Part shown: positions 1 to 64,000 of the stretch, one piece after another
How the letters are laid out: each line of letters opens with the position of its first letter
How positions within the stretch are numbered: the stretch's first letter is position 1
Source: Hominimerdicola alba 8
Lineage (GTDB): Bacteria; Bacillota; Clostridia; Oscillospirales; Ruminococcaceae
Reading direction: 5' to 3'
Assembly: GCF_000178155.2 (NCBI RefSeq)
Contig: NZ_ADKM02000130.1
Span: 124,001 to 188,000, forward strand
Length of the DNA: 64,000 nucleotides
Notes under the pieces: generated by a model
Databases searched by the model: none
What the model was told of the DNA's origin: nothing
What the model saw: the letters and a program-made list of their open reading frames with translations, nothing else
Translations under genes and position numbers: made by a program

Positions 1-73
1 TCCAGTCACAAAACCAATAAATCCCAGCTTTTGCGACCGGATTTTGTGAATTTAAAAAGTTGGATTGCTATAG
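1..73 (+). repeat. Family A hairpin repeat, copy 1 (left part outside window)
   Basis: The right-hand two thirds of a ~104 bp element that recurs seven more times in the window, ending in GGATTGCTATAG. The inner arm GACCGGATTTT is also present. The left arm lies before base 1. Confidence 0.9.
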
Positions 74-3277
<3,204 letters not shown>

Positions 3278-3309
3278 AAATATATTAAACAAAAATGCAG
3301 GAGATAACG

Positions 3310-3816
3310 ATGATACTAAAGAGATACAAAAAGCCGATCATAACAGCCGCAGTCGGTTTGATAGCGGCGGCGGTGCTGTTTGTGGTCGGGACTGATATCG
3401 TGGCGGCGTTCACTTTGCGGGACGCTTACCGCGAGTACACAAACTTCGGTGACAGCGAAATAAATAGGCTGAAAGACGAAATGGGCATCACGCTTGGCGG
3501 AAGTTCATCGCCTGAAAAATTGACAGTCAGTCACGCGGCAGGCGACTACTGCTATCAGCTTTGGCTGAGGGATACCGAACCGCCGCAGGAGTTCATGGAG
3601 GACTGCTTTGACGGAAAATATGAAACTGTCGATGTGAGTGCGCTGAGCGGCAGTTACGATCTCGATTATGACGGCGAAAAGCCCGAAAGTGCGGAAGAGA
3701 TATTCCGATGCGAGTACGTAAACAGCGGCGGTGTGAAGCGGTTCGACTGCTATTATGCGGCATTTTACAGGGACGGCGGCGGTTTTAAGGCAAAGCTGTT
3801 CGCATCTAAGGATTAG
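3310..3816 (+). CDS. Small single-pass membrane protein, unknown function
   Basis: A 168-residue protein with a positively charged N-terminus (MILKRYKK), one membrane segment at about residues 9-30 and an extracytoplasmic domain of about 135 residues. I chose the ATG at 3310 rather than 3295 because AGGAG (3299-3303) sits 6 bases before it, while the upstream ATG would overlap that site. The outer domain contains YCYQLWLRDTEPPQEFMEDCF, partly mirrored in the next gene, so the pair looks like an old tandem duplication. I do not recognise the family. It begins 32 bases after lacZ and is probably co-transcribed with it. Confidence 0.75.
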   Translation: MILKRYKKPIITAAVGLIAAAVLFVVGTDIVAAFTLRDAYREYTNFGDSEINRLKDEMGITLGGSSSPEKLTVSHAAGDYCYQLWLRDTEPPQEFMEDCFDGKYETVDVSALSGSYDLDYDGEKPESAEEIFRCEYVNSGGVKRFDCYYAAFYRDGGGFKAKLFASKD

Positions 3817-4347
3817 GTGGCTGATATGGAAATGAATGAAAATTTGGACAGACCAAAATGGAAGAAACTGCGGGGCTGTCTGACAGCGTTTATCGTGGCG
3901 GTCGTGCTGCCTTTTGGGTTGATTTTCTATTCAATGATCTCGACAAGGCGGCAGTATCACAAGGACTGGGACAAATTTGACGATGAACGCATCAGCTATG
4001 CCGAACGCATACTTGATATGGAACTGCCCGATGATGTGACGGCAGAGCGGTTCATCTGTGACACATGGCTGGACAGTTATGTGCGGCTTTGGGTGAGCGG
4101 CATAGATGACCCGCAGAAATTCCTTGAAAAGGCTTATCCTGCGGGAAAGTGCGAAATTTCGCCCCCAACGGGAAAGTCTTTGGACTGGCTTGCCGATATG
4201 GCTGACGGAATGGGCGCAGGTCATGACTTCACCGAAATTTACGACCTGAAATTTAAAGACAGAAACGATGGGTTGTATGACTACAGCATCGGCTTCGGAA
4301 AAAATGACGGCGGATACTACGCGGTGATAGGCTATCGCACCTATTGA
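3817..4347 (+). CDS. Small single-pass membrane protein, paralogue-like partner of the preceding gene
   Basis: 176 residues from a GTG immediately after the previous stop. An ATG at 3826, with TAGGTGG just before it, is an equally good start. There is one membrane segment near residues 23-43, then an outer domain containing SYVRLWVSGIDDPQKFLEKAY. That stretch aligns by eye with YQLWLRDTEPPQEFMEDCF of the upstream protein, and both follow a short D/E-rich stalk. Function is unknown. The zero spacing argues for translational coupling. Confidence 0.75.
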   Translation: MADMEMNENLDRPKWKKLRGCLTAFIVAVVLPFGLIFYSMISTRRQYHKDWDKFDDERISYAERILDMELPDDVTAERFICDTWLDSYVRLWVSGIDDPQKFLEKAYPAGKCEISPPTGKSLDWLADMADGMGAGHDFTEIYDLKFKDRNDGLYDYSIGFGKNDGGYYAVIGYRTY

Positions 4348-4387
4348 CTGTCATCGTCTGAAATAAACAGAAAAAGAGAGGATTAAA

Positions 4388-5236
4388 ATGGATCTTTGGT
4401 TTACAGAAAAGCATACTGATGATGTTAATTTCACAATAAAAGTGAAGAAACAGCTCTATTCGGGCAAAAGCTATTATCAGGAGATAGATGTGTTCGACAC
4501 CTACGAATTCGGGCGGGTGCTGGTGCTTGACGGCTTCATCATGCTGACCGAAAAGGACGAATATATCTACCATGAGATGGTCACGGCTGTGCCGTTGGCG
4601 GTCAACCCCGACATAAAGAACGTGCTGGTCATCGGCGCGGGTGACGGCGGCACTGTGCGGGAACTGACCAGGTATCAGTCGGTTGAAAATATTGATATGG
4701 TCGAGATAGACGAACAGGTGGTGCAGGTCTGCAAGGAATTTCTGCCGCAGACTGCATGCAGGTTCGATGACCCGAGAGTTCACCTGTTTTTTGAGGACGG
4801 ACTGAAATACGTGCGCAGAAAGCAGAACGAGTATGACCTGATAATTGTTGACTCCACCGACCCGTTCGGACCCGGTGAGGGGCTGTTCACGAAGGAATTT
4901 TACGGCAACTGCTTCAAGGCGCTGACAGACAGCGGCATACTGATAAACCAGCACGAAAGCACCTACTACGACAGCTATGTGGACATGGTGAAACGCACTC
5001 ACAAGCGCATCGGTGCCAGCTTCCCTGTGACGATGGTGTATCAGGCGCATATACCCACATATCCGTCGGGGCACTGGCTGTTCGGCTTTGCATCGAAGAA
5101 CCTGCACCCTGTCTATGACCTGAAAGCAGACCGCTGGAATGCGCTGGGCATAAAGACGCGCTACTACAACACCGAACTGCACAAGGGCTGTTTCGCTCTG
5201 CCGAACTATGTGCTGGAGATACTGGAAAATTCGTAG
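4388..5236 (+). CDS. speE: Spermidine synthase (polyamine aminopropyltransferase)
   Basis: This enzyme transfers the aminopropyl group of decarboxylated S-adenosylmethionine to putrescine. The 282 residues show the family signatures: VLVIGAGDGGTVRELTRY (SAM-type nucleotide fold), the acidic strand end in MVEIDEQVV, and the gatekeeping DSTDPFGPGEGLFTKEFY with the catalytic Asp. The C-terminal GHWLFGFASK is also typical. The AGAGAGG ribosome binding site lies 6 bases upstream. It sits upstream of agmatinase, so the two genes together cover agmatine to putrescine to spermidine. No S-adenosylmethionine decarboxylase gene is in the window. Confidence 0.95.
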   Translation: MDLWFTEKHTDDVNFTIKVKKQLYSGKSYYQEIDVFDTYEFGRVLVLDGFIMLTEKDEYIYHEMVTAVPLAVNPDIKNVLVIGAGDGGTVRELTRYQSVENIDMVEIDEQVVQVCKEFLPQTACRFDDPRVHLFFEDGLKYVRRKQNEYDLIIVDSTDPFGPGEGLFTKEFYGNCFKALTDSGILINQHESTYYDSYVDMVKRTHKRIGASFPVTMVYQAHIPTYPSGHWLFGFASKNLHPVYDLKADRWNALGIKTRYYNTELHKGCFALPNYVLEILENS

Positions 5237-5289
5237 GCTGAGGGACGCTCCGCAGAGGGCGAAAAAATGTACTGCCGACTGCTGATATT

Positions 5290-5319
5290 ACAGTCCGCTG
5301 CGGTCGTCAGCGGGACTGT
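5290..5319 (+). other. Intercistronic hairpin between speE and speB
   Basis: ACAGTCCGCTG and CAGCGGGACTGT pair with one bulged base around a 7-base loop. No T-run follows, so this is more likely an RNA-processing or stabilising hairpin than a terminator. Confidence 0.45.
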
Positions 5320-5398
5320 CATGCTGTAAAAACGCCGCCCCTGCGCGGCTTGAAGAACTTACGGACGACTGAAAACAATAATGAAAAGGAGAATAAAA

Positions 5399-6253
5399 AT
5401 GTTAGAGAAGAATATTTCCACTTTTATAGGCTGTGACTGCGAGTATGACGAGGCAAAGATAGTAATGTTTGGTGCGCCGTTTGACAGCACCACATCTTTC
5501 AGACCGGGTACGAGGTTCGCGAGTCAGGCGATGAGGAGCGAGAGTTTCGGGATAGAAACATTCTCGGTATATCAGATGAAAGACCTGCTGGACATAAAGG
5601 TGTTCGACAGCGGCGACCTTGAACTGCCTTTCGGTTCGCCCGAAAAGGCACTTTCGGACATTCAGGAGAGGACTGCCACCATACTGGCAGACGGCAAGAT
5701 ACCCTGCATGATAGGCGGCGAACATCTGGTCACGCTGGGCGCTGTGCGTGCGGCGGCTGAAAAGTATCCCGACCTGCACGTAATACAGTTCGATGCCCAT
5801 GCAGACCTGAGAGATGAATATCTCGGCGTTAAGCTGAGCCATGCCTGCGTTATGCGCCGCTGTCACGATATACTTGGTGACGGAAAGATATTCCAGTTCG
5901 GTATCAGGAGCGCTGACAAGAGCGAAGTGGATTTCCTGATGGAACAGCACACCTCGATGAACCTGTTCGACTTCCGCACAATAAATGAAGTTGTGGGCTA
6001 TATCGGCGCGGCACCTGTTTATTTCACACTCGACCTCGATGTGCTTGACCCGTCTGAATTTCCAGGTACAGGCACACCTGAGGCAGGCGGAGTGCATTTT
6101 GATGAACTGATCGATGCCATCGAAGTGCTGTCAGACCTGAACGTAGTGGGCTTTGACATGAATGAGCTTTCGCCCGCTTACGATCACAGCGGCAGGAGCA
6201 CTGCCCTTGCATGCAAGCTGATGCGCGAGATGCTGCTGAGGTTCTGCAAATAA
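5399..6253 (+). CDS. speB: Agmatinase (ureohydrolase family)
   Basis: This enzyme hydrolyses agmatine to putrescine and urea with a two-manganese centre. The metal ligands are visible in IGGEHLVTLG, QFDAHADLR (DAHAD) and FTLDLDVLDPSEFPGTG (DxDxxDP), all in the correct order. The start is ATG 5399 (MLEKNISTFIG): AAGGAG at 5386-5391 gives 7-base spacing, while the in-frame ATG at 5381 overlaps that site. The 284-residue length is normal. Arginase is the alternative family member, but the context next to speE favours agmatinase. Confidence 0.92.
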   Translation: MLEKNISTFIGCDCEYDEAKIVMFGAPFDSTTSFRPGTRFASQAMRSESFGIETFSVYQMKDLLDIKVFDSGDLELPFGSPEKALSDIQERTATILADGKIPCMIGGEHLVTLGAVRAAAEKYPDLHVIQFDAHADLRDEYLGVKLSHACVMRRCHDILGDGKIFQFGIRSADKSEVDFLMEQHTSMNLFDFRTINEVVGYIGAAPVYFTLDLDVLDPSEFPGTGTPEAGGVHFDELIDAIEVLSDLNVVGFDMNELSPAYDHSGRSTALACKLMREMLLRFCK

Positions 6254-6307
6254 AAGGGCTTACGCCCCGCGCCGAAGTGCGGCGCAAATTTGGTATAGGA
6301 GTTTTTT

Positions 6308-8248
6308 ATGCTGGTAAAAATTGAGCATCTGTATAAATATTTTAACGGCGAGCCGCTGCTGAAAGACATCAACCTCGTGATCGAAGACCACGAAGCTGTG
6401 GGACTTATCGGTGTCAACGGGTGCGGTAAGTCCACGCTGCTGAACATACTTATGGGCGATCTGGGCTATGACAAGACCGATGACGGTCTGGGTTCGGTGG
6501 AAGTTTCATCGAACTGCACCATCGGTTTTCTGCGGCAGAACAGCGGTCTGGAGAGCAGTTCGACCATTGACGAGGAACTGCACAAGGCTTTCGACAAGCT
6601 GATAACCGCACGAAAGCGAATGGACGAACTTGAACAGCAGATGACACATCTGACGGGGGCTGAACTGGAAGTGGTCAGCGGTGAGTATGCCGAACTTTCG
6701 GCATATTTTGAAGCGAATGACGGTTACCGCATCGATGTCAACATCAGCCGCATCTTAAACGGTATGGGCTTTGGCGATGTGCCGCGTGACAGGGTGATAT
6801 CATCGCTTTCGGGCGGCGAGAAGACACGTCTGGCGCTGGCAAAGCTGCTGCTTGAATGCCCCGACCTGCTGATACTGGACGAGCCGACAAACCATCTTGA
6901 CTTCACGACACTGATGTGGCTGGAAGATTATCTCAAAAGCTACAAGGGTTCGATACTGATAGTTTCGCACGACAGGTACTTCCTGAACAAGGTATGTTCG
7001 CGCATATGTGAGATAGAACAGGGGCGGCTGACCTCCTACAAGGGCGGGTATTCCGCTTATGTGGTGCAGAAAAAGCACAACGCGGAGCGTCAGCTGAAAG
7101 AGTGGGAGGCTCAGCAGGAGGAGATAAAGAAGCTGGAGGATTACATCGTTCGCAACAAGACGAGGGCTTCCACTGCGAAGATGGCGAAATCGCGTCAGCA
7201 TATGCTGGACAGGATAGAGCGCATCGACAAGCCGCTGATGTTTACCAGACCGCCGAAGATAAAGCTGGAATACGACATCGAGCCGACTAAGGACATAGTT
7301 AAGGTGATAGACTGCCCGCTGGTCGTGGGTGAGGGCGAGAGCAGAAAGACGCTGATAAACAGCCTTGACATGCACATCAGGCGGGGTGAGCATGCCGCCA
7401 TAATCGGGGCGAACGGCATCGGCAAGACCTCGATACTCAAGCTGATACAGGGCATTATCCCGCACGAGCGCGGCAATATAGTGTGGGGCGGGAATGTTAA
7501 GATATCCTACTTTGAGCAGGAGCACAACATACTGCACATGGGCAGCACTGTCATAGATGAACTGACAGACCGTTTTCCGAGCATGACACCTGCTGAGGCG
7601 CGAAAGGCTCTGGGGGCGGTACTGCTGACGGGTGAGGACGTTTTCAAGCCTGTTTCGGTACTGAGCGGCGGCGAGCGTGCGAAGCTGTGCTTTGCAATAA
7701 TGGCGAACACGCGCGGCAACGTGCTTATCCTTGATGAGCCGACAAACCATCTCGACCTGAACACGAAAGAAGTTCTGGAAGATGTGCTGGCTGAGTTTGA
7801 GGGGACTATCATACTGGTATCACATGACCGATACCTGATAAACAAGGTGGCTGACCGCATAATTGAGGTCAAGGCTGATGAAGTCAACTGTTATGAGGGC
7901 AACTTTGATGCTTACGCGGAAGCTGTCAGTGCGGCGGGCGCGAAAGCGGCAGAGCAGGCGGCAGAACAGCGCCGCATTCAGGCTGAGCAGGACAAGCGTG
8001 AGCAGAAAGCCATAAGTTACCGAAGCAAGGAACAGCGCGCTCTTGATGCGAAGCGCCGCGCGAGGGTCAGGGAGTTGGAAGGACTTATCGAGCAGGCTGA
8101 GGTGGACATTTTCAACCTTGAAAACGAGATAGCAGACCCCGAAGTGGCGGCGAATTACGGTCTGATGACCGAGAAGTGCAATCTGCTGGAAGCAAAGCGC
8201 ACCGAACTTGACGAGATGATGGACGAATGGGCGGAACTTTCGGAGTAA
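6308..8248 (+). CDS. ABC-F family ATPase (translation factor / ribosome-protection type)
   Basis: A soluble protein of 646 residues with two ABC ATPase domains and no membrane segment. Domain 1 carries GVNGCGKSTLLN, LSGGEKTRLALAKLL and LLILDEPTNHLDF. Domain 2 carries GANGIGKTSILK, LSGGERAKLCFA and LILDEPTNHLDL. The charged linker between them (about residues 250-320) corresponds to the P-site tRNA interaction motif of ABC-F proteins. The last ~100 residues are a coiled coil. Members bind the ribosomal E site; some relieve stalled translation and some give antibiotic resistance, and I cannot tell which applies here. TAGGAG lies 6 bases before ATG. The stop codon is the first triplet of a family C repeat. 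Confidence 0.93.
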   Translation: MLVKIEHLYKYFNGEPLLKDINLVIEDHEAVGLIGVNGCGKSTLLNILMGDLGYDKTDDGLGSVEVSSNCTIGFLRQNSGLESSSTIDEELHKAFDKLITARKRMDELEQQMTHLTGAELEVVSGEYAELSAYFEANDGYRIDVNISRILNGMGFGDVPRDRVISSLSGGEKTRLALAKLLLECPDLLILDEPTNHLDFTTLMWLEDYLKSYKGSILIVSHDRYFLNKVCSRICEIEQGRLTSYKGGYSAYVVQKKHNAERQLKEWEAQQEEIKKLEDYIVRNKTRASTAKMAKSRQHMLDRIERIDKPLMFTRPPKIKLEYDIEPTKDIVKVIDCPLVVGEGESRKTLINSLDMHIRRGEHAAIIGANGIGKTSILKLIQGIIPHERGNIVWGGNVKISYFEQEHNILHMGSTVIDELTDRFPSMTPAEARKALGAVLLTGEDVFKPVSVLSGGERAKLCFAIMANTRGNVLILDEPTNHLDLNTKEVLEDVLAEFEGTIILVSHDRYLINKVADRIIEVKADEVNCYEGNFDAYAEAVSAAGAKAAEQAAEQRRIQAEQDKREQKAISYRSKEQRALDAKRRARVRELEGLIEQAEVDIFNLENEIADPEVAANYGLMTEKCNLLEAKRTELDEMMDEWAELSE

Positions 8249-8274
8249 TTCACAATTCATAATTGTTGGCATGG
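8246..8274 (+). repeat. Family C stop-codon repeat at the end of the ABC-F gene
   Basis: TAATTCACAATTCATAATTG followed by TTGGCATGG. The first TAA is the stop codon of the ABC-F gene. This is the only plus-strand gene among the five with this arrangement, and the element keeps the same orientation relative to its gene. Confidence 0.75.
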
Positions 8275-8301
8275 TCGGAAGAATTGTGTGCTGACAATAA
8301 A

Positions 8302-8340
8302 AAAGCACCTGTTCCCTGAAATTGGGGACGGGTGCTTTGT
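8302..8340. terminator. Bidirectional terminator between converging genes
   Basis: AAGCACCTGTTCCC pairs with GGGACGGGTGCTT. On the minus strand the hairpin is followed by TTTTTTATT, and on the plus strand by TTTGTTTGCTT. It separates the ABC-F gene from the converging EAL gene. Confidence 0.85.
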
Positions 8341-8415
8341 TTGCTTATTGCGGTCCTGTTATCTTTCGCGCGAAACAGTGTCAGGCGTGTTGCGGCGGGA
8401 TAGCAAAATTATGCT

Positions 8416-10338
8416 TTAAGCCTGCTTTTCGAGAAGTTCGATGAGATCGCGCTTTGATATCGGGCGGGAGAAGAGGTAGCCTTGTGCGTAATCTACGCCC
8501 ATATCGCGGAGTATTTGCAGTTGGTATTCGGTCTCTACGCCCTCAACAAGTATCTTGCGGCGCATCTGTCTTATCATGCGCACGCTGCTGTCGAGTATTA
8601 TCTGACCGAGCTGACCTTTTTCGGCGCTCCACAGAATGCTTTTATCGATCTTTACGATATCGAAATCCAGCCTGAATATCGACTGCATATTTGAGTAGCC
8701 TGTGCCGTAGTCGTCCATTGAGAATTTGAAGCCTTGTTTTTTAAGGGTGCGAACCACCCTGCTGAGGGTGATGTAGTCGCTGGCGGCTATGGACTCGGTT
8801 ATCTCGAAATTTATCATGTGTTTGTCGATGCCGTACTCTTCGACTATGTCTGCGATGTGGTCGGCAAAATTCGGCTGCATGCACTGGAGCACCGAAAGAT
8901 TCACATTGATGCAGTCCATGCCGTATTTCTTCGGCACACCGCTCCTGATAAAGTCGCAGACCTCGCGCAGTACGTAGTCATCGACCTCATCGATAAGACC
9001 TATCTGTTCAGCGATGGGTATGAATTCATCGGGGAAGAGGTTGCCAAGTTCGGGGGCGTGCAGGCGTATCAGGGCTTCTGCGCCATGCAGACGTTTTTCC
9101 TGCACGTAGTAAGTGGGCTGATAGAATACCTCAAAGAAGTGTTCGCTCAGTCCTTTTGTCACGGCGCTTTCGACAGCGGCGCGGCGAAGCAGGTAGTCAA
9201 GGTCTGAGCCTGTGAGGATATTCTTATCCAGCTTTTTGGGAACAGGGCTGTCAGCCATGTAAAGGGCATCGTTAACAGTATGTATACGTTCGGGGACATC
9301 TGCCGCCATCAGCATGACTTTCAGCGGAAATTCGTTATCGCCTATCCTCCAGGGCTGTTCAAATCGCTCGGAGATGGTGCCTGCCAGCCAGACAGCTTTT
9401 TGCTCATCGCTGTCCATAAGGGTGACCATGAAAGTATCGGGGCTGGTGCTGTAGACATAATATCGCGGCACCAGTGTACGCAGGTATTCAGCCACCAGTT
9501 TTGAAAGTGCATCGGTATTATCCGAACCTGTGGCGCGTTTGATTATCTCGGTGTTGGTTATCTTAACGCACAGCAGGTAGAGGTTTCTGCCGCTGACGAT
9601 ATAGGTATTCATATCAGCGGTGAGGGCGCGGCGGTTATAGATGCCCATGCCTGCATCGATTCGGTCGTCCTCTATCTCAATGGATATCATAACGCCCAGC
9701 ATGGCGACTATCTCGCTGAGAAGTTCTGTTCTGAGGTCATAGTTATAAAGCTGAACGCTCAGACCTATCAGCACGATGAAGAAGAAGTATATGAGCGCGG
9801 TGCGGCGCTTTGTATTCAGCGCCCTCCACGAGAACATCAGCATGAATACCGCCATCATCATATAAAGCCCCGCTTCGGCGTATATCAGCATAAGTCCCCA
9901 GTTGCGGTGGTATTCCATATTGCGGTCATAGTAGTAGACCAGCTTGGTAGCGGGATTGAAGACCACCATCAACTCAAATATCAGTGCAGGTATGAAGCTG
10001 ATGATATAGCGTTTTCGCTTGCCGCTGAGGTTCGCACCGCAGACTGACAGCACGTACAGGTAGAACATCGGTGAGATGAGTGCATGTATCAGAAAATAGG
10101 TGAAATGCCCGAACCTGACTGCAAGGGCGGCGTTTGATGAAACGGCGCAGTAGGGTGTAGCGACTGCGGCGATTATCTCCGAGATACAGTTGCAGACCAC
10201 CATTATCAGCAATGCAAGATATATCTTGTTCTGCTGTTTGTCGGTACGGCGGTTGAGAATTGTGAACAGTATGCCCGTGATACCGATGAGTATCGACGAG
10301 GCGTACATGACAACTTTGAATTGAGTGGTAAAAGGCAT
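8416..10338 (-). CDS. Membrane 7TM protein with degenerate GGDEF and intact EAL domain (c-di-GMP phosphodiesterase)
   Basis: 640 residues. The first ~220 hold about seven membrane helices, forming a sensor module. A GGDEF-like region follows at about 230-360, in which the GGDEF signature is lost (STSPDTFMV occupies that place), so no cyclase activity is expected. The EAL domain (about 385-635) keeps every catalytic element I can check: EALIRL, NVNLS, FEITES, DDYGTGYS, VKIDKS, LVEGVETE and AQGYLFSRP. The expected reaction is hydrolysis of cyclic di-GMP at the membrane, possibly tuned by GTP binding to the dead GGDEF domain. GGAGGG precedes the ATG. The gene has its own promoter at 10384-10412 and shares the terminator at 8302. 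Confidence 0.92.
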   Translation of the reverse strand: MPFTTQFKVVMYASSILIGITGILFTILNRRTDKQQNKIYLALLIMVVCNCISEIIAAVATPYCAVSSNAALAVRFGHFTYFLIHALISPMFYLYVLSVCGANLSGKRKRYIISFIPALIFELMVVFNPATKLVYYYDRNMEYHRNWGLMLIYAEAGLYMMMAVFMLMFSWRALNTKRRTALIYFFFIVLIGLSVQLYNYDLRTELLSEIVAMLGVMISIEIEDDRIDAGMGIYNRRALTADMNTYIVSGRNLYLLCVKITNTEIIKRATGSDNTDALSKLVAEYLRTLVPRYYVYSTSPDTFMVTLMDSDEQKAVWLAGTISERFEQPWRIGDNEFPLKVMLMAADVPERIHTVNDALYMADSPVPKKLDKNILTGSDLDYLLRRAAVESAVTKGLSEHFFEVFYQPTYYVQEKRLHGAEALIRLHAPELGNLFPDEFIPIAEQIGLIDEVDDYVLREVCDFIRSGVPKKYGMDCINVNLSVLQCMQPNFADHIADIVEEYGIDKHMINFEITESIAASDYITLSRVVRTLKKQGFKFSMDDYGTGYSNMQSIFRLDFDIVKIDKSILWSAEKGQLGQIILDSSVRMIRQMRRKILVEGVETEYQLQILRDMGVDYAQGYLFSRPISKRDLIELLEKQA

Positions 10339-10383
10339 TTTTTCCCTCCTTTATTTTAGAAAAAAAGAGTAATTTGTTATAAA

Positions 10384-10412
10384 AATTATAACACAATTAC
10401 ATTAAAAATGCA
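10384..10412 (-). promoter_or_regulatory. Promoter of the EAL gene
   Basis: Minus strand TTGCAT, 17 bp spacer, TATAAT, about 45 bases before the ATG at 10338. Confidence 0.75.
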
Positions 10413-10481
10413 ACAAGTAAAGCCTATCATTGTGCATAATAAATAGTAATTTGCCGTCCGATTTAGTGATTTGATAGAAAT

Positions 10482-10515
10482 AGCAAAGCGCACCTCTTGC
10501 GGGGTGCGCTTTGCT
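10482..10515 (-). terminator. Hairpin terminator after the GH5 gene
   Basis: A perfect 13 bp stem (AGCAAAGCGCACC with GGTGCGCTTTGCT) abuts the stop codon of the GH5 gene. The trailing T content on the minus strand is modest (ATTTCT). Confidence 0.75.
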
Positions 10516-10516
10516 G

Positions 10517-11752
10517 TTATTTTTTGCCCAGCGGGAATATCCTGTCTTCGCAGACAGTCATCATTTTTTCAATGGCGGGCTGGATATCGAGCCAGAGTCC
10601 GCAGCCGTCGTCCGAACCGCTGGATTTCCATGCGAAAACGCCCTGATAGCCGTTGTTATAGGCAGTTTCGTAGACGTTCGAGATATCGTAGCCGTCCTTG
10701 CCCTTAGCGGGGAGTTCACCGATAACGGTGGGTTTGGAAGTTTCAAGCCCGAATTCTTCGGGGGTGTTTTCGTAGATAGTGCCCCAGTTGGGTATCATCC
10801 AGTCATACCAGTGGGTAGACCAGAAATCAACATAGGCGAGGGAACTGTCATATTTGCCGATATCAAGGCTTTGCAGTTCTTCATCGGATATCTTGTTGCC
10901 GTTCTGCTTATCGGAGTTATACTTTATCATGCCCATGCCGACGGTGACCAGCACATCGGAATTTGCGTGTATGGCAGAGCAAGCCTTTGCGTAATACTGT
11001 TCCAGCGACAGCCAGTCCAGCTTGCCGCACTCGGAGTTTTCGATTATCCAGTCAGGTTCATTGCAGAGGTCTACCGACCAGAGGTAGTCGCAGGCATCAT
11101 AGCGCTTCACCAGCGGGACTATGTAGTTATCCACATATTCATCGGTGTGTTCGGTGGACTGTATAAGTGTGCGCCAAGCCTCGTAATTCTGGTTGGTGTC
11201 CTTGAAGTGGTCAAATGACTGCACTGTTGCCATCACGTATATCTGATAGTTTTCAGCCAGCATGAACAGGCTGTCGAGGTCTTCCCAGTGGGCAGTGGTA
11301 GCGCCCTCAAAAGTGCCGTCGGGGGATATCATCATGCCCACATCGCCGTTACAGCTTATCCAGATACGGCAGGCGTTTACGCCCGCATTGTGGAGCTTCT
11401 CAAAATGTTCCTGCCAGAAAGAGAAGTTGAAGCCGCCTCCGAAGTCGTTCCACTTATCCCACGGAGTATTTACGCCGTTGAACCAAAGTTCCTTGCCGCC
11501 GACCATGAACTTGTCGCCCGATACAGTGACCTTCGCGGAGCCGTCACAGGAAGTTTCAAAGGGTTTTGACAGAACATCTTCGCTGCCTGAGTTTTCGGTG
11601 GTTTCAGCACTTGACTGTTCTTTCTTTTCGGAAGCCGATGAATTATTGTCGGCTGTTTTTTTGTTTTCTTCCTCTTTTTTGCCGCCGCAGGCTGACATAC
11701 CGACAGTCAGCACAGCCGCGCAGAGGATAGCCATCAACTTGTTTGTTTTCAT
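10517..11752 (-). CDS. Lipoprotein glycoside hydrolase, family 5 / clan A (mannanase- or cellulase-like)
   Basis: 411 residues. The signal peptide ends in a lipobox (VGMSAC), followed by a low-complexity K/E/S/N linker to about residue 65, so the enzyme is tethered outside the membrane. The catalytic domain shows KELWFNGVNTPWDKW, then the acid/base Glu232 in LCNEPDW and the nucleophile Glu346 in VIGELPA, the spacing expected for GH5. HWYDWMIPNWG holds the aromatic cleft residues. The N-terminal barrel resembles GH5 beta-mannanases most, but cellulase activity cannot be excluded. The ATG is preceded by GAAGGGAATGG. No dockerin or carbohydrate-binding module is seen. Confidence 0.85.
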   Translation of the reverse strand: MKTNKLMAILCAAVLTVGMSACGGKKEEENKKTADNNSSASEKKEQSSAETTENSGSEDVLSKPFETSCDGSAKVTVSGDKFMVGGKELWFNGVNTPWDKWNDFGGGFNFSFWQEHFEKLHNAGVNACRIWISCNGDVGMMISPDGTFEGATTAHWEDLDSLFMLAENYQIYVMATVQSFDHFKDTNQNYEAWRTLIQSTEHTDEYVDNYIVPLVKRYDACDYLWSVDLCNEPDWIIENSECGKLDWLSLEQYYAKACSAIHANSDVLVTVGMGMIKYNSDKQNGNKISDEELQSLDIGKYDSSLAYVDFWSTHWYDWMIPNWGTIYENTPEEFGLETSKPTVIGELPAKGKDGYDISNVYETAYNNGYQGVFAWKSSGSDDGCGLWLDIQPAIEKMMTVCEDRIFPLGKK

Positions 11753-11826
11753 TTTTTACCATTCCCTTCATTTATCATGGTTTACCCATATATCCGACCC
11801 TTGCCCTGTGCAAGCGGGCGAGGGGT

Positions 11827-12168
11827 TCATCGGTCGTTCTGCCACTCCTGATTCCAGTTTTTCTTGTCGCGTTCGACATCCAGCTTAAGGCGCATCTGAG
11901 TGATCTTATCGTCCAGCTTTTTTACCAGCTTTTGTACATCGTCAGCGTTATAGCCGTTCGTGCGGGCGGCACGCAGGCGTGTTTTACGGTATGGTTCGGG
12001 CTTGGTGAACTCCTTGTTCCAGCTTTTGAGCTGCCAACATTCTTCGAGGGCTTTCAGTTCAGCCATCATATTTGAAAGCAGAGTCAGAACATCTTTTATC
12101 TCGTAGCCACAGCCGTGAACCTCGCGGAGATCGCTGACTTCCGCAGGTAGATCTTTGATACTGTACAT
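11827..12168 (-). CDS. Small helical cytoplasmic protein, unknown function
   Basis: 113 residues, highly charged, probably two long helices (about 15-50 and 75-105) able to form coiled coils. The segment RTNGYNADDVQKLVKKLDDK loosely recalls the GYxxxEVDxFL motif of DivIVA-type coiled coils, but this is too weak to assign. AAAGGGG lies 6 bases before ATG. The gene has a clear promoter at 12234-12262 and lies 74 bases upstream of the GH5 gene, so it may be the first gene of a two-gene unit. Confidence 0.65.
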   Translation of the reverse strand: MYSIKDLPAEVSDLREVHGCGYEIKDVLTLLSNMMAELKALEECWQLKSWNKEFTKPEPYRKTRLRAARTNGYNADDVQKLVKKLDDKITQMRLKLDVERDKKNWNQEWQNDR

Positions 12169-12233
12169 ATGCGCACCCCTTTCATTAACTGATATATTCT
12201 GCGAACTTTCGGGCGGCAGACCGCCTCAGTTAA

Positions 12234-12262
12234 ATTATAGCACAGCAGTTATTTTTTTGCAA
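12234..12262 (-). promoter_or_regulatory. Promoter for the small helical protein gene
   Basis: Minus strand TTGCAA, 17 bp spacer, TATAAT. The leader contains a small GGCGG/CCGCC hairpin (12212-12225). Confidence 0.75.
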
Positions 12263-12574
12263 TAGGACGGTATATATTTTGATGATTTAACTATTTTTGC
12301 GGGAGTGCGGCGGAGGTCATTTTCGGGGGGATATTTCTGATAATATCTTTTGAATTATTTACATTTGCATGTCGTTTCTTTGGATAGGGTGACTATTTTT
12401 TAGGAGTGCGATTTAGTTGAACTTCTGTTTTTTCATTTATTTTAGACATATTTTATTAAAAGTTGTACAAAAACGTACAACTTTTGGGGTCAAAAAGGGT
12501 GTTAGTGAAAGGACTTTTGCGAGAAGCGAAAACGCAAAGTTCTCTTCACAGAAAAAAGAATGGAGTGATGTGAC
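12263..12574. other. AT-rich control region upstream of the phage-derived cassette
   Basis: No gene is seen. A perfect 11 bp inverted repeat, AAAAGTTGTAC/GTACAACTTTT with a 6-base loop (12458-12485), and a second hairpin, ACTTTTGCG/CGCAAAGT (12513-12540), lie between the divergent start sites. The first could be a repressor operator or an RNA hairpin. I could not find a confident -35/-10 pair for the terminase gene. Confidence 0.55.
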
Positions 12575-13072
12575 ATGAAGATCTCACCGAAGACATTTGC
12601 AAAGATGTTCGTGAGGACGCGAAACGGTTCGGAAACGGCGGTGAGGCTTGGGGCTGAACCCGCTGAGGCGAAGCAGATAGAAGCCGACCTGCTGGCGAGT
12701 GCGGCTGTCAAGCGGGAGATAAACAAGCTGGACAGCGAGGACACACAGACCCTCTGCTATGTGAAGACAGGACTTTCGCGGCTGGCGTTCGGCAGTATAA
12801 ACGAGGCGGCGGCGCTGGTATTTGCGGAGGAACTGACGAGGGAAGAAGTGCTGAGGGCAGACCTTTTCAATGTGGCTGAGATAAAGCGCGTCAAAGGCGG
12901 GGGAGTCGAGATGAAGTTCTTTGACAGGCAGAAAGCCCTTGAAAAGCTGGTGGAACTTGACCCTGAACTTAAGGAAGTTTCGGCGGCGCAGGAATTTCTG
13001 GACGCGGTGTACAGCGGTTCGCAGGAGATAAGCGATGTGGCTGAAAAAACGGGCGGTGAGCGCGATGGCTGA
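12575..13072 (+). CDS. terS: Phage terminase small subunit
   Basis: 165 residues. The N-terminal part (KTFAKMFVRTRNGSETAVRLG) reads as a helix-turn-helix DNA-recognition unit typical of TerS, which binds the packaging site and loads DNA into the large subunit. The C-terminal part is acidic and helical. It is directly followed by, and overlaps, the large subunit gene, which is the main support. TGGAG lies 9 bases before ATG. Codon use looks like the surrounding chromosome. Confidence 0.8.
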   Translation: MKISPKTFAKMFVRTRNGSETAVRLGAEPAEAKQIEADLLASAAVKREINKLDSEDTQTLCYVKTGLSRLAFGSINEAAALVFAEELTREEVLRADLFNVAEIKRVKGGGVEMKFFDRQKALEKLVELDPELKEVSAAQEFLDAVYSGSQEISDVAEKTGGERDG

Positions 13073-14324
13073 TGAAAAGCGAGGCGGGCTGACCTTTTCG
13101 GAGAAGCAGAAATTCCTCTTCCGCTGGTGGAGCAACGCGAAATATCGCGGGTATGACGGCATCATCTGTGACGGGGCGGTGAGGTCGGGCAAGACAAGCT
13201 GTATGGCGCTGAGTTTTCTGATGTGGTCGATGGGGCGGTTCGACAAGAGAAATTTCGGGCTGTGCGGCAAGACGATAGTCAGCCTGCGGAGAAATCTGCT
13301 GACCGAACTGCTGAAATGGGCTGAAAAGCTGGGTTTCACGGTGACGGAGAACCTCTCGAAAAACTACATGGACGTGGACTTCGGCGGTCGGCGCAACAGG
13401 TACTATCTGTTCGGCGGCAAGGACGAAGGTTCTGCATCGCTGATACAGGGCGTGACTCTGGCGGGGGTGCTGATGGACGAAACGGCGCTGATGCCGCGAA
13501 GTTTCGTGGAACAGGCGGTAGCGAGATGCTCGGTGACGGGTTCAAAACTGTGGTTCAACTGCAACCCCGACAATCCTTACCACTGGTTCAAGCGGGAATG
13601 GATAGACAAGGCGGACAGCAAAAATCTGCTGTATGTACACTTTGAACTGAGCGACAACCCATCGCTTAGCGAGGCTGTGATAAAGCGGTATGAAAGGCTT
13701 TACACAGGGGCGTTCTACGAGAGGTTCGTGAGGGGCAGGTGGAGTGCGGCTGAGGGGCTTGTTTACCCGATGTTTGACGAGCGCAAGTATGTCTGCGGGG
13801 AACTTCCGCAGGACTGCGGGAGGTTTGTGGTGAGTTGTGACTACGGCACAGTCAACCCGAGCAGTTTCGGACTGTGGGGGCAGAGCGGCGGCATATGGTA
13901 CAGGCTGGCTGAATACTACTACGACTCGGCAAGAGAGGGGAGCAGGCGCACCGATGAAGAGCATTACGCCGCCCTTGAAGAGCTGGCAGGCGGCAGAGAG
14001 ATAAGCTATGTGGTATGCGACCCATCGGCGGCATCGTTCATACAGTGCATAAAGCGACACGGCAAGTTTCGGGTGATACAGGCGAAGAACGATGTGATAT
14101 CGGGCATACGCCGCACGCAGGACTTCATACGCGGCGGCGGTCTGAGGATAGGTGCTGATTGCACCGACATACTGCGGGAGTTCACCCTTTACCGCTGGGA
14201 CGAGGGGGCAGGCAGGGATTGCCCTGTGAAAGAGTTCGACCATGCGATGGACGACATGCGGTATTTCGTATGTTCGCTGGAGGACGGCGGCGGAGAAGTC
14301 GGGTTTGCGGCAATATCGGTCTGA
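13035..14324 (+). CDS. terL: Phage terminase large subunit (packaging ATPase-nuclease)
   Basis: 429 residues. The ATPase domain has Walker A GAVRSGKTS (Lys53) and Walker B VLMDETAL. The C-terminal RNase H-like nuclease shows VVSCDYGTVNP, YVVCDPSAASF and EFDHAMDDMRY, supplying the acidic metal ligands. It would pump and cut DNA into the prohead. I chose ATG 13035 because AGGAG (13023-13027) lies 7 bases upstream. This makes a 38-base overlap with terS; the alternative ATG at 13065 has a weaker site. The length is typical, and no lesion is visible. Confidence 0.93.
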   Translation: MWLKKRAVSAMADEKRGGLTFSEKQKFLFRWWSNAKYRGYDGIICDGAVRSGKTSCMALSFLMWSMGRFDKRNFGLCGKTIVSLRRNLLTELLKWAEKLGFTVTENLSKNYMDVDFGGRRNRYYLFGGKDEGSASLIQGVTLAGVLMDETALMPRSFVEQAVARCSVTGSKLWFNCNPDNPYHWFKREWIDKADSKNLLYVHFELSDNPSLSEAVIKRYERLYTGAFYERFVRGRWSAAEGLVYPMFDERKYVCGELPQDCGRFVVSCDYGTVNPSSFGLWGQSGGIWYRLAEYYYDSAREGSRRTDEEHYAALEELAGGREISYVVCDPSAASFIQCIKRHGKFRVIQAKNDVISGIRRTQDFIRGGGLRIGADCTDILREFTLYRWDEGAGRDCPVKEFDHAMDDMRYFVCSLEDGGGEVGFAAISV

Positions 14325-14399
14325 AAAAGCTGTGGGCGGTCGGGCGGGAAGTGCAGAAGAAAGTGAGGAGCAGAAAAAAGTGAAAGGAGTGGTTTTTGA

Positions 14400-15569
14400 T
14401 TGAGATTATTCGGACGAAAGGAAACGGAAGAGAAGTCCTATGAGCGGCAGTGTTTTTCGGCTGAGTCGGGGGACGGCATGTTCAGGCTGGCGGCAGATGA
14501 CACGGCGCTTGAGGGCGGCATTTACGACAGTCTGAGGGCGACGGTGCCTGTCATAGACGCATGTTTCGGCAAGATAATCAGGCTGGTTGGGGATTTCAAG
14601 GTCAGACCCCGCGATGAAAGGTTCAGCGAAGAATTTGACAAGTTCTGTGATGAAGTGACGGTGGGGGTATCGGGCAGGTCGCTGAATACTTTTGCCGACA
14701 TGTATCTTGACAGTCTGCTGACCTACGGCAGGGCTGTGGGCAGGATAGTCGCTGACAAGGAAACGCAGACAGTTCGGGGGCTGGTGGTAGGTGACAGCAG
14801 TCTGTTCCGCGTAAGGCAGGGGAGAGGTGAACTTGACAGGGAGTTCTTCTTTTACGGCAACGGCAGAGAGATAAAGATAGCTGAGCCTGACAAACTGCTG
14901 TACACGGCGCTGAACCCAAGTCCCAAGCACCCTGACGGCGTATCGATACTGAGGGGACTGCCTGCCATGAGTCAGGTGTTGATGCGCATATACCAGTGCA
15001 TCGGGCAGAACTTTGACAGGGTGGGAAATGTCAGATATGCGGTGACTTACAAGCCTTCGGAGGACGGCACTGACAAGAGATTTGCGCGTGAGCGTGCGCA
15101 GGAGATAGCATCGGCGTGGGCTGACGGTATGCAGAGTGCGCGAAACGGCATCGTGAAGGACTTCATAACGGTGGGCGATGTGGACATTAAGGTGATAGGC
15201 GCGGAAAATCAGCTTATCGACACGGAAGTACCGGTCAGACAGATACTTGAACAGCTGATAGCGAAGCTGTCGGTGCCGCCGTTCCTGCTGGGGCTGAACT
15301 GGTCTACCACCGAGCGCATGAGCAGTCAGCAGGCGGACATACTGACCAGCGAACTGGAGTATTACAGGCGTCTGCTGGAACCTGTGATAAGGGATATCTG
15401 CTGTGTGTTCTTAAGAAGCTGCGGCACAGAATGCGGTGTCGATGTGGAATGGGGGAACATCAACTTGCAGGACGAGGAAGCGCTGGCGAGGTCGCGGCTG
15501 TACAATGCGCAGGCGAAAAAGCTGGAACTTGAAAACGAAGAAAAAGAGAAAGGGAGGAACACTGATTGA
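14400..15569 (+). CDS. Phage portal protein
   Basis: 389 residues, read from a TTG start with AAAGGAG 10 bases upstream; no nearby ATG is available. The order after TerL, the length and segments such as LRATVPVIDACFGKIIRLV, YGRAVGRIVADKETQTVRG and LLYTALNPSPKHPDGVSIL are typical of the HK97-type dodecameric portal through which DNA enters the head. The C-terminus is a charged helix. The final TGA overlaps the TTG of the next gene (TTGA), so the two are translationally coupled. Confidence 0.87.
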   Translation: MRLFGRKETEEKSYERQCFSAESGDGMFRLAADDTALEGGIYDSLRATVPVIDACFGKIIRLVGDFKVRPRDERFSEEFDKFCDEVTVGVSGRSLNTFADMYLDSLLTYGRAVGRIVADKETQTVRGLVVGDSSLFRVRQGRGELDREFFFYGNGREIKIAEPDKLLYTALNPSPKHPDGVSILRGLPAMSQVLMRIYQCIGQNFDRVGNVRYAVTYKPSEDGTDKRFARERAQEIASAWADGMQSARNGIVKDFITVGDVDIKVIGAENQLIDTEVPVRQILEQLIAKLSVPPFLLGLNWSTTERMSSQQADILTSELEYYRRLLEPVIRDICCVFLRSCGTECGVDVEWGNINLQDEEALARSRLYNAQAKKLELENEEKEKGRNTD

Positions 15570-16405
15570 GCGAGAAGAAAGTCATTACAGCGGAAGTGCT
15601 GGAGAAGATAAACGTACACTCGGTAAAGGCGCTGACAGCGGAACAGGTATACTGTTTCAGCGTACTGCTGTGTGACAACGACATCGACCGCGACAACGAG
15701 AGATTCTCGGAGGAGGCGCTGGGTGTGCTGGCGAAGCTGTTCGTAGGCAGGACAGGAATATTCGACCACGACTGCAAGAGCAGCGGTCAGACGGCGAGGA
15801 TCTATGACACGGAAGTAGTATCTCACCCTGACAGGAAGACGGCTGACGGCAGAGAATACAAGGCGCTTATGGGTCACGCCTACATGGTGAGGACAGATGA
15901 CAACAAGTCGCTGATAGCGGAGATCGACGGCGGCATCAAGAAAGAGGTGTCGGTGGGCTGTTCGGTGAAGAAGCGGGTATGTTCGGTATGCGGCGCTGAT
16001 GCTTCAAAGGGTGGCTGTGCCCATGTAAAGGGGCGGTATTATGGCGGGAAACTCTGTTATGTGACACTTGAAGAGCCTGTGGACGCATACGAGTGGAGTT
16101 TTGTAGCGGTGCCTGCCCAGAGAGCGGCTGGTGTCACTAAGGTATACAGTGAGCGCGGCGATAACGGCGAACTTGAAAAGCTGAGGGGCTTGCAGGAGAG
16201 GTTCTGCGAAGAACTGAGGTCTGACATAATCAGGCTGAAAGGCTTTGTAGGCGGAGAAGTCAGCGATGACAGCGAACTTGATGTTTTCGGGCTGATGGAA
16301 CTCAAGAAGAAGCTGGAGCGCCGTCTGAGAGAGGAAGCGGCTTGCGGCGGAAGTGTCGGGGTGCTTACCGAAGACAGCGGAGGTATGGAAATGTTCAAGG
16401 TCTGA
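15566..16405 (+). CDS. Prohead maturation protease (HK97-type), possibly fused to a scaffold tail
   Basis: 279 residues from a TTG overlapping the portal stop by 4 bases. The protease core has the conserved His in GIFDHD (His68) and the candidate nucleophile Ser129 in KEVSVGCS. An inserted Cys/His cluster (CSVCG, then GGCAH, residues about 138-150) resembles the zinc knuckle seen in several head proteases. The last ~80 residues are helical and charged, as expected for a cleavable scaffold segment. It would trim capsid and scaffold during head assembly. Confidence 0.82.
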   Translation: MSEKKVITAEVLEKINVHSVKALTAEQVYCFSVLLCDNDIDRDNERFSEEALGVLAKLFVGRTGIFDHDCKSSGQTARIYDTEVVSHPDRKTADGREYKALMGHAYMVRTDDNKSLIAEIDGGIKKEVSVGCSVKKRVCSVCGADASKGGCAHVKGRYYGGKLCYVTLEEPVDAYEWSFVAVPAQRAAGVTKVYSERGDNGELEKLRGLQERFCEELRSDIIRLKGFVGGEVSDDSELDVFGLMELKKKLERRLREEAACGGSVGVLTEDSGGMEMFKV

Positions 16406-16716
16406 CGGGTTTGGTCGGCTGACAGTCAGGGACAAAAAAGTTGGTGGGCGGGTGGGTGGGGCGCAGGGGAAGAGGGGAATGTCAACGGGGACAGCAGTTC
16501 GGCTGAATGAGCACAAAGCCGTGTTGCTGCACAGGCAGCGTCCCCGATGGTAAACGCCGAAAAAGCACCATGCCGACAGCGGGACTGATGGTCTTATGGG
16601 GCATAGAGCGGCTTATGGCGCGATAAAGCGGCAAAAAAGAAGATGGGCGCACTGCAAAGTCTGCTGCTGCGGTGCGCTTATGAAGAAAATTGCGGCAGAG
16701 AATTACGGAGGTTTAT
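16406..16716 (+). ncRNA. Structured non-coding gap before the capsid gene, candidate three-way-junction RNA
   Basis: This is the only sizeable gap inside the cassette. At 16486-16546 the bases CGGGGAC and GTCCCCG can close a stem that contains two hairpins, CGGCT/AGCCG (16500-16521) and GCTGC/GCAGC (16526-16539). The last hairpin abuts the closing stem directly. A further hairpin, GCGCAC/GTGCGC, lies near 16647-16677 just before the capsid ribosome binding site. No open frame with a ribosome binding site is seen. Processing, a packaging signal or translational control of the capsid gene are possible roles; all are inference. Confidence 0.5.
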
Positions 16717-17682
16717 ATGTACGATAATATCAGACTTGACAAGGCAATGTACAACATCACAGGCAAGAGTTTCACACAGGCGCTCACCGAACTTGACCCC
16801 GATGAGGGCTACAAGGACACTGAACTGAGAGGTCTGGACGCTTTTGAAAGACAGCTGAAGCGTTTCGGCATAAAGGTCAGCGGCGCTGACAGTGACAGGG
16901 TAGAGAAGTTCTTCGTTACTGCACAGTCGGCAGTACTCTTCCCTGAGTATGTCAGAAGAATGATAAAGAAAGGTATCGAGCAGACCTGCATATCTGATGT
17001 GGTTTGCGGTGCGGTATCAAAGACTGACGGTGTGGACTACAGAGGTTTTTCTGTGACGAGTACAGCGATAGTCACTGTTGACGAGGGCGATGACCTGCCT
17101 GAAACTACTGTGAAGCTGAGTTCTTCCGCGAAGAGCCTGAAAAAGTTCTCGAAGCTGCTCAGCTGTTCTTACGAATCGGTGAGAAGACAGCGCCTTGAAG
17201 CATTCGGCATCATGCTCAAGGAGATAGGTGCACAGGTCGGCAGAGGCATAAATTCTTACATGTGCCTTGAACTGGCGCTGGGTGTAACACCTTCTTCGAT
17301 ATCGGGTCAGACCATAACCTATGCAGACCTTGCGGCATTCTGGAGCAGCATGTCTGCCCATGATATGGATGTTATGGTATGCCACCCCGCTGTTATGGCG
17401 CAGATACTCGCTCTGCCTGAGATGAAGTTCTGTGTCAGCGACTACATGAAGAACGGCAGGATAAAGACACCCTACGGTGTGACTCTGGTGAAGTGTGCGC
17501 AGATAGGCACTTCTAAGATACTGGGTGTTGACAGCACTGTGGCGGCAGAACTGGTGCTGGGCAGTGATGTCATGGTGGATACTGACAGGCTTATCACTAA
17601 CCAGATGAATGAGGTCAGCTGTAGTGTACTGCTGGGTGTTTCAAAGGTCATACCCGATGCTGTGGCAGTACTGACTGTCTGA
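16717..17682 (+). CDS. Phage major capsid protein (HK97 fold)
   Basis: 322 residues starting MYDNIRLDKAMYN. CGGAGG (16706-16711) is 5 bases before this ATG, so the in-frame ATG at 16690 is rejected. Its place right after the protease, its size and the pattern of an N-terminal helical arm, a central P/A-domain region (about 80-290) and a hydrophobic end (SVLLGVSKVIPDAVAVLTV) all fit HK97-type capsid subunits. Codon choice seems more biased than in neighbouring genes, as expected for an abundant product. Confidence 0.83.
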   Translation: MYDNIRLDKAMYNITGKSFTQALTELDPDEGYKDTELRGLDAFERQLKRFGIKVSGADSDRVEKFFVTAQSAVLFPEYVRRMIKKGIEQTCISDVVCGAVSKTDGVDYRGFSVTSTAIVTVDEGDDLPETTVKLSSSAKSLKKFSKLLSCSYESVRRQRLEAFGIMLKEIGAQVGRGINSYMCLELALGVTPSSISGQTITYADLAAFWSSMSAHDMDVMVCHPAVMAQILALPEMKFCVSDYMKNGRIKTPYGVTLVKCAQIGTSKILGVDSTVAAELVLGSDVMVDTDRLITNQMNEVSCSVLLGVSKVIPDAVAVLTV

Positions 17683-17746
17683 CAGCGAATGATAGGGGCG
17701 GCAGAGCGCCGCTCCTGCCCTGCGGGGCATGGAAAGGGGAGATAAG

Positions 17747-18118
17747 GTGAACAGTTTAGGATTTGAGAGAGTGCTGCTGATATTCCAGCAGTTGAGCGGC
17801 TGCAAAGCTGACAGGATAAATGAGGTCACACCGTTGGTGATGTCTGCGATGAAGTCGCTGGAAAGGGAGATAGATCATGCAAAGCTGACTGAGGCGGCGG
17901 TGCCTGCCTGCGAGTATGCGGCAGCTTGTTCGGCGGTGTATGACTACATCTGCCGTGAGGCGAGCCGCGAGCAGATGGCTGTGACGGCGGGCGGTGCTGC
18001 CGACAACAGCGGGGACTTCACCCACAGAATAAAGGGCGCGGCTGAACTGAAAAGGGAAGCTGTGCGCAGGATAGAGTGGCTTATGCCCAATAACGAATTT
18101 TTCTTTGAAACGATGTGA
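17747..18118 (+). CDS. Putative head-tail connector protein
   Basis: 123 residues from GTG 17747, with AAAGGGGA 6 bases upstream. The all-helical sequence and its position straight after the capsid gene match gp6-like connector proteins that form a ring under the portal. Identity is by position and size only. A Cys/Ala-rich middle segment (CEYAAACSAVYDYIC) is unusual. Confidence 0.6.
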   Translation: MNSLGFERVLLIFQQLSGCKADRINEVTPLVMSAMKSLEREIDHAKLTEAAVPACEYAAACSAVYDYICREASREQMAVTAGGAADNSGDFTHRIKGAAELKREAVRRIEWLMPNNEFFFETM

Positions 18119-18127
18119 GGTGGTAAA

Positions 18128-18559
18128 ATGGCGTATGTTGAGCAGGACAGCCTTGACCTGAACAGGTTGAAAGCGATGGTGAAAACGGCGCTGGAAGATG
18201 CGGGCTTTGCGGCTTTTGAAGAGTACACCGACTTTGAGAGCAGGGGAGTCGAGAGCTGCCTTGCTGTATGGGCGGTGAGCGGGCTGAATATCGAGCAGGC
18301 AGGTCACAGGGTCATAAACAGCAGCGGCGCTTTCAGGGGAGAGATAGGCTTTCAGCTGAAACTGATGGGGCATTACGGTAACTTTGATGACTATGCTGAG
18401 TTCGATGACAGGTGCTTTACTTTATGTGCCGCTCTTGCGTGCCTGAGAAGCTGCGGCAGGTGCGGAGTTAAGCTGGGTGCTGCCCGAAGTGACATGCAGC
18501 AGCGAAGGATAACAAGGTATGCTGAGGTGGTATTCAGGGTTTGCATGAAAGAAGAGTGA
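18128..18559 (+). CDS. Putative head-closure / tail-terminator protein
   Basis: 143 residues, mixed alpha/beta, with GAGGTGG just before the ATG. It falls where phages keep head-closure or tail-completion genes. There are six Cys residues, four of them in CAALACLRSCGRC. The function is by synteny only. Confidence 0.55.
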   Translation: MAYVEQDSLDLNRLKAMVKTALEDAGFAAFEEYTDFESRGVESCLAVWAVSGLNIEQAGHRVINSSGAFRGEIGFQLKLMGHYGNFDDYAEFDDRCFTLCAALACLRSCGRCGVKLGAARSDMQQRRITRYAEVVFRVCMKEE

Positions 18560-18596
18560 GCATTTTCGGGGAAAGCAGCAGAAAGGAGGAATGCAG

Positions 18597-18959
18597 ATGG
18601 CGCTCAGACTGTGTGCGGAGGTGAACCACTCCATAGTTTCGGGGAACAGGGTCATATTTCCTGAAACGCTGAATTTTCTGAGAAAGGACACCTGCTATGA
18701 GATAGAGATGGTCGGCGGGGGCATAGACCTTAGGACAAACGGCTCGAAGGGTCTGGAGATAATAGCTGTTGGCAGGTACATCGCTGATGAAAAGGCTTAC
18801 CTGCTGGCGTTCATAAAAAACTTCGAGTCAGATGCGCAGAGCGTTACAGCGGACGCGACCGATTACGGCAGAATGATACTGCTGGAAGGCACGCTTACTG
18901 AAAAGTCGGGCGATGTGGGCGGTACGTTCAGGCTGCGGTTCGGCGGATATGAATTGTAA
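18597..18959 (+). CDS. Small phage structural protein, beta-rich
   Basis: 120 residues. ATG 18597 is 7 bases after AAGGAGG (18583-18589); the ATG at 18591 would be only one base away from it. The protein alternates short beta stretches ending in GTFRLRFGGYEL. It could be a tail-associated or completion protein. I do not recognise a family. Confidence 0.55.
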   Translation: MALRLCAEVNHSIVSGNRVIFPETLNFLRKDTCYEIEMVGGGIDLRTNGSKGLEIIAVGRYIADEKAYLLAFIKNFESDAQSVTADATDYGRMILLEGTLTEKSGDVGGTFRLRFGGYEL

Positions 18960-18973
18960 ACGGAGGTGATGTG

Positions 18974-19921
18974 ATGGTATGTCAGCTTTGGCTGCTTATA
19001 AAGAGAAACGGCAGCGAACAGATGGAGATAATGGAGAACTGCCTTGAATTCGGGTATGAAAAGGCGCTGTATGTGCCGTACACTCAGTTTTACGGAACGT
19101 TTTACGCAGACGGCAGTCCGTCTTTCACGGCGGGAGAGGTAATAAAGATAACGGCGGCTATTGATGCTGTGCCGTTCCACATGGGACTGCCCGATGAGGT
19201 CAGCATAGTAAGGAGCGGCAGTGGTTACCGCGTGCGGGTGAAGTCGCGCAGCTACACGCTTTTGCTGGCACAGAACCAGCCTTATCCGCGAATAAACAGC
19301 AATGTCACGCTGAAAAGCCTGTGTCAGGCAAATCTTACCTGCCCTGAGATAAGCTATGAAGACCCCACGCCGACAGTGGGGAACATCTATGTCAACGAGG
19401 GTTCGACTGTGTGGGAGGCGGCTGTGGCTTACTGCATAAAAGCCAGCGGCAACTATCCGTTTATAAGCGGTAATAATATCGTGAGAATGACGGTCGGCAA
19501 TTCGAGGGTCATCGACTACTCGGACGAACTGATAACAGCGCAGACAAGCAGTCTTTCGACAGATGCGGTGCTTTCGGATGTATACATGAAAGAGCTGGGG
19601 GACACATATCCCTTTGAAGCGCATGACAGTTCGGCGGCAGATATGGGAATAGTCAGGGCGAGGTACTATCCCCTTGACATGCAGTGGCTCTATGACCCGC
19701 AGGTAGGTCTTCAGCACAAGCTGGACTATTCCAACAAAGCTGTCAGGACAGTTGGCGTGACATATGCGGGCTGGAAGATGGAAGAACTTATGGATAAGGT
19801 ACGCGGCGGCGGTGAGATATCGGGCAGGCGGATAAACCGCATAAAGGTCACGGGAAACAAGCGCGGGATATTCACCGAAGTGACCGCATACCTTGACAGA
19901 TACGGACAGAGAACGGAGTGA
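18974..19921 (+). CDS. Baseplate-hub-like tail protein (gpD / XkdQ type)
   Basis: 315 residues from ATG 18974, 7 bases after GGAGG. The protein starts with a beta domain. A LysM-like stretch follows at about 130-165 (GNIYVNEGSTVWEAAVAYCI), then a second beta domain rich in charged strands. This is the usual make-up of hub proteins of contractile or siphovirus tails (gpD, XkdQ), which sit at the tip of the tail tube. No tail tube, sheath or tape-measure gene accompanies it here, which makes its role in this cassette unclear. Confidence 0.6.
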   Translation: MVCQLWLLIKRNGSEQMEIMENCLEFGYEKALYVPYTQFYGTFYADGSPSFTAGEVIKITAAIDAVPFHMGLPDEVSIVRSGSGYRVRVKSRSYTLLLAQNQPYPRINSNVTLKSLCQANLTCPEISYEDPTPTVGNIYVNEGSTVWEAAVAYCIKASGNYPFISGNNIVRMTVGNSRVIDYSDELITAQTSSLSTDAVLSDVYMKELGDTYPFEAHDSSAADMGIVRARYYPLDMQWLYDPQVGLQHKLDYSNKAVRTVGVTYAGWKMEELMDKVRGGGEISGRRINRIKVTGNKRGIFTEVTAYLDRYGQRTE

Positions 19922-19925
19922 TATG

Positions 19926-20252
19926 ATGATAATCAAGATAAGTGAGAACGGCAGAGTGACTCTGCCTGCGGGCAATGTGCTGGGCTATGTGGGCGAACAT
20001 ATGCTGAGGGTGCATAAAGTGATACACCCTCAGGTGGAGAATGCGATGTACACTATGGTGCTGGTATATGATGACGACACCGAAATGACAGTCAACATAA
20101 ATGACGGTGAGATGGTGATGACCAGCGGTCTGCTGTCTGCTGAGGGTGTTGTTAAAGCGCAGTTCAGGGCTACAAGGAATGCGGGCAGTGTGGTGCATGT
20201 ACTAAAGTCTGAGGTCTTTACGGTGAAGATAATGCCATCGGCAGATGTCTGA
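19926..20252 (+). CDS. Small beta-rich protein, last gene of the phage-derived cassette
   Basis: 108 residues from ATG 19926 (MIIKISENGRVTLPAG), spaced 7 bases from GGAG as in the other cassette genes; ATG 19923 is also possible. It consists mostly of beta strands, including MYTMVLVYDDDTEMTVNI. Function is unknown; it may be a decoration or baseplate component. It is followed by a strong terminator. Confidence 0.6.
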   Translation: MIIKISENGRVTLPAGNVLGYVGEHMLRVHKVIHPQVENAMYTMVLVYDDDTEMTVNINDGEMVMTSGLLSAEGVVKAQFRATRNAGSVVHVLKSEVFTVKIMPSADV

Positions 20253-20263
20253 ATAACAAAATA

Positions 20264-20302
20264 GCCGCCTCTTTCCTTTTACAGGAAAGGGGCGGCGTTT
20301 TG
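20264..20302 (+). terminator. Terminator ending the phage-derived cassette
   Basis: GCCGCCTCTTTCC pairs with GGAAAGGGGCGGC, followed by GTTTTGCC. It marks a clean 3' boundary of the cassette. Confidence 0.85.
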
Positions 20303-20305
20303 CCT

Positions 20306-20409
20306 TATAGCGATCCGCCTTAAAATTCAGACAAGATCCAGTCACAAAACCCATAAATCCCAGCTTTTGCGACTGGATTTTGCGAATTTAAAAAGTTGGA
20401 TTGCTATAG
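20306..20409 (+). repeat. Family A hairpin repeat, copy 2
   Basis: Full-length, from TATAGCGATCC to GGATTGCTATAG. It lies between the cassette terminator and the converging membrane protein gene. Confidence 0.92.
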
Positions 20410-20424
20410 TTTTTTTGCAGAACC

Positions 20425-21360
20425 TTAGCTGTTGGTATCAGCCTCATCATCGTCATCATGGTGGTGATGATGGTACTGCATTGCTTCTCTGACGCGGAAT
20501 ATGTGGATTATCTGTGCGAATATGATGAGCACGACACCCAGACCGAAGAGAATGCAGTTTACAAGTATCAGCCTGTCGGTGACACCGTAGATAGCGCCTG
20601 TTATGGCGTAATATATGCTTTCGTCCGTAAGGAAAAGACCATCGAAATAGCCTGTATATCGGCAATAGATAGCAGGTATCAGCAGCAGTGCCGAACCAAC
20701 GAACAAGATAACGCCTATCCAGTAGGGCATATCAAATGGGTGATGCCTGTCGATGTAGTACATTACCGCCAGCAGTGCCAGCAGAACAACGCACGATAGC
20801 GCCAGTACACCTTTCATTTTCGGTACTACTTTTCTGCTGATGGAAACTGCGCCGCTCTCGGATAGTTTCTGCGCCATCATGATATCGAAGCAGTTTTCTA
20901 TTTTAGCTTCGGCATTTTCCAGCGTGTTGTCGATGAAAGAATAATATTCAGCGTCCTTGACTATGTTGTTGGCATCAGAATATTTCTCGATATAATCGGT
21001 GACATCATTTTCAAAATCGGTGAAGTCGAACTGTACCTGCGGCTTTACATGGGTATTGCCGAAAACGTAGTCCAGCGAAGTTTTTGTCAGCCGCTTGGCG
21101 GTGACTGTTATCGTTGTTTTGTCAAGGCTTTTCATGTAAACGTCCTGCGGGATATCCGTAGGTATAGAATACTGTCTGAAATATGTGGACACCTCGTTAT
21201 ACAGCGCTTCTTCCGCGCCGCTGTCGCTGATAGTCCATACATAGTAATCGGTATTTAAGACCATCGTCTGGCAGAAAATCAGCAGTTGCGTCAGCACCAT
21301 AAATACTGCGGCGAAGATGGTCAGGATAAGCATTGGTGTATAATGATACAGTCTTTTCAT
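20425..21360 (-). CDS. Multi-pass membrane protein with a His/Asp-rich tail, third gene of the sortase module
   Basis: 311 residues. One N-terminal membrane helix (about 10-30) is followed by a ~155-residue outer domain and then three or four helices (about 190-300). The C-terminus is HHHHHDDDDE, a likely metal-binding tail facing the cytoplasm. The ATG overlaps the sortase stop by 4 bases (ATGA), so the two are coupled. I do not recognise the family. Linkage to the sortase suggests a role in substrate handling or envelope sensing. Confidence 0.75.
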   Translation of the reverse strand: MKRLYHYTPMLILTIFAAVFMVLTQLLIFCQTMVLNTDYYVWTISDSGAEEALYNEVSTYFRQYSIPTDIPQDVYMKSLDKTTITVTAKRLTKTSLDYVFGNTHVKPQVQFDFTDFENDVTDYIEKYSDANNIVKDAEYYSFIDNTLENAEAKIENCFDIMMAQKLSESGAVSISRKVVPKMKGVLALSCVVLLALLAVMYYIDRHHPFDMPYWIGVILFVGSALLLIPAIYCRYTGYFDGLFLTDESIYYAITGAIYGVTDRLILVNCILFGLGVVLIIFAQIIHIFRVREAMQYHHHHHDDDDEADTNS

Positions 21361-22109
21361 TTCTCAGTCTTGACCTCTTTCCATTCGATGTCTTCCAGCT
21401 TGCATATTATGGCGAGTCTGTATTCAGACATACCCAGCTTGCCGTTGTTCCAGCAGGTGTACATGGTCAGGCGGTCGTCATCGGTGGGATATACGTAGGT
21501 ATAGTCCTTCTCGTGGAACACGACCCTGTCATTGACGATATAGGTGCATTTGCAGTAGACAGTTTCCACCGTTACCACATCGCCTATCTCACACTGGGGC
21601 AGGTTGAAAAATTCCCTGTGGTTGTGACCTGCGATGACCACGTTGCCGGGTCTGCCGATGTATACCGAGCCGTTGTACCAGCCTGCGCCGTGTTCAAGCA
21701 CATCATTTGCAGTGCCGCTGTAGACGGGAATATCCTTCATGTCGGCGGCTTCGCAGTTTATGGTGGCGTAGTAGTCACCGTAATAAGGGTATACGATGGT
21801 GTGTTTTTCCTGCTTGCCGTTGACCTCGACCTCTATCTCCTTGATCTGGTCGGGCGCGTCATCGTCCTTGTACTTGTTTAGAGTACGAAGATTTCTGACC
21901 TCCATCGGTGTTGCACCGAAAGCGACATCCAGGTACGGCTTGTATTCTTTATAAGGTTTGAACAGTGCAAGCACCGCGATGCAGCACAAAACTATCAATA
22001 CCAAAAAAGGTGTGAGAACATAAGTGACTGTTCTCAACACCTTAGATGACGAAGTTCCATGCTCATGAGTGTGCCTGCCTTTTTCTTTTGAAGAAACGGC
22101 ATTACTCAT
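21357..22109 (-). CDS. Sortase (cysteine transpeptidase)
   Basis: 250 residues with one N-terminal membrane anchor (about 28-50). The catalytic triad is visible: His162 in VIAGHNH, Cys219 in LTMYTCW and Arg231 in SEYRLAII. The enzyme cleaves a sorting signal and links the protein to the wall or to another subunit. The substrate gene directly upstream and the membrane protein downstream suggest a dedicated rather than housekeeping sortase. The class (D or B-like) cannot be settled by eye. Confidence 0.88.
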   Translation of the reverse strand: MSNAVSSKEKGRHTHEHGTSSSKVLRTVTYVLTPFLVLIVLCCIAVLALFKPYKEYKPYLDVAFGATPMEVRNLRTLNKYKDDDAPDQIKEIEVEVNGKQEKHTIVYPYYGDYYATINCEAADMKDIPVYSGTANDVLEHGAGWYNGSVYIGRPGNVVIAGHNHREFFNLPQCEIGDVVTVETVYCKCTYIVNDRVVFHEKDYTYVYPTDDDRLTMYTCWNNGKLGMSEYRLAIICKLEDIEWKEVKTEK

Positions 22110-22136
22110 ATTGAAACACTCCGATACGCTCTTAAA

Positions 22137-22802
22137 TTAAGCTCTGTTCTTCTTAGCCATTACAACTACGCCAAGACCGGCTGCTGCCAGTGCAACTGCT
22201 GCAACAGCTGCTGCAGTGTTGGAAGTTTCGGTCTCGCCTGCACCTGTATCAGCTACGGGCTTGTCGGTCTGGGTGGTAACACCGCTGCCGCCGCTCTTAG
22301 AAGAATTAGAACCATCCTTCTTGCTGGAGTTGGAGTTGTTGGAGTCGTTGCCATGAGGATGCTCAGCTGCTACTGCATAGTGAGCCTTGTCGATATTGGT
22401 AACGGTTATAGTAACGCCATATCTCTTACCGAGGTTTACCAGGTCATCAGTGATAGCCTTCTTCTCGTCCTCAGTCCAGTTTCTGCCGACCAGTATCTTG
22501 TCAGCTTCGGTCAGATCAGCAGGAGCCTTATCAACGACCATCTTAGCGCCGCCCTTGCAGTAAGGTGCAACGTAAGTATCTCTGATATTGTTCAGGTCAG
22601 CGATCATCTCATCATACTGAGCGCTGGTGAAGCAATCCTTATGTACCTGCAGGAAGTTATCCAGTTCCTGTACGTTGTTGGACTGAACGCCTGCATCCTT
22701 TGCTGCCTGTACAGCATCTTCATAAGTAGTAGCATATGCAGCGATAGACATAGTAGCTGCCATAACTGCTGCTGCTGCGATCGCGGAAATCTTCTTTATC
22801 AT
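22137..22802 (-). CDS. Secreted surface protein with a sortase sorting signal
   Basis: 221 residues. There is a signal peptide (MIKKISAIAAAAVMAATMS, cut near AYA-TT) and a folded helical domain to about residue 145. A Ser/Asn/Lys-rich stalk follows, then PVADTGAG, a hydrophobic helix and the KKNR tail. The ADTG box in place of LPxTG suggests that the neighbouring sortase recognises an unusual motif. Small residues dominate the helix. GGGAGG lies 9 bases before ATG and the gene has a clear promoter at 22871-22899. It is the first gene of a three-gene unit. Confidence 0.82.
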   Translation of the reverse strand: MIKKISAIAAAAVMAATMSIAAYATTYEDAVQAAKDAGVQSNNVQELDNFLQVHKDCFTSAQYDEMIADLNNIRDTYVAPYCKGGAKMVVDKAPADLTEADKILVGRNWTEDEKKAITDDLVNLGKRYGVTITVTNIDKAHYAVAAEHPHGNDSNNSNSSKKDGSNSSKSGGSGVTTQTDKPVADTGAGETETSNTAAAVAAVALAAAGLGVVVMAKKNRA

Positions 22803-22870
22803 TTCTTTTTTCCTCCCAAGTCAAAAACGGATTTAGCAGTTGATACACTTCAACTACTTTGACATAAATT

Positions 22871-22899
22871 ATAATACCACAAAACTTAAAGGATTTCAA
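22871..22899 (-). promoter_or_regulatory. Promoter of the sortase module
   Basis: Minus strand TTGAAA, 17 bp spacer, TATTAT, about 70 bases upstream of the surface protein gene. Confidence 0.75.
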
Positions 22900-23188
22900 G
22901 TACCTTACAACAACTTTGTTTAATTTGTACAATTCTTTTGGCGAATATGTGCACAATCGAATTTTCGGGGCTGTCCGACATTTGAACATTATCAAACGTC
23001 ACGCACGAATTGCTCAAAAAAGGTACTAAAATGGTATTTGTTGAACGCTTTTTTGCTGACCGATAATGCTATTGTTCAGGTAAATGCTGGCATTTATCAG
23101 GTGTGGTTGAATTGTACAATTCAATATTGACATACGTACATAAACGTTTTCGATACATAGATCTTGCAATATGTCATGTGCAAATTGC
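22900..23188. promoter_or_regulatory. Intergenic region with an 18 bp perfect palindrome
   Basis: TTGAATTGTACAATTCAA at 23107-23124 is a perfect palindrome, and a TTTGTACAATT half-like copy lies near 22924-22934 just upstream of the sortase promoter. These could be binding sites of a dimeric regulator. No gene is seen in the interval. Confidence 0.5.
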
Positions 23189-24685
23189 TCATATAGTAAA
23201 GCAGAATGGCGCTGCGGGTATCCCGTTTTTGCCGAACACGGTCACTTCGCCGTAGTTTACCCACTGGTATCTGACTGCTTTGGGCTGCGGGACTTTTTCT
23301 GAGTGTATAAGGGCTTTCCTTCCGCCGAGTGAAGCCTCTGCGGGGTAGAAGATGCCGTCTTCGCCTGCTATCTCGAAGCCTGTTATATCGCCCTTCACCC
23401 TGAAACCGTCATCGGCATACAGGAAGCTGACCTCAGCTCTGCCTTTTTTGAAAATGCAGCGGTCGGCTATGGGACCGAATGCGCTGACATTTATGCCGTA
23501 GACCAGCTTTTCAGCCTGCAAACAGAGCCTTTCGCCCACAGGCAGCTTGTCTTTCGGGTGTATCTCATTGAACTCGCCGCAGTCGAGTATAACTGCGATG
23601 CCCGTGTTTCTGACGGTGCGCCAGGTCTTCATCTGTGCATCACGTATCTTGCACCAGTGCTTGTAGTCGGGGTCGGCAGCGTACTTGAACATGGGCAGCT
23701 GCACCATTATAAATGGCAGTGTGTCATCGCCCCAGACGCTTCTCCACTTGCCTATAAGCGAGGTAAGCAGTCGGTAATAGCTGTCGGGCTTGTGGTCATC
23801 GGACTCTCCCTGATAGTAGAGAAAACCCTGTATCGTGTAGGGGCAGACCCGCATTACCATATTCTCGAACATGTTGGTGGGTCTGAATGGGTTGAACTCG
23901 TTAAGCGGACCCGGCCACTGATTTTTGCCAAGACGCTTCTCTATCTCGCTCCACTGTATATCAGGTTCTTCTTTCATCAGCTGAGCCGATTTCTCGTTCC
24001 ACTCGTCATTTGCCTTGACATAGGCATCATATTCGGCTTTCTGTTCGTCAAGGGATTTGCCCGCTATCTTCGCATCATATTCCTCTATATAGGAACTTAT
24101 CTGCTTGTCGTTTGCAAGAGTTTCCCTGTCTACCCAGCAGCTTGCGGAAGTTCCGCCCCAGTTGCAGCCTATCAGCCCGACAGTCACACCCAGTTCCTTA
24201 GCCAGCTTCATGCCAAAGTGGAAGCCCACAGCGCTCCAAGCCTTTGAACTTTCGCTCCCCGCCCTTGACCAGCCGCTGTTTGCGCCCATCTTCTCGGCTT
24301 CTTCGGCGGTGGCGACTTTCGGAGTGTAGTAGTATCTGACGGGTGTTTCCTCAGTCAGTTCTGCTAAATATTTAGCGCCGTCTTTTGCGTTCTGCAATTC
24401 AAGTTCCATATTGGACTGACCGCCCAGAAACCATACTTCGCCCACTGCCACATCGGTGAAAGTCACGGTATTCGTGCCGTCTGTCACGGTGAGGGTAAGA
24501 CCCTCTGCGGCGGACATGGGGGGCAGTACACAGCGCCACTTGCCGTCTTTGACGGTACAGGTCGCTTTGTACGCGCCTATCTCCGCAGTTATTACAGTGC
24601 CGTCATCGCCCTTACCGAAGATATTTACAGCCTTGCCGCGCTGCAAGACCATTCTGTCTGAAAACATCTGTGAACATGAAAACAT
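23189..24685 (-). CDS. SGNH-type sialate O-acetylesterase family protein
   Basis: 498 residues, no signal peptide. It removes O-acetyl groups from sialic acid or other glycans. Motifs: the nucleophile block GGQSNMELE, GCNWGGTSASCWV, YYQGESD and the Asp/His block NEIHPKDKLPVG. Beta-sandwich regions flank the catalytic domain. ATG 24685 is chosen because GGAGGAG lies 6 bases upstream; the earlier TTG overlaps that site. In a plant-fibre degrader a xylan- or pectin-type deacetylase role is as likely as sialate. Confidence 0.87.
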   Translation of the reverse strand: MFSCSQMFSDRMVLQRGKAVNIFGKGDDGTVITAEIGAYKATCTVKDGKWRCVLPPMSAAEGLTLTVTDGTNTVTFTDVAVGEVWFLGGQSNMELELQNAKDGAKYLAELTEETPVRYYYTPKVATAEEAEKMGANSGWSRAGSESSKAWSAVGFHFGMKLAKELGVTVGLIGCNWGGTSASCWVDRETLANDKQISSYIEEYDAKIAGKSLDEQKAEYDAYVKANDEWNEKSAQLMKEEPDIQWSEIEKRLGKNQWPGPLNEFNPFRPTNMFENMVMRVCPYTIQGFLYYQGESDDHKPDSYYRLLTSLIGKWRSVWGDDTLPFIMVQLPMFKYAADPDYKHWCKIRDAQMKTWRTVRNTGIAVILDCGEFNEIHPKDKLPVGERLCLQAEKLVYGINVSAFGPIADRCIFKKGRAEVSFLYADDGFRVKGDITGFEIAGEDGIFYPAEASLGGRKALIHSEKVPQPKAVRYQWVNYGEVTVFGKNGIPAAPFCFTI

Positions 24686-24721
24686 TTTTAACTCCTCCAA
24701 ACAGTACCCATTTTATCCATA

Positions 24722-24955
24722 TTAATTTATCAGCCAAAGTATCAGCTTGACGATCAGATATATCGCCTGATACAGCACCTATAGCGATCCAACTATTTAA
24801 ATTCACAAAAACTAGTCGCAAAAGCTCGGATCTATGGATTTTGTCTGAATTTTAAGGCAGATTGCTATAGTACAAGCTAACAGCAGTCACAAAACATAGT
24901 ATATCAAAGATAGCCGAAATATCCATGTAAATATCAGCCCGATGATGTGCAGCAT
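24722..24955 (-). pseudogene. Decayed paralogue of the neighbouring small membrane protein, split by a family A repeat
   Basis: After GGGAGGTG the frame opens MLHIIGLIFTWIFRLSLIYY and stops, matching MKINIAIVFKVIFLLTLCYY of the intact gene upstream. The far side of the family A copy encodes LYQAIYLIVKLILWLIN, matching LYQVIYLITCGMVKL near the intact C-terminus. The middle is missing. The element therefore lies in the wreck of a duplicated gene. Confidence 0.6.
24779..24870 (-). repeat. Family A hairpin repeat, copy 3 (shortened, inverted)
   Basis: 92 bp, in the opposite orientation to most copies. It lacks about 13 bases of one inner arm that copy 8 retains. Confidence 0.9.
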
Positions 24956-24976
24956 GACAGCACCTCCCAAAACGAG

Positions 24977-25270
24977 TCAGCTGTGTCTGATGCGTTTTTT
25001 CAGCTTGACCATACCGCAAGTTATCAGATAGATGACCTGATACAGCGGGACGAACCATGCGTATGTAAATGTAAAAAATATACCCACGCCTATCCCCGAT
25101 GAAAAGCCGTCAAGACCGAAGTCTTTTTCGCCGCTGCTGAGTGCAGGTGCGACCCAGCCCGAATCTATGCCCGTAAAAGCACACTTCACGCCAAACAGTA
25201 TCCAGACAAGGTAATAACACAGTGTCAGCAGGAATATCACCTTGAAAACTATCGCTATATTGATCTTCAT
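24977..25270 (-). CDS. Small membrane protein, unknown
   Basis: 97 residues starting MKINIAIVFKVIF, with AGAGGT 8 bases upstream; a longer in-frame start at 25324 has no ribosome binding site. Two membrane segments (about 5-28 and 58-85) flank a short Gly/Ser-rich outer loop, with a basic tail KLKKRIRHS. Its partial copy lies just downstream. Confidence 0.65.
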   Translation of the reverse strand: MKINIAIVFKVIFLLTLCYYLVWILFGVKCAFTGIDSGWVAPALSSGEKDFGLDGFSSGIGVGIFFTFTYAWFVPLYQVIYLITCGMVKLKKRIRHS

Positions 25271-25328
25271 TGTCGTTACCTCTTTTGTTGTGGAAATCAT
25301 TTTTCTTTCTTCTGATTTTACCACAACA

Positions 25329-25519
25329 CAGCATTTTTGTCAACAAAAAGCAGGCAGAAAATCTTTCCCGCCAATAATTATGAACACCAGATCTCAATGT
25401 GTATTGCCGATGATAAAAATGAGTGTTATCATATTGTTTCCCCCGCCTGCGGCGAGGAAAGCAATACACACCGATCAGCATTTTTGTCAACAAAAAGCGG
25501 GCAGAAAATCTTTCCCGCC
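25329..25519. repeat. 44 bp direct repeats flanking a family D element
   Basis: Nearly identical 44-base copies at 25329-25372 and 25476-25519, starting CAGCATTTTTGTCAACAAAA, flank a family D element at 25398-25470 (TGTGTATTG to CAATACACA, with a CCCCCGCCTGCGGCG hairpin core). No gene is present between 25271 and 25590. Confidence 0.8.
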
Positions 25520-25556
25520 CGCATAAATGCCTTGTATACGGCAGAAATCTTCGTTC

Positions 25557-25593
25557 CTGCCAATAATTATGAATTATGAATTATGAATTATCA
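25557..25593 (-). repeat. Family C stop-codon repeat at the 3' end of galE
   Basis: Read on the minus strand, the galE stop TGA leads directly into three TAATTCA-type heptamers and TAATTATTGGCA. Confidence 0.8.
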
Positions 25594-26601
25594 AAGCCCG
25601 TTTGGGTTGTTTTTGATGAAGTTCCAGCTGCTTGCTGTCATTTCGTCAAGGGTCAGCTTAGCTTCCCAGCCGAAGACTTTCTTTGCCTTGTCGGGGTTCG
25701 CATAGCAGGTGGCGATATCACCTGCGCGGCGTGGCATCACCTTGTAGGGGAGTTTCTTGCCGCACGCCTTTTCAAAGCTGTGCAGTACATCGTAAACGGA
25801 AGAACCCTTGCCTGTACCCAGATTTACCGCGTCACAGCCCTTGTTCTCCAGCACGTATTTAAGCGCACAGAGATGACCCTTAGCCAGATCGACAACGTGG
25901 ATATAATCACGCACGCCTGTACCGTCGGGAGTGTCGTAATCGTCACCGAAAATGCCCAGCCTTTCCAGCTTGCCCACAGCCACCTGACAGATGTACGGCA
26001 GAAGATTGTTGGGTATGCCGTTGGGGTCTTCACCGATGAGTCCGCTTTCATGTGCGCCGATGGGGTTGAAGTACCTCAGCAGTGATACCGACCATTCGGG
26101 GTCTGCAACGCAGACATCTTTGAGTATCTGCTCTATCATCACCTTAGTGTAGCCGTAAGGATTTGTGGCAGAAGTCGGCATATCCTCAGTGTATGGCGCT
26201 TTGTTGACAGGACCGTAAACAGTCGCAGAAGAGGAGAAAACTATCTTCTTGACACCTGCATTGCGCATCGCCTGTATCAGCAGAAGTGTGCCTGTGATGT
26301 TGTTGTGGTAATACTCAACAGGCTTCTGCACGCTTTCGCCCACAGCCTTAAGACCTGCAAAGTGTATCACAGCATCTATCTTGTTTTCCTCGAATATCCT
26401 CTCCATAGCCGAAAGGTCGAGCATATCAGCTTCATAAAAGCCGAATTCCTTGCCTGTTATCTGCCTTATTCTATTCAGCGCTTCGGGCTTTGAGTTGGAA
26501 AAGTTATCCATGATGACCACATCGTAGCCTGCATTAAGCAGTTCAACGACCGTGTGACTGCCAATAAAGCCTGCGCCGCCTGTTACAAGTACCATTGACA
26601 T
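25591..26601 (-). CDS. galE: UDP-glucose 4-epimerase
   Basis: 336 residues that interconvert UDP-glucose and UDP-galactose, linking galactose released by the beta-galactosidase to glycolysis and to wall glycan synthesis. Visible are the NAD-binding TGGAGFIGSH, the Ser in SSSATVYG and the catalytic YGYTK (YxxxK). GGAGG lies 7 bases before ATG 26601. It has its own promoter at 26639-26666. The stop abuts a family C element. Confidence 0.96.
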   Translation of the reverse strand: MSMVLVTGGAGFIGSHTVVELLNAGYDVVIMDNFSNSKPEALNRIRQITGKEFGFYEADMLDLSAMERIFEENKIDAVIHFAGLKAVGESVQKPVEYYHNNITGTLLLIQAMRNAGVKKIVFSSSATVYGPVNKAPYTEDMPTSATNPYGYTKVMIEQILKDVCVADPEWSVSLLRYFNPIGAHESGLIGEDPNGIPNNLLPYICQVAVGKLERLGIFGDDYDTPDGTGVRDYIHVVDLAKGHLCALKYVLENKGCDAVNLGTGKGSSVYDVLHSFEKACGKKLPYKVMPRRAGDIATCYANPDKAKKVFGWEAKLTLDEMTASSWNFIKNNPNGL

Positions 26602-26638
26602 ATGCGTACCTCCATATCACAAATAATGTTGTAACCTT

Positions 26639-26666
26639 ATTATACCACATTATTTGGATATTTCAA
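26639..26666 (-). promoter_or_regulatory. Promoter of galE
   Basis: Minus strand TTGAAA, 16 bp spacer, TATAAT, about 38 bases from the ATG. Confidence 0.75.
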
Positions 26667-26692
26667 TTGACAAATCCGCTAAAAATACATCA

Positions 26693-27184
26693 TCACAGCT
26701 TTTTGCCGAGCGCTTTTTCAAATTCGTCTGCCCTGTCTGATATTATCAGCACATCGAAACCGCCTATTTTCAGCACTTTCGCCTTTTCCAGCTTGTCCAG
26801 TTCTTCGGGGCGGTAATCGCGGAAAGTCGAAGTGCGGCTCTCAAGGCGGTCTTTCAATATCTTCTGACCGTCAATGCCATCGGCAAACTTTATTGCCGAT
26901 ATCTCATCTGCATAGCCGCCCTCAGTGTTGTAGAGTATGCCGCCGTCAAGTATATCGGCGCTTTCGACCGAAAAGAACTTGCCTGCGTTTTTATCGAACT
27001 TTTCGTCACCCGACATTATTATGCCGTCCAGCTTTTCGTCTTCGATGCCGCCCAGCAGGTCAGCCGCAGTGACTTCTGCCGCCGCAGTGTCGGCTGTACT
27101 TTCGCTGACAGTGCTTTTTCCGCACCCGCCCATAAGCAGTGCCGCCGCCGTCAGCAGGAGTGTCATCTTAATTTTCATATTCAT
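26693..27184 (-). CDS. DUF4358-type lipoprotein
   Basis: 164 residues. The signal peptide ends at the lipobox LLMGGC. The remaining ~130 residues contain GGYADEISAIKFAD and RDYRPEELDKLEKAKVLK, the pattern I associate with the DUF4358 family of Firmicute lipoproteins of unknown role. The start is taken at 27184 (MNMKIKM) because of GAGGTGG upstream; 27178 is possible. It overlaps the end of the upstream gene by 17 bases and is the last gene of a three-gene unit. Confidence 0.7.
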   Translation of the reverse strand: MNMKIKMTLLLTAAALLMGGCGKSTVSESTADTAAAEVTAADLLGGIEDEKLDGIIMSGDEKFDKNAGKFFSVESADILDGGILYNTEGGYADEISAIKFADGIDGQKILKDRLESRTSTFRDYRPEELDKLEKAKVLKIGGFDVLIISDRADEFEKALGKKL

Positions 27185-29810
27185 TTTCGTCTGCCACCTC
27201 AAAATCTTCGTAGCCGTCTATCTCGCCGTTTTCGTAGAGCCACGTAATTATCTCATTATATATCTCACGCTTATATCCGAGTTCTTCCCTGCCGAAGTAT
27301 TCGTCCGCCGCGCGGGACTTTTCTTCTGACTGATGAACGCCGTCTTTAAGATAACTGCACAGCAGGTCTGCCAGCTTGTCTGCATTTTCTGCCCGCTCAC
27401 CGAAGTCATATCCGCCCTCACCGCCGAAATATATCAGCGGTTTTCGCATAACGCCTGCGGCTGTTTCTTCGCCGTTGTCGGTGACTATGAGTGCGGCGCG
27501 GCTTTTAAGTTCGTCCTCGTCAGGATCATCTGTCAGCACTGTTATCCTGTCATGCTTCGGCAGAATGTCCGCATCGTTATCGTTAACGCCGCGCAATGCT
27601 ATGGTGAGGGTGTATCCGCTGTCTGTCAGTGCATCGGTGAAACGCTTGTTTTCGAGCAGTGTTCTGATATTTCGGAAAATTTCGGTATCTATGAAGTCTG
27701 CATTATCCTCAGCCTTATGGTGTGCAAACATAAGCAGAAGTTTGTTTTCGCCCGAAATATCCTTTATCCTGTCATAGCAGGTAAGACCTGTAAGCCGCAT
27801 GACATCGGTGTTATCGTAGCCGTATTCGGGCTTCTTAAGCTCGTCCAGATATTTTTTCGTGCCGCAGAAGTACAGCCGCACGTTGTCGCAGATGCGTTTG
27901 TTTTCGCTGACGTTCGGCATATCTTCGGGGGAGTTTTGTAGCATTATCACATTTTTTCTGATGTGTCTGCCCAGCGTGCTTTGTGCTTCGGTCATTCCGC
28001 AGAAGTTTATCCTGTCGGCGCGGGGCTTTGTGGTGATGTATGCCTGCGCATTCAGATATATCATCTTGTGCAGGAAACTGCCTGCGTACAGCGGTCTGTA
28101 GCCGTCAGCCACAAGGCGTTCTGCGGCGGGACTGCCTTTTTCGGTCAGGTAATAGCAGTAGACTTCATCGTGACGGGTCATGGCATAGCGGAACATGTCC
28201 TCTGCCGCGCCGCCGCCGAGTTCGGGGTCATCGGCAAACAGCCAGATGCTTTTGCCCCTTGCCCATCTTTCCGACCATTTGCATGCGGTGCGCAGGCTGA
28301 ACGATACGCCGTCCCTTGCTGACAGGCTGACCGCCTTGCTGAAGCGTCTGCGCTGTTCGCTTAAGGGCATGGGCTGAGTTACCAGTCTGCCGCCCTCACA
28401 GGTGATGCAGATGTCATTTGTCAGCCTTAAGAAGCTGTCATATCTGTCATCAAGCAGTTTTGCCGACCACTGACCCGAACAGCGCTGTTTTATCTCATAG
28501 CGGCATCCCTTGAACAGCAGGAAAAATCTCAGTTCAGCGCGGGTGCCTGTCAGCGGGAATGTCAGGTGGAAACTCTTTTCCTCGCTTATCTCCTTGCCGA
28601 AAAAGAAGTGCTTTGCTGATTTGCTGTCGTAGGTCATCGTGTATTCTTTGCCCGCATATTCAGCGATCAGTTTGGTGCGGCGCTGATTGAACATGTCATC
28701 GAATCTGCCGTCTATCTCCAGCATGTCTTTTCGGTGGTTTATCAGGTCTATCCGAATGTTCAGCGCAGTGCTGTCGGCTAACACGATATCTTTCTGCACC
28801 GCGAACAGCTTTTCGCGGGAGTAGCCAAGGTCGGTGTAATAGTCCTCGCGTCCGTGTTTCAGCCCTAAAATAATGCGTTTATCGCTGACTGTACAGTGTG
28901 GCAGGTCATCGGCATAGACACCGCACAGCACCTTGTCCTCAACGGGGGCGAGGGCTTTTGTCAGGGTCTTTATGACAGTTTCACGCTCTTTTTCGGGAAA
29001 GTTTGTCAGCAGTCTGCCATAGTCGATGCGGCGCAGGACTTCTGTGGCGGCGTAGTGCTGTAAAAACAGCGGCAGTCTGCCGTCCTTGCCCTTGCAGTTT
29101 TCTTCTATGGGAAGAATGCAGTTCTCAAATATCTCGGTATGCCATTTTGCGGTCATGGCATCGGGCGGGAAAGACTCTGCATCTTCATAATTTTTAGTGC
29201 AGTCGGCTTGCAGGACATTCAGCGTGCTGTCATACCATATCCTGCGGCAGTCGTTCAGCATAGCGAGCATATTTTTCTGCTCTGCGAAAGTGCCTGCTTC
29301 TGTTTCAAAGGGGTGTTCTGCCAGATAGGAAGTCCTTGCGCAAACGCCCTCCAGACTGTCAGGAAAAGCGCAGAATACCTTATCGAGTTCAAGTATGCCT
29401 TTTGGCAGTGTGAGTTCGCGTTCCAGCTGTTCTTTATTGGCGGCTAAACGTCTGCCGCAGGCGAAGTTAAGTTCTTTGTCCTCGTCCAGTGCCGCAGTCA
29501 GGCGCGGGAAGTATGACGGGTCAGCCTTAGCGCCTGCCCGCATGACAGTGCAGTATTCGGCGTTTGCGAACCTGACGAAAGTGTTCAGCAGTTCGGCTTC
29601 GCTTTTTTCGCCTACATTTATGAAAGCGGTCATACCGTAGGCGGCAGACCTTTCAAGGTAGAGTTTTTTTCTGTCATCTTCGGTGAAGTCGCCCGCGATT
29701 ATCAGGAATATATCTTTGGTCAGTCCGCCCGACTGCGATGCGATGTTCTCTACCGTTTCCAGTGCCACGCGGTCTGAACTGCCCGTTATCAGAAGTACCG
29801 AGAACTTCAT
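27168..29810 (-). CDS. Large glycosyltransferase-like / glycerophosphotransferase-like protein
   Basis: 880 residues. The first ~200 look like a degenerate GT-A domain (MKFSVLLITGSSDRVALE, then VMRAGAKADPSYFPRL), with no clear DxD. The last ~380 (WLFADDPELGGGAAEDMFRY, CYYLTEKGSP, NAQAYITTKPRADRINFCG) resemble the CDP-glycerol glycerophosphotransferase (TagF/TagB) fold, but the DxSS and HP motifs are altered. It may polymerise or modify a teichoic-acid-like polymer with the TagB-like gene upstream, whose stop it nearly touches. GGAGCGC precedes the ATG. The functional call is tentative. Confidence 0.6.
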   Translation of the reverse strand: MKFSVLLITGSSDRVALETVENIASQSGGLTKDIFLIIAGDFTEDDRKKLYLERSAAYGMTAFINVGEKSEAELLNTFVRFANAEYCTVMRAGAKADPSYFPRLTAALDEDKELNFACGRRLAANKEQLERELTLPKGILELDKVFCAFPDSLEGVCARTSYLAEHPFETEAGTFAEQKNMLAMLNDCRRIWYDSTLNVLQADCTKNYEDAESFPPDAMTAKWHTEIFENCILPIEENCKGKDGRLPLFLQHYAATEVLRRIDYGRLLTNFPEKERETVIKTLTKALAPVEDKVLCGVYADDLPHCTVSDKRIILGLKHGREDYYTDLGYSREKLFAVQKDIVLADSTALNIRIDLINHRKDMLEIDGRFDDMFNQRRTKLIAEYAGKEYTMTYDSKSAKHFFFGKEISEEKSFHLTFPLTGTRAELRFFLLFKGCRYEIKQRCSGQWSAKLLDDRYDSFLRLTNDICITCEGGRLVTQPMPLSEQRRRFSKAVSLSARDGVSFSLRTACKWSERWARGKSIWLFADDPELGGGAAEDMFRYAMTRHDEVYCYYLTEKGSPAAERLVADGYRPLYAGSFLHKMIYLNAQAYITTKPRADRINFCGMTEAQSTLGRHIRKNVIMLQNSPEDMPNVSENKRICDNVRLYFCGTKKYLDELKKPEYGYDNTDVMRLTGLTCYDRIKDISGENKLLLMFAHHKAEDNADFIDTEIFRNIRTLLENKRFTDALTDSGYTLTIALRGVNDNDADILPKHDRITVLTDDPDEDELKSRAALIVTDNGEETAAGVMRKPLIYFGGEGGYDFGERAENADKLADLLCSYLKDGVHQSEEKSRAADEYFGREELGYKREIYNEIITWLYENGEIDGYEDFEVADENEYEN

Positions 29811-29811
29811 A

Positions 29812-30918
29812 TCAGCGCTCCTTTCTGCCGAATATCTCGTTTATTATCCTGTCGGTGGCGTGACCGTCACAGGCTGACATATGGTATTCAGCGCAGGCTT
29901 CAAGGTCAGCTGTACTGCGGCAGAGGAGTTCCTGTTCGACTGCTTCTGCAAGTTCATCAGCGGTCTGTGCAACGGTGGTGGGGAAGCTGAAATAGTCCAC
30001 ATAGAAGCCGCGCTGTGTATCGAACTCGCGCAGGTCGGGTGCGAAGAACACGAAAGGCTTTTTGTAGAGAAGCCAGTCGAAGACCACGCTGGAATAGTCT
30101 GTCACGAGTATATCAGCAGCGGCGAAAAGCCTTTCGGTGGGGAAGCCGTCATCGGACTGCATATGGGGGTGCAGTTTTTTTATCAGGTACCAGCCGCGCG
30201 CTTTGCAAACCTGTTCGATGATATCCTCACCGACCACGAAAGGTTCTGCGGCGTTGCCGCGAAAAGTGGGTGCCCACAGCACGATAGTCCTGCCTGCCGC
30301 ATCGGGGTGTGCTTTGAAGAATTTTTCGCGGCAGAGGTCGTTATACTTTTTGCTGTAGTAGATATCTGTTCGGCTGACACCCAGCGCTTTTACGTTTTCA
30401 CTTTTCTGGTGCATCGACTCAGCCATGATGGGTGCAACGCATTCAGCGCTGACAGTCCAGAGGTCGTAGCCGCCGAAGACTTCGCCCTTGTAGAAAGAAG
30501 GCACACAGTCTTTTGAATCATAGCCTGCCTTTTTCAGCAGACCGCAGGAGTGCCACAGCTGAGTGACGAAAGTTTCCCTGCGTTTTTTACAGCTTGACAC
30601 AGGCAGGAAAGTATCGCAGATGAAGACATATTCCGCCCTGCCGAAAGCAGTCATAAAGTCGAGTATGAACCGCGCCATTTGCAGTTTGCCGCATTTTGAG
30701 AAGTCGAGGTAGAATTCCTTGATGTGCATGTCGCCCATTTGCGCGACTTTTTTGCGCATCACCCGCATGCTGAAAGGGCAGTCATTATGGTGTGCATCTG
30801 CGAACAGCACCAGTCCTTTTTCTATCTTTCCCCGTGAATTCAAGAAGTATATGAACGGCAGCAGGCAATTTTGCAGCAGCATTTTCGCCAGCTGTCTGAT
30901 CTTCAGCTTTATGCTCAT
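29812..30918 (-). CDS. CDP-glycerol glycerophosphotransferase family protein (TagB/TagF-like)
   Basis: 368 residues. Conserved family motifs are present: TQLWHSCGLLKKAG, VLWAPTFRGN, LIKKLHPHM and DILVTDYSSVVFDWLLYKKP. The enzyme transfers glycerol-phosphate from CDP-glycerol to a lipid-linked or sugar acceptor on the cytoplasmic side of the membrane during teichoic-acid-like polymer synthesis. An N-terminal amphipathic/hydrophobic stretch (LLQNCLLPFIYFL) could mediate membrane association. It is first gene of a three-gene unit with a strong promoter at 30971-31000. Confidence 0.87.
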   Translation of the reverse strand: MSIKLKIRQLAKMLLQNCLLPFIYFLNSRGKIEKGLVLFADAHHNDCPFSMRVMRKKVAQMGDMHIKEFYLDFSKCGKLQMARFILDFMTAFGRAEYVFICDTFLPVSSCKKRRETFVTQLWHSCGLLKKAGYDSKDCVPSFYKGEVFGGYDLWTVSAECVAPIMAESMHQKSENVKALGVSRTDIYYSKKYNDLCREKFFKAHPDAAGRTIVLWAPTFRGNAAEPFVVGEDIIEQVCKARGWYLIKKLHPHMQSDDGFPTERLFAAADILVTDYSSVVFDWLLYKKPFVFFAPDLREFDTQRGFYVDYFSFPTTVAQTADELAEAVEQELLCRSTADLEACAEYHMSACDGHATDRIINEIFGRKER

Positions 30919-30970
30919 TTTCAGACCTCCGTGATCTTACTGTATTTGGATACAGATACCCATTCCATAT

Positions 30971-31000
30971 AGTATAGCACATTTTACGGAGATTTGTCAA
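30971..31000 (-). promoter_or_regulatory. Promoter of the teichoic-type operon
   Basis: Minus strand TTGACA, 18 bp spacer, TATACT. Confidence 0.8.
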
Positions 31001-31029
31001 TCTTTTAACATAAAGCGCAGGGTCAGCCC

Positions 31030-31051
31030 CCACCCTTTCGCGAAAGGGTGG
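31030..31051. other. 22 bp perfect palindrome
   Basis: CCACCCTTTCG and its exact complement, back to back with no loop. It lies between the operon promoter and the tandem repeat block and is probably part of the distal arm of the family C element. Confidence 0.6.
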
Positions 31052-31098
31052 ACGGAAAGCTCAACTCGCACATAGCTTTGTGTTCTATCGCCGCTTTG

Positions 31099-31550
31099 TT
31101 TGGCGGCGTAGTTAGCACTTTTCCGCTGAAACGGCTTGCTATCGTCCATGCCAATAATTATGAATTATGAATTTGGCGGCGTAGTCAGCACTTTTTTCGC
31201 TGAAACAGCTCGCTATCGTCCATGCCAATAATTATGAATTTGGCGGCTTAGTCAGCACTTTTTTCGCTGAAACGGCTTGCTATCGTCCATGCCAATAATT
31301 ATGAATTATGAATTTGGCGGCGTAGTTAGCACTTTTTCCGCTGAAACGGCTCGTTATCGTCCATGCCAATAATTATGAATTATGAATTTGGCGGCGTAGT
31401 CAGCACTTTTTCCGCTGAAACGGCTCGCTATCGTCCATGCCAATAATTATGAATTATGAATTTGGCGGCTTAGTCAGCACTTTTTCCGCTGAAACGGCTC
31501 GCTATTGTTCATGCCAATAATTATGAATTATGAATTATGAATTATGAATT
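31099..31550 (-). repeat. Six tandem 67-74 bp units of the family C element
   Basis: Unit starts are at about 31099, 31172, 31239, 31313, 31387 and 31461. Each unit carries the conserved block around GCACTTTTTCCGCTGAAACG plus AATAATTATGAATTATGAA (plus strand). The last unit has extra heptamers and enters the 3' end of the amidase gene. The repeated DNA is the 3' portion of one family C element, multiplied. No gene is seen from 30919 to 31527. Confidence 0.9.
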
Positions 31551-32256
31551 CCAAAACCCCCGTCATGATGGTGAAGGATACTTCGCGGCGGTATTCTTCG
31601 GTTTCCAGCTTTGCCGCTTCTTCGGGATTTGAAAGGAAACCGCATTCTATCATGACAGCAGGTGTGTCGGTTTTGTCAAGTAGATACAGTTCGTCATCAA
31701 CAGGCTTCGTTTCACGCTCGTTATCTGGCTGTAAAAGCGAAACGAACTGTTTCTGCATAGCACCCGCAAGCCTTTCACCCTCGCCGTTGCGCCGCGAATA
31801 GAACATCTGCGCACCGCTGAACCGACTGTCGGTGAACTGGTTCTGGTGTATCGAAATGGCGATGTTTTTGGAACTGTCAAACATTGCAAGGCGGTTTTTC
31901 ATATCCGACTGCTTCTGCTTTGAAAGCCCCTCTATGCCTTCATCGTATATTGAACGGTCGTCCTCGCGGGTCATTTTCACATCGAAGCCCATTATATTCA
32001 GCAGTTCACGTTCGGTAAGTGCTATGTCGAGGTTTATGCCCTTTTCGGCAGTGCCGTCAACGGATATGCACCCGCCGTCCATTCCGCCGTGACCCGCATC
32101 TAGCACCACCTGCGGGTGTTCTTTTACGGGGGCTGAAACTGCGGCGGCGATGTGTTCCTGCGCTTTTTTGCCCGCAATGTCCCCCGCCCATACAAAGCCT
32201 GTCAGCAGTGCGAAAACCCCACAGCAGGTTAGTATCTTCTTAGCTTTAGTGTTCAT
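31528..32256 (-). CDS. cwlD: N-acetylmuramoyl-L-alanine amidase (Amidase_3, CwlD-like)
   Basis: 242 residues. One N-terminal membrane segment or uncleaved signal (about 8-25) is followed by a zinc amidase domain: VLDAGHGGMDGG (first His ligand), the Glu in AEKGINLDIA, SIHQNQF (His) and the catalytic Glu in AVMIECGFLSN. It cuts the amide between muramic acid and the peptide; CwlD homologues make muramic-delta-lactam in spore cortex. The final residues IIHNS and the stop are encoded by family C heptamers, so the original C-terminus has been replaced or extended. Confidence 0.88.
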   Translation of the reverse strand: MNTKAKKILTCCGVFALLTGFVWAGDIAGKKAQEHIAAAVSAPVKEHPQVVLDAGHGGMDGGCISVDGTAEKGINLDIALTERELLNIMGFDVKMTREDDRSIYDEGIEGLSKQKQSDMKNRLAMFDSSKNIAISIHQNQFTDSRFSGAQMFYSRRNGEGERLAGAMQKQFVSLLQPDNERETKPVDDELYLLDKTDTPAVMIECGFLSNPEEAAKLETEEYRREVSFTIMTGVLEFIIHNS

Positions 32257-32316
32257 ATCAGGTACCTCCGAGATAATTTGTCTGGTAAATGATATGCGCT
32301 TGTCCTGTCATGTATG

Positions 32317-32352
32317 CAAAAAAGCAGAGCTGTCAGCTGACAGCCCTGCTTT
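32317..32352 (-). terminator. Terminator after the DUF212 gene
   Basis: A long stem, AAGCAGAGCTGTCAG with CTGACAGCCCTGCTT, followed by TTTTTT on the minus strand. Confidence 0.85.
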
Positions 32353-32355
32353 GGT

Positions 32356-32817
32356 TCATATAAAGAAGTTGTATGCGATTATCGCGTTGATAATGCCCAG
32401 CATCACGCCCGCAAATACCTGCGCGGGGGTGTGACCCACAAACTCTTTCAGTTTGACTTCGGGCAGCTTCTTTGAAGTGAAAAGTTCCATAGTTTTGACT
32501 ATTTCGTTGAGTACAGTTGACTGCTTGCCTGTTTCAAGCCTTACGCCCTTAGCATCGTGGCAGACGACCACTGCCATTATGCCCGCGATGGCAAATTCGA
32601 CCGAATCAAAACCTTTGACCAGACCTATACAAGTCGCCAGTGATGTCACCGTAGCCGAATGACCGCTGGGCATTCCGCCGTCACCGCATATTCTGGTGAT
32701 ATCCAGCTTTTTGTTGACGATGGCGTGTATTATCGTTTTTAGTATCTGCGCTTCAGCCCATGATGAAAGTGCGGTCAGCACAAATACATTTGAGAACAGG
32801 TCGGATAGGTATTTCAT
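32356..32817 (-). CDS. DUF212 / divergent PAP2-family membrane protein (YuiD-like)
   Basis: 153 residues with about four membrane helices. GGMPSGHSATVTSLA (the PSGH block of acid phosphatases) and the later GHTPAQVFAGVMLG match the divergent PAP2 group to which B. subtilis YuiD belongs. A lipid phosphatase or phosphotransferase role is likely but unproven. ATG 32817 is preferred, since AAGGA lies 9 bases upstream while the ATG at 32826 touches it. Confidence 0.85.
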   Translation of the reverse strand: MKYLSDLFSNVFVLTALSSWAEAQILKTIIHAIVNKKLDITRICGDGGMPSGHSATVTSLATCIGLVKGFDSVEFAIAGIMAVVVCHDAKGVRLETGKQSTVLNEIVKTMELFTSKKLPEVKLKEFVGHTPAQVFAGVMLGIINAIIAYNFFI

Positions 32818-32921
32818 TTTTATCATTCCTTTTTGTTTTCGCTTTGGGGTAGTTTTTTACAAAGACGGCAAAGATATTGACCATGCCGAATATTTTTTAT
32901 GGTCATTCCTTTAAGACACCA

Positions 32922-33025
32922 CTATAGCAATCCGCCTTAAAATTCAGACAAAATCCGGTCACAAAATCCATAGATCCGAGCTCTTGCGACTGGATTTTGT
33001 GAATTTAAATAGTTGGATTGTTATA
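32922..33025 (+). repeat. Family A hairpin repeat, copy 4
   Basis: A full 104 bp copy with slightly diverged arms (CTCTTGCGACTGG, GGATTGTTATA). A diverged family B end (GGTCATTCCTTTAAGACACC) immediately precedes it. Confidence 0.9.
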
Positions 33026-33139
33026 AGAATAAAGGCATAACAAGGAACAGTTATTGAGATGTATTCTTTCCCCCGTCTGCGGCGGTGGAAGGATAGCATC
33101 AGCACGATGTTTCCTTGTTATAAAGCATTTTGCGGTGTG
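33026..33139. repeat. Inverted-repeat segment between two family A copies
   Basis: ATAACAAGGAA (33037-33047) and TTCCTTGTTAT (33111-33121) are perfect complements. They enclose a CCCCCGTCTGCGGCGG hairpin similar to the family D core. It appears to be another small mobile or dispersed element. Confidence 0.65.
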
Positions 33140-33243
33140 CTATAGCAATCCGCCTTAAAATTCAGACAAAATCCAGTCACAAAACCCATAAATCCCAGCT
33201 TTTGCGACTGGATTTTGTGAATTTAAAAAGTTGGATTGCTATA
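33140..33243 (+). repeat. Family A hairpin repeat, copy 5
   Basis: A full 104 bp copy in direct orientation relative to copy 4, starting 218 bases downstream of the start of copy 4. The rest of 33244-33357 has no gene. Confidence 0.93.
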
Positions 33244-33357
33244 AATGGATAACCACGTATTATTATGCTCCACAACTCTTTTGATATAGGCATTTTCTAC
33301 AAGTCAAGGTTAATGCCATCTGATGCGAATTGTGAATTAAAAAAAGCTAATTAAACT

Positions 33358-33385
33358 GCCCTTTCCCGCGTCGTCGGGAAAGGGC
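33358..33385 (-). terminator. Terminator after the GH26-like gene
   Basis: A perfect 11 bp stem (GCCCTTTCCCG/CGGGAAAGGGC). The minus strand continues AGTTTAATTAGCTTTTTTTAA. Confidence 0.8.
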
Positions 33386-33396
33386 GAGCTTATCAG

Positions 33397-34839
33397 TTAT
33401 GCCTCTACAGGCTCAAATTCAATTCTTATCTTGGGGAGTTTTTCGATGGTCTGGTAGCTGTTGAACATACCGTCCTCGATAGAAAGGTCGTTCTCACCGC
33501 TAGCAGGAGGTGCGAAAATGCGCAGTGTCAGGTCTGCCGCGCCGTTAAGCGGCTTCTCATAGAAAGCACTCATCAGGTCGATGACCTTTGCTTTGGGCGA
33601 CTTGTAGAACCACTTGCCGTTTATCTCCATCATCAGGTTGCTCTCGTCATCGAAAGTGACTTCGCAGAAGTGCGGGTCACTGTCAAAGTGCAGTGGTATC
33701 TCCAGACCCTCAGCGTCTTCCGAACTGCCCCAGCGCAGTTTTGCGGGGAAAGACACTTCACCGCCCTTAGTCATTTCGGGCTTGAAGAAGTCATCATGGA
33801 GTATCTCTTTATAGGTCTGCAAAACAGGCTGTTCGATGCCCACATTCTGATTGTTGGGGTCTTCTATCTCAAGACCGAGTCTGCCTCTGTCGCGGAACTG
33901 GTAGAAAGTGAAGCCGCTGAACCATTCTTCGGGGTCTGCTTTGAGCATATCGCAGAAGCCCTTGACCATAACAGCCTGGTCGTAAGCGCCTGTAACGTCG
34001 CCGTCAGCATTGAACTCACTCATGACCATAGGTTTGCTTTCGCCGCCGTTTATGACCTTGAAGCGGTCATAGCTCATTTTAGTGAGCTTGTAGGTATTCT
34101 CAACGGTATCGCGCTTGAAAGTTCTGTTCTCAGAGGTTTTCAGTGCCACATCAAAAGGCCAGCCCCAGTGGAGTGCCATATACTTGTCCACAGACCAGAT
34201 ATCTGTTTCCCTGACAGCCTGCGAAAATTCCTTTTCCATGATTATCTCGGTGGCGTTTGGGTCTTCTATGCCGCCGATGCAGAGGACTGTCTGCACATTC
34301 GGGGCTTTCTCATGGAGTATCTTATTGAAGCGGCAGTAGAAATCTGCTACGCCCTGATATGTAGTCCTTTTGGTAAAGCTGAACCAGTTGCCTGTAGCTT
34401 CGTGGTTGACGCGCAGGAAGACTCTGCCGAAAGTGCGCAGGTCTTCGGCAATGGCGATAAGCTGTTCATCGGAAACGTTCGGGTCGATGGTGAGAGTCAG
34501 TGTAACATCCTGACCGTGTCTTCTGACATCTCTCATACATGTGAACGGTTCGCCGTTCCTGTCGCCTTCAAGACCGCCCTTGTATGTGAAATAGTCATCG
34601 TAGGGGTAATCCCACTGGAACTTTACATCAGCATCTTTCATGACTTCCGATATCCTGCCCGGAAATTCCTTATCCAGCGGATAGTAGCAGTACATCAGGC
34701 TGATGCTTCTGTGCGGTCTGCCCAGTTTGTGCAGGATATAGTCCTGATCCACATACTCGCCGCGTTCAGAACCGTCGCCCAGATCGAGGGCACACTTTGC
34801 CTTGCCCATGTGTACCGAATAAACCTTGTATTCGCTCAT
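33397..34839 (-). CDS. Cytoplasmic clan-A glycoside hydrolase, GH26-like
   Basis: 480 residues, no signal peptide. The catalytic barrel (about 35-330) has FLRVNHEATGNWFSF with the putative acid/base Glu147, and PMVMSEFN with the putative nucleophile near residue 274. The HExxGxWF pattern is that of GH26 beta-mannanases and lichenases. A C-terminal beta-sandwich (about 365-480) follows. Acting inside the cell, it would cut imported oligosaccharides rather than polymer. GGAGG lies about 7 bases before ATG. It is monocistronic with its own terminator. Confidence 0.72.
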   Translation of the reverse strand: MSEYKVYSVHMGKAKCALDLGDGSERGEYVDQDYILHKLGRPHRSISLMYCYYPLDKEFPGRISEVMKDADVKFQWDYPYDDYFTYKGGLEGDRNGEPFTCMRDVRRHGQDVTLTLTIDPNVSDEQLIAIAEDLRTFGRVFLRVNHEATGNWFSFTKRTTYQGVADFYCRFNKILHEKAPNVQTVLCIGGIEDPNATEIIMEKEFSQAVRETDIWSVDKYMALHWGWPFDVALKTSENRTFKRDTVENTYKLTKMSYDRFKVINGGESKPMVMSEFNADGDVTGAYDQAVMVKGFCDMLKADPEEWFSGFTFYQFRDRGRLGLEIEDPNNQNVGIEQPVLQTYKEILHDDFFKPEMTKGGEVSFPAKLRWGSSEDAEGLEIPLHFDSDPHFCEVTFDDESNLMMEINGKWFYKSPKAKVIDLMSAFYEKPLNGAADLTLRIFAPPASGENDLSIEDGMFNSYQTIEKLPKIRIEFEPVEA

Positions 34840-34888
34840 AAAATACCTCCATATTTACCTTGATATATCCCGATATAAGACAGCCACG

Positions 34889-34910
34889 CCGCACATCGTA
34901 AAATGTGCGG
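34889..34910. other. Short hairpin downstream of the beta-lactamase-fold gene
   Basis: CCGCACAT pairs with ATGTGCGG around 6 bases. No T-run follows on the minus strand, so termination here would be weak. Confidence 0.4.
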
Positions 34911-34935
34911 TGTATGCTTATAAATGTTTCAGACT

Positions 34936-36105
34936 TTATGTGTTATTTTCAGGGTGAGTTTCGTTGTCAGCTTCGTGGTCTGTTTCTTCGGCTGTATCAT
35001 TGACAGCTATCAGCGAATTGATATCATCGCACACCAGCGCGATATCTTTGAAGACCTGACAGCTTTCTTCTGTTTCAGGTGTCTGCTGAGTATATATGCA
35101 CAGCACGAAAGGCGAGTCTGCATAGACTATGGCGCAATCACTGAAAGCACTTTCGAGATAGTCGGTGCCGTACTTCTGTGCAACGGGATATTTTTCGCCC
35201 AGTGCCTTGCCTATCTGGATATTCAGCTTAGCGTTGCACATAAGGTCAGTGAGCCATTTGCCCAGCTTATTTTCCTCAGCGAACTTGTAGATATCCACGT
35301 AGCTTTTTGTCATATCTTCGGGGGTGCAGTAGGTGAATATCCACTCAGCATTATAACCGAGAGTGAAATTTGCGCCTATCTCATACTGATTGCGGTTGAA
35401 CTCATCAGTGCCGAAAGTCTGGCATAGAAGCTGATATGCGGTATTGTCACTTTCCAGTATAGTGTATTCTATCAGTTCTCTGGCGGTGAACTCTTTGCCG
35501 TAATCCTCGCCTGACAGCGTACCGTCATCGCCTGCCCACTTGTTGTTCAGCGGTATCTTGGTATCGAGGTCGATATCCTTTACCAGCAGTGATTTTACGA
35601 ACGGCGCTTTGATAGTCGAACAGGTCATGAACTGTTCATACTGGTGATAGCCTATAGTTGCACCTGTTTCGACATTCTTAAATTCAAAGCCCAGCGGGAA
35701 GTATGAACTGCTGCATATCTCCTGAAGTCTGTCAAAGCAGTTTTGCATTTCTTCATTTGAATATACCATTTCAAAACCGCTGACGGTAAAGCCGTAATTG
35801 CCGCCGACATTGAAATATTCAGAATTTCTTTGTTCGACAGCTTTAGTGACTTCCTTATTTTCGACAACTTCATCAAACACCTGCGAAGACGCATCTTCAA
35901 GCAGCGGCGAAAGAGCCGATGAAGCCTCTTCTGCGGTGCTGTTTTCTTCTGCGGGACTGTTTTTATCAGTCGATAAGGCCTGTGCCGCCGAAGAATCGTT
36001 TTTGCGTTTGATGGAAACCGCCTCTGCCTTGCTGCCGCAGCTGCTGAGAAGGCACGCTGCCGCCAGCAGGAGTGCAGTGACACCTGCGTACATTTTTTTA
36101 CCCAT
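34936..36105 (-). CDS. Lipoprotein with class A beta-lactamase-like serine hydrolase fold
   Basis: 389 residues. The lipobox is LLSSC. A low-complexity Ser/Ala/Glu linker runs to about residue 90, and the catalytic domain follows. The nucleophile motif is STIK (Ser163, Lys166) and the second motif SDN is in ESDNTAY. The third motif is KYGT where KTG is usual. It ends in an acidic tail. Such proteins are PBP-like carboxypeptidases or divergent beta-lactamases acting outside the membrane. The altered third motif and the lack of other resistance genes argue against a dedicated antibiotic lactamase. A promoter at 36296-36324 gives a ~185-base leader. Confidence 0.8.
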   Translation of the reverse strand: MGKKMYAGVTALLLAAACLLSSCGSKAEAVSIKRKNDSSAAQALSTDKNSPAEENSTAEEASSALSPLLEDASSQVFDEVVENKEVTKAVEQRNSEYFNVGGNYGFTVSGFEMVYSNEEMQNCFDRLQEICSSSYFPLGFEFKNVETGATIGYHQYEQFMTCSTIKAPFVKSLLVKDIDLDTKIPLNNKWAGDDGTLSGEDYGKEFTARELIEYTILESDNTAYQLLCQTFGTDEFNRNQYEIGANFTLGYNAEWIFTYCTPEDMTKSYVDIYKFAEENKLGKWLTDLMCNAKLNIQIGKALGEKYPVAQKYGTDYLESAFSDCAIVYADSPFVLCIYTQQTPETEESCQVFKDIALVCDDINSLIAVNDTAEETDHEADNETHPENNT

Positions 36106-36295
36106 ATTTATCTGACCTCACTGTGATCTTATATGAAAGATCTGTCTTTCATGTGGATCACCCTCACCGTGACCCTGTGCTGACCACCACGAAAGTACAG
36201 GGCAGATATACCGTACTATGTTTGAAGATATCGTTCAAAAGTCAGTTTATGCTTACTTTTGATGATGTTTCTCCGATAGTTCAGTATACCATTGT
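36106..36295 (-). promoter_or_regulatory. Long structured 5' leader of the beta-lactamase-fold gene
   Basis: The leader contains the hairpin ATGAAAGA/TCTTTCAT (36133-36152) and CCCTGT/ACAGGG pairing around a GTGGTGGTCAGC loop. It could be a regulated leader; no known riboswitch consensus was recognised. Confidence 0.4.
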
Positions 36296-36324
36296 ATTCT
36301 AACATATTTCCCCCGAAAAGTCAA
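36296..36324 (-). promoter_or_regulatory. Promoter of the beta-lactamase-fold gene
   Basis: Minus strand TTGACT, 17 bp spacer, TAGAAT. It is divergent from the metal-chaperone promoter only about 33 bases away, so a shared regulator is possible. Confidence 0.7.
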
Positions 36325-36356
36325 CATTATTCCAAGATTTTCCGCAAAATATCCAC

Positions 36357-36385
36357 TTGACAAATGGAGAAAAATAGTATAATAT
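36357..36385 (+). promoter_or_regulatory. Promoter of the metal-chaperone gene
   Basis: TTGACA (36357-36362) with TAATAT at 17 bp or TATAAT at 15 bp. Confidence 0.75.
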
Positions 36386-36450
36386 AAATATATTAAATGT
36401 CACTGCGTTTATTCATGTGCAGTGCGGTGTGATGGGACGGAGGTATAAAA

Positions 36451-36675
36451 ATGGTAAAGATGACACTGGGCGTTGAGGGCATGATGTGTCCTCACTGTGA
36501 AGCGCATGTAAATGAAGACATCAGCAAGGCATTCAAGGTCGAGTCGGTAGTGAGCGACCACGATGCCAACACCACTGTAGTAGTTGCAGAAGCAGCTATT
36601 TCCGAAGGTGAACTGAAAAAGGTCATTGACGAAGCGGGTTACAAGCTGGTTTCCTACGCCTGCGAGAACGCCTGA
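36451..36675 (+). CDS. Heavy-metal-associated (HMA) domain metallochaperone, CopZ-like
   Basis: 74 residues forming one complete HMA domain. GMMCPHC (the GMxCxxC copper/zinc-binding loop) lies at residues 10-16, with a beta-alpha-beta-beta-alpha-beta pattern around it. It would carry Cu(I) or a similar ion in the cytoplasm. No P-type ATPase is nearby, so its partner lies elsewhere. GGAGG lies 8 bases before ATG. It is monocistronic, with a promoter and a strong terminator. Confidence 0.88.
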   Translation: MVKMTLGVEGMMCPHCEAHVNEDISKAFKVESVVSDHDANTTVVVAEAAISEGELKKVIDEAGYKLVSYACENA

Positions 36676-36693
36676 TATTATCTGAAAAAAGCG

Positions 36694-36735
36694 ACCGCCC
36701 CGACACGGCTCATGCTGTGTCGGGGCGGTTTTGTG
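36694..36735 (+). terminator. Terminator of the metal-chaperone gene
   Basis: A perfect 13 bp stem (ACCGCCCCGACAC/GTGTCGGGGCGGT) followed by TTTTGTGTTCTTG. Confidence 0.9.
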
Positions 36736-36799
36736 TTCTTGTTTTGTGGTAGTTTTTCAATGCACCATGCCGGCTTTTGGGTCTGCTTACTGCTTGCAG

Positions 36800-36819
36800 G
36801 GCGGGGGCTTGCCCCCGCC
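36800..36819. repeat. Family R REP-like palindrome, stand-alone copy
   Basis: GGCGGGGGCTTGCCCCCGCC. It has the same centre as the two palindromes inside the RAYT gene at 59446 and 59618, with C for T at the third position of each arm. Confidence 0.7.
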
Positions 36820-36989
36820 GTTAAGTCATCGCTATGCTATGGGTATTTGCTTGCTTCGGTCGAGGGTCTTGTCTGTTACCGTCTTTTGCTTTGTTCGCCC
36901 GACTTGTTTTGTTAGTCGCGTTGCTTTGCCGCTCTTTATCGTTAAAACAGCTTGCTTTCGTCCATGTCAATAATTATGAATTATAAATC
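36820..36989 (-). repeat. Family C element distal to pyrD, interrupted by a family B copy
   Basis: Read on the minus strand, TATAATTCATAATTATTGACA leads into the conserved CATGGACGAAAGCAAGC tail. The missing 5' part (TCAATTCATAATA) is found beside the pyrD stop, on the other side of the family B element. No gene lies between 36676 and 37125. Confidence 0.65.
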
Positions 36990-37114
36990 GTGGTTATCCC
37001 GCTGACACACCACAAAAACGGCGTTTTTACAGAACTTAAGGTGGTTGGCGTATGGCGCTCAATTTTCCTTTTGTTTACAGCATTTTCAGCCGGTGTGCTA
37101 AAGGGATAGTCATA
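36990..37114 (+). repeat. Family B repeat, copy 1 (full)
   Basis: It runs from GTGGTTATCCCGCTGACACACC to GGTGTGCTAAAGGGATAGTCATA, with imperfect terminal inverted repeats and a conserved core ACAGAACTTAAGGTG. Confidence 0.88.
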
Positions 37115-37125
37115 TTATGAATTGA

Positions 37126-38037
37126 CTACCAAGGTTTTACTGTGCCGACTATCTCACTGATGTTGTTGATGCCATTGTCTTCACAGAATTTCTGCATGCC
37201 ATCGATTATCTTCACAGGTGCATACGGGTCGGCAAATATCGCCGCACCTACCTGCACAAGACTCGCACCTGCCATCATGATCTCTATCGCATCTTCCCAT
37301 GTGGATACGCCGCCCATGCCGCAGACAGGGATATTGACAGCGTTTGCCACCTGCCATACCATTCGGACTGCCACAGGGAACACCGCAGGACCCGAAAGTC
37401 CGCCCACGTTATTTCTGAGGACAGGTCTTCCAGTGTTGATGTCGATGCGCATGCCCAGCAGTGTATTGATGAGCGATACCGCATCAGCGCCGTTCGCTTC
37501 AACACTTTTGGCGATGTCGGTTATACTGGTGACATTCGGTGACAGCTTGACCATCACGGGTTTATCGGAATTGTCCTTTACAGCCTTAGTTACCTGACCC
37601 GCGATAGTGCAGTCAGTACCGAAAGCCGCGCCGCCCTGTTTTACGTTGGGGCAGGAGATGTTCAGTTCTATCATATCCACCGCACTGCCTTTAAGTTTAG
37701 CGGCGAGTTCAGCGCATTCTTCTATGGTCGAACCTGCTATGTTCGCGATTATGCGTGTGTCTTTTGTGACGAGGTTTGGCAGTTCGTATGAGAGGAACTT
37801 ATCAACGCCGCCGTTTTGCAGACCCACAGAATTCAGCATTCCTGATGGTGTTTCTGCCACACGCGGCGCGGGATTACCCTCGCGGCGGTGCAGTGTGGTG
37901 CCCTTTACCGATATGCCGCCCAGTGTCGAGAGTGGGTAAAGGCATTCATATTCTCTGCCGTAGCCGTATGTGCCGCTGGCAGGAACTATAGGGTTTTTGA
38001 AATCAACTCCGCAGAAGTTCACGTTCAGTCTGTTCAT
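37126..38037 (-). CDS. pyrD: Dihydroorotate dehydrogenase B (NAD+), catalytic subunit
   Basis: 303 residues that oxidise dihydroorotate to orotate on FMN in pyrimidine synthesis. The FMN/substrate motifs are NPIVPASGTYGYG, LNSVGLQNGG, ELNISCPNVKQGG (catalytic Cys of the class 1 enzymes) and the phosphate-binding GMGGVSTWEDA. It pairs with the electron-transfer subunit upstream, whose stop it overlaps by 4 bases. The stop TAG is followed at once by family C and B repeat sequence. Confidence 0.96.
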   Translation of the reverse strand: MNRLNVNFCGVDFKNPIVPASGTYGYGREYECLYPLSTLGGISVKGTTLHRREGNPAPRVAETPSGMLNSVGLQNGGVDKFLSYELPNLVTKDTRIIANIAGSTIEECAELAAKLKGSAVDMIELNISCPNVKQGGAAFGTDCTIAGQVTKAVKDNSDKPVMVKLSPNVTSITDIAKSVEANGADAVSLINTLLGMRIDINTGRPVLRNNVGGLSGPAVFPVAVRMVWQVANAVNIPVCGMGGVSTWEDAIEIMMAGASLVQVGAAIFADPYAPVKIIDGMQKFCEDNGINNISEIVGTVKPW

Positions 38038-38801
38038 TCAAAAACCACCTCCTTGCTGTCAAATACAGGACCGTCTTTGCAGACATGCGAATGTATCTCC
38101 TTGCCGTCGCGGACTGTTCTGCAAGCGCACACAAGACATGCGCCCACGCCGCAAGCCATGCGCTGTTCAAGGCTTACCTGACATTCTATGCCGTTTGCTT
38201 CAGCTATCTTAGCCACGTTTTTTAGCATCACCATCGGACCGCAAGCCACGATGATATCTGGCTTATCAGCGGCTATCTGTTCGGTGAGCGCATCGGTGAC
38301 GAAGCCCTTTCTGCCTGCCGAACCGTCATCGGTGCAGAGTATCGCTTTGCCGCCTGCCGCCTGAAGGTCATCCTGCAAAATGACAGCCGCCATATTGCGG
38401 AAACCGCTTATCGCCACCGCATTTTCGCCGTAGGCTTTGGCTATGCCCACCATCGGCGGAACGCCGATGCCGCCGCCGACACAGACTATCTTCCTGCCCT
38501 CAAGCACTTTGAAGCCCTTGCCCAGCGGTGCGATGATATCGATAAGCTGACCCTTGCAGAGGTCTGCCAGCTTTTCCGTACCCTTGCCGCGTATCTCGAA
38601 CACCAGTCTTATAGTGCCCTTAGCCTTGTCAATGTCGCATATCGAGATAGGTCTGCGCAGGAAGAAGCCTTCTGCCGCCACCTGAGCGAACTGCCCGGGC
38701 TGTGCCAGCTCCGCTATTTCGGGACATAGTATCTCCACATCGAAAATGCCCTTAGCGAGGTTCTTTTTCGACACTATCTGATATTTGCCTTGTTTGTACA
38801 T
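38034..38801 (-). CDS. pyrK: Dihydroorotate dehydrogenase B electron-transfer subunit
   Basis: 255 residues. The FAD domain has RRPISICDID, the NAD-binding motif is GGGIGVPPM, and the C-terminal [2Fe-2S] ligands are the Cys residues of RMACGVGACLVCACR plus the later HVC. It passes electrons from PyrD to NAD+. I prefer ATG 38801 (MYKQGKYQI), 8 bases after a GGGGG-type site, over the in-frame ATG at 38828. A near-consensus promoter lies at 38834-38862. Confidence 0.95.
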   Translation of the reverse strand: MYKQGKYQIVSKKNLAKGIFDVEILCPEIAELAQPGQFAQVAAEGFFLRRPISICDIDKAKGTIRLVFEIRGKGTEKLADLCKGQLIDIIAPLGKGFKVLEGRKIVCVGGGIGVPPMVGIAKAYGENAVAISGFRNMAAVILQDDLQAAGGKAILCTDDGSAGRKGFVTDALTEQIAADKPDIIVACGPMVMLKNVAKIAEANGIECQVSLEQRMACGVGACLVCACRTVRDGKEIHSHVCKDGPVFDSKEVVFE

Positions 38802-38833
38802 TCTATCAGCCCCCATTAAAATTATCATTTACT

Positions 38834-38862
38834 ATTATAAAACATATTGCGGCTGTTGTCAA
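38834..38862 (-). promoter_or_regulatory. Promoter of pyrKD
   Basis: Minus strand TTGACA, 17 bp spacer, TATAAT: full consensus. The spacing to the pyrK ATG is short (about 25 bases), leaving no room for a PyrR-type attenuator. Confidence 0.85.
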
Positions 38863-38898
38863 CCGTATGACATCAGCCTTCGCGAAAAATGATTTTTT

Positions 38899-38996
38899 GT
38901 GATCATCCCGCTGACACACCACAAAACAGCGGCTATACAGAACTTAAGGTGTTTGGCGTATATCTTTTTTTACCGCATTTTCAGTCGGTGTGCTAA
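38899..38996 (+). repeat. Family B repeat, copy 2 (right end missing)
   Basis: Starts GTGATCATCCCGCTGACACACC, contains ACAGAACTTAAGGTG and stops at GTGTGCTAA without the GGGATAGTCATA end. Confidence 0.85.
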
Positions 38997-39016
38997 CAGA
39001 GTTCAGTACGGGCATA

Positions 39017-39460
39017 TCAGGCTTTTCTGCGCATCTCCACATGAGGTATTCCATCTTCGAGAAATTCTTCCGATGTCACTTCAAAGCCTTCTTTGGCATA
39101 AAATCCGATGGCGTATGTCTGTGCTTCAAGGTACAGGCTTTCAGCGCCATCGTACAGGCACGCCTGCCTTACCCCCTCATGGAGCAGTCTGCCGCCAAGA
39201 CCTGTGCCGCGTTCGGTGGTTATGACTCTGCCTATCTGTACTGTATGGGGTTCATCGGGCTTGATGAACAGCCGCAGGCAGGAGGTACATTCGCCCTTGT
39301 CGTTCAGCGTGAAGAGGTGTCGGCTGATAAGGTCGATGCCGTCCATATCCTCATAGGGACAGTTCTGTTCTATTACAAAAACGTCCTGCCGCGCTTTCAT
39401 TATTGCGTATACCTCAGCGGGAGTGAGGTCATAAAATTCTTTGGTGATGATATCATTCAC
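39017..39460 (-). CDS. GNAT-family N-acetyltransferase (ElaA-like)
   Basis: 147 residues. The start EVYAIMKARQDVFVIEQNCPYEDMDGID is the ElaA-type pattern (LRxxVFVVEQxCPY). The acetyl-CoA loop is in VITTERGTGLGGRLLHEG. The substrate is unknown. Its ATG overlaps the stop of the upstream hydrolase by 4 bases, so both are made from one message. Confidence 0.85.
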   Translation of the reverse strand: MNDIITKEFYDLTPAEVYAIMKARQDVFVIEQNCPYEDMDGIDLISRHLFTLNDKGECTSCLRLFIKPDEPHTVQIGRVITTERGTGLGGRLLHEGVRQACLYDGAESLYLEAQTYAIGFYAKEGFEVTSEEFLEDGIPHVEMRRKA

Positions 39461-40539
39461 TTGCCTGCACCTGCACTTTCGTAAAAATCTTCGATGGTCT
39501 GCATAAGTTCGGTGTTGATGGTGTTGACTATCGTCTTGTCCATCTCTTTGGTCAGTTCTGTGAGTTTTTCATCACGTTCCTTGCCCTTATAGTTTTCCAT
39601 TATCTCCTTTTTGCGCTGATTGAACGGCTTTTTGTACTCGTTGCATTCATCGCTGTTGAAGAATTTGTTGTGGTCGGCATTCTCGCCCGTCAGCGTGATA
39701 AACTGTGCATTGGGGTTGGTTATCTCGTCACGCTTTGAAACTATGCTGACTTCGCTGTACACCACGAAATCGTCATTCTCACCGTGTATCAGCAGGTTTG
39801 GTATGCCCGACTTGTTTATGCCGTCAACAGCGTTAAGGTCTGCATATTCTTTGAAAACCAGTTTATTATAGCCCCACACGAAAGGGTGGAAGACTATTGC
39901 GGCTTTGGTCTTCATGGTCTGTATCGTGCCGACATCAAGCATTTCGATGGGGTCGGCGTAGCCCGACATTTCGGCGCTTGCCTTGATATCGTGGTCAAAA
40001 TTCTGCACTGCACTGACAGCGAAGCCGCCCCAGCTGTGTCCCAGCAGGAAGATATCAAGCCCTGCAAGTCGAGGGTCGTTCTCGGCAAAAGTGAGGGCTT
40101 TGTCAAGGTCTATAGCCGACTGCACCAGTCCGACCGAACCTTTACCTTCGCTCCAGCCCGAACCTGTGGCATCGTATGTGAAGACCCTCCAGCCCTTTTC
40201 CACGAACCACATCAGCTGATTTATGTAACTTTCATGCCCTGTGGATATGCCGTGTGCAAACACCAGCAGACCTTTCGGGCTTTCGTTCTCCATGCCGTAG
40301 ATGAAGCCTTTCAGCATATTTTCGCCCGACTTGAACTCTACTTCTTCACGCGGGTGTATATCTTTCCAGTCGGGGTCATAGCGGTTGTACGGGTCGGAAT
40401 CTTTGGCGGGGTAGTCACCTCTGCCGAAGATATTGTGCATGACCGTGACAGTCACCCCGCACATCGCCGCGAAAAGCAGCGCTATCACTGACAGTGATAT
40501 GAACAGTGCTTTTTTGTAACTGTGCTTTTTTCTGCTCAT
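39457..40539 (-). CDS. Membrane-anchored alpha/beta hydrolase
   Basis: 360 residues. One N-terminal membrane anchor (about 12-35) is followed by an alpha/beta-hydrolase domain with the oxyanion block LVFAHGIS, the nucleophile elbow GHSWGG, the Asp in IHGENDDFVV and the His in NADHNKFF. The C-terminal ~60 residues are a charged helix. An esterase, lipase or peptidase acting on the cell surface is plausible; the substrate is unknown. Confidence 0.82.
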   Translation of the reverse strand: MSRKKHSYKKALFISLSVIALLFAAMCGVTVTVMHNIFGRGDYPAKDSDPYNRYDPDWKDIHPREEVEFKSGENMLKGFIYGMENESPKGLLVFAHGISTGHESYINQLMWFVEKGWRVFTYDATGSGWSEGKGSVGLVQSAIDLDKALTFAENDPRLAGLDIFLLGHSWGGFAVSAVQNFDHDIKASAEMSGYADPIEMLDVGTIQTMKTKAAIVFHPFVWGYNKLVFKEYADLNAVDGINKSGIPNLLIHGENDDFVVYSEVSIVSKRDEITNPNAQFITLTGENADHNKFFNSDECNEYKKPFNQRKKEIMENYKGKERDEKLTELTKEMDKTIVNTINTELMQTIEDFYESAGAGK

Positions 40540-40554
40540 ATATTTCTCCTCACT

Positions 40555-40618
40555 CCCAATTATGATGTGTATTGCTGATGATACAAAATAGCTTTTCTTT
40601 CGTATTTGGATTTGATTT
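40555..40618 (-). repeat. Family D element, one end only
   Basis: CCAATTATGATGTGTATTGCTGATGATACA and onward match the reverse complement of the right half of the full element at 61479-61572. The other half is missing and a family B copy follows directly. Confidence 0.7.
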
Positions 40619-40743
40619 TATGACTATCCCTTTAGCACACCAACTAAAAATGCAGTAAACAAAAGGATAATTGAGCACCATACGCCAAGAACTTTAAGTT
40701 CTGTATAGCCACTGTTTTTGTGGTGTGTCAGCGGGATGACCAC
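40619..40743 (-). repeat. Family B repeat, copy 3 (full, inverted)
   Basis: From TATGACTATCCCTTTAGCACACC to GGTGTGTCAGCGGGATGACCAC, with the core CTTTAAGTTCTGT. Confidence 0.88.
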
Positions 40744-40807
40744 ATTTTTTGTATCTCTTTCCCCGCCATCGTCAGGGGAAAGCGATACTCGACCCTATCG
40801 GGACTTT

Positions 40808-41953
40808 TCACTTGACATTGAATAGCTTCACATATTCGCTCTGGTTTTCTATAACGCCGAAAGCGCGGGCGCGCATGAATATTTTGGTAGCCCAGTTGGT
40901 GTGGGGGCGTATCTCGTTCATCTTATTGCCGCCCGAACCCTTTACCACGCCGCCCTGAGTGTTTCCGAGTATCATGCAGGCATCATCGTATTCCTCTTTT
41001 GTAACAGCCATCAGCGCATTTACAAAGCGCACATGTGTGGGGTGAATGACAGTCCTGCCCACGAAACCGTTTGCCTTATCGAGAATGACCTCTCTCAGCA
41101 GACCATCGACCTCGTTATTAACTATGGTCTGCCGTTTGAACAGGTAGTCTTCAAGGCTGTGGGAGGGGAGTTCTTCAAACATCAGTTCTTTCGGTGCGCG
41201 GAAGTACTCCCACACGGGACCCGAAATGACATAGTCGTTGTTGCGCCCGCAGATGTTCATGATATCGGCAAGGCATTCGCGGACGGTCATAATATCGTAT
41301 ATGGAATAATCTACCCCTCGCCTTACGCCGAACACCGATGAAAAGTCAGTGCCGCCGACCCTTACCTGCAAGACGAGGTCGTGGTACTTGTCGAGTATGC
41401 GTTTTATGCCCAGCAGTTCGGTGATGCGGCTTTCCTTATAGGCAACTTCGGGGTCTTCGATGATGGGCATGCCGTATAGTGTATCGCCCAGCACTTCGCT
41501 CAGACCTTTGAGGTAAGCGAAGTATTCGTAGCCGTTTTCGGCGTTGAATTTCGGGAAATTTATGCCGCACAGTGACTTTGCCTTATGCTTGTCAAGTCCT
41601 TTTGCAAAGTGCCTGAACTGTTCAAGATTGCGTATGCGCACGAATATCAGCGGCACGCGGTCGGGATCGAGAGTGCCGTTCTCAACAGCATCGGTGACAG
41701 TATCAAGCAGATGATAGACATTTTTCTCGGCGGCTTCAACGCTGTCTTCGGGACATGCGTCCTCAAAGCACAGCACGACTGTGGTAAGACCGGGCATCGA
41801 ACCGTTGAGTATCTTCGGCGTGAAGTTTTTAGTGCCGGGCATGTACATGGTAGCGCCCAGACAGTATTGCAGAAGTTCTCTGTCTGTGTACTTATCGAAA
41901 CTTTCGGGTTCACGGACGAATTTGAAATCGGGGTTATAGAGATGGTGTTTCAT
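40808..41953 (-). CDS. HpcH/HpaI-like C-C bond lyase (TIM-barrel, type found with tellurium-resistance clusters)
   Basis: 381 residues from ATG 41953 (MKHHLYNPDFKFV), with AAAGGAAA upstream; a long in-frame extension upstream lacks a ribosome binding site and looks non-coding. Citrate-lyase-beta-like features: VVLCFEDACPEDSVEAAE (metal-binding Glu/Asp), IFVRIRN, GMPIIEDP and NGFVGRTVIHPTHV. This matches the C-C bond lyase family usually encoded beside ATP-grasp, phosphoribosyltransferase and TerD genes, none of which is in this window. Substrate unknown. It has a strong promoter at 41988-42016. Confidence 0.78.
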   Translation of the reverse strand: MKHHLYNPDFKFVREPESFDKYTDRELLQYCLGATMYMPGTKNFTPKILNGSMPGLTTVVLCFEDACPEDSVEAAEKNVYHLLDTVTDAVENGTLDPDRVPLIFVRIRNLEQFRHFAKGLDKHKAKSLCGINFPKFNAENGYEYFAYLKGLSEVLGDTLYGMPIIEDPEVAYKESRITELLGIKRILDKYHDLVLQVRVGGTDFSSVFGVRRGVDYSIYDIMTVRECLADIMNICGRNNDYVISGPVWEYFRAPKELMFEELPSHSLEDYLFKRQTIVNNEVDGLLREVILDKANGFVGRTVIHPTHVRFVNALMAVTKEEYDDACMILGNTQGGVVKGSGGNKMNEIRPHTNWATKIFMRARAFGVIENQSEYVKLFNVK

Positions 41954-41987
41954 AGTATTTCCTTTCAATTTTATCGGATATGCTTTG

Positions 41988-42016
41988 ATTATATCATCAA
42001 TGGGGGAATATGTCAA
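41988..42016 (-). promoter_or_regulatory. Promoter of the C-C lyase gene
   Basis: Minus strand TTGACA, 17 bp spacer, TATAAT: full consensus. Confidence 0.85.
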
Positions 42017-42582
42017 CAATTTCTCACGGCATGGCTTCTGCTGACTTGCGGGGGAAGGCTTAGTTTGCATCTTATTGGCATTGTGTACTTTCGTTTTATT
42101 GCTGGTTTTTCTCTTTTTATGGACTGCCTCCCCTCCCTCCCACCCGCAGATCATCGTCCCTTGAACTATTGACAGCCTATTGCGGTGGACAGCGCCACGA
42201 CCGCCGAAAACGCTGTCGCTGTCCGGCAAATATCACGCAGGCAATTCGCTTCCAGCACACAGAAAGAGCGCGGACGAGAGTTTCGTCCACGCTCTTATCT
42301 CTGCAAATTGCCTGCTAATTATGGTCGAAGGCTTTGACCTCTTACTGTCTGTCACATTGTTCGCCCAAAAGGATAGCGAGTATCGTTTCTTTGCCGTTCC
42401 CCGATTGAGGGCGCTGCCCTCAAACTCCCGCAAGCCCTCTGGCGGCGGGCTTGACCGACCGCTTTGACTCGCACACAGCTTTGTGTTCTTACTCCGCTTT
42501 GTCCGCGTCATGTTTTGCGCTTTTTCCGCCTAAAACGCCATTCTTTCGGTCATGTCAATAATTATGAATTATGAATTATGAA
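42017..42582. other. 566-base non-coding region rich in hairpins, ending in a family C element
   Basis: No supported gene. A nested cruciform lies at 42237-42315: outer arms GCAGGCAATT/AATTGCCTGC, inner arms AAGAGCGCGGACGA/TCGTCCACGCTCTT. Further on are GAGGGC/GCCCTC and AAGCCC/GGGCTT hairpins. From about 42470 the sequence ACTCGCACACAGCTTTGTGT through AATAATTATGAATT is a long family C copy, matching 31060-31160. Confidence 0.65.
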
Positions 42583-45321
42583 TTATGAATTACTAAGCCC
42601 CGTGTTTTCGGCAGATCTTAATTTGGTAAAGGTGATGCTTCGCATATCAAGTCCGCCAAGACCAAAATGCAGTCGGAAGATGGTGTATCTTGAGAATAGA
42701 GGCATTTCATCTATGGTGAAGGTGACAGGTTCGCCGCCTGTGCCGTTCCAGGTGAATGTGCCCCATGCCGTGCCCATGCTGAATACGGTGACAGGCATCT
42801 GCGCTAACTCGCTCTGTGTCGAACTTGCGGTTATCTCCATGCGGTACTGACCCAGCTGTGTGACATCAAGGGTAAAGCTGTAGTCAAGGTTTCTCGCAGT
42901 TTTAACAGCGGTCATGTCGATGGTCAGTCCGCCGTCAAGGGTGAATACCCTCTCAGCCGCACCGTCATCGACAGTTTCGGCAGGTTTGTTTATCACTTCG
43001 ACTGTTTCGTCACTGCCTGTCACACGCTTCATGGCATGCGTGCCGAGAATAAAGGAAAGCACGTTCCTCGCCGCACGCTGGAGTTCAGCGCGTCTAAGTT
43101 CGCCATTTTCAAGGGAAGCCGCCACATTGTCGGTGTGCTTGCCGCCGTCAGCGCAAACCATGTAGACATCGTTCTGTGCCCTTACCATCGCGGCGAAGTT
43201 GTCCTTGTCAGGTTTACAGCCCCTGTCGTTGATGTTTGCCCACCAGTCGGTCATGGTAAAGCCTGTAAAGCCCCACTCGTGGCGGAGTATCGTGGTGTTC
43301 AGGTCGATGCTTCCCGCAGTCCACAGGTCGTTGACCTTGCCGTAGGTGGTCATTATGGACTTTGCGCCGCCCTCTTTGACAGCTATCTCAAAGCCTCTCA
43401 GGTATATCTCCCTCAGCGCCCTTTCGCTGACTGCCGAGTCAAGGAAATGCCTGTTTGTTTCCTGATTGTTGCCGCAGAAATGCTTTATCGTGCCCTCAAC
43501 GCCGACACTGTGCAGACCTTTCAGTTCTGCCGCCGCCATTTTGCCCGTGAGGAACGGGTCTTCCGAGAAATACTCGAAGTTTCTGCCGTTCAGCGGGTGA
43601 CGGTGTATATTCATTCCGGGACCCAGCAGGCAGTCTACCTTGTTGGCACGCATCTCAAGACCCGTCATCGTGAACAGTTCAGTCAGCAGCGGCTTGTTGA
43701 AGGTTGCCGCGATAAGTGTGCCGTTGGGCAGGCTGAAAGCCTTTGTGCCAACATCAAGGCGCATGCCCGAAGGTCCGTCCGAACAACAGCCCGCAGGCAC
43801 TTTCCGTTCAGCAAGCCTGTCTGAAACACCGCCGAAAGCCGCCGCCGTACCGGGTGTGACCTTAGGCGAACACATTCCCTCACCGCGCACAAGGCAGTTG
43901 AGGTCATTGTCATCAAGCTGTGCGATGAAGCTGTCAAGGTCGTTCCTGCCCTCAGCCACATCGGCAAGTGTGATGCCCTTGTCACCAGACTGTGTTATCT
44001 CTTCGGGCATGAACTGAAGTCTTCTCGCCTTTTCGTCCACCTTTGACATGGGAACTTTTTTGTACGCAAGACCGTTTTCGGTGCGCACCATGCGCTCAAA
44101 CTCAGTCACAGGTGCAAGTGCCTGTTCAAGCTGTTCTATGACGATATCTTCCGCCGCCGTGAAGCTGTATACTTTCTTTGCAGACCTGACATCACTGCCC
44201 GCATAGATGTTATACTCTCCCGCTTCCATCACCCATGCGTAAGCGCCGCTGTCATCGTATGAAGCCATACTGCGGCTGTCAATGTCAATATCGAGCGTAC
44301 ACTCTTCGCCTGCCGCCAGCAGGGGAGTTTTCTCAAACCCGCACAGCACTCTTGCCGCCTTGCCCAGCCTGCCGTTCGGGGCTTCGATGTATACCTGCAC
44401 GACTTCCTTGCCCGCGCAGCTGCCGATGTTTTTCACTTTAGCTGTGAGTTTTACCCCCTCAGCACCGCCGACTGCTTCCGCAGTTATCTCAAAGTCGGTG
44501 TAGCTTAGTCCAAAGCCGAAAGGATAGCGCACCTTGTCTTTGGCGAAAGTTTCAAAGTACCTGTATCCCACGAAGATATCTTCGGCGTAGAAATTGCGGT
44601 CACGGTCATGGAAATTCTTGTCAGATGGGTAGTCAGCAATATCGAACGCTATAGTATCGGGCAGTTTGCCGCTGGGCGAAACTTCTCCCAGCAGTACCTT
44701 AGCCGCACCTGTGCCGCCCGTCATGCCGCCCTGCCAGAGGTACATCACACCATCGGGCGAGAATTCGTCCACAAAGCCCATGTCGATGATATTGCCCACA
44801 TTCAGCAGAACAGCCATTTTCTTAAAGTGCTTCCTGACAGTGCGAAGCATATCCTTTTCGGCATCGGTCAGCAGATACGAACCCGCTTTACAGCTGTTGT
44901 CCTGTTCTTCGCCCGCAGTCCTGCCTATCACGCAAAGCGCGGCATCGGAAGTTTCAGCCGCCTCAGCCGCCAGTTCGTCACTAAGCGGCATCTCCTGCTG
45001 ACACCAGGGTTCGCCGCCCCAGCCCTCGCCGTAGTCGTAGGGGTGTTCAGCCACCCAGTCACGGTAGGTCTTAAGGACTTTTCCGTTCAGCTTTGCGCCC
45101 GCCTCCAGCAGACCGTCAACTATGCCCGTCACCTTAGCCACGTTGACCATTCCGCCCGAACCTGTGCCGCTTTTGTAGTAGTCCAGCTGTATCCGCCCGA
45201 AAACGGATATCTCGCTGTTTTTGTCCAGCGGCAGAACGCCGTCATTTTTCAGCAGTACAGCGCCCTCAGCGTTGACCTCTGCGGCTTTTTCGAGATATTT
45301 GTTCCAGTCGAGTATTGCCAT
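42583..45321 (-). CDS. Beta-glucosidase, glycoside hydrolase family 3, permuted domain order
   Basis: 912 residues, cytoplasmic. The domain order is reversed compared with most GH3 enzymes. The alpha/beta sandwich normally at the C-terminus comes first (about 1-270, with GAVLLKNDGVLPL and RYPFGFGLSYTDF), then a fibronectin-like domain. The TIM barrel follows (about 470-800) with KHFCGNNQETNR and the nucleophile Asp691 in GFTMTDWW. A beta domain ends the protein. Reversed order is known from Ruminococcus beta-glucosidases. It would hydrolyse cellobiose or other beta-glucosides. The last two residues (NS) and the stop are family C heptamer sequence. Confidence 0.92.
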   Translation of the reverse strand: MAILDWNKYLEKAAEVNAEGAVLLKNDGVLPLDKNSEISVFGRIQLDYYKSGTGSGGMVNVAKVTGIVDGLLEAGAKLNGKVLKTYRDWVAEHPYDYGEGWGGEPWCQQEMPLSDELAAEAAETSDAALCVIGRTAGEEQDNSCKAGSYLLTDAEKDMLRTVRKHFKKMAVLLNVGNIIDMGFVDEFSPDGVMYLWQGGMTGGTGAAKVLLGEVSPSGKLPDTIAFDIADYPSDKNFHDRDRNFYAEDIFVGYRYFETFAKDKVRYPFGFGLSYTDFEITAEAVGGAEGVKLTAKVKNIGSCAGKEVVQVYIEAPNGRLGKAARVLCGFEKTPLLAAGEECTLDIDIDSRSMASYDDSGAYAWVMEAGEYNIYAGSDVRSAKKVYSFTAAEDIVIEQLEQALAPVTEFERMVRTENGLAYKKVPMSKVDEKARRLQFMPEEITQSGDKGITLADVAEGRNDLDSFIAQLDDNDLNCLVRGEGMCSPKVTPGTAAAFGGVSDRLAERKVPAGCCSDGPSGMRLDVGTKAFSLPNGTLIAATFNKPLLTELFTMTGLEMRANKVDCLLGPGMNIHRHPLNGRNFEYFSEDPFLTGKMAAAELKGLHSVGVEGTIKHFCGNNQETNRHFLDSAVSERALREIYLRGFEIAVKEGGAKSIMTTYGKVNDLWTAGSIDLNTTILRHEWGFTGFTMTDWWANINDRGCKPDKDNFAAMVRAQNDVYMVCADGGKHTDNVAASLENGELRRAELQRAARNVLSFILGTHAMKRVTGSDETVEVINKPAETVDDGAAERVFTLDGGLTIDMTAVKTARNLDYSFTLDVTQLGQYRMEITASSTQSELAQMPVTVFSMGTAWGTFTWNGTGGEPVTFTIDEMPLFSRYTIFRLHFGLGGLDMRSITFTKLRSAENTGLSNS

Positions 45322-45424
45322 AGGTTTTCCCCCCTATAATTCTAAACTTTCTATTGTTGATAATTGCATAGCACCGCCCGCCGCGAAATAGGTCACAGCG
45401 GAACAGCTTTGCTTTTATTTACTC

Positions 45425-45521
45425 GGTCATCCCGCTGACACACCACAAAAACAGCGTTCTTACAGAACTTAAGGTGGCTGCTGCATATTCTTTTTTACCG
45501 CTTTTTCAGCCGTTGTGCCGA
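45425..45521 (+). repeat. Family B repeat, copy 4 (right end diverged)
   Basis: GGTCATCCCGCTGACACACC, the core ACAGAACTTAAGGTG, ending near CCGTTGTGCCG. It lies in the 380-base interval between the GH3 and pyrF genes, which holds no gene. Confidence 0.82.
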
Positions 45522-45564
45522 CATAACAGCGAACGTTCATTATTATGCCCGCTGAAAGGCTGTT

Positions 45565-45668
45565 TATAGCAATCCGCCTTATAATTCAGACAAAATCCAG
45601 TCACAAGACCCATAAATCCCAGCTTTTGCGACTGGATTTTGTGAATTTAAAAAGTTGGATTGCTATAG
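45565..45668 (+). repeat. Family A hairpin repeat, copy 6
   Basis: A full-length 104 bp copy with TATAGCAATCC and GGATTGCTATAG ends. Confidence 0.93.
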
Positions 45669-45701
45669 TCCGCTGTTTCAGCGTGATGACCATATTTCTG
45701 C

Positions 45702-46637
45702 TTATTCGGGGAATGCGATCCTCGGCAGATAGGAGATTATATCCTCTTTCATGCGGATAACTTCTCTTCTTGCGGCTTTTGCGAAATCGTGTTCATCGCA
45801 CTCTTCTTTCTTGTATGCGCACATAACACCTCTCGAAGAGTTTACTATCGCGCCAAGACCGTTCTTGTCAAAGCCCTTGCTGACACCCTCAGCGCCGCCG
45901 CCCTGTGCGCCGTAACCCGGTACAAGGAAGAATGTGTGAGGCAGTGCCGCCCTCATCTCAGCCAGCTGTTCGGGATATGTTGCGCCCACAACTGCACCGA
46001 CACCGCTGTAGCCGTATTTGCCCATGACCTCAGTGCCCCACTTCTCGCACATGTCGCCCATTGTGGCATATACGGTCTTGTCGCCTATTTTAAGGTCCTG
46101 AAGTTCGCCCGATGACTTGTTTGAAGTCTTTACCAGCACGAAGATGCCCTTGTCATACAGCTTGCACTGTTCCAGCAGAGGGTTTATGCCGTCCGAACCC
46201 AGATAGCCGTTTACAGTCAGCGCATCAGCACCGAAAGCCTCTATCTTCTCGCCGCCCACATCAGTCAGACCCAGATGCGCCGCCGCATAAGCCTCCATAG
46301 TTGCGCCGATGTCGTTGCGCTTGCCGTCAGTCATTACGAACATGCCTTTTTCCTTAGCGTACTGAATGGTCTTGTAAAGTGTCTTAACGCCCTCGTAGCC
46401 GTACATCTCGTAGTAAGCAGCCTGCGGCTTTATAGCGGGGCAGATGTCGTGTATCTCATCTATGATGCACTTGTTGAACTCCAGTATAGCCTTAGCCGCC
46501 GCTTTCAGTGTGCGGTCATATTTCTTGAACTTCTTTTCCTTGATGAATTCGGGCACATACTCCAGCTTAGGGTCAAGTCCTACCACCGAAGGGTTCTGTG
46601 TTTTAACTATGTTTTCAATAAGTCTGTCCATTGACAT
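45702..46637 (-). CDS. pyrF: Orotidine 5'-phosphate decarboxylase (PyrF type 2)
   Basis: 311 residues, longer than the classical ~230-residue form, as is typical of subfamily 2. It decarboxylates OMP to UMP, the last step of the pathway. Motifs: VVGLDPKLEYVP near the N-terminus, IKPQAAYYE, and the catalytic VMTDGKRNDIGAT (DxKxxD). GGAGG lies 8 bases before ATG 46637. It is separated from pyrKD by about 7 kb of unrelated genes. Confidence 0.94.
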   Translation of the reverse strand: MSMDRLIENIVKTQNPSVVGLDPKLEYVPEFIKEKKFKKYDRTLKAAAKAILEFNKCIIDEIHDICPAIKPQAAYYEMYGYEGVKTLYKTIQYAKEKGMFVMTDGKRNDIGATMEAYAAAHLGLTDVGGEKIEAFGADALTVNGYLGSDGINPLLEQCKLYDKGIFVLVKTSNKSSGELQDLKIGDKTVYATMGDMCEKWGTEVMGKYGYSGVGAVVGATYPEQLAEMRAALPHTFFLVPGYGAQGGGAEGVSKGFDKNGLGAIVNSSRGVMCAYKKEECDEHDFAKAARREVIRMKEDIISYLPRIAFPE

Positions 46638-46687
46638 GTCAAATTCCTCCTTGGTTCAATTATTTCCGTTGTATATTGGTGATGAGC

Positions 46688-47095
46688 TCAGTACGGATAT
46701 ATCCCCACCTTTTCGCAGGGAAAAGAGAACCTCACCATATCTCCGATATTTATCCTGCCGCGTTCGCTCACTGCAAGCATTTCAAGCCCGTCAGGGGAAA
46801 AACGCAGATACAGCACCGCACCGTCCCCGTCCTCTTCTATATCCTCGCATACCGCCGTAAATGTGTCCGTGGTGCCGTCGGTCGAAAATGAAGCACGCTT
46901 ACCCTCAACAACGGCTATCTCGGTTATATCCGTATCTTCATTCCCGCCGAATGTGAACTCTATCCCGTAAGTGCCGTCCTTTATCGGCGCCTCATCGAAG
47001 TGCCATATGCCGCACACTTTCCCAAGTCCGTTACGGGCAGTTACTATCGTACTGCCGTTTACCTCCTTCACATCTGTAAGGAAAACGTTCATCAC
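46688..47095 (-). CDS. Hypothetical beta-rich protein
   Basis: 135 residues, acidic, apparently all beta (VCGIWHFDEAPIKDGTYGIEF, AVLYLRFSPDGLEM). No signal peptide or known motif. Its ATG overlaps the stop of the upstream frame by 4 bases, so it depends on translation of that partly broken gene. Confidence 0.6.
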   Translation of the reverse strand: MMNVFLTDVKEVNGSTIVTARNGLGKVCGIWHFDEAPIKDGTYGIEFTFGGNEDTDITEIAVVEGKRASFSTDGTTDTFTAVCEDIEEDGDGAVLYLRFSPDGLEMLAVSERGRINIGDMVRFSFPCEKVGIYPY

Positions 47096-47469
47096 AGCAC
47101 CTCTTTCAGCCTGCCGTCATCGGGGTCGCACCAATGAGGTATGCCCATTTCGTCCGGCAATGCTTCAATCCCGTCAAGCAGATATCTCATCTCAAATCTG
47201 CGGTACTCAGCCACACGTTCAAATTCTCCGCTCTCAAACACTGCCCAGAACATTGCAGGCAGTTCCGCCCCGCGAAAAAAGCTGTCGATGCGTCTGTCGT
47301 TCTGCGCCTTTATGAATGCTTCCATGACCTCAGCTTCGGGTATGTGAGGATAATGGATAAAGCCCTCCTACGAACAGCACATAGCCTTTCCGACTATAAC
47401 GCATTCGGCATGGTCAAAAAGGTATCTGCCGCCATTCTCCTGCGCCGGCAGATGGAAAGCCGTTATCAT
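47092..47469 (-). pseudogene. Hypothetical protein gene interrupted by an in-frame TAG
   Basis: From ATG 47469 (MITAFHLPAQENGGRYLF) the frame runs 33 codons to a TAG at 47368-47370. It continues in the same frame (EGFIHYPHIPEAEV) into MEAFIKAQNDRR and on to the stop at 47092, about 125 codons in all. The sequence before and after the TAG reads as one protein, and GAGGTGAG lies upstream of the first ATG. An internal ATG at 47325 with GAGGT could still give the last 77 residues. A nonsense mutation or a base error is the simplest explanation. Confidence 0.6.
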
Positions 47470-47482
47470 AAGTGCCGTATAC

Positions 47483-48250
47483 TCACCTCAGCGTGGTGTT
47501 ATCGGGCAGGTTTTTCTGCGTGCTTTCGCTGTCTGTGTGGTTCATATTGTTCAATTCGTTGAGATACCCGCCTGTTATTATGCCCGATGGCAGAGCGATT
47601 ATCGCAATGCCGAACAGTGATGACAGCATCGTGACCACCCGTCCAAGTGTCGTTGTGGGGTAGATGTCGCCGTAGCCCACCGTTGTCAGCGAAACTGTCG
47701 CCCAGTAGACCGCGTCAAAGAAATTCCCGAAAGAATCAGGCTCGACATTGAATATTACCAGCGCCGAAAGCATTATGTAGGCGCACGCGAGTGTCGCCAC
47801 AGCGGTCAGCGCCTTGTGTTCACGTTTCAGTACGTTCACCAGTATCATCAGGTTTTTTGAATACCTGAGCATCTTCGCCGCCCTGAATACCCTGAAAGTC
47901 CTTGTCAGCCTGAGTATTTTAAGCAGTCTGAAACCGTCGTTGAGAAACGAGAAAAACGGCAGTATCGCCAGCAGGTCTATCACCGCCATCGGCGTGAACG
48001 GGTAGATGAAAAACGCCGCAGGTGCTTTTATTTTCAGTTTCAGGTCAGCTGTGATGAAGCGCAGTATGTAATCGACCATGAATATCACCGTCGAAACAAG
48101 GTCAATGACCTCGAATGCGGTGTTCGTAGACTTGAAAGCCAGCGGCACAAGGCTTATGACTATCACGAAAAGCATCACGCCGTCATAGATGTCGCTTGCC
48201 TTGTTCTCTTCACTGATGACTTCGATTATGTCGAATAGTTTCTTTCTCAT
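47483..48250 (-). CDS. Voltage-gated-type potassium channel
   Basis: 255 residues with six membrane segments. A basic S4-like helix (LLKILRLTRTFRVFRAAKML) is followed by the pore loop with the K+ selectivity filter TVGYGD. It forms a tetramer in the membrane and passes K+. There is no C-terminal RCK domain, and the short tail is polar. Its stop lies 14 bases before the start of the interrupted gene, so they may share a message. Confidence 0.9.
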   Translation of the reverse strand: MRKKLFDIIEVISEENKASDIYDGVMLFVIVISLVPLAFKSTNTAFEVIDLVSTVIFMVDYILRFITADLKLKIKAPAAFFIYPFTPMAVIDLLAILPFFSFLNDGFRLLKILRLTRTFRVFRAAKMLRYSKNLMILVNVLKREHKALTAVATLACAYIMLSALVIFNVEPDSFGNFFDAVYWATVSLTTVGYGDIYPTTTLGRVVTMLSSLFGIAIIALPSGIITGGYLNELNNMNHTDSESTQKNLPDNTTLR

Positions 48251-48333
48251 TTTATCTCCGACCTGCGTATAAACATTCTCCCCGCCGCAGCAGGGAGAGT
48301 TTTCTTTTATATTTGTTTTTTACGAACAGTCCG

Positions 48334-49608
48334 TCACAGGCTGTATACTACCTTGCCGCGACAAATGGTGTACATATTCCGTCCCCTCAGATGTTCTCCC
48401 TTGAACACTGTGTTCTTGCTCTTTGAGTTCAGTTCTTCGGGTATTACTTCCCACTCATAGTCGGGGTCGAATATACAGAGGTCGCATCTTTCACCGACAG
48501 CTATCTTTATCGGTTCAAGACCCAGTATCTTTCTGGGATTGACACTCATTACCTCTACCAGCTTGTCAAGGCTCAGTTTGCCTGTGTGGTACAGCTGTGT
48601 CAGCGTCACTGCCAGCGAAGTTTCAAGCCCCACAACGCCGTTGGGCGCTTTCTCAAAATCAGCCTTTTCCTCAGCCGAATGCGGTGCGTGGTCGGTGATT
48701 ATGCAGTCGATAGTGCCGTCAAGCAGTGCTTCTTCGACAGCCTGCCTGTCTCGCTCAGTCCTCAGCGGGGGCGACATGCGGTAGTCTGCATCGCGGCTGA
48801 GAAGTTTTTCGTCAGTGTAGGTGAAGTAGTGCGGCGCGGTTTCGCAGGTGACTTTCACGCCGTCACGCTTTGCCGCCCTTATGATATTCACCGAACCCCA
48901 TGTGGAAACGTGGCAGATGTGTATGCGTGCATCACAGCTCATCGCGAGGGTTATCTCGCGGGCGGTTATGCTGTCCTCGCTGGCTCTGTCCATACCTTTT
49001 ACGCCCAGCTTCTCGGAAACTTCGCCCTTGTTGATTATACCGCCGTTGATTATCTTAAGGTCTTCACAGTGCGATGTGATGATAAGCCCGTTGACGTTTG
49101 AAAGTTCCAGCGCCCGACGCATCAGCTCTGCATTCTCGACAGGTCTGCCGTCATCTGAAATAGCGGTGATGCCTGCCTTTTTCAGCGCTTCATAGTCGCA
49201 CAGTTCTTCGCCCTTCATGCCCTTTGTGACAGTTGCGTAGGGTATAACATCTATGCCTGTCTTTTTCGCCTTGTCAAAGACATACTCCACCAGTTCGGGC
49301 GAGTCGATGGGCGGTTTGGTATTGGGCATGCAGGCAACCCCTGTGAAACCGCCTGCCTTAGCCGCATTCGCGCCCGTGATGATGTCCTCTTTGTAGGTCA
49401 GTCCCGGGTCACGGAAATGTACGTGCATATCGAACAGACCGGGCACTGCACAAAGCCTGCCCTTGCCGTCGATGACTCTTGTTTTTTCCTCAGGTTCAAT
49501 ATCTGCGCTGATGGCGGTTATCACACCGCCATCGACTGCTATATCCGTAATGCTGTCCAGCCCGCACTGAGGGTCGCAGGCGCGGACATTTTTTATAAGT
49601 ATCTCCAT
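48334..49608 (-). CDS. pyrC: Dihydroorotase
   Basis: 424 residues that cyclise carbamoyl-aspartate to dihydroorotate. This is the class I amidohydrolase type: zinc ligands in DMHVHFRDPG, HCED, ICHVST and the catalytic Asp in IITDHAPH. The A of its ATG is the last base of the upstream stop (TAATG), giving tight coupling to the preceding membrane protein gene. Confidence 0.95.
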   Translation of the reverse strand: MEILIKNVRACDPQCGLDSITDIAVDGGVITAISADIEPEEKTRVIDGKGRLCAVPGLFDMHVHFRDPGLTYKEDIITGANAAKAGGFTGVACMPNTKPPIDSPELVEYVFDKAKKTGIDVIPYATVTKGMKGEELCDYEALKKAGITAISDDGRPVENAELMRRALELSNVNGLIITSHCEDLKIINGGIINKGEVSEKLGVKGMDRASEDSITAREITLAMSCDARIHICHVSTWGSVNIIRAAKRDGVKVTCETAPHYFTYTDEKLLSRDADYRMSPPLRTERDRQAVEEALLDGTIDCIITDHAPHSAEEKADFEKAPNGVVGLETSLAVTLTQLYHTGKLSLDKLVEVMSVNPRKILGLEPIKIAVGERCDLCIFDPDYEWEVIPEELNSKSKNTVFKGEHLRGRNMYTICRGKVVYSL

Positions 49609-50171
49609 TATCTCCTGTTGTTCATTCTCTGTTCTGCCTTTTCGTCACCGTTGAATTCCTTAACGGTTCTGGTCCATTTACAGTAGTAAACATCTTCGTC
49701 ATCATTTGACATGATGAACTTGCAGGAACCCTCTGCGTTCATGATCTCCTCACGTTCAGTGCTGGACAGGAAAGTCCAGCCCTTGTCACTGTAAGGCTCA
49801 TCTACCTCCAGATCCCTGTAGGTTATCTCTGCGAACAGCTTGAGTTTTTCGCCCATGTCGTAGGACTCATCTCTCTCCTTGTTGGGCATGATAAGCAGTT
49901 TGATCTTGCCTGCGTCCTCATTTACCTTGAAATAGCCCTCTGCATAGACATGGTCTTCATCACTCAGCTGTACCATCTTGAACTGACCGCTCTGGTCAAA
50001 GTAGAACTTCATGTCCTCATCTTCATCTGTCCAGTAGCCTAGTATCAGCTTTCTTGAATCACTGCCTTTTTCCTGACTGGGCTTGCTGAACACATATGTG
50101 CATACGAATATTCCGCACACCACGAAGATGACGAACAATACGCCCAGAAAACCTGAGATAAACTTCTTCAT
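49608..50171 (-). CDS. Small membrane-anchored protein, unknown
   Basis: 187 residues. The N-terminal membrane helix (about 5-28) is followed by an acidic beta-rich outer domain with LGYWTDEDEDMKFYFDQSG, a pattern seen in small lipocalin-like or META-type domains that test folding or stress. Its stop is fused to the pyrC start. GGAGG lies 8 bases before ATG. No family assigned. Confidence 0.65.
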   Translation of the reverse strand: MKKFISGFLGVLFVIFVVCGIFVCTYVFSKPSQEKGSDSRKLILGYWTDEDEDMKFYFDQSGQFKMVQLSDEDHVYAEGYFKVNEDAGKIKLLIMPNKERDESYDMGEKLKLFAEITYRDLEVDEPYSDKGWTFLSSTEREEIMNAEGSCKFIMSNDDEDVYYCKWTRTVKEFNGDEKAEQRMNNRR

Positions 50172-50207
50172 GTCAAATTCCTCCGTTTCATTTTATAAGA
50201 TATGTTT

Positions 50208-51872
50208 TTACTTTATTTCCAGCACCGCACCTCTGTTGGCAGAAGTTACCAGTGAAGCGTAGCGTGCAAGATAGCCTGTCTTGATCTTAGGCTCTCTGGG
50301 AGTCCACTTGCTTCTTCTCTCAGCAAGGACTTCGTCTGAAACCTTAAGTTCGATGCTGTGAGCATTGATGTCGATGGCGATGATGTCGCCCTCTTCTACC
50401 AGTGCGATATTGCCGCCCAGCGCAGCTTCGGGGGATACGTGACCGATAGCCGCACCTCTTGTGGCGCCGCTGAAACGTCCGTCGGTTATCAGTGCAACTG
50501 TCGAGCCAAGACCCATGCCCTGTATAGCAGAAGTCGGGTTGAGCATCTCTCTCATGCCGGGACCGCCCTTAGGACCTTCATACCTGATGACAACGACATC
50601 ACCGGGAACTATCTTGCCGCCGCGAATAGCAGTGATAGCCTCTTCCTCGCTGTCGAACACCCTTGCAGGACCTTCGTGCTTGAGCATTTCGGGAGCAACT
50701 GCCGATCTCTTTACAACGCAGGTATCAGGTGCCAGATTGCCCTTAAGTACAGCGATACCGCCGTTAGGCATGAACGGGTCATCGATAGGTCTGATTATTG
50801 AAGTATCCTTATTTACGATGCCTGCGATATTCTCAGCAACAGTCTTGCCTGTGCAGGTCATGCAGTCGGTGTAGATCAGATCCTTCTTAGCAAGTTCGTT
50901 CAGCACTGCATAAACGCCGCCTGCCTCGTTGAGATCTTCCATGTAGGTGTGACCCGCAGGTGCCAGATGGCAGAGGTTCGGTGTCTTCTCGGAGATCTCA
51001 TTTACCAGTTCGAGGTTCAGGTCGATGCCGCACTCGTGAGCGATAGCGGGCAGGTGGAGCATCGAGTTAGTCGAGCAGCCCAGTGCCATATCAGCCGCGA
51101 TAGCGTTTTTGAAAGCCTTTTCGGTCATGATATCGCGTGGACGGATATTCTTTTTCAGCAGTTCCATTACCTGCATACCCGCCTGCTTAGCCAGCTTAAG
51201 TCTTGCAGAGTAAACAGCAGGTATGGTGCCGTTGCCCCTCAGACCCATGCCCAGCACTTCGGTCAGGCAGTTCATGGAGTTTGCAGTGTACATGCCCGAA
51301 CAGGAGCCGCATGACGGACATGCCTTGTCCTCAAATTCCTGTACATCGTCCAGTGTGAAAGTGCCTGCGTTGTAAGAGCCTACAGCCTCGAACATGCTTG
51401 AAAGGGAAGTCTTCTTTCCCTTTACGTGACCTGCCAGCATCGGACCGCCCGAAACGAAAACGGTAGGTACATTTACTCTTGCCGCAGCCATCAGCAGACC
51501 GGGTACGTTCTTGTCGCAGTTGGGCACCATTACCAGCGCATCGAAGTGGTGCGCCAGCGCCATGCACTCGGTAGAGTCAGCTATCAGATCCCTTGTCACC
51601 AGCGAATACTTCATGCCCTGATGACCCATAGCGATACCGTCGCATACAGCGATAGCGGGGAATACCACAGGTGTGCCGCCTGCCATCGCAACGCCCATCT
51701 TTACAGCATCAACGATCTTGTCGATGTTCATGTGTCCGGGTACTATCTCGTTATAAGATGAAACGATACCTACCAGTGGTCTTTCCATCTCTTCCTTAGT
51801 CATGCCCAGTGCATTGAACAATGACCTCTGAGGGGCTTTATCAACACCCTCGCAAAAATAGTTGTTTGACAT
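50208..51872 (-). CDS. ilvD: Dihydroxy-acid dehydratase
   Basis: 554 residues that dehydrate 2,3-dihydroxy acids to the keto acids of valine and isoleucine synthesis. The Fe-S cluster cysteines are in [16 protein letters not shown] and [19 protein letters not shown]. Further conserved blocks are [12 protein letters not shown] and the C-terminal [20 protein letters not shown]. No other ilv gene is in the window, and no T-box leader is evident. A TCACCA/TGGTGA palindrome lies at 51901-51913 just upstream. Confidence 0.96.
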
Positions 51873-51900
51873 AATGATTACCTTCTTTATAAATATTTTA

Positions 51901-51913
51901 TCACCAATGGTGA
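51901..51913. promoter_or_regulatory. Palindrome upstream of ilvD
   Basis: TCACCA-A-TGGTGA, 29 bases before the ilvD ATG. A possible operator; no regulator is identified. Confidence 0.35.
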
Positions 51914-51921
51914 AATCTTTT

Positions 51922-52614
51922 TTACTTTATCTTTTTTATAGGACTGCCCGCCTGCCACAGCAGCACACCGCCCATGAAGAAAAGCGGCAGGCTGTACAGC
52001 CAGTAGTATTTCCTTTTGGTCATATCCTTGCATTTTATCACGTAAGGCGGTATGGTGTCGCTGTTTATCTCACCTGTCACATAGTACTGATAACAGAGGT
52101 ATGAATAATCCTTCTGCCAGTTGTCAAGACATTTTTCCATGAGCTTTTTCTCTGTCTTGCTGCATTTTGTGACTATGCCCTCGAACTCTGCGTTCACGCT
52201 CTCGCCGCTGTTGGTGGGTGAATTGCCTGTCATCACCTGATAGTAAAAATCAGGATATAGGAACTGATCCAGCAGCAGGCAGACAAATTCTTCCTTTTCG
52301 GTACCCAGCGGTATCAGCACGTAAGATGCGTATGCCTCATCGGAAGTTTCCTCCGATACAGTGGTGCAGATATCCAGCGGTTCGTTTATGGTGGTGTTGT
52401 CTGTAGCGTCGGGGTTCGGCATGAAGCCGCGTACAACGTCCGATATAGTGCCTTTGACATACATGCCGCTCTTGATATCCTCCGCTTTCAGCTTTGATAT
52501 ATCGTGCGGATGTGTGCTTTTATACATCATCACCAGTCCTGCCGCCAGCACAGCTATGCCTGCGGCGAGTGCAGCTGCACCTACCTTGTGCAGCAAATTC
52601 AGCTTCAGCTTCAA
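51922..52614 (-). CDS. Membrane protein with two transmembrane segments, unknown
   Basis: 230 residues. Helices at about 10-30 and 205-222 flank an outer domain of about 170 residues containing [17 protein letters not shown] and [19 protein letters not shown]. The layout recalls E3-ligase-like or DUF6709-like sensor proteins of Firmicutes, but I cannot assign a family. It lies directly downstream of the LEA-like gene (21 bases), so they are probably co-transcribed. Confidence 0.7.
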
Positions 52615-52634
52615 TTCAATATCATCCCATTCTG

Positions 52635-53111
52635 TCAGACTTGCCCGCCGTTGTCATCATCTTCGTGAACGGCGTCTTCGGGTTCGACCTCGACTATCTC
52701 TTCGGTGGGTTTGCCCTTCTGTTCGGCTTTGCGCTTTGCGATGATATCTTCGCCGCTGAGAACGCTCTTCACCGTGTCGACAGTGCGCGAGGCATCTTCT
52801 TTGAGCCTGCCGCTGCCGACATATTCTTTTGCATTTCTCACAGCCTCGCTCGCCTTTTCCTGTATATTTCCGTTTGCGACAAAGTCCTTGGTCTTCTGCA
52901 CTGCCTTGCCCGCGCCCTCAGTCAGCTTTCCGCTGCCAACGAATTCTCTCGCAGACCTCACAGTCCTGTCAGCATCGTCTTTCAGTCTGCCGCTCTGCAC
53001 ATATTCCCTCACAGGTGCGACCGTTTTGTCGATGCCCTCTTTCAGCTTGCCGCTCTCAACGTATTCTCTGGCGTTTTCTGCGGTAGCTTTTATCTTGTCT
53101 TTCAAGCTCAT
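52635..53111 (-). CDS. LEA-like protein of five 20-residue amphipathic repeats
   Basis: 158 residues from ATG 53111 (MSLKDKIKATAENAREYV), with GCGAGG upstream. Residues about 14-113 are five tandem 20-residue repeats on the theme REYVxSGxLKExxxxTVxx, rich in Lys, Glu, Gly and Ala. An acidic tail follows (EEIVEVEPEDAVHEDDD). The composition fits a disordered or helical stress protein of the LEA/apolipoprotein-like kind that coats membranes or proteins during desiccation or osmotic stress. There is no signal peptide. Confidence 0.75.
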   Translation of the reverse strand: MSLKDKIKATAENAREYVESGKLKEGIDKTVAPVREYVQSGRLKDDADRTVRSAREFVGSGKLTEGAGKAVQKTKDFVANGNIQEKASEAVRNAKEYVGSGRLKEDASRTVDTVKSVLSGEDIIAKRKAEQKGKPTEEIVEVEPEDAVHEDDDNGGQV

Positions 53112-53330
53112 TTTTTCAGCCTCGCTTTCTGTATATCCTTTTGTTTTTGGTGACCTTCCCCCGCGCACCCGTCAGCATGCGTGCGTTAAAGTCAGCTTTA
53201 TCTTTATTACGGTCATCACGCCGATACATCGTACCGAAAAGCCTTCAGTTTGCAGTCATCTTTTTCCCGCCGCAGGCAGGGTAAAGAAAACATCTCTGTG
53301 ACCGTTCCTTATCATGCCTTTATATTATGC

Positions 53331-54284
53331 TTATTTGTTGAGACCCAGGAATGCCGCACCGATTATGCCGGCATCGTTGCCCAGCTTTGCTATGACTATC
53401 TCGGTGTTCTTCTCGGAATTTCTTGTGTAGACTTCCTTAGCTACCTGCTCTTTGAGCGGCAGCAGCAGAGGGTCGCCCTCGTTGCATACACCGCCGCCGA
53501 TGCACAGTATATCGGGCTGGAAGATGTTTATGGTGTTCGCGATACCGCAAGCCAGATACTTTATGTAGTCATCAACGACCTGCTTAGCAGTGGCATCGCC
53601 CTTTCTCATGGCGTTGAAAGCAGTCCTTGCGGAAACCTTGCCATGTTCGTCAGCCTCAGCGTGCAGTGCGCTGGCGGGGTCTTTCTCCATAGCTTCCTTA
53701 GTCATTCTGATAAGACCCGTTGCGGAAGAATAGACCTCAAAGCAGCCTCTTCTGCCGCAGGTACACTGAGGACCGTCAACATTTATAACTGTGTGACCTA
53801 TCTCAGCACCCGCAAAGTTGAAGCCCGAATATATCTTCTTGTTGATGATTATGCCGCCGCCGACACCTGTACCCAGTGTGATGCACACAGCATCGTTGGC
53901 ACCCTTAGCCGCACCTGCAACGAACTCACCGTAAGCCGCAGCGTTAGCATCGTTCTCAACATAGCATGGCTTGTCGATGTGTGTCTTCATCAGTTCAACA
54001 ACAGGGAAGTTCAGAAATCCCAGATTGTTTGAATACTCGATAACTCCTGTTTCAGAGTTTGCAGTACCGGGTGTGCCGATGCCCACAGCTTCGATGTCAT
54101 CAAGTGTCAGTCCTGCCTCCTTGACAGCTTCCAGCGCTACTTTTGCCATATCAGCGCATATCTCCTCGCCTGGACGTGGCAGGTCGGTCTTGCAGGTAGC
54201 CTTTGCTACTATCTCAAAATCCTCGCTGACAACACCCGCCTTGATGTTAGTGCCGCCGAGATCGATACCAATGTAATACTTCAT
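53331..54284 (-). CDS. glcK: ROK-family glucokinase
   Basis: 317 residues that phosphorylate glucose with ATP. Motifs: the phosphate loop IGIDLGGTNIKAGV, LGTGVGGGIIINKKI, the catalytic Asp in YVENDANAAAYGE, the EIGH block and the zinc cluster CTCGRRGC. It lies downstream of mannose-6-phosphate isomerase on the same strand. Together they channel released hexoses into glycolysis. Confidence 0.94.
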   Translation of the reverse strand: MKYYIGIDLGGTNIKAGVVSEDFEIVAKATCKTDLPRPGEEICADMAKVALEAVKEAGLTLDDIEAVGIGTPGTANSETGVIEYSNNLGFLNFPVVELMKTHIDKPCYVENDANAAAYGEFVAGAAKGANDAVCITLGTGVGGGIIINKKIYSGFNFAGAEIGHTVINVDGPQCTCGRRGCFEVYSSATGLIRMTKEAMEKDPASALHAEADEHGKVSARTAFNAMRKGDATAKQVVDDYIKYLACGIANTINIFQPDILCIGGGVCNEGDPLLLPLKEQVAKEVYTRNSEKNTEIVIAKLGNDAGIIGAAFLGLNK

Positions 54285-54419
54285 TTTCCTTTTCTCCTTA
54301 TACCTTATAAATAGATTTTACCCGCGCCCGATGTACAGCCCTGCCGCATCAGCAGGCGCAGGAAATTATACAGTAAATGACATGTGACCCTGACTATAGC
54401 GCCCCATGCTTTTTATATA

Positions 54420-55382
54420 TCAGACTTCGTCTATCCTTGTCAGCACGAAACGGCACTTGCCCTCAACGGTAAATCTGCCTGTTCCTGCCGAAATGAATAT
54501 GCTGTCGCCCTTTTTAGCCGTAACTTCGCCGTCAGCCTTTACCACAGGCTCACCCTCCAGCACCAGCAGGCTCACGAACGAACTTTCATCTGCCGTGAAT
54601 TCAGCCTTTTCAGCCACATCAACGCGGTAGGTGGTGAAGTATTCGCACTTCGCCATCAGCTTCTTTTCAGCGCCGTCCTCGCTGACAACAGGTGTATCGG
54701 GATACTGCTCGGCAGGTGCCAGCTTTGTGACATCTTTCGCCTTGTCAACGTGCAGTTCTCTAGGCTTGCCGTCCTTGCCGACTCTGCCGTAGTCGTAAAT
54801 GCGGTAGGTGGTGTTGGAATTCTGCTGTATCTCAGCGATAAGTATGCCCTTGCCGATTGCGTGCAGTGTTCCCGACTTTATAAAGAACACATCGCCCTTG
54901 TGTACAGGCACATTGTTTGTGACCTCCAGCAGAGTGTTGTCAGCGATCCTCTGCGCGAACTCTTCCTTGCTTATCTCGTGCTTGAAACCGTAGAGCAGTT
55001 CAGCACCCTCGTCACAGTCCACCACATACCACATCTCGGTCTTGCCGTACTCGCCCTCGACCCGCATCGCGTAGTCGTTGTCGGGGTGTACCTGCACCGA
55101 AAGGTTGTCCTTTGCATCTATCAGCTTTATCAGTATCGGGAAATTCTCAAACCTCTCACAGTTTTTGCCCAGTACTTTTCTGCCTGCCTTTTCGATATAC
55201 TGTTCAAGGGTCAGCCCCGCGAACTCGCCATCAGCCACAACGCTTGCGCCGTCCTTGTGGCAGGAAAGCTCCCAGCTTTCCGCGACCTTGTCATAGTCGC
55301 AGTCCTTGCCGTATTCATCTCTCAGTCGTGTGCCGCCCCAAAGGTAATCCTTGAAAGCGGGCTTAAGTTTAAAAATAGCCAT
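54420..55382 (-). CDS. manA: Mannose-6-phosphate isomerase, class I
   Basis: 320 residues from ATG 55382 (MAIFKLKPAFKDYLWGG), preceded by AAGGGG; an upstream in-frame start would lie inside a family A repeat and is rejected. Zinc ligands and active site: VQVHPDNDYA, KTEMWYVVD and LHAIGKGILIAEIQQ. It converts mannose-6-phosphate to fructose-6-phosphate, the entry route for mannan sugars, consistent with the GH5 and GH26-like enzymes nearby. Confidence 0.94.
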   Translation of the reverse strand: MAIFKLKPAFKDYLWGGTRLRDEYGKDCDYDKVAESWELSCHKDGASVVADGEFAGLTLEQYIEKAGRKVLGKNCERFENFPILIKLIDAKDNLSVQVHPDNDYAMRVEGEYGKTEMWYVVDCDEGAELLYGFKHEISKEEFAQRIADNTLLEVTNNVPVHKGDVFFIKSGTLHAIGKGILIAEIQQNSNTTYRIYDYGRVGKDGKPRELHVDKAKDVTKLAPAEQYPDTPVVSEDGAEKKLMAKCEYFTTYRVDVAEKAEFTADESSFVSLLVLEGEPVVKADGEVTAKKGDSIFISAGTGRFTVEGKCRFVLTRIDEV

Positions 55383-55413
55383 TCTATTTACCCCTTTTCC
55401 ATTCCTTGCGAAA

Positions 55414-55517
55414 CTATAGCAATCCGCCTTAAAATCCAGACAAAATCCAGTCACAAAACCCATAAATCCCAGCTTTTGCGACTGGATTTTGTGAATTTAA
55501 AAAGTTGGATTGCTATA
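55414..55517 (+). repeat. Family A hairpin repeat, copy 7
   Basis: A full 104 bp copy 32 bases upstream of the manA ATG, so it sits in or near the manA promoter. The rest of 55518-55745 has no gene. Confidence 0.93.
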
Positions 55518-55745
55518 ATCGCACTCTTTATAATAATAGCATAATTTCGGTATTTAGTCAATATTTTTTCGCTATTTTCTGCGGCTGAAATTTAATGAAC
55601 GTTCTGCACAAAAAGTCAGCCGCGATGTTGTGTACAGTATCTATACTGTTTGAAATGGCAGAAACATCAGCGCCGGAAACACTTCCCGCGCCATTTTTTG
55701 TTAAAGTGCTGTACTGTCTGCTGTGAATTTTGTGTATATTGATGG

Positions 55746-55774
55746 TTGCTATCATTTGTGAAAAAGTGTATAAT
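55746..55774 (+). promoter_or_regulatory. Promoter of the small secreted protein gene
   Basis: TTGCTA, 17 bp spacer, TATAAT. Confidence 0.65.
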
Positions 55775-55860
55775 TAGAATGACTAAATGTGAAATTTTTG
55801 TGCAGTCTTTCGGGCGGAAGAATTTTAGTAATATATTTTACACAAACTCGGGGGAATAAT

Positions 55861-56181
55861 ATGAAGCTGACATATAAAAAAATGATATGCACTTTTCTGG
55901 CGATGCAGGCATCTGCCTGTATGACGGCGGCACCCGTCGGGGCAGAAGTCTGTCCTGCGGCGCAGGAAAGCGTCTGTGTGCTGACAGCTGACAAGCCCGT
56001 CATTCAGGGCGAACTTGTAATGCTTGCGGCAGAAGAGTCTGAAAAAGACAAAAAGAGCGAACATAAGTCAACGCTGAAAGAGCAGACAAAAAGCAAGTGG
56101 CAGATATTCGCATGTCTGGGCGGGGGCGTGCTGGTGGTCATCGCGGTGATAAGTCTGCTGGCGGACAAGAAAAAGAAATAG
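55861..56181 (+). CDS. Small exported membrane-anchored protein
   Basis: 106 residues from ATG 55861, 4 bases after GGGGGA. There is a signal peptide (cut near VGA), then a ~55-residue charged outer segment (EESEKDKKSEHKS), a C-terminal membrane helix (about 80-100) and a KKKK stop-transfer tail. There is no sorting motif. Function unknown. It lies 24 bases upstream of a lipoprotein gene. Confidence 0.65.
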   Translation: MKLTYKKMICTFLAMQASACMTAAPVGAEVCPAAQESVCVLTADKPVIQGELVMLAAEESEKDKKSEHKSTLKEQTKSKWQIFACLGGGVLVVIAVISLLADKKKK

Positions 56182-56205
56182 CTGATAATGCAGGAGGTGA
56201 ACACC

Positions 56206-56808
56206 ATGAAAAAAGCAGTATTTATGGCGGCTCTGGCAGTTTTTCTCGCGGGCTGTGCCGCTGAGGGTGACAATAACGTTTCAAAATATGAAAGCAGTTC
56301 GGCATCGGCAGAAACAAAAGCCGAAGACCGCATAGATAACAGGTTCTATGTTGAAGACAGCGGCGACGGATATGTGACATATGTTTCGGGTGACGGCAGG
56401 CTGAAAGAGCGGCTCGATTACCGCTGGGACGGTGAAGATGTGAAGTACCGCTATTCGCTGACCAACTGTACCGACGAAAGACTTGAGATAGATAACGAGC
56501 ACTGCACTATGTCGCTCAGTTTCAACAACAGCGAAAAGTGTTTCCCGATATACATCAACCCCGACCTTGCGCATGATGGGTTCGATGCGGGCGAAACGCG
56601 GGAACAGCGTTCTGAAAAAGAAATGGGCTGCCCTCTGCATATCGCTGATGCGGACGAAGTCAATGTCTGGAACGAAAGCGGAGGGAATACGCTTTGGCTT
56701 TCGGCGCAGGGCAATGTTATCATCGTTGACGGCGATGAGCAGACAAAATATTCCTTCCCCGAATTTGGTTCGGATGACTGCTTCAAGTTCAGCATCGATG
56801 TACAGTAG
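56206..56808 (+). CDS. Lipoprotein of unknown function
   Basis: 200 residues. MKKAVFMAALAVFLAGC is a clear lipoprotein signal. The outer domain is acidic and beta-rich (LDYRWDGEDVKYRYSLTNC), ending QTKYSFPEFGSDDCFKFSI, like small beta-sandwich proteins. GGAGGTG lies 8 bases before ATG. It is probably one unit with the preceding gene. Confidence 0.7.
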   Translation: MKKAVFMAALAVFLAGCAAEGDNNVSKYESSSASAETKAEDRIDNRFYVEDSGDGYVTYVSGDGRLKERLDYRWDGEDVKYRYSLTNCTDERLEIDNEHCTMSLSFNNSEKCFPIYINPDLAHDGFDAGETREQRSEKEMGCPLHIADADEVNVWNESGGNTLWLSAQGNVIIVDGDEQTKYSFPEFGSDDCFKFSIDVQ

Positions 56809-56887
56809 ACCCAAGTAAATGCTTTCGGGAAAAGTTCAGAATTATGTACCAAATTGTTACAGAAAAGTTAAAGTTGCGGCGGGCTAC

Positions 56888-56916
56888 TTGCAATTGTGAC
56901 GAAATTGTAGTATAAT
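56888..56916 (+). promoter_or_regulatory. Promoter of the 59-residue protein gene
   Basis: TTGCAA, 17 bp spacer, TATAAT. Confidence 0.75.
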
Positions 56917-56996
56917 ACATTTGTAAGGTTTTAACAGATTACCAAGCCATCGGCAACTCATTTTTGGAGAACATTCTCGGAAAGAAGCGTATAACT

Positions 56997-57176
56997 ATGG
57001 AAAAGACTTTTTTCATCAGGCGGTCAGCTTCAGGTGACGGTGTTCCTGCGCCTGTGTATGACAGGTTTCAGCGCATTGAAAAACTCAACCTGCTGGTCGA
57101 AAGCGGCTGGGCGATAAAGGATTTCAAATGCGATGCTGACGAGGAATACTTCATTCTTGAGAAGGCAGATAACTGA
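56997..57176 (+). CDS. Very small cytoplasmic protein, unknown
   Basis: 59 residues (MEKTFFIRRSASGDGVPAPV and onward), with a strong promoter and terminator of its own but only a weak ribosome binding site (GGAAAG, 12 bases away). The end DEEYFILEKADN suggests a compact alpha/beta fold. The gene is clearly expressed as an independent unit. Confidence 0.6.
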   Translation: MEKTFFIRRSASGDGVPAPVYDRFQRIEKLNLLVESGWAIKDFKCDADEEYFILEKADN

Positions 57177-57180
57177 GATC

Positions 57181-57216
57181 AAGGGGGAAAGCCCGAAAAG
57201 GCTCTTCCCCCTTTTT
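57181..57216 (+). terminator. Terminator of the 59-residue protein gene
   Basis: AAGGGGGAAAGCC pairs with GGCTCTTCCCCCTT, followed by a T-run. Confidence 0.9.
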
Positions 57217-57286
57217 GTATAGGCGTATCTTGCGGCGGAACAGTCGGCAGGTGCGCGAAAAAAATTACGAGCAGGAGGCATAAAAT

Positions 57287-58090
57287 ATGGATATGACGGT
57301 CATGAACAAGATAAGCTACGGATTATATGTGCTGACGGCGAGGTGCGGAAACCAGTACAACGGCTGTATCATCAACACGCTGTCACAGGTGACAAGTTCA
57401 CCGAACCGCGTTTCGGTGACGGTCAACAAGGGCAATTTCACCGAGTATATGATAAGGTCAAGCGGAAGATTCAATGTTTCGATGCTTGATGAAACTGCGG
57501 ACTTCTCAGTGTTTACACACTTCGGTTTCGTCAGCGGCAGGTGGGAGAACAAGTTTTATGACTATCCCCTGACTTTTGCCGATAACGGTCTGCCGATAGC
57601 CGAAAAAGGCGCGTGCGCTTACATCTGCTGTGAAGTGGTGCAGACTATCGACCTCGGAACACACACCATGTTCATAGCTGATGTTATGGACGGTGCGGTC
57701 ATGTCCGACAACGCCCCGATGACTTATGCGTACTACCACGCAAATGTCAAACCGAAGCCTGCGGCTAAGGCTGAGAGCAAGACTGTCGGTGAAAGATGGG
57801 TATGCAATATATGCGGCTATATCTACGAGGGCGCACTGCCCGCAGATTTCGTCTGTCCGCTGTGCAAACACGGCGCGGCTGATTTCTCGCCCATAGACGA
57901 GAACGGAAATGTCATAGCGCAAAAGCCCTCAGCCGAAGAAAAAGCTGAAAATTCGGGCGATGCAAAGTGGGTGTGCAAGGTTTGCGGCTATGAATACGAG
58001 GGCGACCTCCCCGAAGATTTTGTATGTCCCGTCTGCGGGGTGGGCACTGATGAGTTTGAAAAACTCAGCTATAGCGATCCAACTATTTAA
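57287..58090 (+). CDS. Flavin reductase-double rubredoxin fusion (high-molecular-weight rubredoxin type)
   Basis: 267 residues. Residues 1-155 are an FMN-binding flavin-reductase domain ([28 protein letters not shown]). Two rubredoxin domains follow, at about 168-205 and 225-262, each with CxxCGYxYEGxLPxDFVCPxC. It would take electrons from NAD(P)H through FMN to the iron centres, feeding oxygen- or NO-detoxifying flavodiiron proteins in this anaerobe. GGAGG lies 9 bases before ATG. The final residues YSDPTI and the stop are family A repeat sequence. Confidence 0.88.
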
Positions 58091-58173
58091 ATTCACAAAA
58101 TCCGGTCGCAAAAGCTCGGATTTATGGATTTTGTGACCGGATTTTGTCTGAATTTTAAGGCGGATCGCTATGG
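58069..58173 (-). repeat. Family A hairpin repeat, copy 8 (overlaps a coding end)
   Basis: A full-length inverted copy whose first ~22 bases are the last codons and the stop of the rubredoxin fusion gene. Confidence 0.93.
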
Positions 58174-58257
58174 TGCGGCGCAATAATCGGTCAGCTAAAA
58201 GCAAATCGGCGCTTGACTTTTGCCGCGCCGATGGGTAAAATAGAAAGGAAGAGTGAA

Positions 58258-58521
58258 ATGGATTGTCCAAAATGCGGTGACGGTATGACCGCAGGTGTTC
58301 TGATGGGCGGGCGTGACGGCATTTATTGGTTTTCAAAGGAATACCGAAAAAAACACGCCTTCGCGCCTGTGACGAAAAAGGCGAAAGAAGAGGCGGGCAT
58401 GTTCGCCATAAGGTCGGGTGACGGCATCTTCACCCCGAATGAAGATTTTTATGTCTGCAAAAAGTGCGGCTTGATGACGGCTGAACTTCCCAATATAAAG
58501 GAGGCGGCTGAAAGTGAGTAA
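58258..58521 (+). CDS. Zinc-ribbon protein, DUF6487-like
   Basis: 87 residues from ATG 58258, with AAAGGAAGAG upstream. MDCPKCGDGMTAGVLMGGRD and the distal CKKCGL provide four Cys for one zinc, with an aromatic loop (GIYWFSKEY) between. This fits the small DUF6487-type family. It overlaps the next gene by 8 bases. Confidence 0.7.
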   Translation: MDCPKCGDGMTAGVLMGGRDGIYWFSKEYRKKHAFAPVTKKAKEEAGMFAIRSGDGIFTPNEDFYVCKKCGLMTAELPNIKEAAESE

Positions 58522-58936
58522 ATGTACGGAATGCGGCGGCGAAGTCTTTGTTAAGGCTCTCCTCAGCGGTGAGGAGGGGGCGCTCATATACAAATACTAC
58601 CCCGAAAATGATACGGTCGAGCATTATGCGCGGTACGACCTCAGCTGCCGCGAATGTGCGGGCTGTTCTCAGAAAGACCGACCTGTGCTCATCGCAAGAG
58701 AGGGCGGCGGCGACCCGAAAACGCTGGCAGACACGCTGGCGGGCGAGGGCATAGCTTTCGGCAGATGCCCCGAATGCGGCGGCAGGCTGATAAAGGATAT
58801 GGCAGGCATGGGCAGTGCGGGAAATCTTCTGAAAAAGTTTGCCGCACAGGGTTTTCCCTACAGCTTTGCGCTGTTTGACCTGTGTGCCGACTGCGGGCGC
58901 ATATACGATGTGCGCGAGAAACTTATGGGGGTGTGA
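58514..58936 (+). CDS. Zinc-ribbon protein with two or three Cys pairs
   Basis: 140 residues from a GTG overlapping the previous stop, with AAGGAGG upstream. Cys pairs occur in CTECGG, CRECAGC, CPECGG and CADCGR, so at least two zinc ribbons. Function unknown, perhaps nucleic-acid or protein binding. Translationally coupled to its neighbour. Confidence 0.65.
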   Translation: MSKCTECGGEVFVKALLSGEEGALIYKYYPENDTVEHYARYDLSCRECAGCSQKDRPVLIAREGGGDPKTLADTLAGEGIAFGRCPECGGRLIKDMAGMGSAGNLLKKFAAQGFPYSFALFDLCADCGRIYDVREKLMGV

Positions 58937-58938
58937 AG

Positions 58939-59307
58939 ATGAACGCTGAACTGAAAAAAGAGATAATGGCGGTGCTGGCTGACAAGCAGACAGGCATCGA
59001 CCCGACCACGTTGAGTGATGAAGACCTGCGTACCTACATAACGCTGATGTCGCTGAAAAACGAACATAAAAACCACAAAATGGAGTACGCGGTGGAAACC
59101 GTCCGTGACCGTGACAACGGCGGCGCAGACGAGTCCGCACTGGCAGATGTGCTGGCGATGTACGGCGAAAAAGGCTGGCGGCTGAAATTCTGCTTTACCG
59201 ATGAGGTGGGCGTAGAAAGCCACAGCGCAACAGTCGCAGGCTACACCACAGGCACGAACGCCACGATAAACGAGATCGTGCTGATCTTTGAACGCCGCGT
59301 GGAATGA
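58939..59307 (+). CDS. Small protein with a DUF4177-like C-terminus
   Basis: 122 residues from ATG 58939. An N-terminal helix pair is followed by MEYAVETV and GEKGWRLKF, ending in EIVLIFERR. This is the short alpha/beta pattern (GWxLxx then hydrophobic-Phe-Glu-Arg) of DUF4177-type proteins. Its TGA overlaps the ATG of the transposase gene by 4 bases. Confidence 0.6.
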   Translation: MNAELKKEIMAVLADKQTGIDPTTLSDEDLRTYITLMSLKNEHKNHKMEYAVETVRDRDNGGADESALADVLAMYGEKGWRLKFCFTDEVGVESHSATVAGYTTGTNATINEIVLIFERRVE

Positions 59308-59867
59308 ATTATTATAACAGGAAATATCCGCGTCTAAAAAAATTTGATTACGGTAAATCGGGTTATTATCATGTGACGATATGTACAATAAAAAGATTGC
59401 CGATATTATCAAAAATCAAGTTAGAAAAACGTTCTGATGGTGTAGGGTGGGGGCTTGCCCCCACCTCTGCTGACCACGCAAGTGTTGTTTTGTCACCTCT
59501 TGGTGCAATTGCTGAGGAACAATTGATGGCTTTGGCGGAACGTTTTAAAGGCATAACGATCGTCAGATATGTGATAATGCCCGATCATATCCATATATTG
59601 ATAGGCATTGACAATAAGGTGGGGGCAAGCCCCCACCCTACCCTGATAGATGTCGTTCGCACATATAAATCGTTTGTAACACGAATCTGTAACGAACGCT
59701 CAAACAAAAAGGGACGCGTAATATTTCAGCGGTCTTTTTATGACACCGTGATATGGAACGAAGAACAGCTTCAACAGGTGAGTGAGTATATTTCCCGAAA
59801 TCCTGACAGATGGGCAGCAAATACCGAACGTTTCGGCAAAAATAAATATCTATATATAAAGGAGTAA
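59304..59867 (+). CDS. REP-associated tyrosine transposase (RAYT, Y1 transposase family)
   Basis: 187 residues. The family blocks are clear: GYYHVTICT, the HUH-type pair His95/His97 in YVIMPDHIHIL, and the region of the single catalytic Tyr (Tyr146) in FQRSFYDTVIWNEEQ, followed by YISRNPDRW. RAYTs are single-copy, often domesticated transposases tied to REP palindromes. Two copies of such a palindrome, in opposite orientation, lie in frame inside this gene (encoding WGLAPT and GASPHPT). The gene overlaps its upstream neighbour by 4 bases and ends 5 bases before xylB, so it is embedded in an operon-like row. Confidence 0.88.
   Translation: MNYYNRKYPRLKKFDYGKSGYYHVTICTIKRLPILSKIKLEKRSDGVGWGLAPTSADHASVVLSPLGAIAEEQLMALAERFKGITIVRYVIMPDHIHILIGIDNKVGASPHPTLIDVVRTYKSFVTRICNERSNKKGRVIFQRSFYDTVIWNEEQLQQVSEYISRNPDRWAANTERFGKNKYLYIKE
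59446..59465 (+). repeat. Family R palindrome inside the RAYT gene, first copy
   Basis: GGTGGGGGCTTGCCCCCACC, preceded by GTAGG. Read in frame without a stop, within the variable N-terminal third of the protein. Confidence 0.85.
59618..59637 (-). repeat. Family R palindrome inside the RAYT gene, second copy (inverted)
   Basis: GGTGGGGGCAAGCCCCCACC, followed by CTACC. With its flank it is the reverse complement of the first copy. Confidence 0.85.
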
Positions 59868-59872
59868 TAACT

Positions 59873-61396
59873 ATGGCATATGTAATAGGCGTTGACTGCG
59901 GTACCAGCGGTACCAAGACGGTGCTGTTCGATGAAAAGGGAACAGTGGTGGCTTCAAAGACCATCGAGTACCCAATGTATCAGCCGAAAAACGGCTACGC
60001 TGAACAGGACCCCGCTGACTGGGCAGGCGCGATGGTCAACACCATCAAGGCTGTAATGGCGCAGAGCGGCGTGAACAAGAATGATGTCAAGGGCATCGGC
60101 ATTTCTGGACAGATGCACGGTCTGGTAATGCTGGATAAGGATAACAACGTGCTGAGAAAGTCCATCATCTGGTGCGACCAGAGAACCGCAAACGAAGTCG
60201 CATGGATGAACGAACATGTGGGCGAGAAGAAACTCATCGAGATAACCGCCAACCCCGCCCTGACAGGCTGGACTGCGGCAAAGATACTCTGGGTGAAGAA
60301 CAACGAGCCTGAGATATATTCAAAGGTCGCACATATTCTTCTGCCTAAGGACTACCTGCGCTTCGTGCTGACGCATGAGTATGCCACCGAAGTTTCCGAT
60401 GCTTCGGGCATGCAGCTGCTCGATGTTCCCAACAGAAAGTGGTCTGACGAACTGCTGAGCGCTTTCGAGATAGACAAGAACTGGCTGGGCAAGGTACACG
60501 AATCCTGCGAGATAACAGGCACTCTCACAAAAGCTATGGCTGACGAACTGGGACTCAACGAGGGCACTATCGTTGTGGGCGGCGCAGGCGATAATGCTGC
60601 TGCTGCCATCGGTACAGGCGTTTGCGAAGACGGCAAGGCGTTCACCACCATAGGCACTTCGGGCGTTGTTTTTGCCCACACATCGGGCATCGCCATCGAC
60701 CCTAAGGGCAGAGTACACACCTGCTGTGCGGCAGTACCCAACAGCTGGCATGTTATGGGCGTTACTCAGGGCGCAGGTCTGTCACTGAAATGGTTCAGAG
60801 ATAACTTCTGCAATCCCGAAAAGGAAACTGCAAAGTATATGGGCGTTGACGAGTATTATTTGATGGACAAACAGGCTGAAACTGTCCCTGTTGGCGCAAA
60901 CAGACTGCTCTACCTGCCTTACCTGATGGGCGAGCGCACACCTCACCTTGACCCGAATGCAAGAGGTGTGTTCTTCGGTCTTTCCGCTATGCACACCAAA
61001 AAAGAAATGCTCCGCGCTGTTATGGAGGGTGTAAGCTACTCTCTGCGTGACTGCGTTGAGGTGTTCCGCGAGATGGATATAAACGTTTCCGACATGATGG
61101 CTTGCGGCGGCGGCGGAAGTTCACCGCTGTGGCGCTCTATGCTGGCAGACCTCTACAATTGCCCCGTAAAGACCGCATCTTCAAAGGAAGGTCCCGCACT
61201 GGGCGTGGCTCTGCTTTCGATGGTCGGCGCAGGCATTTACTCAAGTGTCCCCGAGGCTTGCAAGGCTGTCGTTGCGACCGACAAGATACAGCAGCCCAAC
61301 GCCGAAGCAGTCCCCGAATACGAGAAATTCTATCAGCTTTACCGCGAGATATACCCCGCACTCAAAGCACAGTTCGCAAAACTGGCACAGCTATGA
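59873..61396 (+). CDS. xylB: Xylulokinase
   Basis: 507 residues of the FGGY kinase family. It phosphorylates D-xylulose, feeding xylose into the pentose phosphate route. Motifs: VIGVDCGTSGTKTVLFD, GISGQMHGLV, WCDQRT, GGAGDNAAAAIGTG and GEGVS-like MEGVSYSL with ACGGGGSSPLW. AAAGGAG lies 8 bases before ATG, inside the end of the RAYT gene. No xylose isomerase gene is in the window. A strong terminator follows. Confidence 0.95.
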   Translation: MAYVIGVDCGTSGTKTVLFDEKGTVVASKTIEYPMYQPKNGYAEQDPADWAGAMVNTIKAVMAQSGVNKNDVKGIGISGQMHGLVMLDKDNNVLRKSIIWCDQRTANEVAWMNEHVGEKKLIEITANPALTGWTAAKILWVKNNEPEIYSKVAHILLPKDYLRFVLTHEYATEVSDASGMQLLDVPNRKWSDELLSAFEIDKNWLGKVHESCEITGTLTKAMADELGLNEGTIVVGGAGDNAAAAIGTGVCEDGKAFTTIGTSGVVFAHTSGIAIDPKGRVHTCCAAVPNSWHVMGVTQGAGLSLKWFRDNFCNPEKETAKYMGVDEYYLMDKQAETVPVGANRLLYLPYLMGERTPHLDPNARGVFFGLSAMHTKKEMLRAVMEGVSYSLRDCVEVFREMDINVSDMMACGGGGSSPLWRSMLADLYNCPVKTASSKEGPALGVALLSMVGAGIYSSVPEACKAVVATDKIQQPNAEAVPEYEKFYQLYREIYPALKAQFAKLAQL

Positions 61397-61403
61397 TAAT
61401 ATC

Positions 61404-61430
61404 TGCCCCCGCTATGTCGGGGGCATTTTT
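61404..61430 (+). terminator. Terminator after xylB
   Basis: TGCCCCCG pairs with CGGGGGCA, followed by TTTTTATTA. Confidence 0.9.
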
Positions 61431-61478
61431 ATTATATCACGATATGGTAGTCCGGCTTTCGGTGCAAAAATAAATATC

Positions 61479-61572
61479 CCAATTTGGTTGTGTATTGTTC
61501 CACCGCCGAAGGCGGGGGAAAAATACGAAAGAACAGCCATTTTGTATCATCAGCAATACACATCAAAATTGG
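61479..61572. repeat. Family D inverted-repeat element, full copy
   Basis: 94 bp with 19 bp imperfect terminal repeats (CCAATTTGGTTGTGTATTG and its near complement at the other end). An internal hairpin CCACCGCC/GGCGGGGG lies toward the left end. Related pieces occur at 25398-25470 and 40555-40618. No gene lies between 61397 and 61754. Confidence 0.8.
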
Positions 61573-61589
61573 AAGAAATAAATTTGAAA

Positions 61590-61613
61590 TATGACTATCC
61601 CTTTAGCACACCA
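61590..61613 (-). repeat. Family B end fragment
   Basis: TATGACTATCCCTTTAGCAC followed by ACC: one terminal repeat only. Confidence 0.75.
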
Positions 61614-61675
61614 CCGCAAAATACCTTTATCAATGAGGAAAAACTGAGTTGATGTTATCTTTCCGCCCCTCGCCC

Positions 61676-61704
61676 TTGACATCATCTTTGCTATGTGTTA
61701 TATT
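61676..61704 (+). promoter_or_regulatory. Promoter of the HAD phosphatase gene
   Basis: TTGACA, 17 bp spacer, TATATT. Confidence 0.8.
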
Positions 61705-61754
61705 ATATCGGGCAGGCGGCAAAGTGCCTGCAAATGCAGTTTTCGGAGGTAATT

Positions 61755-62342
61755 ATGGATATTGTTTTCGACATCGGCAAAGTGCTGATAGATTTTGATT
61801 TTGAAGATTTTGTGCGCGGGATAGTCAGTGAGGACTGCGCCGACATCGTAACAAAAGCGATGTGGGGAAACCCGAACTGGATAGAACTTGACAGGGGAGT
61901 GTGGTCGGTTGAAGAAGTCCTGCAAAAGTTCATCGCAGAAGCCCCCGACCACGAATGGGAGATACGCCATGTTTTCTCGCAGATAGGTAAGATACCTCAC
62001 CCGAAAGATACCACCATACCCATGATAGAAGAACTGAAAAGGCGCGGTCACCGCGTTTTCTTCCTGTCAAACTACTTTGAGTTCCTTATACACGCCGCAC
62101 CCGATGCGCTCAGATTCACGCGGTATATGGACGGCGGCATCTTCTCCTGTAACGAGAAAGTCGTCAAGCTCGATGCCGAGATCTATTCCCGCCTTTGCGA
62201 AAGATACGGCATATCAAAGGATAACTGCGTGTTCATCGATGACAGCCCGAAGAATATCAAAGGCGCGAATGACTTCGGAATACGCGGCATACTCTACACA
62301 GGGCAGACACCTCAGCAGTTGTTTGAAGAGATAGGTGTGTGA
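61755..62342 (+). CDS. HAD-family phosphatase (YihX-like)
   Basis: 195 residues from ATG 61755, with GGAGG 6 bases upstream. HAD motifs: I VFDIGKVLIDFDF (nucleophile Asp6; Gly at the +2 position, as in the YihX group with FDLGNV), II VFFLSNY, III Lys in EKVVKLDAEI, and IV CVFIDDSPKNIKGA. YihX-type enzymes remove phosphate from sugar phosphates such as glucose-1-phosphate; the substrate here is unproven. It has its own promoter. Confidence 0.85.
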   Translation: MDIVFDIGKVLIDFDFEDFVRGIVSEDCADIVTKAMWGNPNWIELDRGVWSVEEVLQKFIAEAPDHEWEIRHVFSQIGKIPHPKDTTIPMIEELKRRGHRVFFLSNYFEFLIHAAPDALRFTRYMDGGIFSCNEKVVKLDAEIYSRLCERYGISKDNCVFIDDSPKNIKGANDFGIRGILYTGQTPQQLFEEIGV

Positions 62343-62431
62343 AAATATCACGGTACATATCAACTTGTAATATGGTGGAAATTTGTATTGAAATACAGCA
62401 ATAATCGGTCAGAAGAACTGCCCGATATGTC

Positions 62432-62460
62432 TTGCAATCTGTCATGCTCGGTGGTAAAAT
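62432..62460 (+). promoter_or_regulatory. Promoter of the carboxylesterase gene
   Basis: TTGCAA, 17 bp spacer, TAAAAT. Confidence 0.65.
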
Positions 62461-62494
62461 ATATATAAAATATACCGTCTGAGGAGTTGACAAT

Positions 62495-64000
62495 ATGTTA
62501 AGGATAGCTAATACCGAAAACGGAAAGGTACGCGGTCTGCCTGCCGCTGACCCAAGAATAACATCTTTCAAGGGCGTGCCTTTTGCCGCACCGCCTGTCG
62601 GTGAGAACCGCTGGCGCGCACCTCAGCCCTGTGCTGACTGGCAGGGCGTGCGTGAATGTTTTGAGTTCGCCCCCATCTCCATGCAGGACAGACCGGGCGT
62701 GGGTACAGATATCTACTGCCGTGAATGGCATGTTGACCCCGATATACCCATCAGCGAGGACTGCCTCTACCTGAATATCTGGACGAACGCCAAGTCAGCC
62801 GATGAGCGCAAACCTGTGCTGGTGTGGTTCTTCGGCGGGGGATTTCAGTGGGGCTATACCTCCGAGATGGAGTTTGACGGCGAACGCCTTGCAAGGCGCG
62901 ATATCGTGGTGGTGTCGGTCAATTACAGGCTGGGCGCGTTCGGCTTTATGGCGCACCCTCAGCTTACTGAGGAACAGCCCGATGCCCCGTGTAATTTCGG
63001 CAGTCTTGACCAGCAGGCGGGACTCAGATGGGTGCGCCGCAACATCGCGAATTTCGGCGGCGACCCCGATAATATCACCATAGCAGGTCAGTCGGCGGGC
63101 GGCGGAAGCGTCATGGCGCAGATGGCTTGCAAAGAAAATGCAGGCGATTTCAAAAAAGCAGTCGTTATGAGCGGCATGTTCGGCAGTCCCTACGATGTCA
63201 ACAGCTTTTTCATTCCCCAAAGCCTTGAAGAAGCAGGAAAAAAGGGCGAGCGCCTGTTTGAATACATGGGTGTCAGCACCCTCGAAGAAGCCCGCAGACT
63301 TGATGCCGACTTTATCCGCCAAAAGTATTCCGAACTGAGGAATAAAGGCGAGATGTTCTTCACCATCGTGCAGGATAACAAGTTCAGCACAGGCGACCCG
63401 ATGGCGGCTTTCAAAAACGGCACAAGGAACCGCGTCCCCGTCATGGCGGGCAATACAGGTGACGAGTTTATTGAGTTTCTCCATGCCGATAACGAAGAAC
63501 AGCTTGAAGCACTGGCGGCAGACTGCTTCGGTGATGTGTCTGACGATTTTCTCGCTTTCCCCGAAGCACATAAGACCTGCGGCGGCGGCTTCGCACCCGT
63601 TTCAGCCCCCGAACTCGGCGTAAAATCGGCATATCTTGCAGAGGATAAACTCCCCGACAGCCGCCCCTGCTACTATTACAGGTTCGTTCCCGATATACCG
63701 GGCGACGATCACCCGGGTACTTTCCATTCGGTCGATCTGTGGTTCTTCTTTGAAACTCTCGCCAAGTGCAGCCGCCCCTACGAGGGCAGGCACTACGACA
63801 TCGCCCGACAGATGTGCGATTACTGGGCGAATTTCATCAAAACGGGCGACCCCAACGGCTTTGACATCAACGGCAATAAACTACCCGAATGGCGATGCTA
63901 CACCGACAGCGACCGCGCCGAGATGGAATTCACCCCCGACGGCGCAAAGCCCGCGACCGAGAACAGCGCTTTCACGAGATTTCTGCTTGATAATATGAAA
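62495..64000 (+). CDS. Type B carboxylesterase (para-nitrobenzyl-esterase family), 3' end outside the window
   Basis: The open frame runs from ATG 62495 (GAGGAG 8 bases upstream) to the last base, 502 codons with no stop. It is near-complete for a family of about 500-550 residues. The oxyanion hole is in VWFFGGGFQWG, the nucleophile is Ser200 in AGQSAGGGSV, the acid is probably in GNTGDEF and the His is in TFHSVDLWFFFE. No signal peptide is seen, so it is cytoplasmic. It would hydrolyse aryl, feruloyl or acetyl esters taken up with plant oligosaccharides. Confidence 0.9.
   Translation, partial: MLRIANTENGKVRGLPAADPRITSFKGVPFAAPPVGENRWRAPQPCADWQGVRECFEFAPISMQDRPGVGTDIYCREWHVDPDIPISEDCLYLNIWTNAKSADERKPVLVWFFGGGFQWGYTSEMEFDGERLARRDIVVVSVNYRLGAFGFMAHPQLTEEQPDAPCNFGSLDQQAGLRWVRRNIANFGGDPDNITIAGQSAGGGSVMAQMACKENAGDFKKAVVMSGMFGSPYDVNSFFIPQSLEEAGKKGERLFEYMGVSTLEEARRLDADFIRQKYSELRNKGEMFFTIVQDNKFSTGDPMAAFKNGTRNRVPVMAGNTGDEFIEFLHADNEEQLEALAADCFGDVSDDFLAFPEAHKTCGGGFAPVSAPELGVKSAYLAEDKLPDSRPCYYYRFVPDIPGDDHPGTFHSVDLWFFFETLAKCSRPYEGRHYDIARQMCDYWANFIKTGDPNGFDINGNKLPEWRCYTDSDRAEMEFTPDGAKPATENSAFTRFLLDNMK

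Follow-up and report, generated by a model that had tools for sequence, protein, structure and literature searches.

A repeated element that begins with the heptamer TAATTCA lies, in about two thirds of its primary copies, at the stop codons of ordinary genes, where it reads in the sense direction and often supplies the stop codon. The phenomenon itself is well supported. Each unit opens with a 5′ tag, one to five TAATTCA heptamers long, and continues with a putative stem-loop that is imperfect and variable; some copies have a longer variable downstream part. Our preferred reading, held with modest conviction, is a REP-like repeat in which a tag with stops in several frames is joined to a weak hairpin; it would insert on or next to stop codons, persist and be remodelled in place. 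The window, i.e. the whole stretch of 64,000 nt presented above, covers positions 124001–188000 of contig C7 of a 4.05-Mb draft genome, referred to here as the home genome; related genomes are designated by number (G002 to G026).

Structure of the element and its copies in the window

Profile searches named the five window genes associated with the element as ABC-F, galE, a CwlD-like amidase, pyrD and a GH3-type glycosidase (Table 1). The initial annotation had placed the element at or inside the stop codons of the ABC-F, galE, amidase and GH3 genes, and all four places were as described; its statements that the last residues and stop of the amidase and GH3 genes are the repeat itself, and that the pyrD element is split by another repeat family, proved correct as well. 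Two details had to be revised: the CATG ending attributed to the galE copy reads TTGGCAGG instead, and the start is not a fixed TAATTCA, since the base before AATTCA varies. The whole amidase array (31150–31551) comprises six tandem units, and two blocks of 140–141 nt are confined to the home genome in the alignment with G018. The window also contains a MITE-like family of about 101–105 nt (TATAGCAATCC...GGATTGCTATA), of which the copy at 45564 is absent from G018.

Table 1 Features located in the window (window coordinates).
Feature	Position	Strand	Description
Variant copy	97-117	+	TAATTCAAAATTATTGGCAGG; near window start
ABC-F element	8246-8270	+	2 heptamers + TAATTGTTGGC; first TAA is the stop (8246-8248) of gene 6308-8248; core next
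Terminator-like hairpin	8302-8338		Right behind the ABC-F copy
galE element	25559-25590	-	3 heptamers + TAATTATTGGC; flush behind the TGA stop of galE (25591-26595)
Five more tandem copies behind the amidase	31150-31463	-	Spacing 74 nt (once 67); fewer in G018
Amidase element	31513-31551	-	4 heptamers; supplies the C-terminal EFIIHNS (seven residues) plus the stop codon of the CwlD-like amidase (31528-32256)
pyrD element, 3′ part	36966-36983	-	Parted from the 5′ part by a copy of repeat family M3
pyrD element, 5′ part	37114-37124	-	CAATTCATAAT; adjoins the stop TAG 37126-37128
GH3 element	42554-42592	-	4 heptamers + TAATTATTGAC; supplies the C-terminal NS (two residues) plus the stop codon of gene 42583-45321
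MITE-like copies	20305-20409, 32922-33026, 33140-33244, 45564-45668, 55414-55518, 58069-58173		
RAYT-like gene	59304-59867	+	REP_Tyr_transpos 58.9 bits (below the cut-off of 80); Y1_Tnp 35.6 bits

The element consists of (TAATTCA)1–5, then TAATT(A/G)TTG(A/G)CA and then a variable core, with a mode of four heptamers among 85 home-genome copies. Its 5′ end is sharp (N, then AATTCA) and about 45 nt are conserved. At 79 distinct left junctions AATTCA was invariant, the preceding base was T in 55, and the bases further 5′ did not carry on the heptamer phase; the phase of the array is partly imposed because the search pattern demanded whole heptamers. The core following TTGRCA is conserved up to about +33. 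GTAG is absent from the conserved columns (AATTCA..TTGRCAKG), and a palindrome with GTAG at its foot was not found. Two consecutive heptamers (at most one mismatch, overlaps counted) gave 13 matches compared to 0.02 in shuffles. In the copies seen, no sense frame stayed open for more than 24 nt of the element. The long downstream form adds 150–600 nt that are common to about 20 copies, 15 of which were aligned.

TTGRCA pairs at six of six positions with a later hexamer in 54 of 103 cores from other genomes, compared to a mean of 16 and a maximum of 26 in permuted controls, the copies not being independent. In a half-swap fold test, real core halves folded better together than swapped ones for both 69 home-genome cores (z −2.9 to −4.4) and 76 cores from other genomes (z −2.0 to −3.9), with the best of 60 swaps equalling the real cores in two of six settings. 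A first stem test lay 2.4 sd above swapped tails, but one swap reached the real value. Single-copy folds were weak (mean z −0.54 in the home genome and −1.01 in the others), with individual values of −3.1 for a G002 copy, −2.6 for galE, −1.3 for ABC-F, −0.6 for the amidase and −0.2 for GH3. Covariation of TTGACA with TGTCAA showed few matching cases among more mismatches.

Two conventional signals were considered and rejected. For a promoter reading of TTGRCA, a T-rich block lies at 17 nt, yet −10 matches exceeded shuffles only slightly, with 7 among 83 at one mismatch against 2.4 expected; weak promoter-like matches (9–10 of 12) occur inside the arrays of galE, amidase and GH3. An intrinsic terminator inside the element was discarded because no terminator-like site was found on the sense strand within the window’s elements, separate ones following at ABC-F and galE. 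Rfam returned no match at gathering score in the window. The next start codon in sense lay at least 37 nt beyond the heptamer/TTGRC block in all 53 of 53 cases.

Distribution and placement at stop codons

The home genome has 66 + 68 places that match TAATTCATAATTNTTGNCATG with at most two mismatches and none that match the reversed pattern. Within the genus, TAATTCATAATTNTTGRCAKG was matched (at most one mismatch) in 10 of 29 genomes, one of them at a single place, and not in the other 19. A family survey with a longer pattern, covering 297 genomes drawn evenly from 126 genera (five genomes from this genus), gave matches in two genomes, both within the same genus, while an exact 21-mer scan of genome contigs gave 71 stretches, all in records titled Ruminococcus. 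So far, every find of the element family lies within the Ruminococcus albus part of the genus, and the family appears clade-specific. No paper on this repeat in Ruminococcus came up in searches of open-licence PMC papers.

Positions were counted in 745 kb of home-genome DNA, with genes called by a simple codon-usage script; 85 copies were reduced to 73 primary copies by counting one per gap and strand. Since stretches other than C7, C9 and C71 were picked around element matches, copy density outside these three is biased. In 49 of the 73 primary copies the stop codon of the upstream gene lay no deeper than 24 nt within the element and no more than 5 nt ahead of it, compared to a mean of 0.58 and at most 5 in 5000 random placements within the same gaps. 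The 5′ neighbour was in sense for 59 of the 73 (random expectation 31.6, maximum 46 in 5000 draws). The sense orientation that had been described as invariable holds for these window genes but not for every copy in the 745 kb. The enrichment at stops in the sense direction was strong on this scale and orientation was not random.

Offsets of the stop among the 49 adjacent copies were −3 (16 copies), −10 (11), −17 (10), −24 (3), 0 (4) and others (5), so that the stops noticed earlier in all three frames are truly used. The first in-frame TAA was the stop in 16 of the 49 copies, and the repeat encoded the C-terminal residues (-NS, -IHNS) of 24 of the 49 genes. Among the copies with a sense neighbour, 49 of 59 overlapped the stop or started at most 5 nt behind it, and 10 of 59 had 11–187 nt between stop and array, a class that includes the split pyrD copy and in which at least one copy starts nearer if variant heptamers are allowed. 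Among copies of control repeats with a stop on their 5′ side, this stop was at most 5 nt away in 1 of 29 (M1), 2 of 9 (M2), 3 of 14 (M3) and 0 of 7 (G+C-rich REP-like); M3 copies sometimes lie inside the element itself, as at pyrD. On the 3′ side of the element, 20 convergent genes had their stops at least 69 nt away. Twelve arrays lacking the standard core, counted outside the 73, were at a stop in 6 cases.

The junctions of the home genome share a motif of T-poor purines, then G/C, then TTTT, and a GCTT/GGTTT type occurred in the last 10 nt of 43% of the 49 junction gene ends compared to 2.6% of 496 other gene ends. This motif looks like a DNA preference. Where the 5′ neighbour was divergent, 7 of 14 copies had (A/G)TCAA no farther than 28 nt from the junction, against 928 of 10050 in the control, and we read all seven sites as putative −35 boxes of divergent sigma-70-type promoters, each followed 17 nt on by a −10 box. 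Such promoter-flush copies are not explained by a preference for stop codons alone; together with the junction motif they suggest that the 5′ end halts at functional borders generally, or prefers a DNA motif. Promoter-flush copies occur in contigs C71 and C97 of the home genome, e.g. at 118056 on the minus strand of C71. In contig C9 (22577 and 22884), the last codons of a gene recur together with the element about 300 nt downstream.

Eight relatives were used as replicates. Copies lay at a stop in 43 of 69 cases in G018, 7 of 10 in G008, 8 of 9 in G002, 12 of 13 in G003, 13 of 17 in G004, 18 of 29 in G013 and 17 of 24 in G025, while G026 was weak with 3 of 9. Together these amount to 121 of 180, or 170 of 253 with the home genome, among the copies read, the home genome and G018 not being independent since many of their sites are common by descent. 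All 9 listed places were read in G002, 12 of 17 plus one more in G003 and 13 of 13 in G026, as were 30 loci of 38 matches in G013, 30 of 33 in G025 and 17 of 26 in G004; G008 and G018, whose genomes have 46 and 149 matches, were represented by exact-scan loci only. Copies lacking a left gene were dropped (9 in the set of G018, G008, G002 and G003; 5 in the set of G004, G013, G025 and G026), and in the latter set genes cut by the locus edge were accepted, whereas duplicates and copies less than 60 nt from the locus end were dropped. CAMHRZ (5 of 6) and RUI259 (1 of 1) were excluded from the sum because they have copies in common with G025 and G013. In G002 and G003 together, 20 of 22 copies were at a stop, and the first in-frame TAA was the stop in 12 of the 22 compared to 16 of 49 in the home genome, as expected if frames drift with age.

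Orthologous gene ends and change at kept junctions

Gene ends of home-genome genes were compared in four genomes, and the element was recognised at the orthologous stop in 26 of 29 cases in G018, 7 of 28 in G008, 2 of 19 in G003 and 0 of 31 in G002, where one of the 31 genes had a decayed trace. That 26 of the 29 compared sites are common to the home genome and its nearest relative, G018, suggests that the copies are mostly old. At a gene read from its sequence as that of prolyl-tRNA synthetase, the copy is present in the home genome, G018 and G003, shortened in G008 and a decayed trace in G002. Empty orthologues, one or more per gene, were available for 32 genes; the median position of their native stops was at most one codon from the boundary in 20 and at most five in 27, the remaining five having native tails of 7 to 28 codons past it; home and native tail lengths were correlated (Spearman 0.61). 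Orthologues without the element end in other residues at nearly the same codon, the opposite of the identical C-termini that the initial annotation had set as a refutation.

Compared to G003 and G004, G002 has gained 44 nt (TAATTC...GTCAA) directly before the TGA in the stop region of one gene, with about 30 nt up to the next start codon still recognisable. As we read it, this young copy would be a 44-nt insertion at a stop codon in one event; automatic alignment sets the left flank elsewhere, and the exact ends are our own reading. It was the only small clean insertion found. A second, larger and less clear case is murG (named from sequence): against G018, the home-genome gene has changed its last residues from LIKA to LINS, the gap to the neighbouring gene is about 380 nt longer, and past the insert the former flank appears to continue at about 60% identity. 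No terminal inverted repeats or target-site duplication were seen by eye in the 44-nt insertion, and murG had at most a TTAT repeat; both features would be expected of a MITE. In one orthologue set, TAA-tcctttgg-TAATTCA in G003 and G004 corresponds to TAATTCA in G002, a loss that likely arose by deletion between TAAT copies.

At 24 of 29 sites the home genome and G018 could be compared in detail. Heptamer number was equal in 9 of them, and the cores were alike in 15 (at least 0.88), intermediate in 2 and family-random in 7 (below 0.65; random mean 0.51), with at least six of eight junction bases agreeing at six of these seven sites. A subfamily with the core GCATTGGAGAATG was represented by 22 copies in the G018 loci and by none in the 745 kb of home DNA, often as tandem units of 66–67 nt (loci L100–L170). 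Ten of the 22 lay beside a junction with a usable home orthologue, and at 8 of these 10 the home array has another core; the rest comprised four copies without an orthologue in the home DNA compared and eight inner copies. Among 53 indels in the alignments of the two genomes, seven contained element sequence, all as extra units beside existing copies, while M1, M2 and M3 accounted for nine whole-copy differences by our count. We read the change of heptamers and core at kept junctions as probable slippage and exchange between copies. These changes, together with element indels found only beside existing copies, suggest a family that is mostly old at its present sites and undergoes remodelling there.

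Competing explanations and relation to known repeats

In the REP-like reading that we lean towards, the element would act like a tagged, REP-type selfish repeat. New copies would land within about 15 nt of a stop, and short TAAT/TAATTCA deletions would then bring the array flush with it. Because the array stops every frame, later indels in the last codons would be tolerated, leaving proteins that end in -NS or -IHNS.

Untargeted insertion between genes is kept as a main rival, though we regard it as unlikely; here, deletions from the fixed 5′ end would trim the intervening DNA until selection halts them at something essential, whether a gene’s last codons or a promoter. Such trimming would suit the promoter-flush copies (7 of 14), the 10 of 59 sense-neighbour copies still 11–187 nt from a stop, the one deletion between TAAT copies and the 5 of 32 genes with native tails 7 to 28 codons beyond the boundary, but the G002 insertion and, less clearly, that at murG entered on the stop or immediately ahead of it and left the DNA behind them recognisable. 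Moreover, the 3′ side of the element is not flush with genes, the other repeat families in the same DNA are far less often flush, and in G002 and G003, whose copies have undergone fewer changes of frame, 20 of 22 lie at the stop.

We also doubt that the element is a useful part of the 3′ UTR, offering fail-safe stops and a hairpin (for mRNA protection, termination or protein binding) and spread by selection. No common function was noticed among the genes by inspection, 31 of 31 orthologous genes in G002 have no recognised copy, heptamer number and core vary at kept sites, and there was no match in 19 of 29 genus genomes nor in Rfam for the window. Against this stand the sense orientation and place at the stop, the 26 of 29 sites kept in G018, the prolyl-tRNA synthetase copy of the home genome, G018 and G003 with its remnants in G008 and G002, and the hairpin signal, to which the terminator-like hairpin right behind the ABC-F copy may be added.

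It seems quite improbable that insertion is guided by expression, the unit being set into the sense strand where translation ends, whether through single-stranded DNA behind the last ribosome or through cut mRNA copied back to DNA. If true, such guidance would account for both sense orientation and site without a stop-codon DNA motif. Finally, the placement is hardly credible as an artefact of an element that shortens any gene entered in sense, even with its stops closing every sense frame within 24 nt, because the orthologues end at nearly the same place (within one codon in 20 of 32, within five in 27) and largely contradict it, although truncation could still apply to the five genes whose native tails are long.

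The initial annotation knew of no described repeat family of this kind, which overlooked three precedents: GTAG REPs, TAACTGA heptamers and MIRUs. MIRUs of mycobacteria were reportedly described by Supply et al. in 1997. PMC12548453 presents MIRUs as mobile repeats whose insertion sites are start codons and which carry an ORF coupled to the gene; the element shares with them a small size, a place at gene boundaries and little effect on genes, but lies at stop codons and has no ORF seen in the unit. Heptamers of the sequence TAACTGA, found in Beggiatoaceae, Cyanobacteria and Bacteroidetes, stop all three frames, and in BOGUAY 13 sets of them overlap the stop of the upstream gene (PMC4679880). 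The element is likewise a tandem heptamer with stops in all frames; however, TAACTGA sets differ in sequence and taxa, mostly point at or adjoin start codons, upstream of which the element does not lie, and come with no mention of a conserved core in the portion of PMC4679880 consulted, whereas the element has one.

GTAG REPs often give a TAG stop to flanking ORFs and are placed in Proteobacteria, Cyanobacteria, Chloroflexi and the PVC group according to the excerpts of PMC3733652 consulted. Like the GTAG/CGTC REPs described in the same excerpts, the element combines a short tag with a stem-loop (putative in its case), has many copies, forms clusters and lies mostly downstream of coding regions, and it shares with GTAG REPs the capacity to give a stop codon there. 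Unlike theirs, its tag repeats a heptamer in tandem and closes all frames; its putative hairpin is weak and variable, it has no matching RAYT, and its orientation to the gene is nearly fixed at stops. The element resembles a tagged REP but has neither the GTAG feature nor the RAYT feature. That short repeats occur at gene ends was already known; so strong and direction-specific a preference for stops is unusual.

No mobilising gene for the element was found. The RAYT-like gene of the window (Table 1) was rejected as a candidate since it misfits the distribution of the element: close orthologues were found only in the home genome, G008 and G018, and none in the element-bearing G002, G013, G025 and G026. 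Ordinary IS200-type transposases were represented by one gene in the home genome and four full matches in G002, while G018 and G008 had only the RAYT-like match. The RAYT-like gene has close orthologues (69–73%) in 2 of the other 28 genus genomes and contains, in frame within its own coding sequence, two G+C-rich REP-like palindromes, one with GTAG.

The bacteria concerned are a rumen group related to Ruminococcus albus, and the element provides a many-copy natural experiment on gene ends, with about two thirds of 253 primary copies from nine genomes on a stop in one orientation. If the stop preference is mechanistic, it raises the question of how a DNA insertion can sense the end of translation, and guidance by expression, if true, would be a pathway of transposition in which stop codons are read. 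The element also illustrates how a repeat that carries stops for all frames can persist at the termini of core genes (prolyl-tRNA synthetase, IF-2, SecA and MurG, as named from sequence), and how protein C-termini such as -NS and -IHNS can be written by a repeat.
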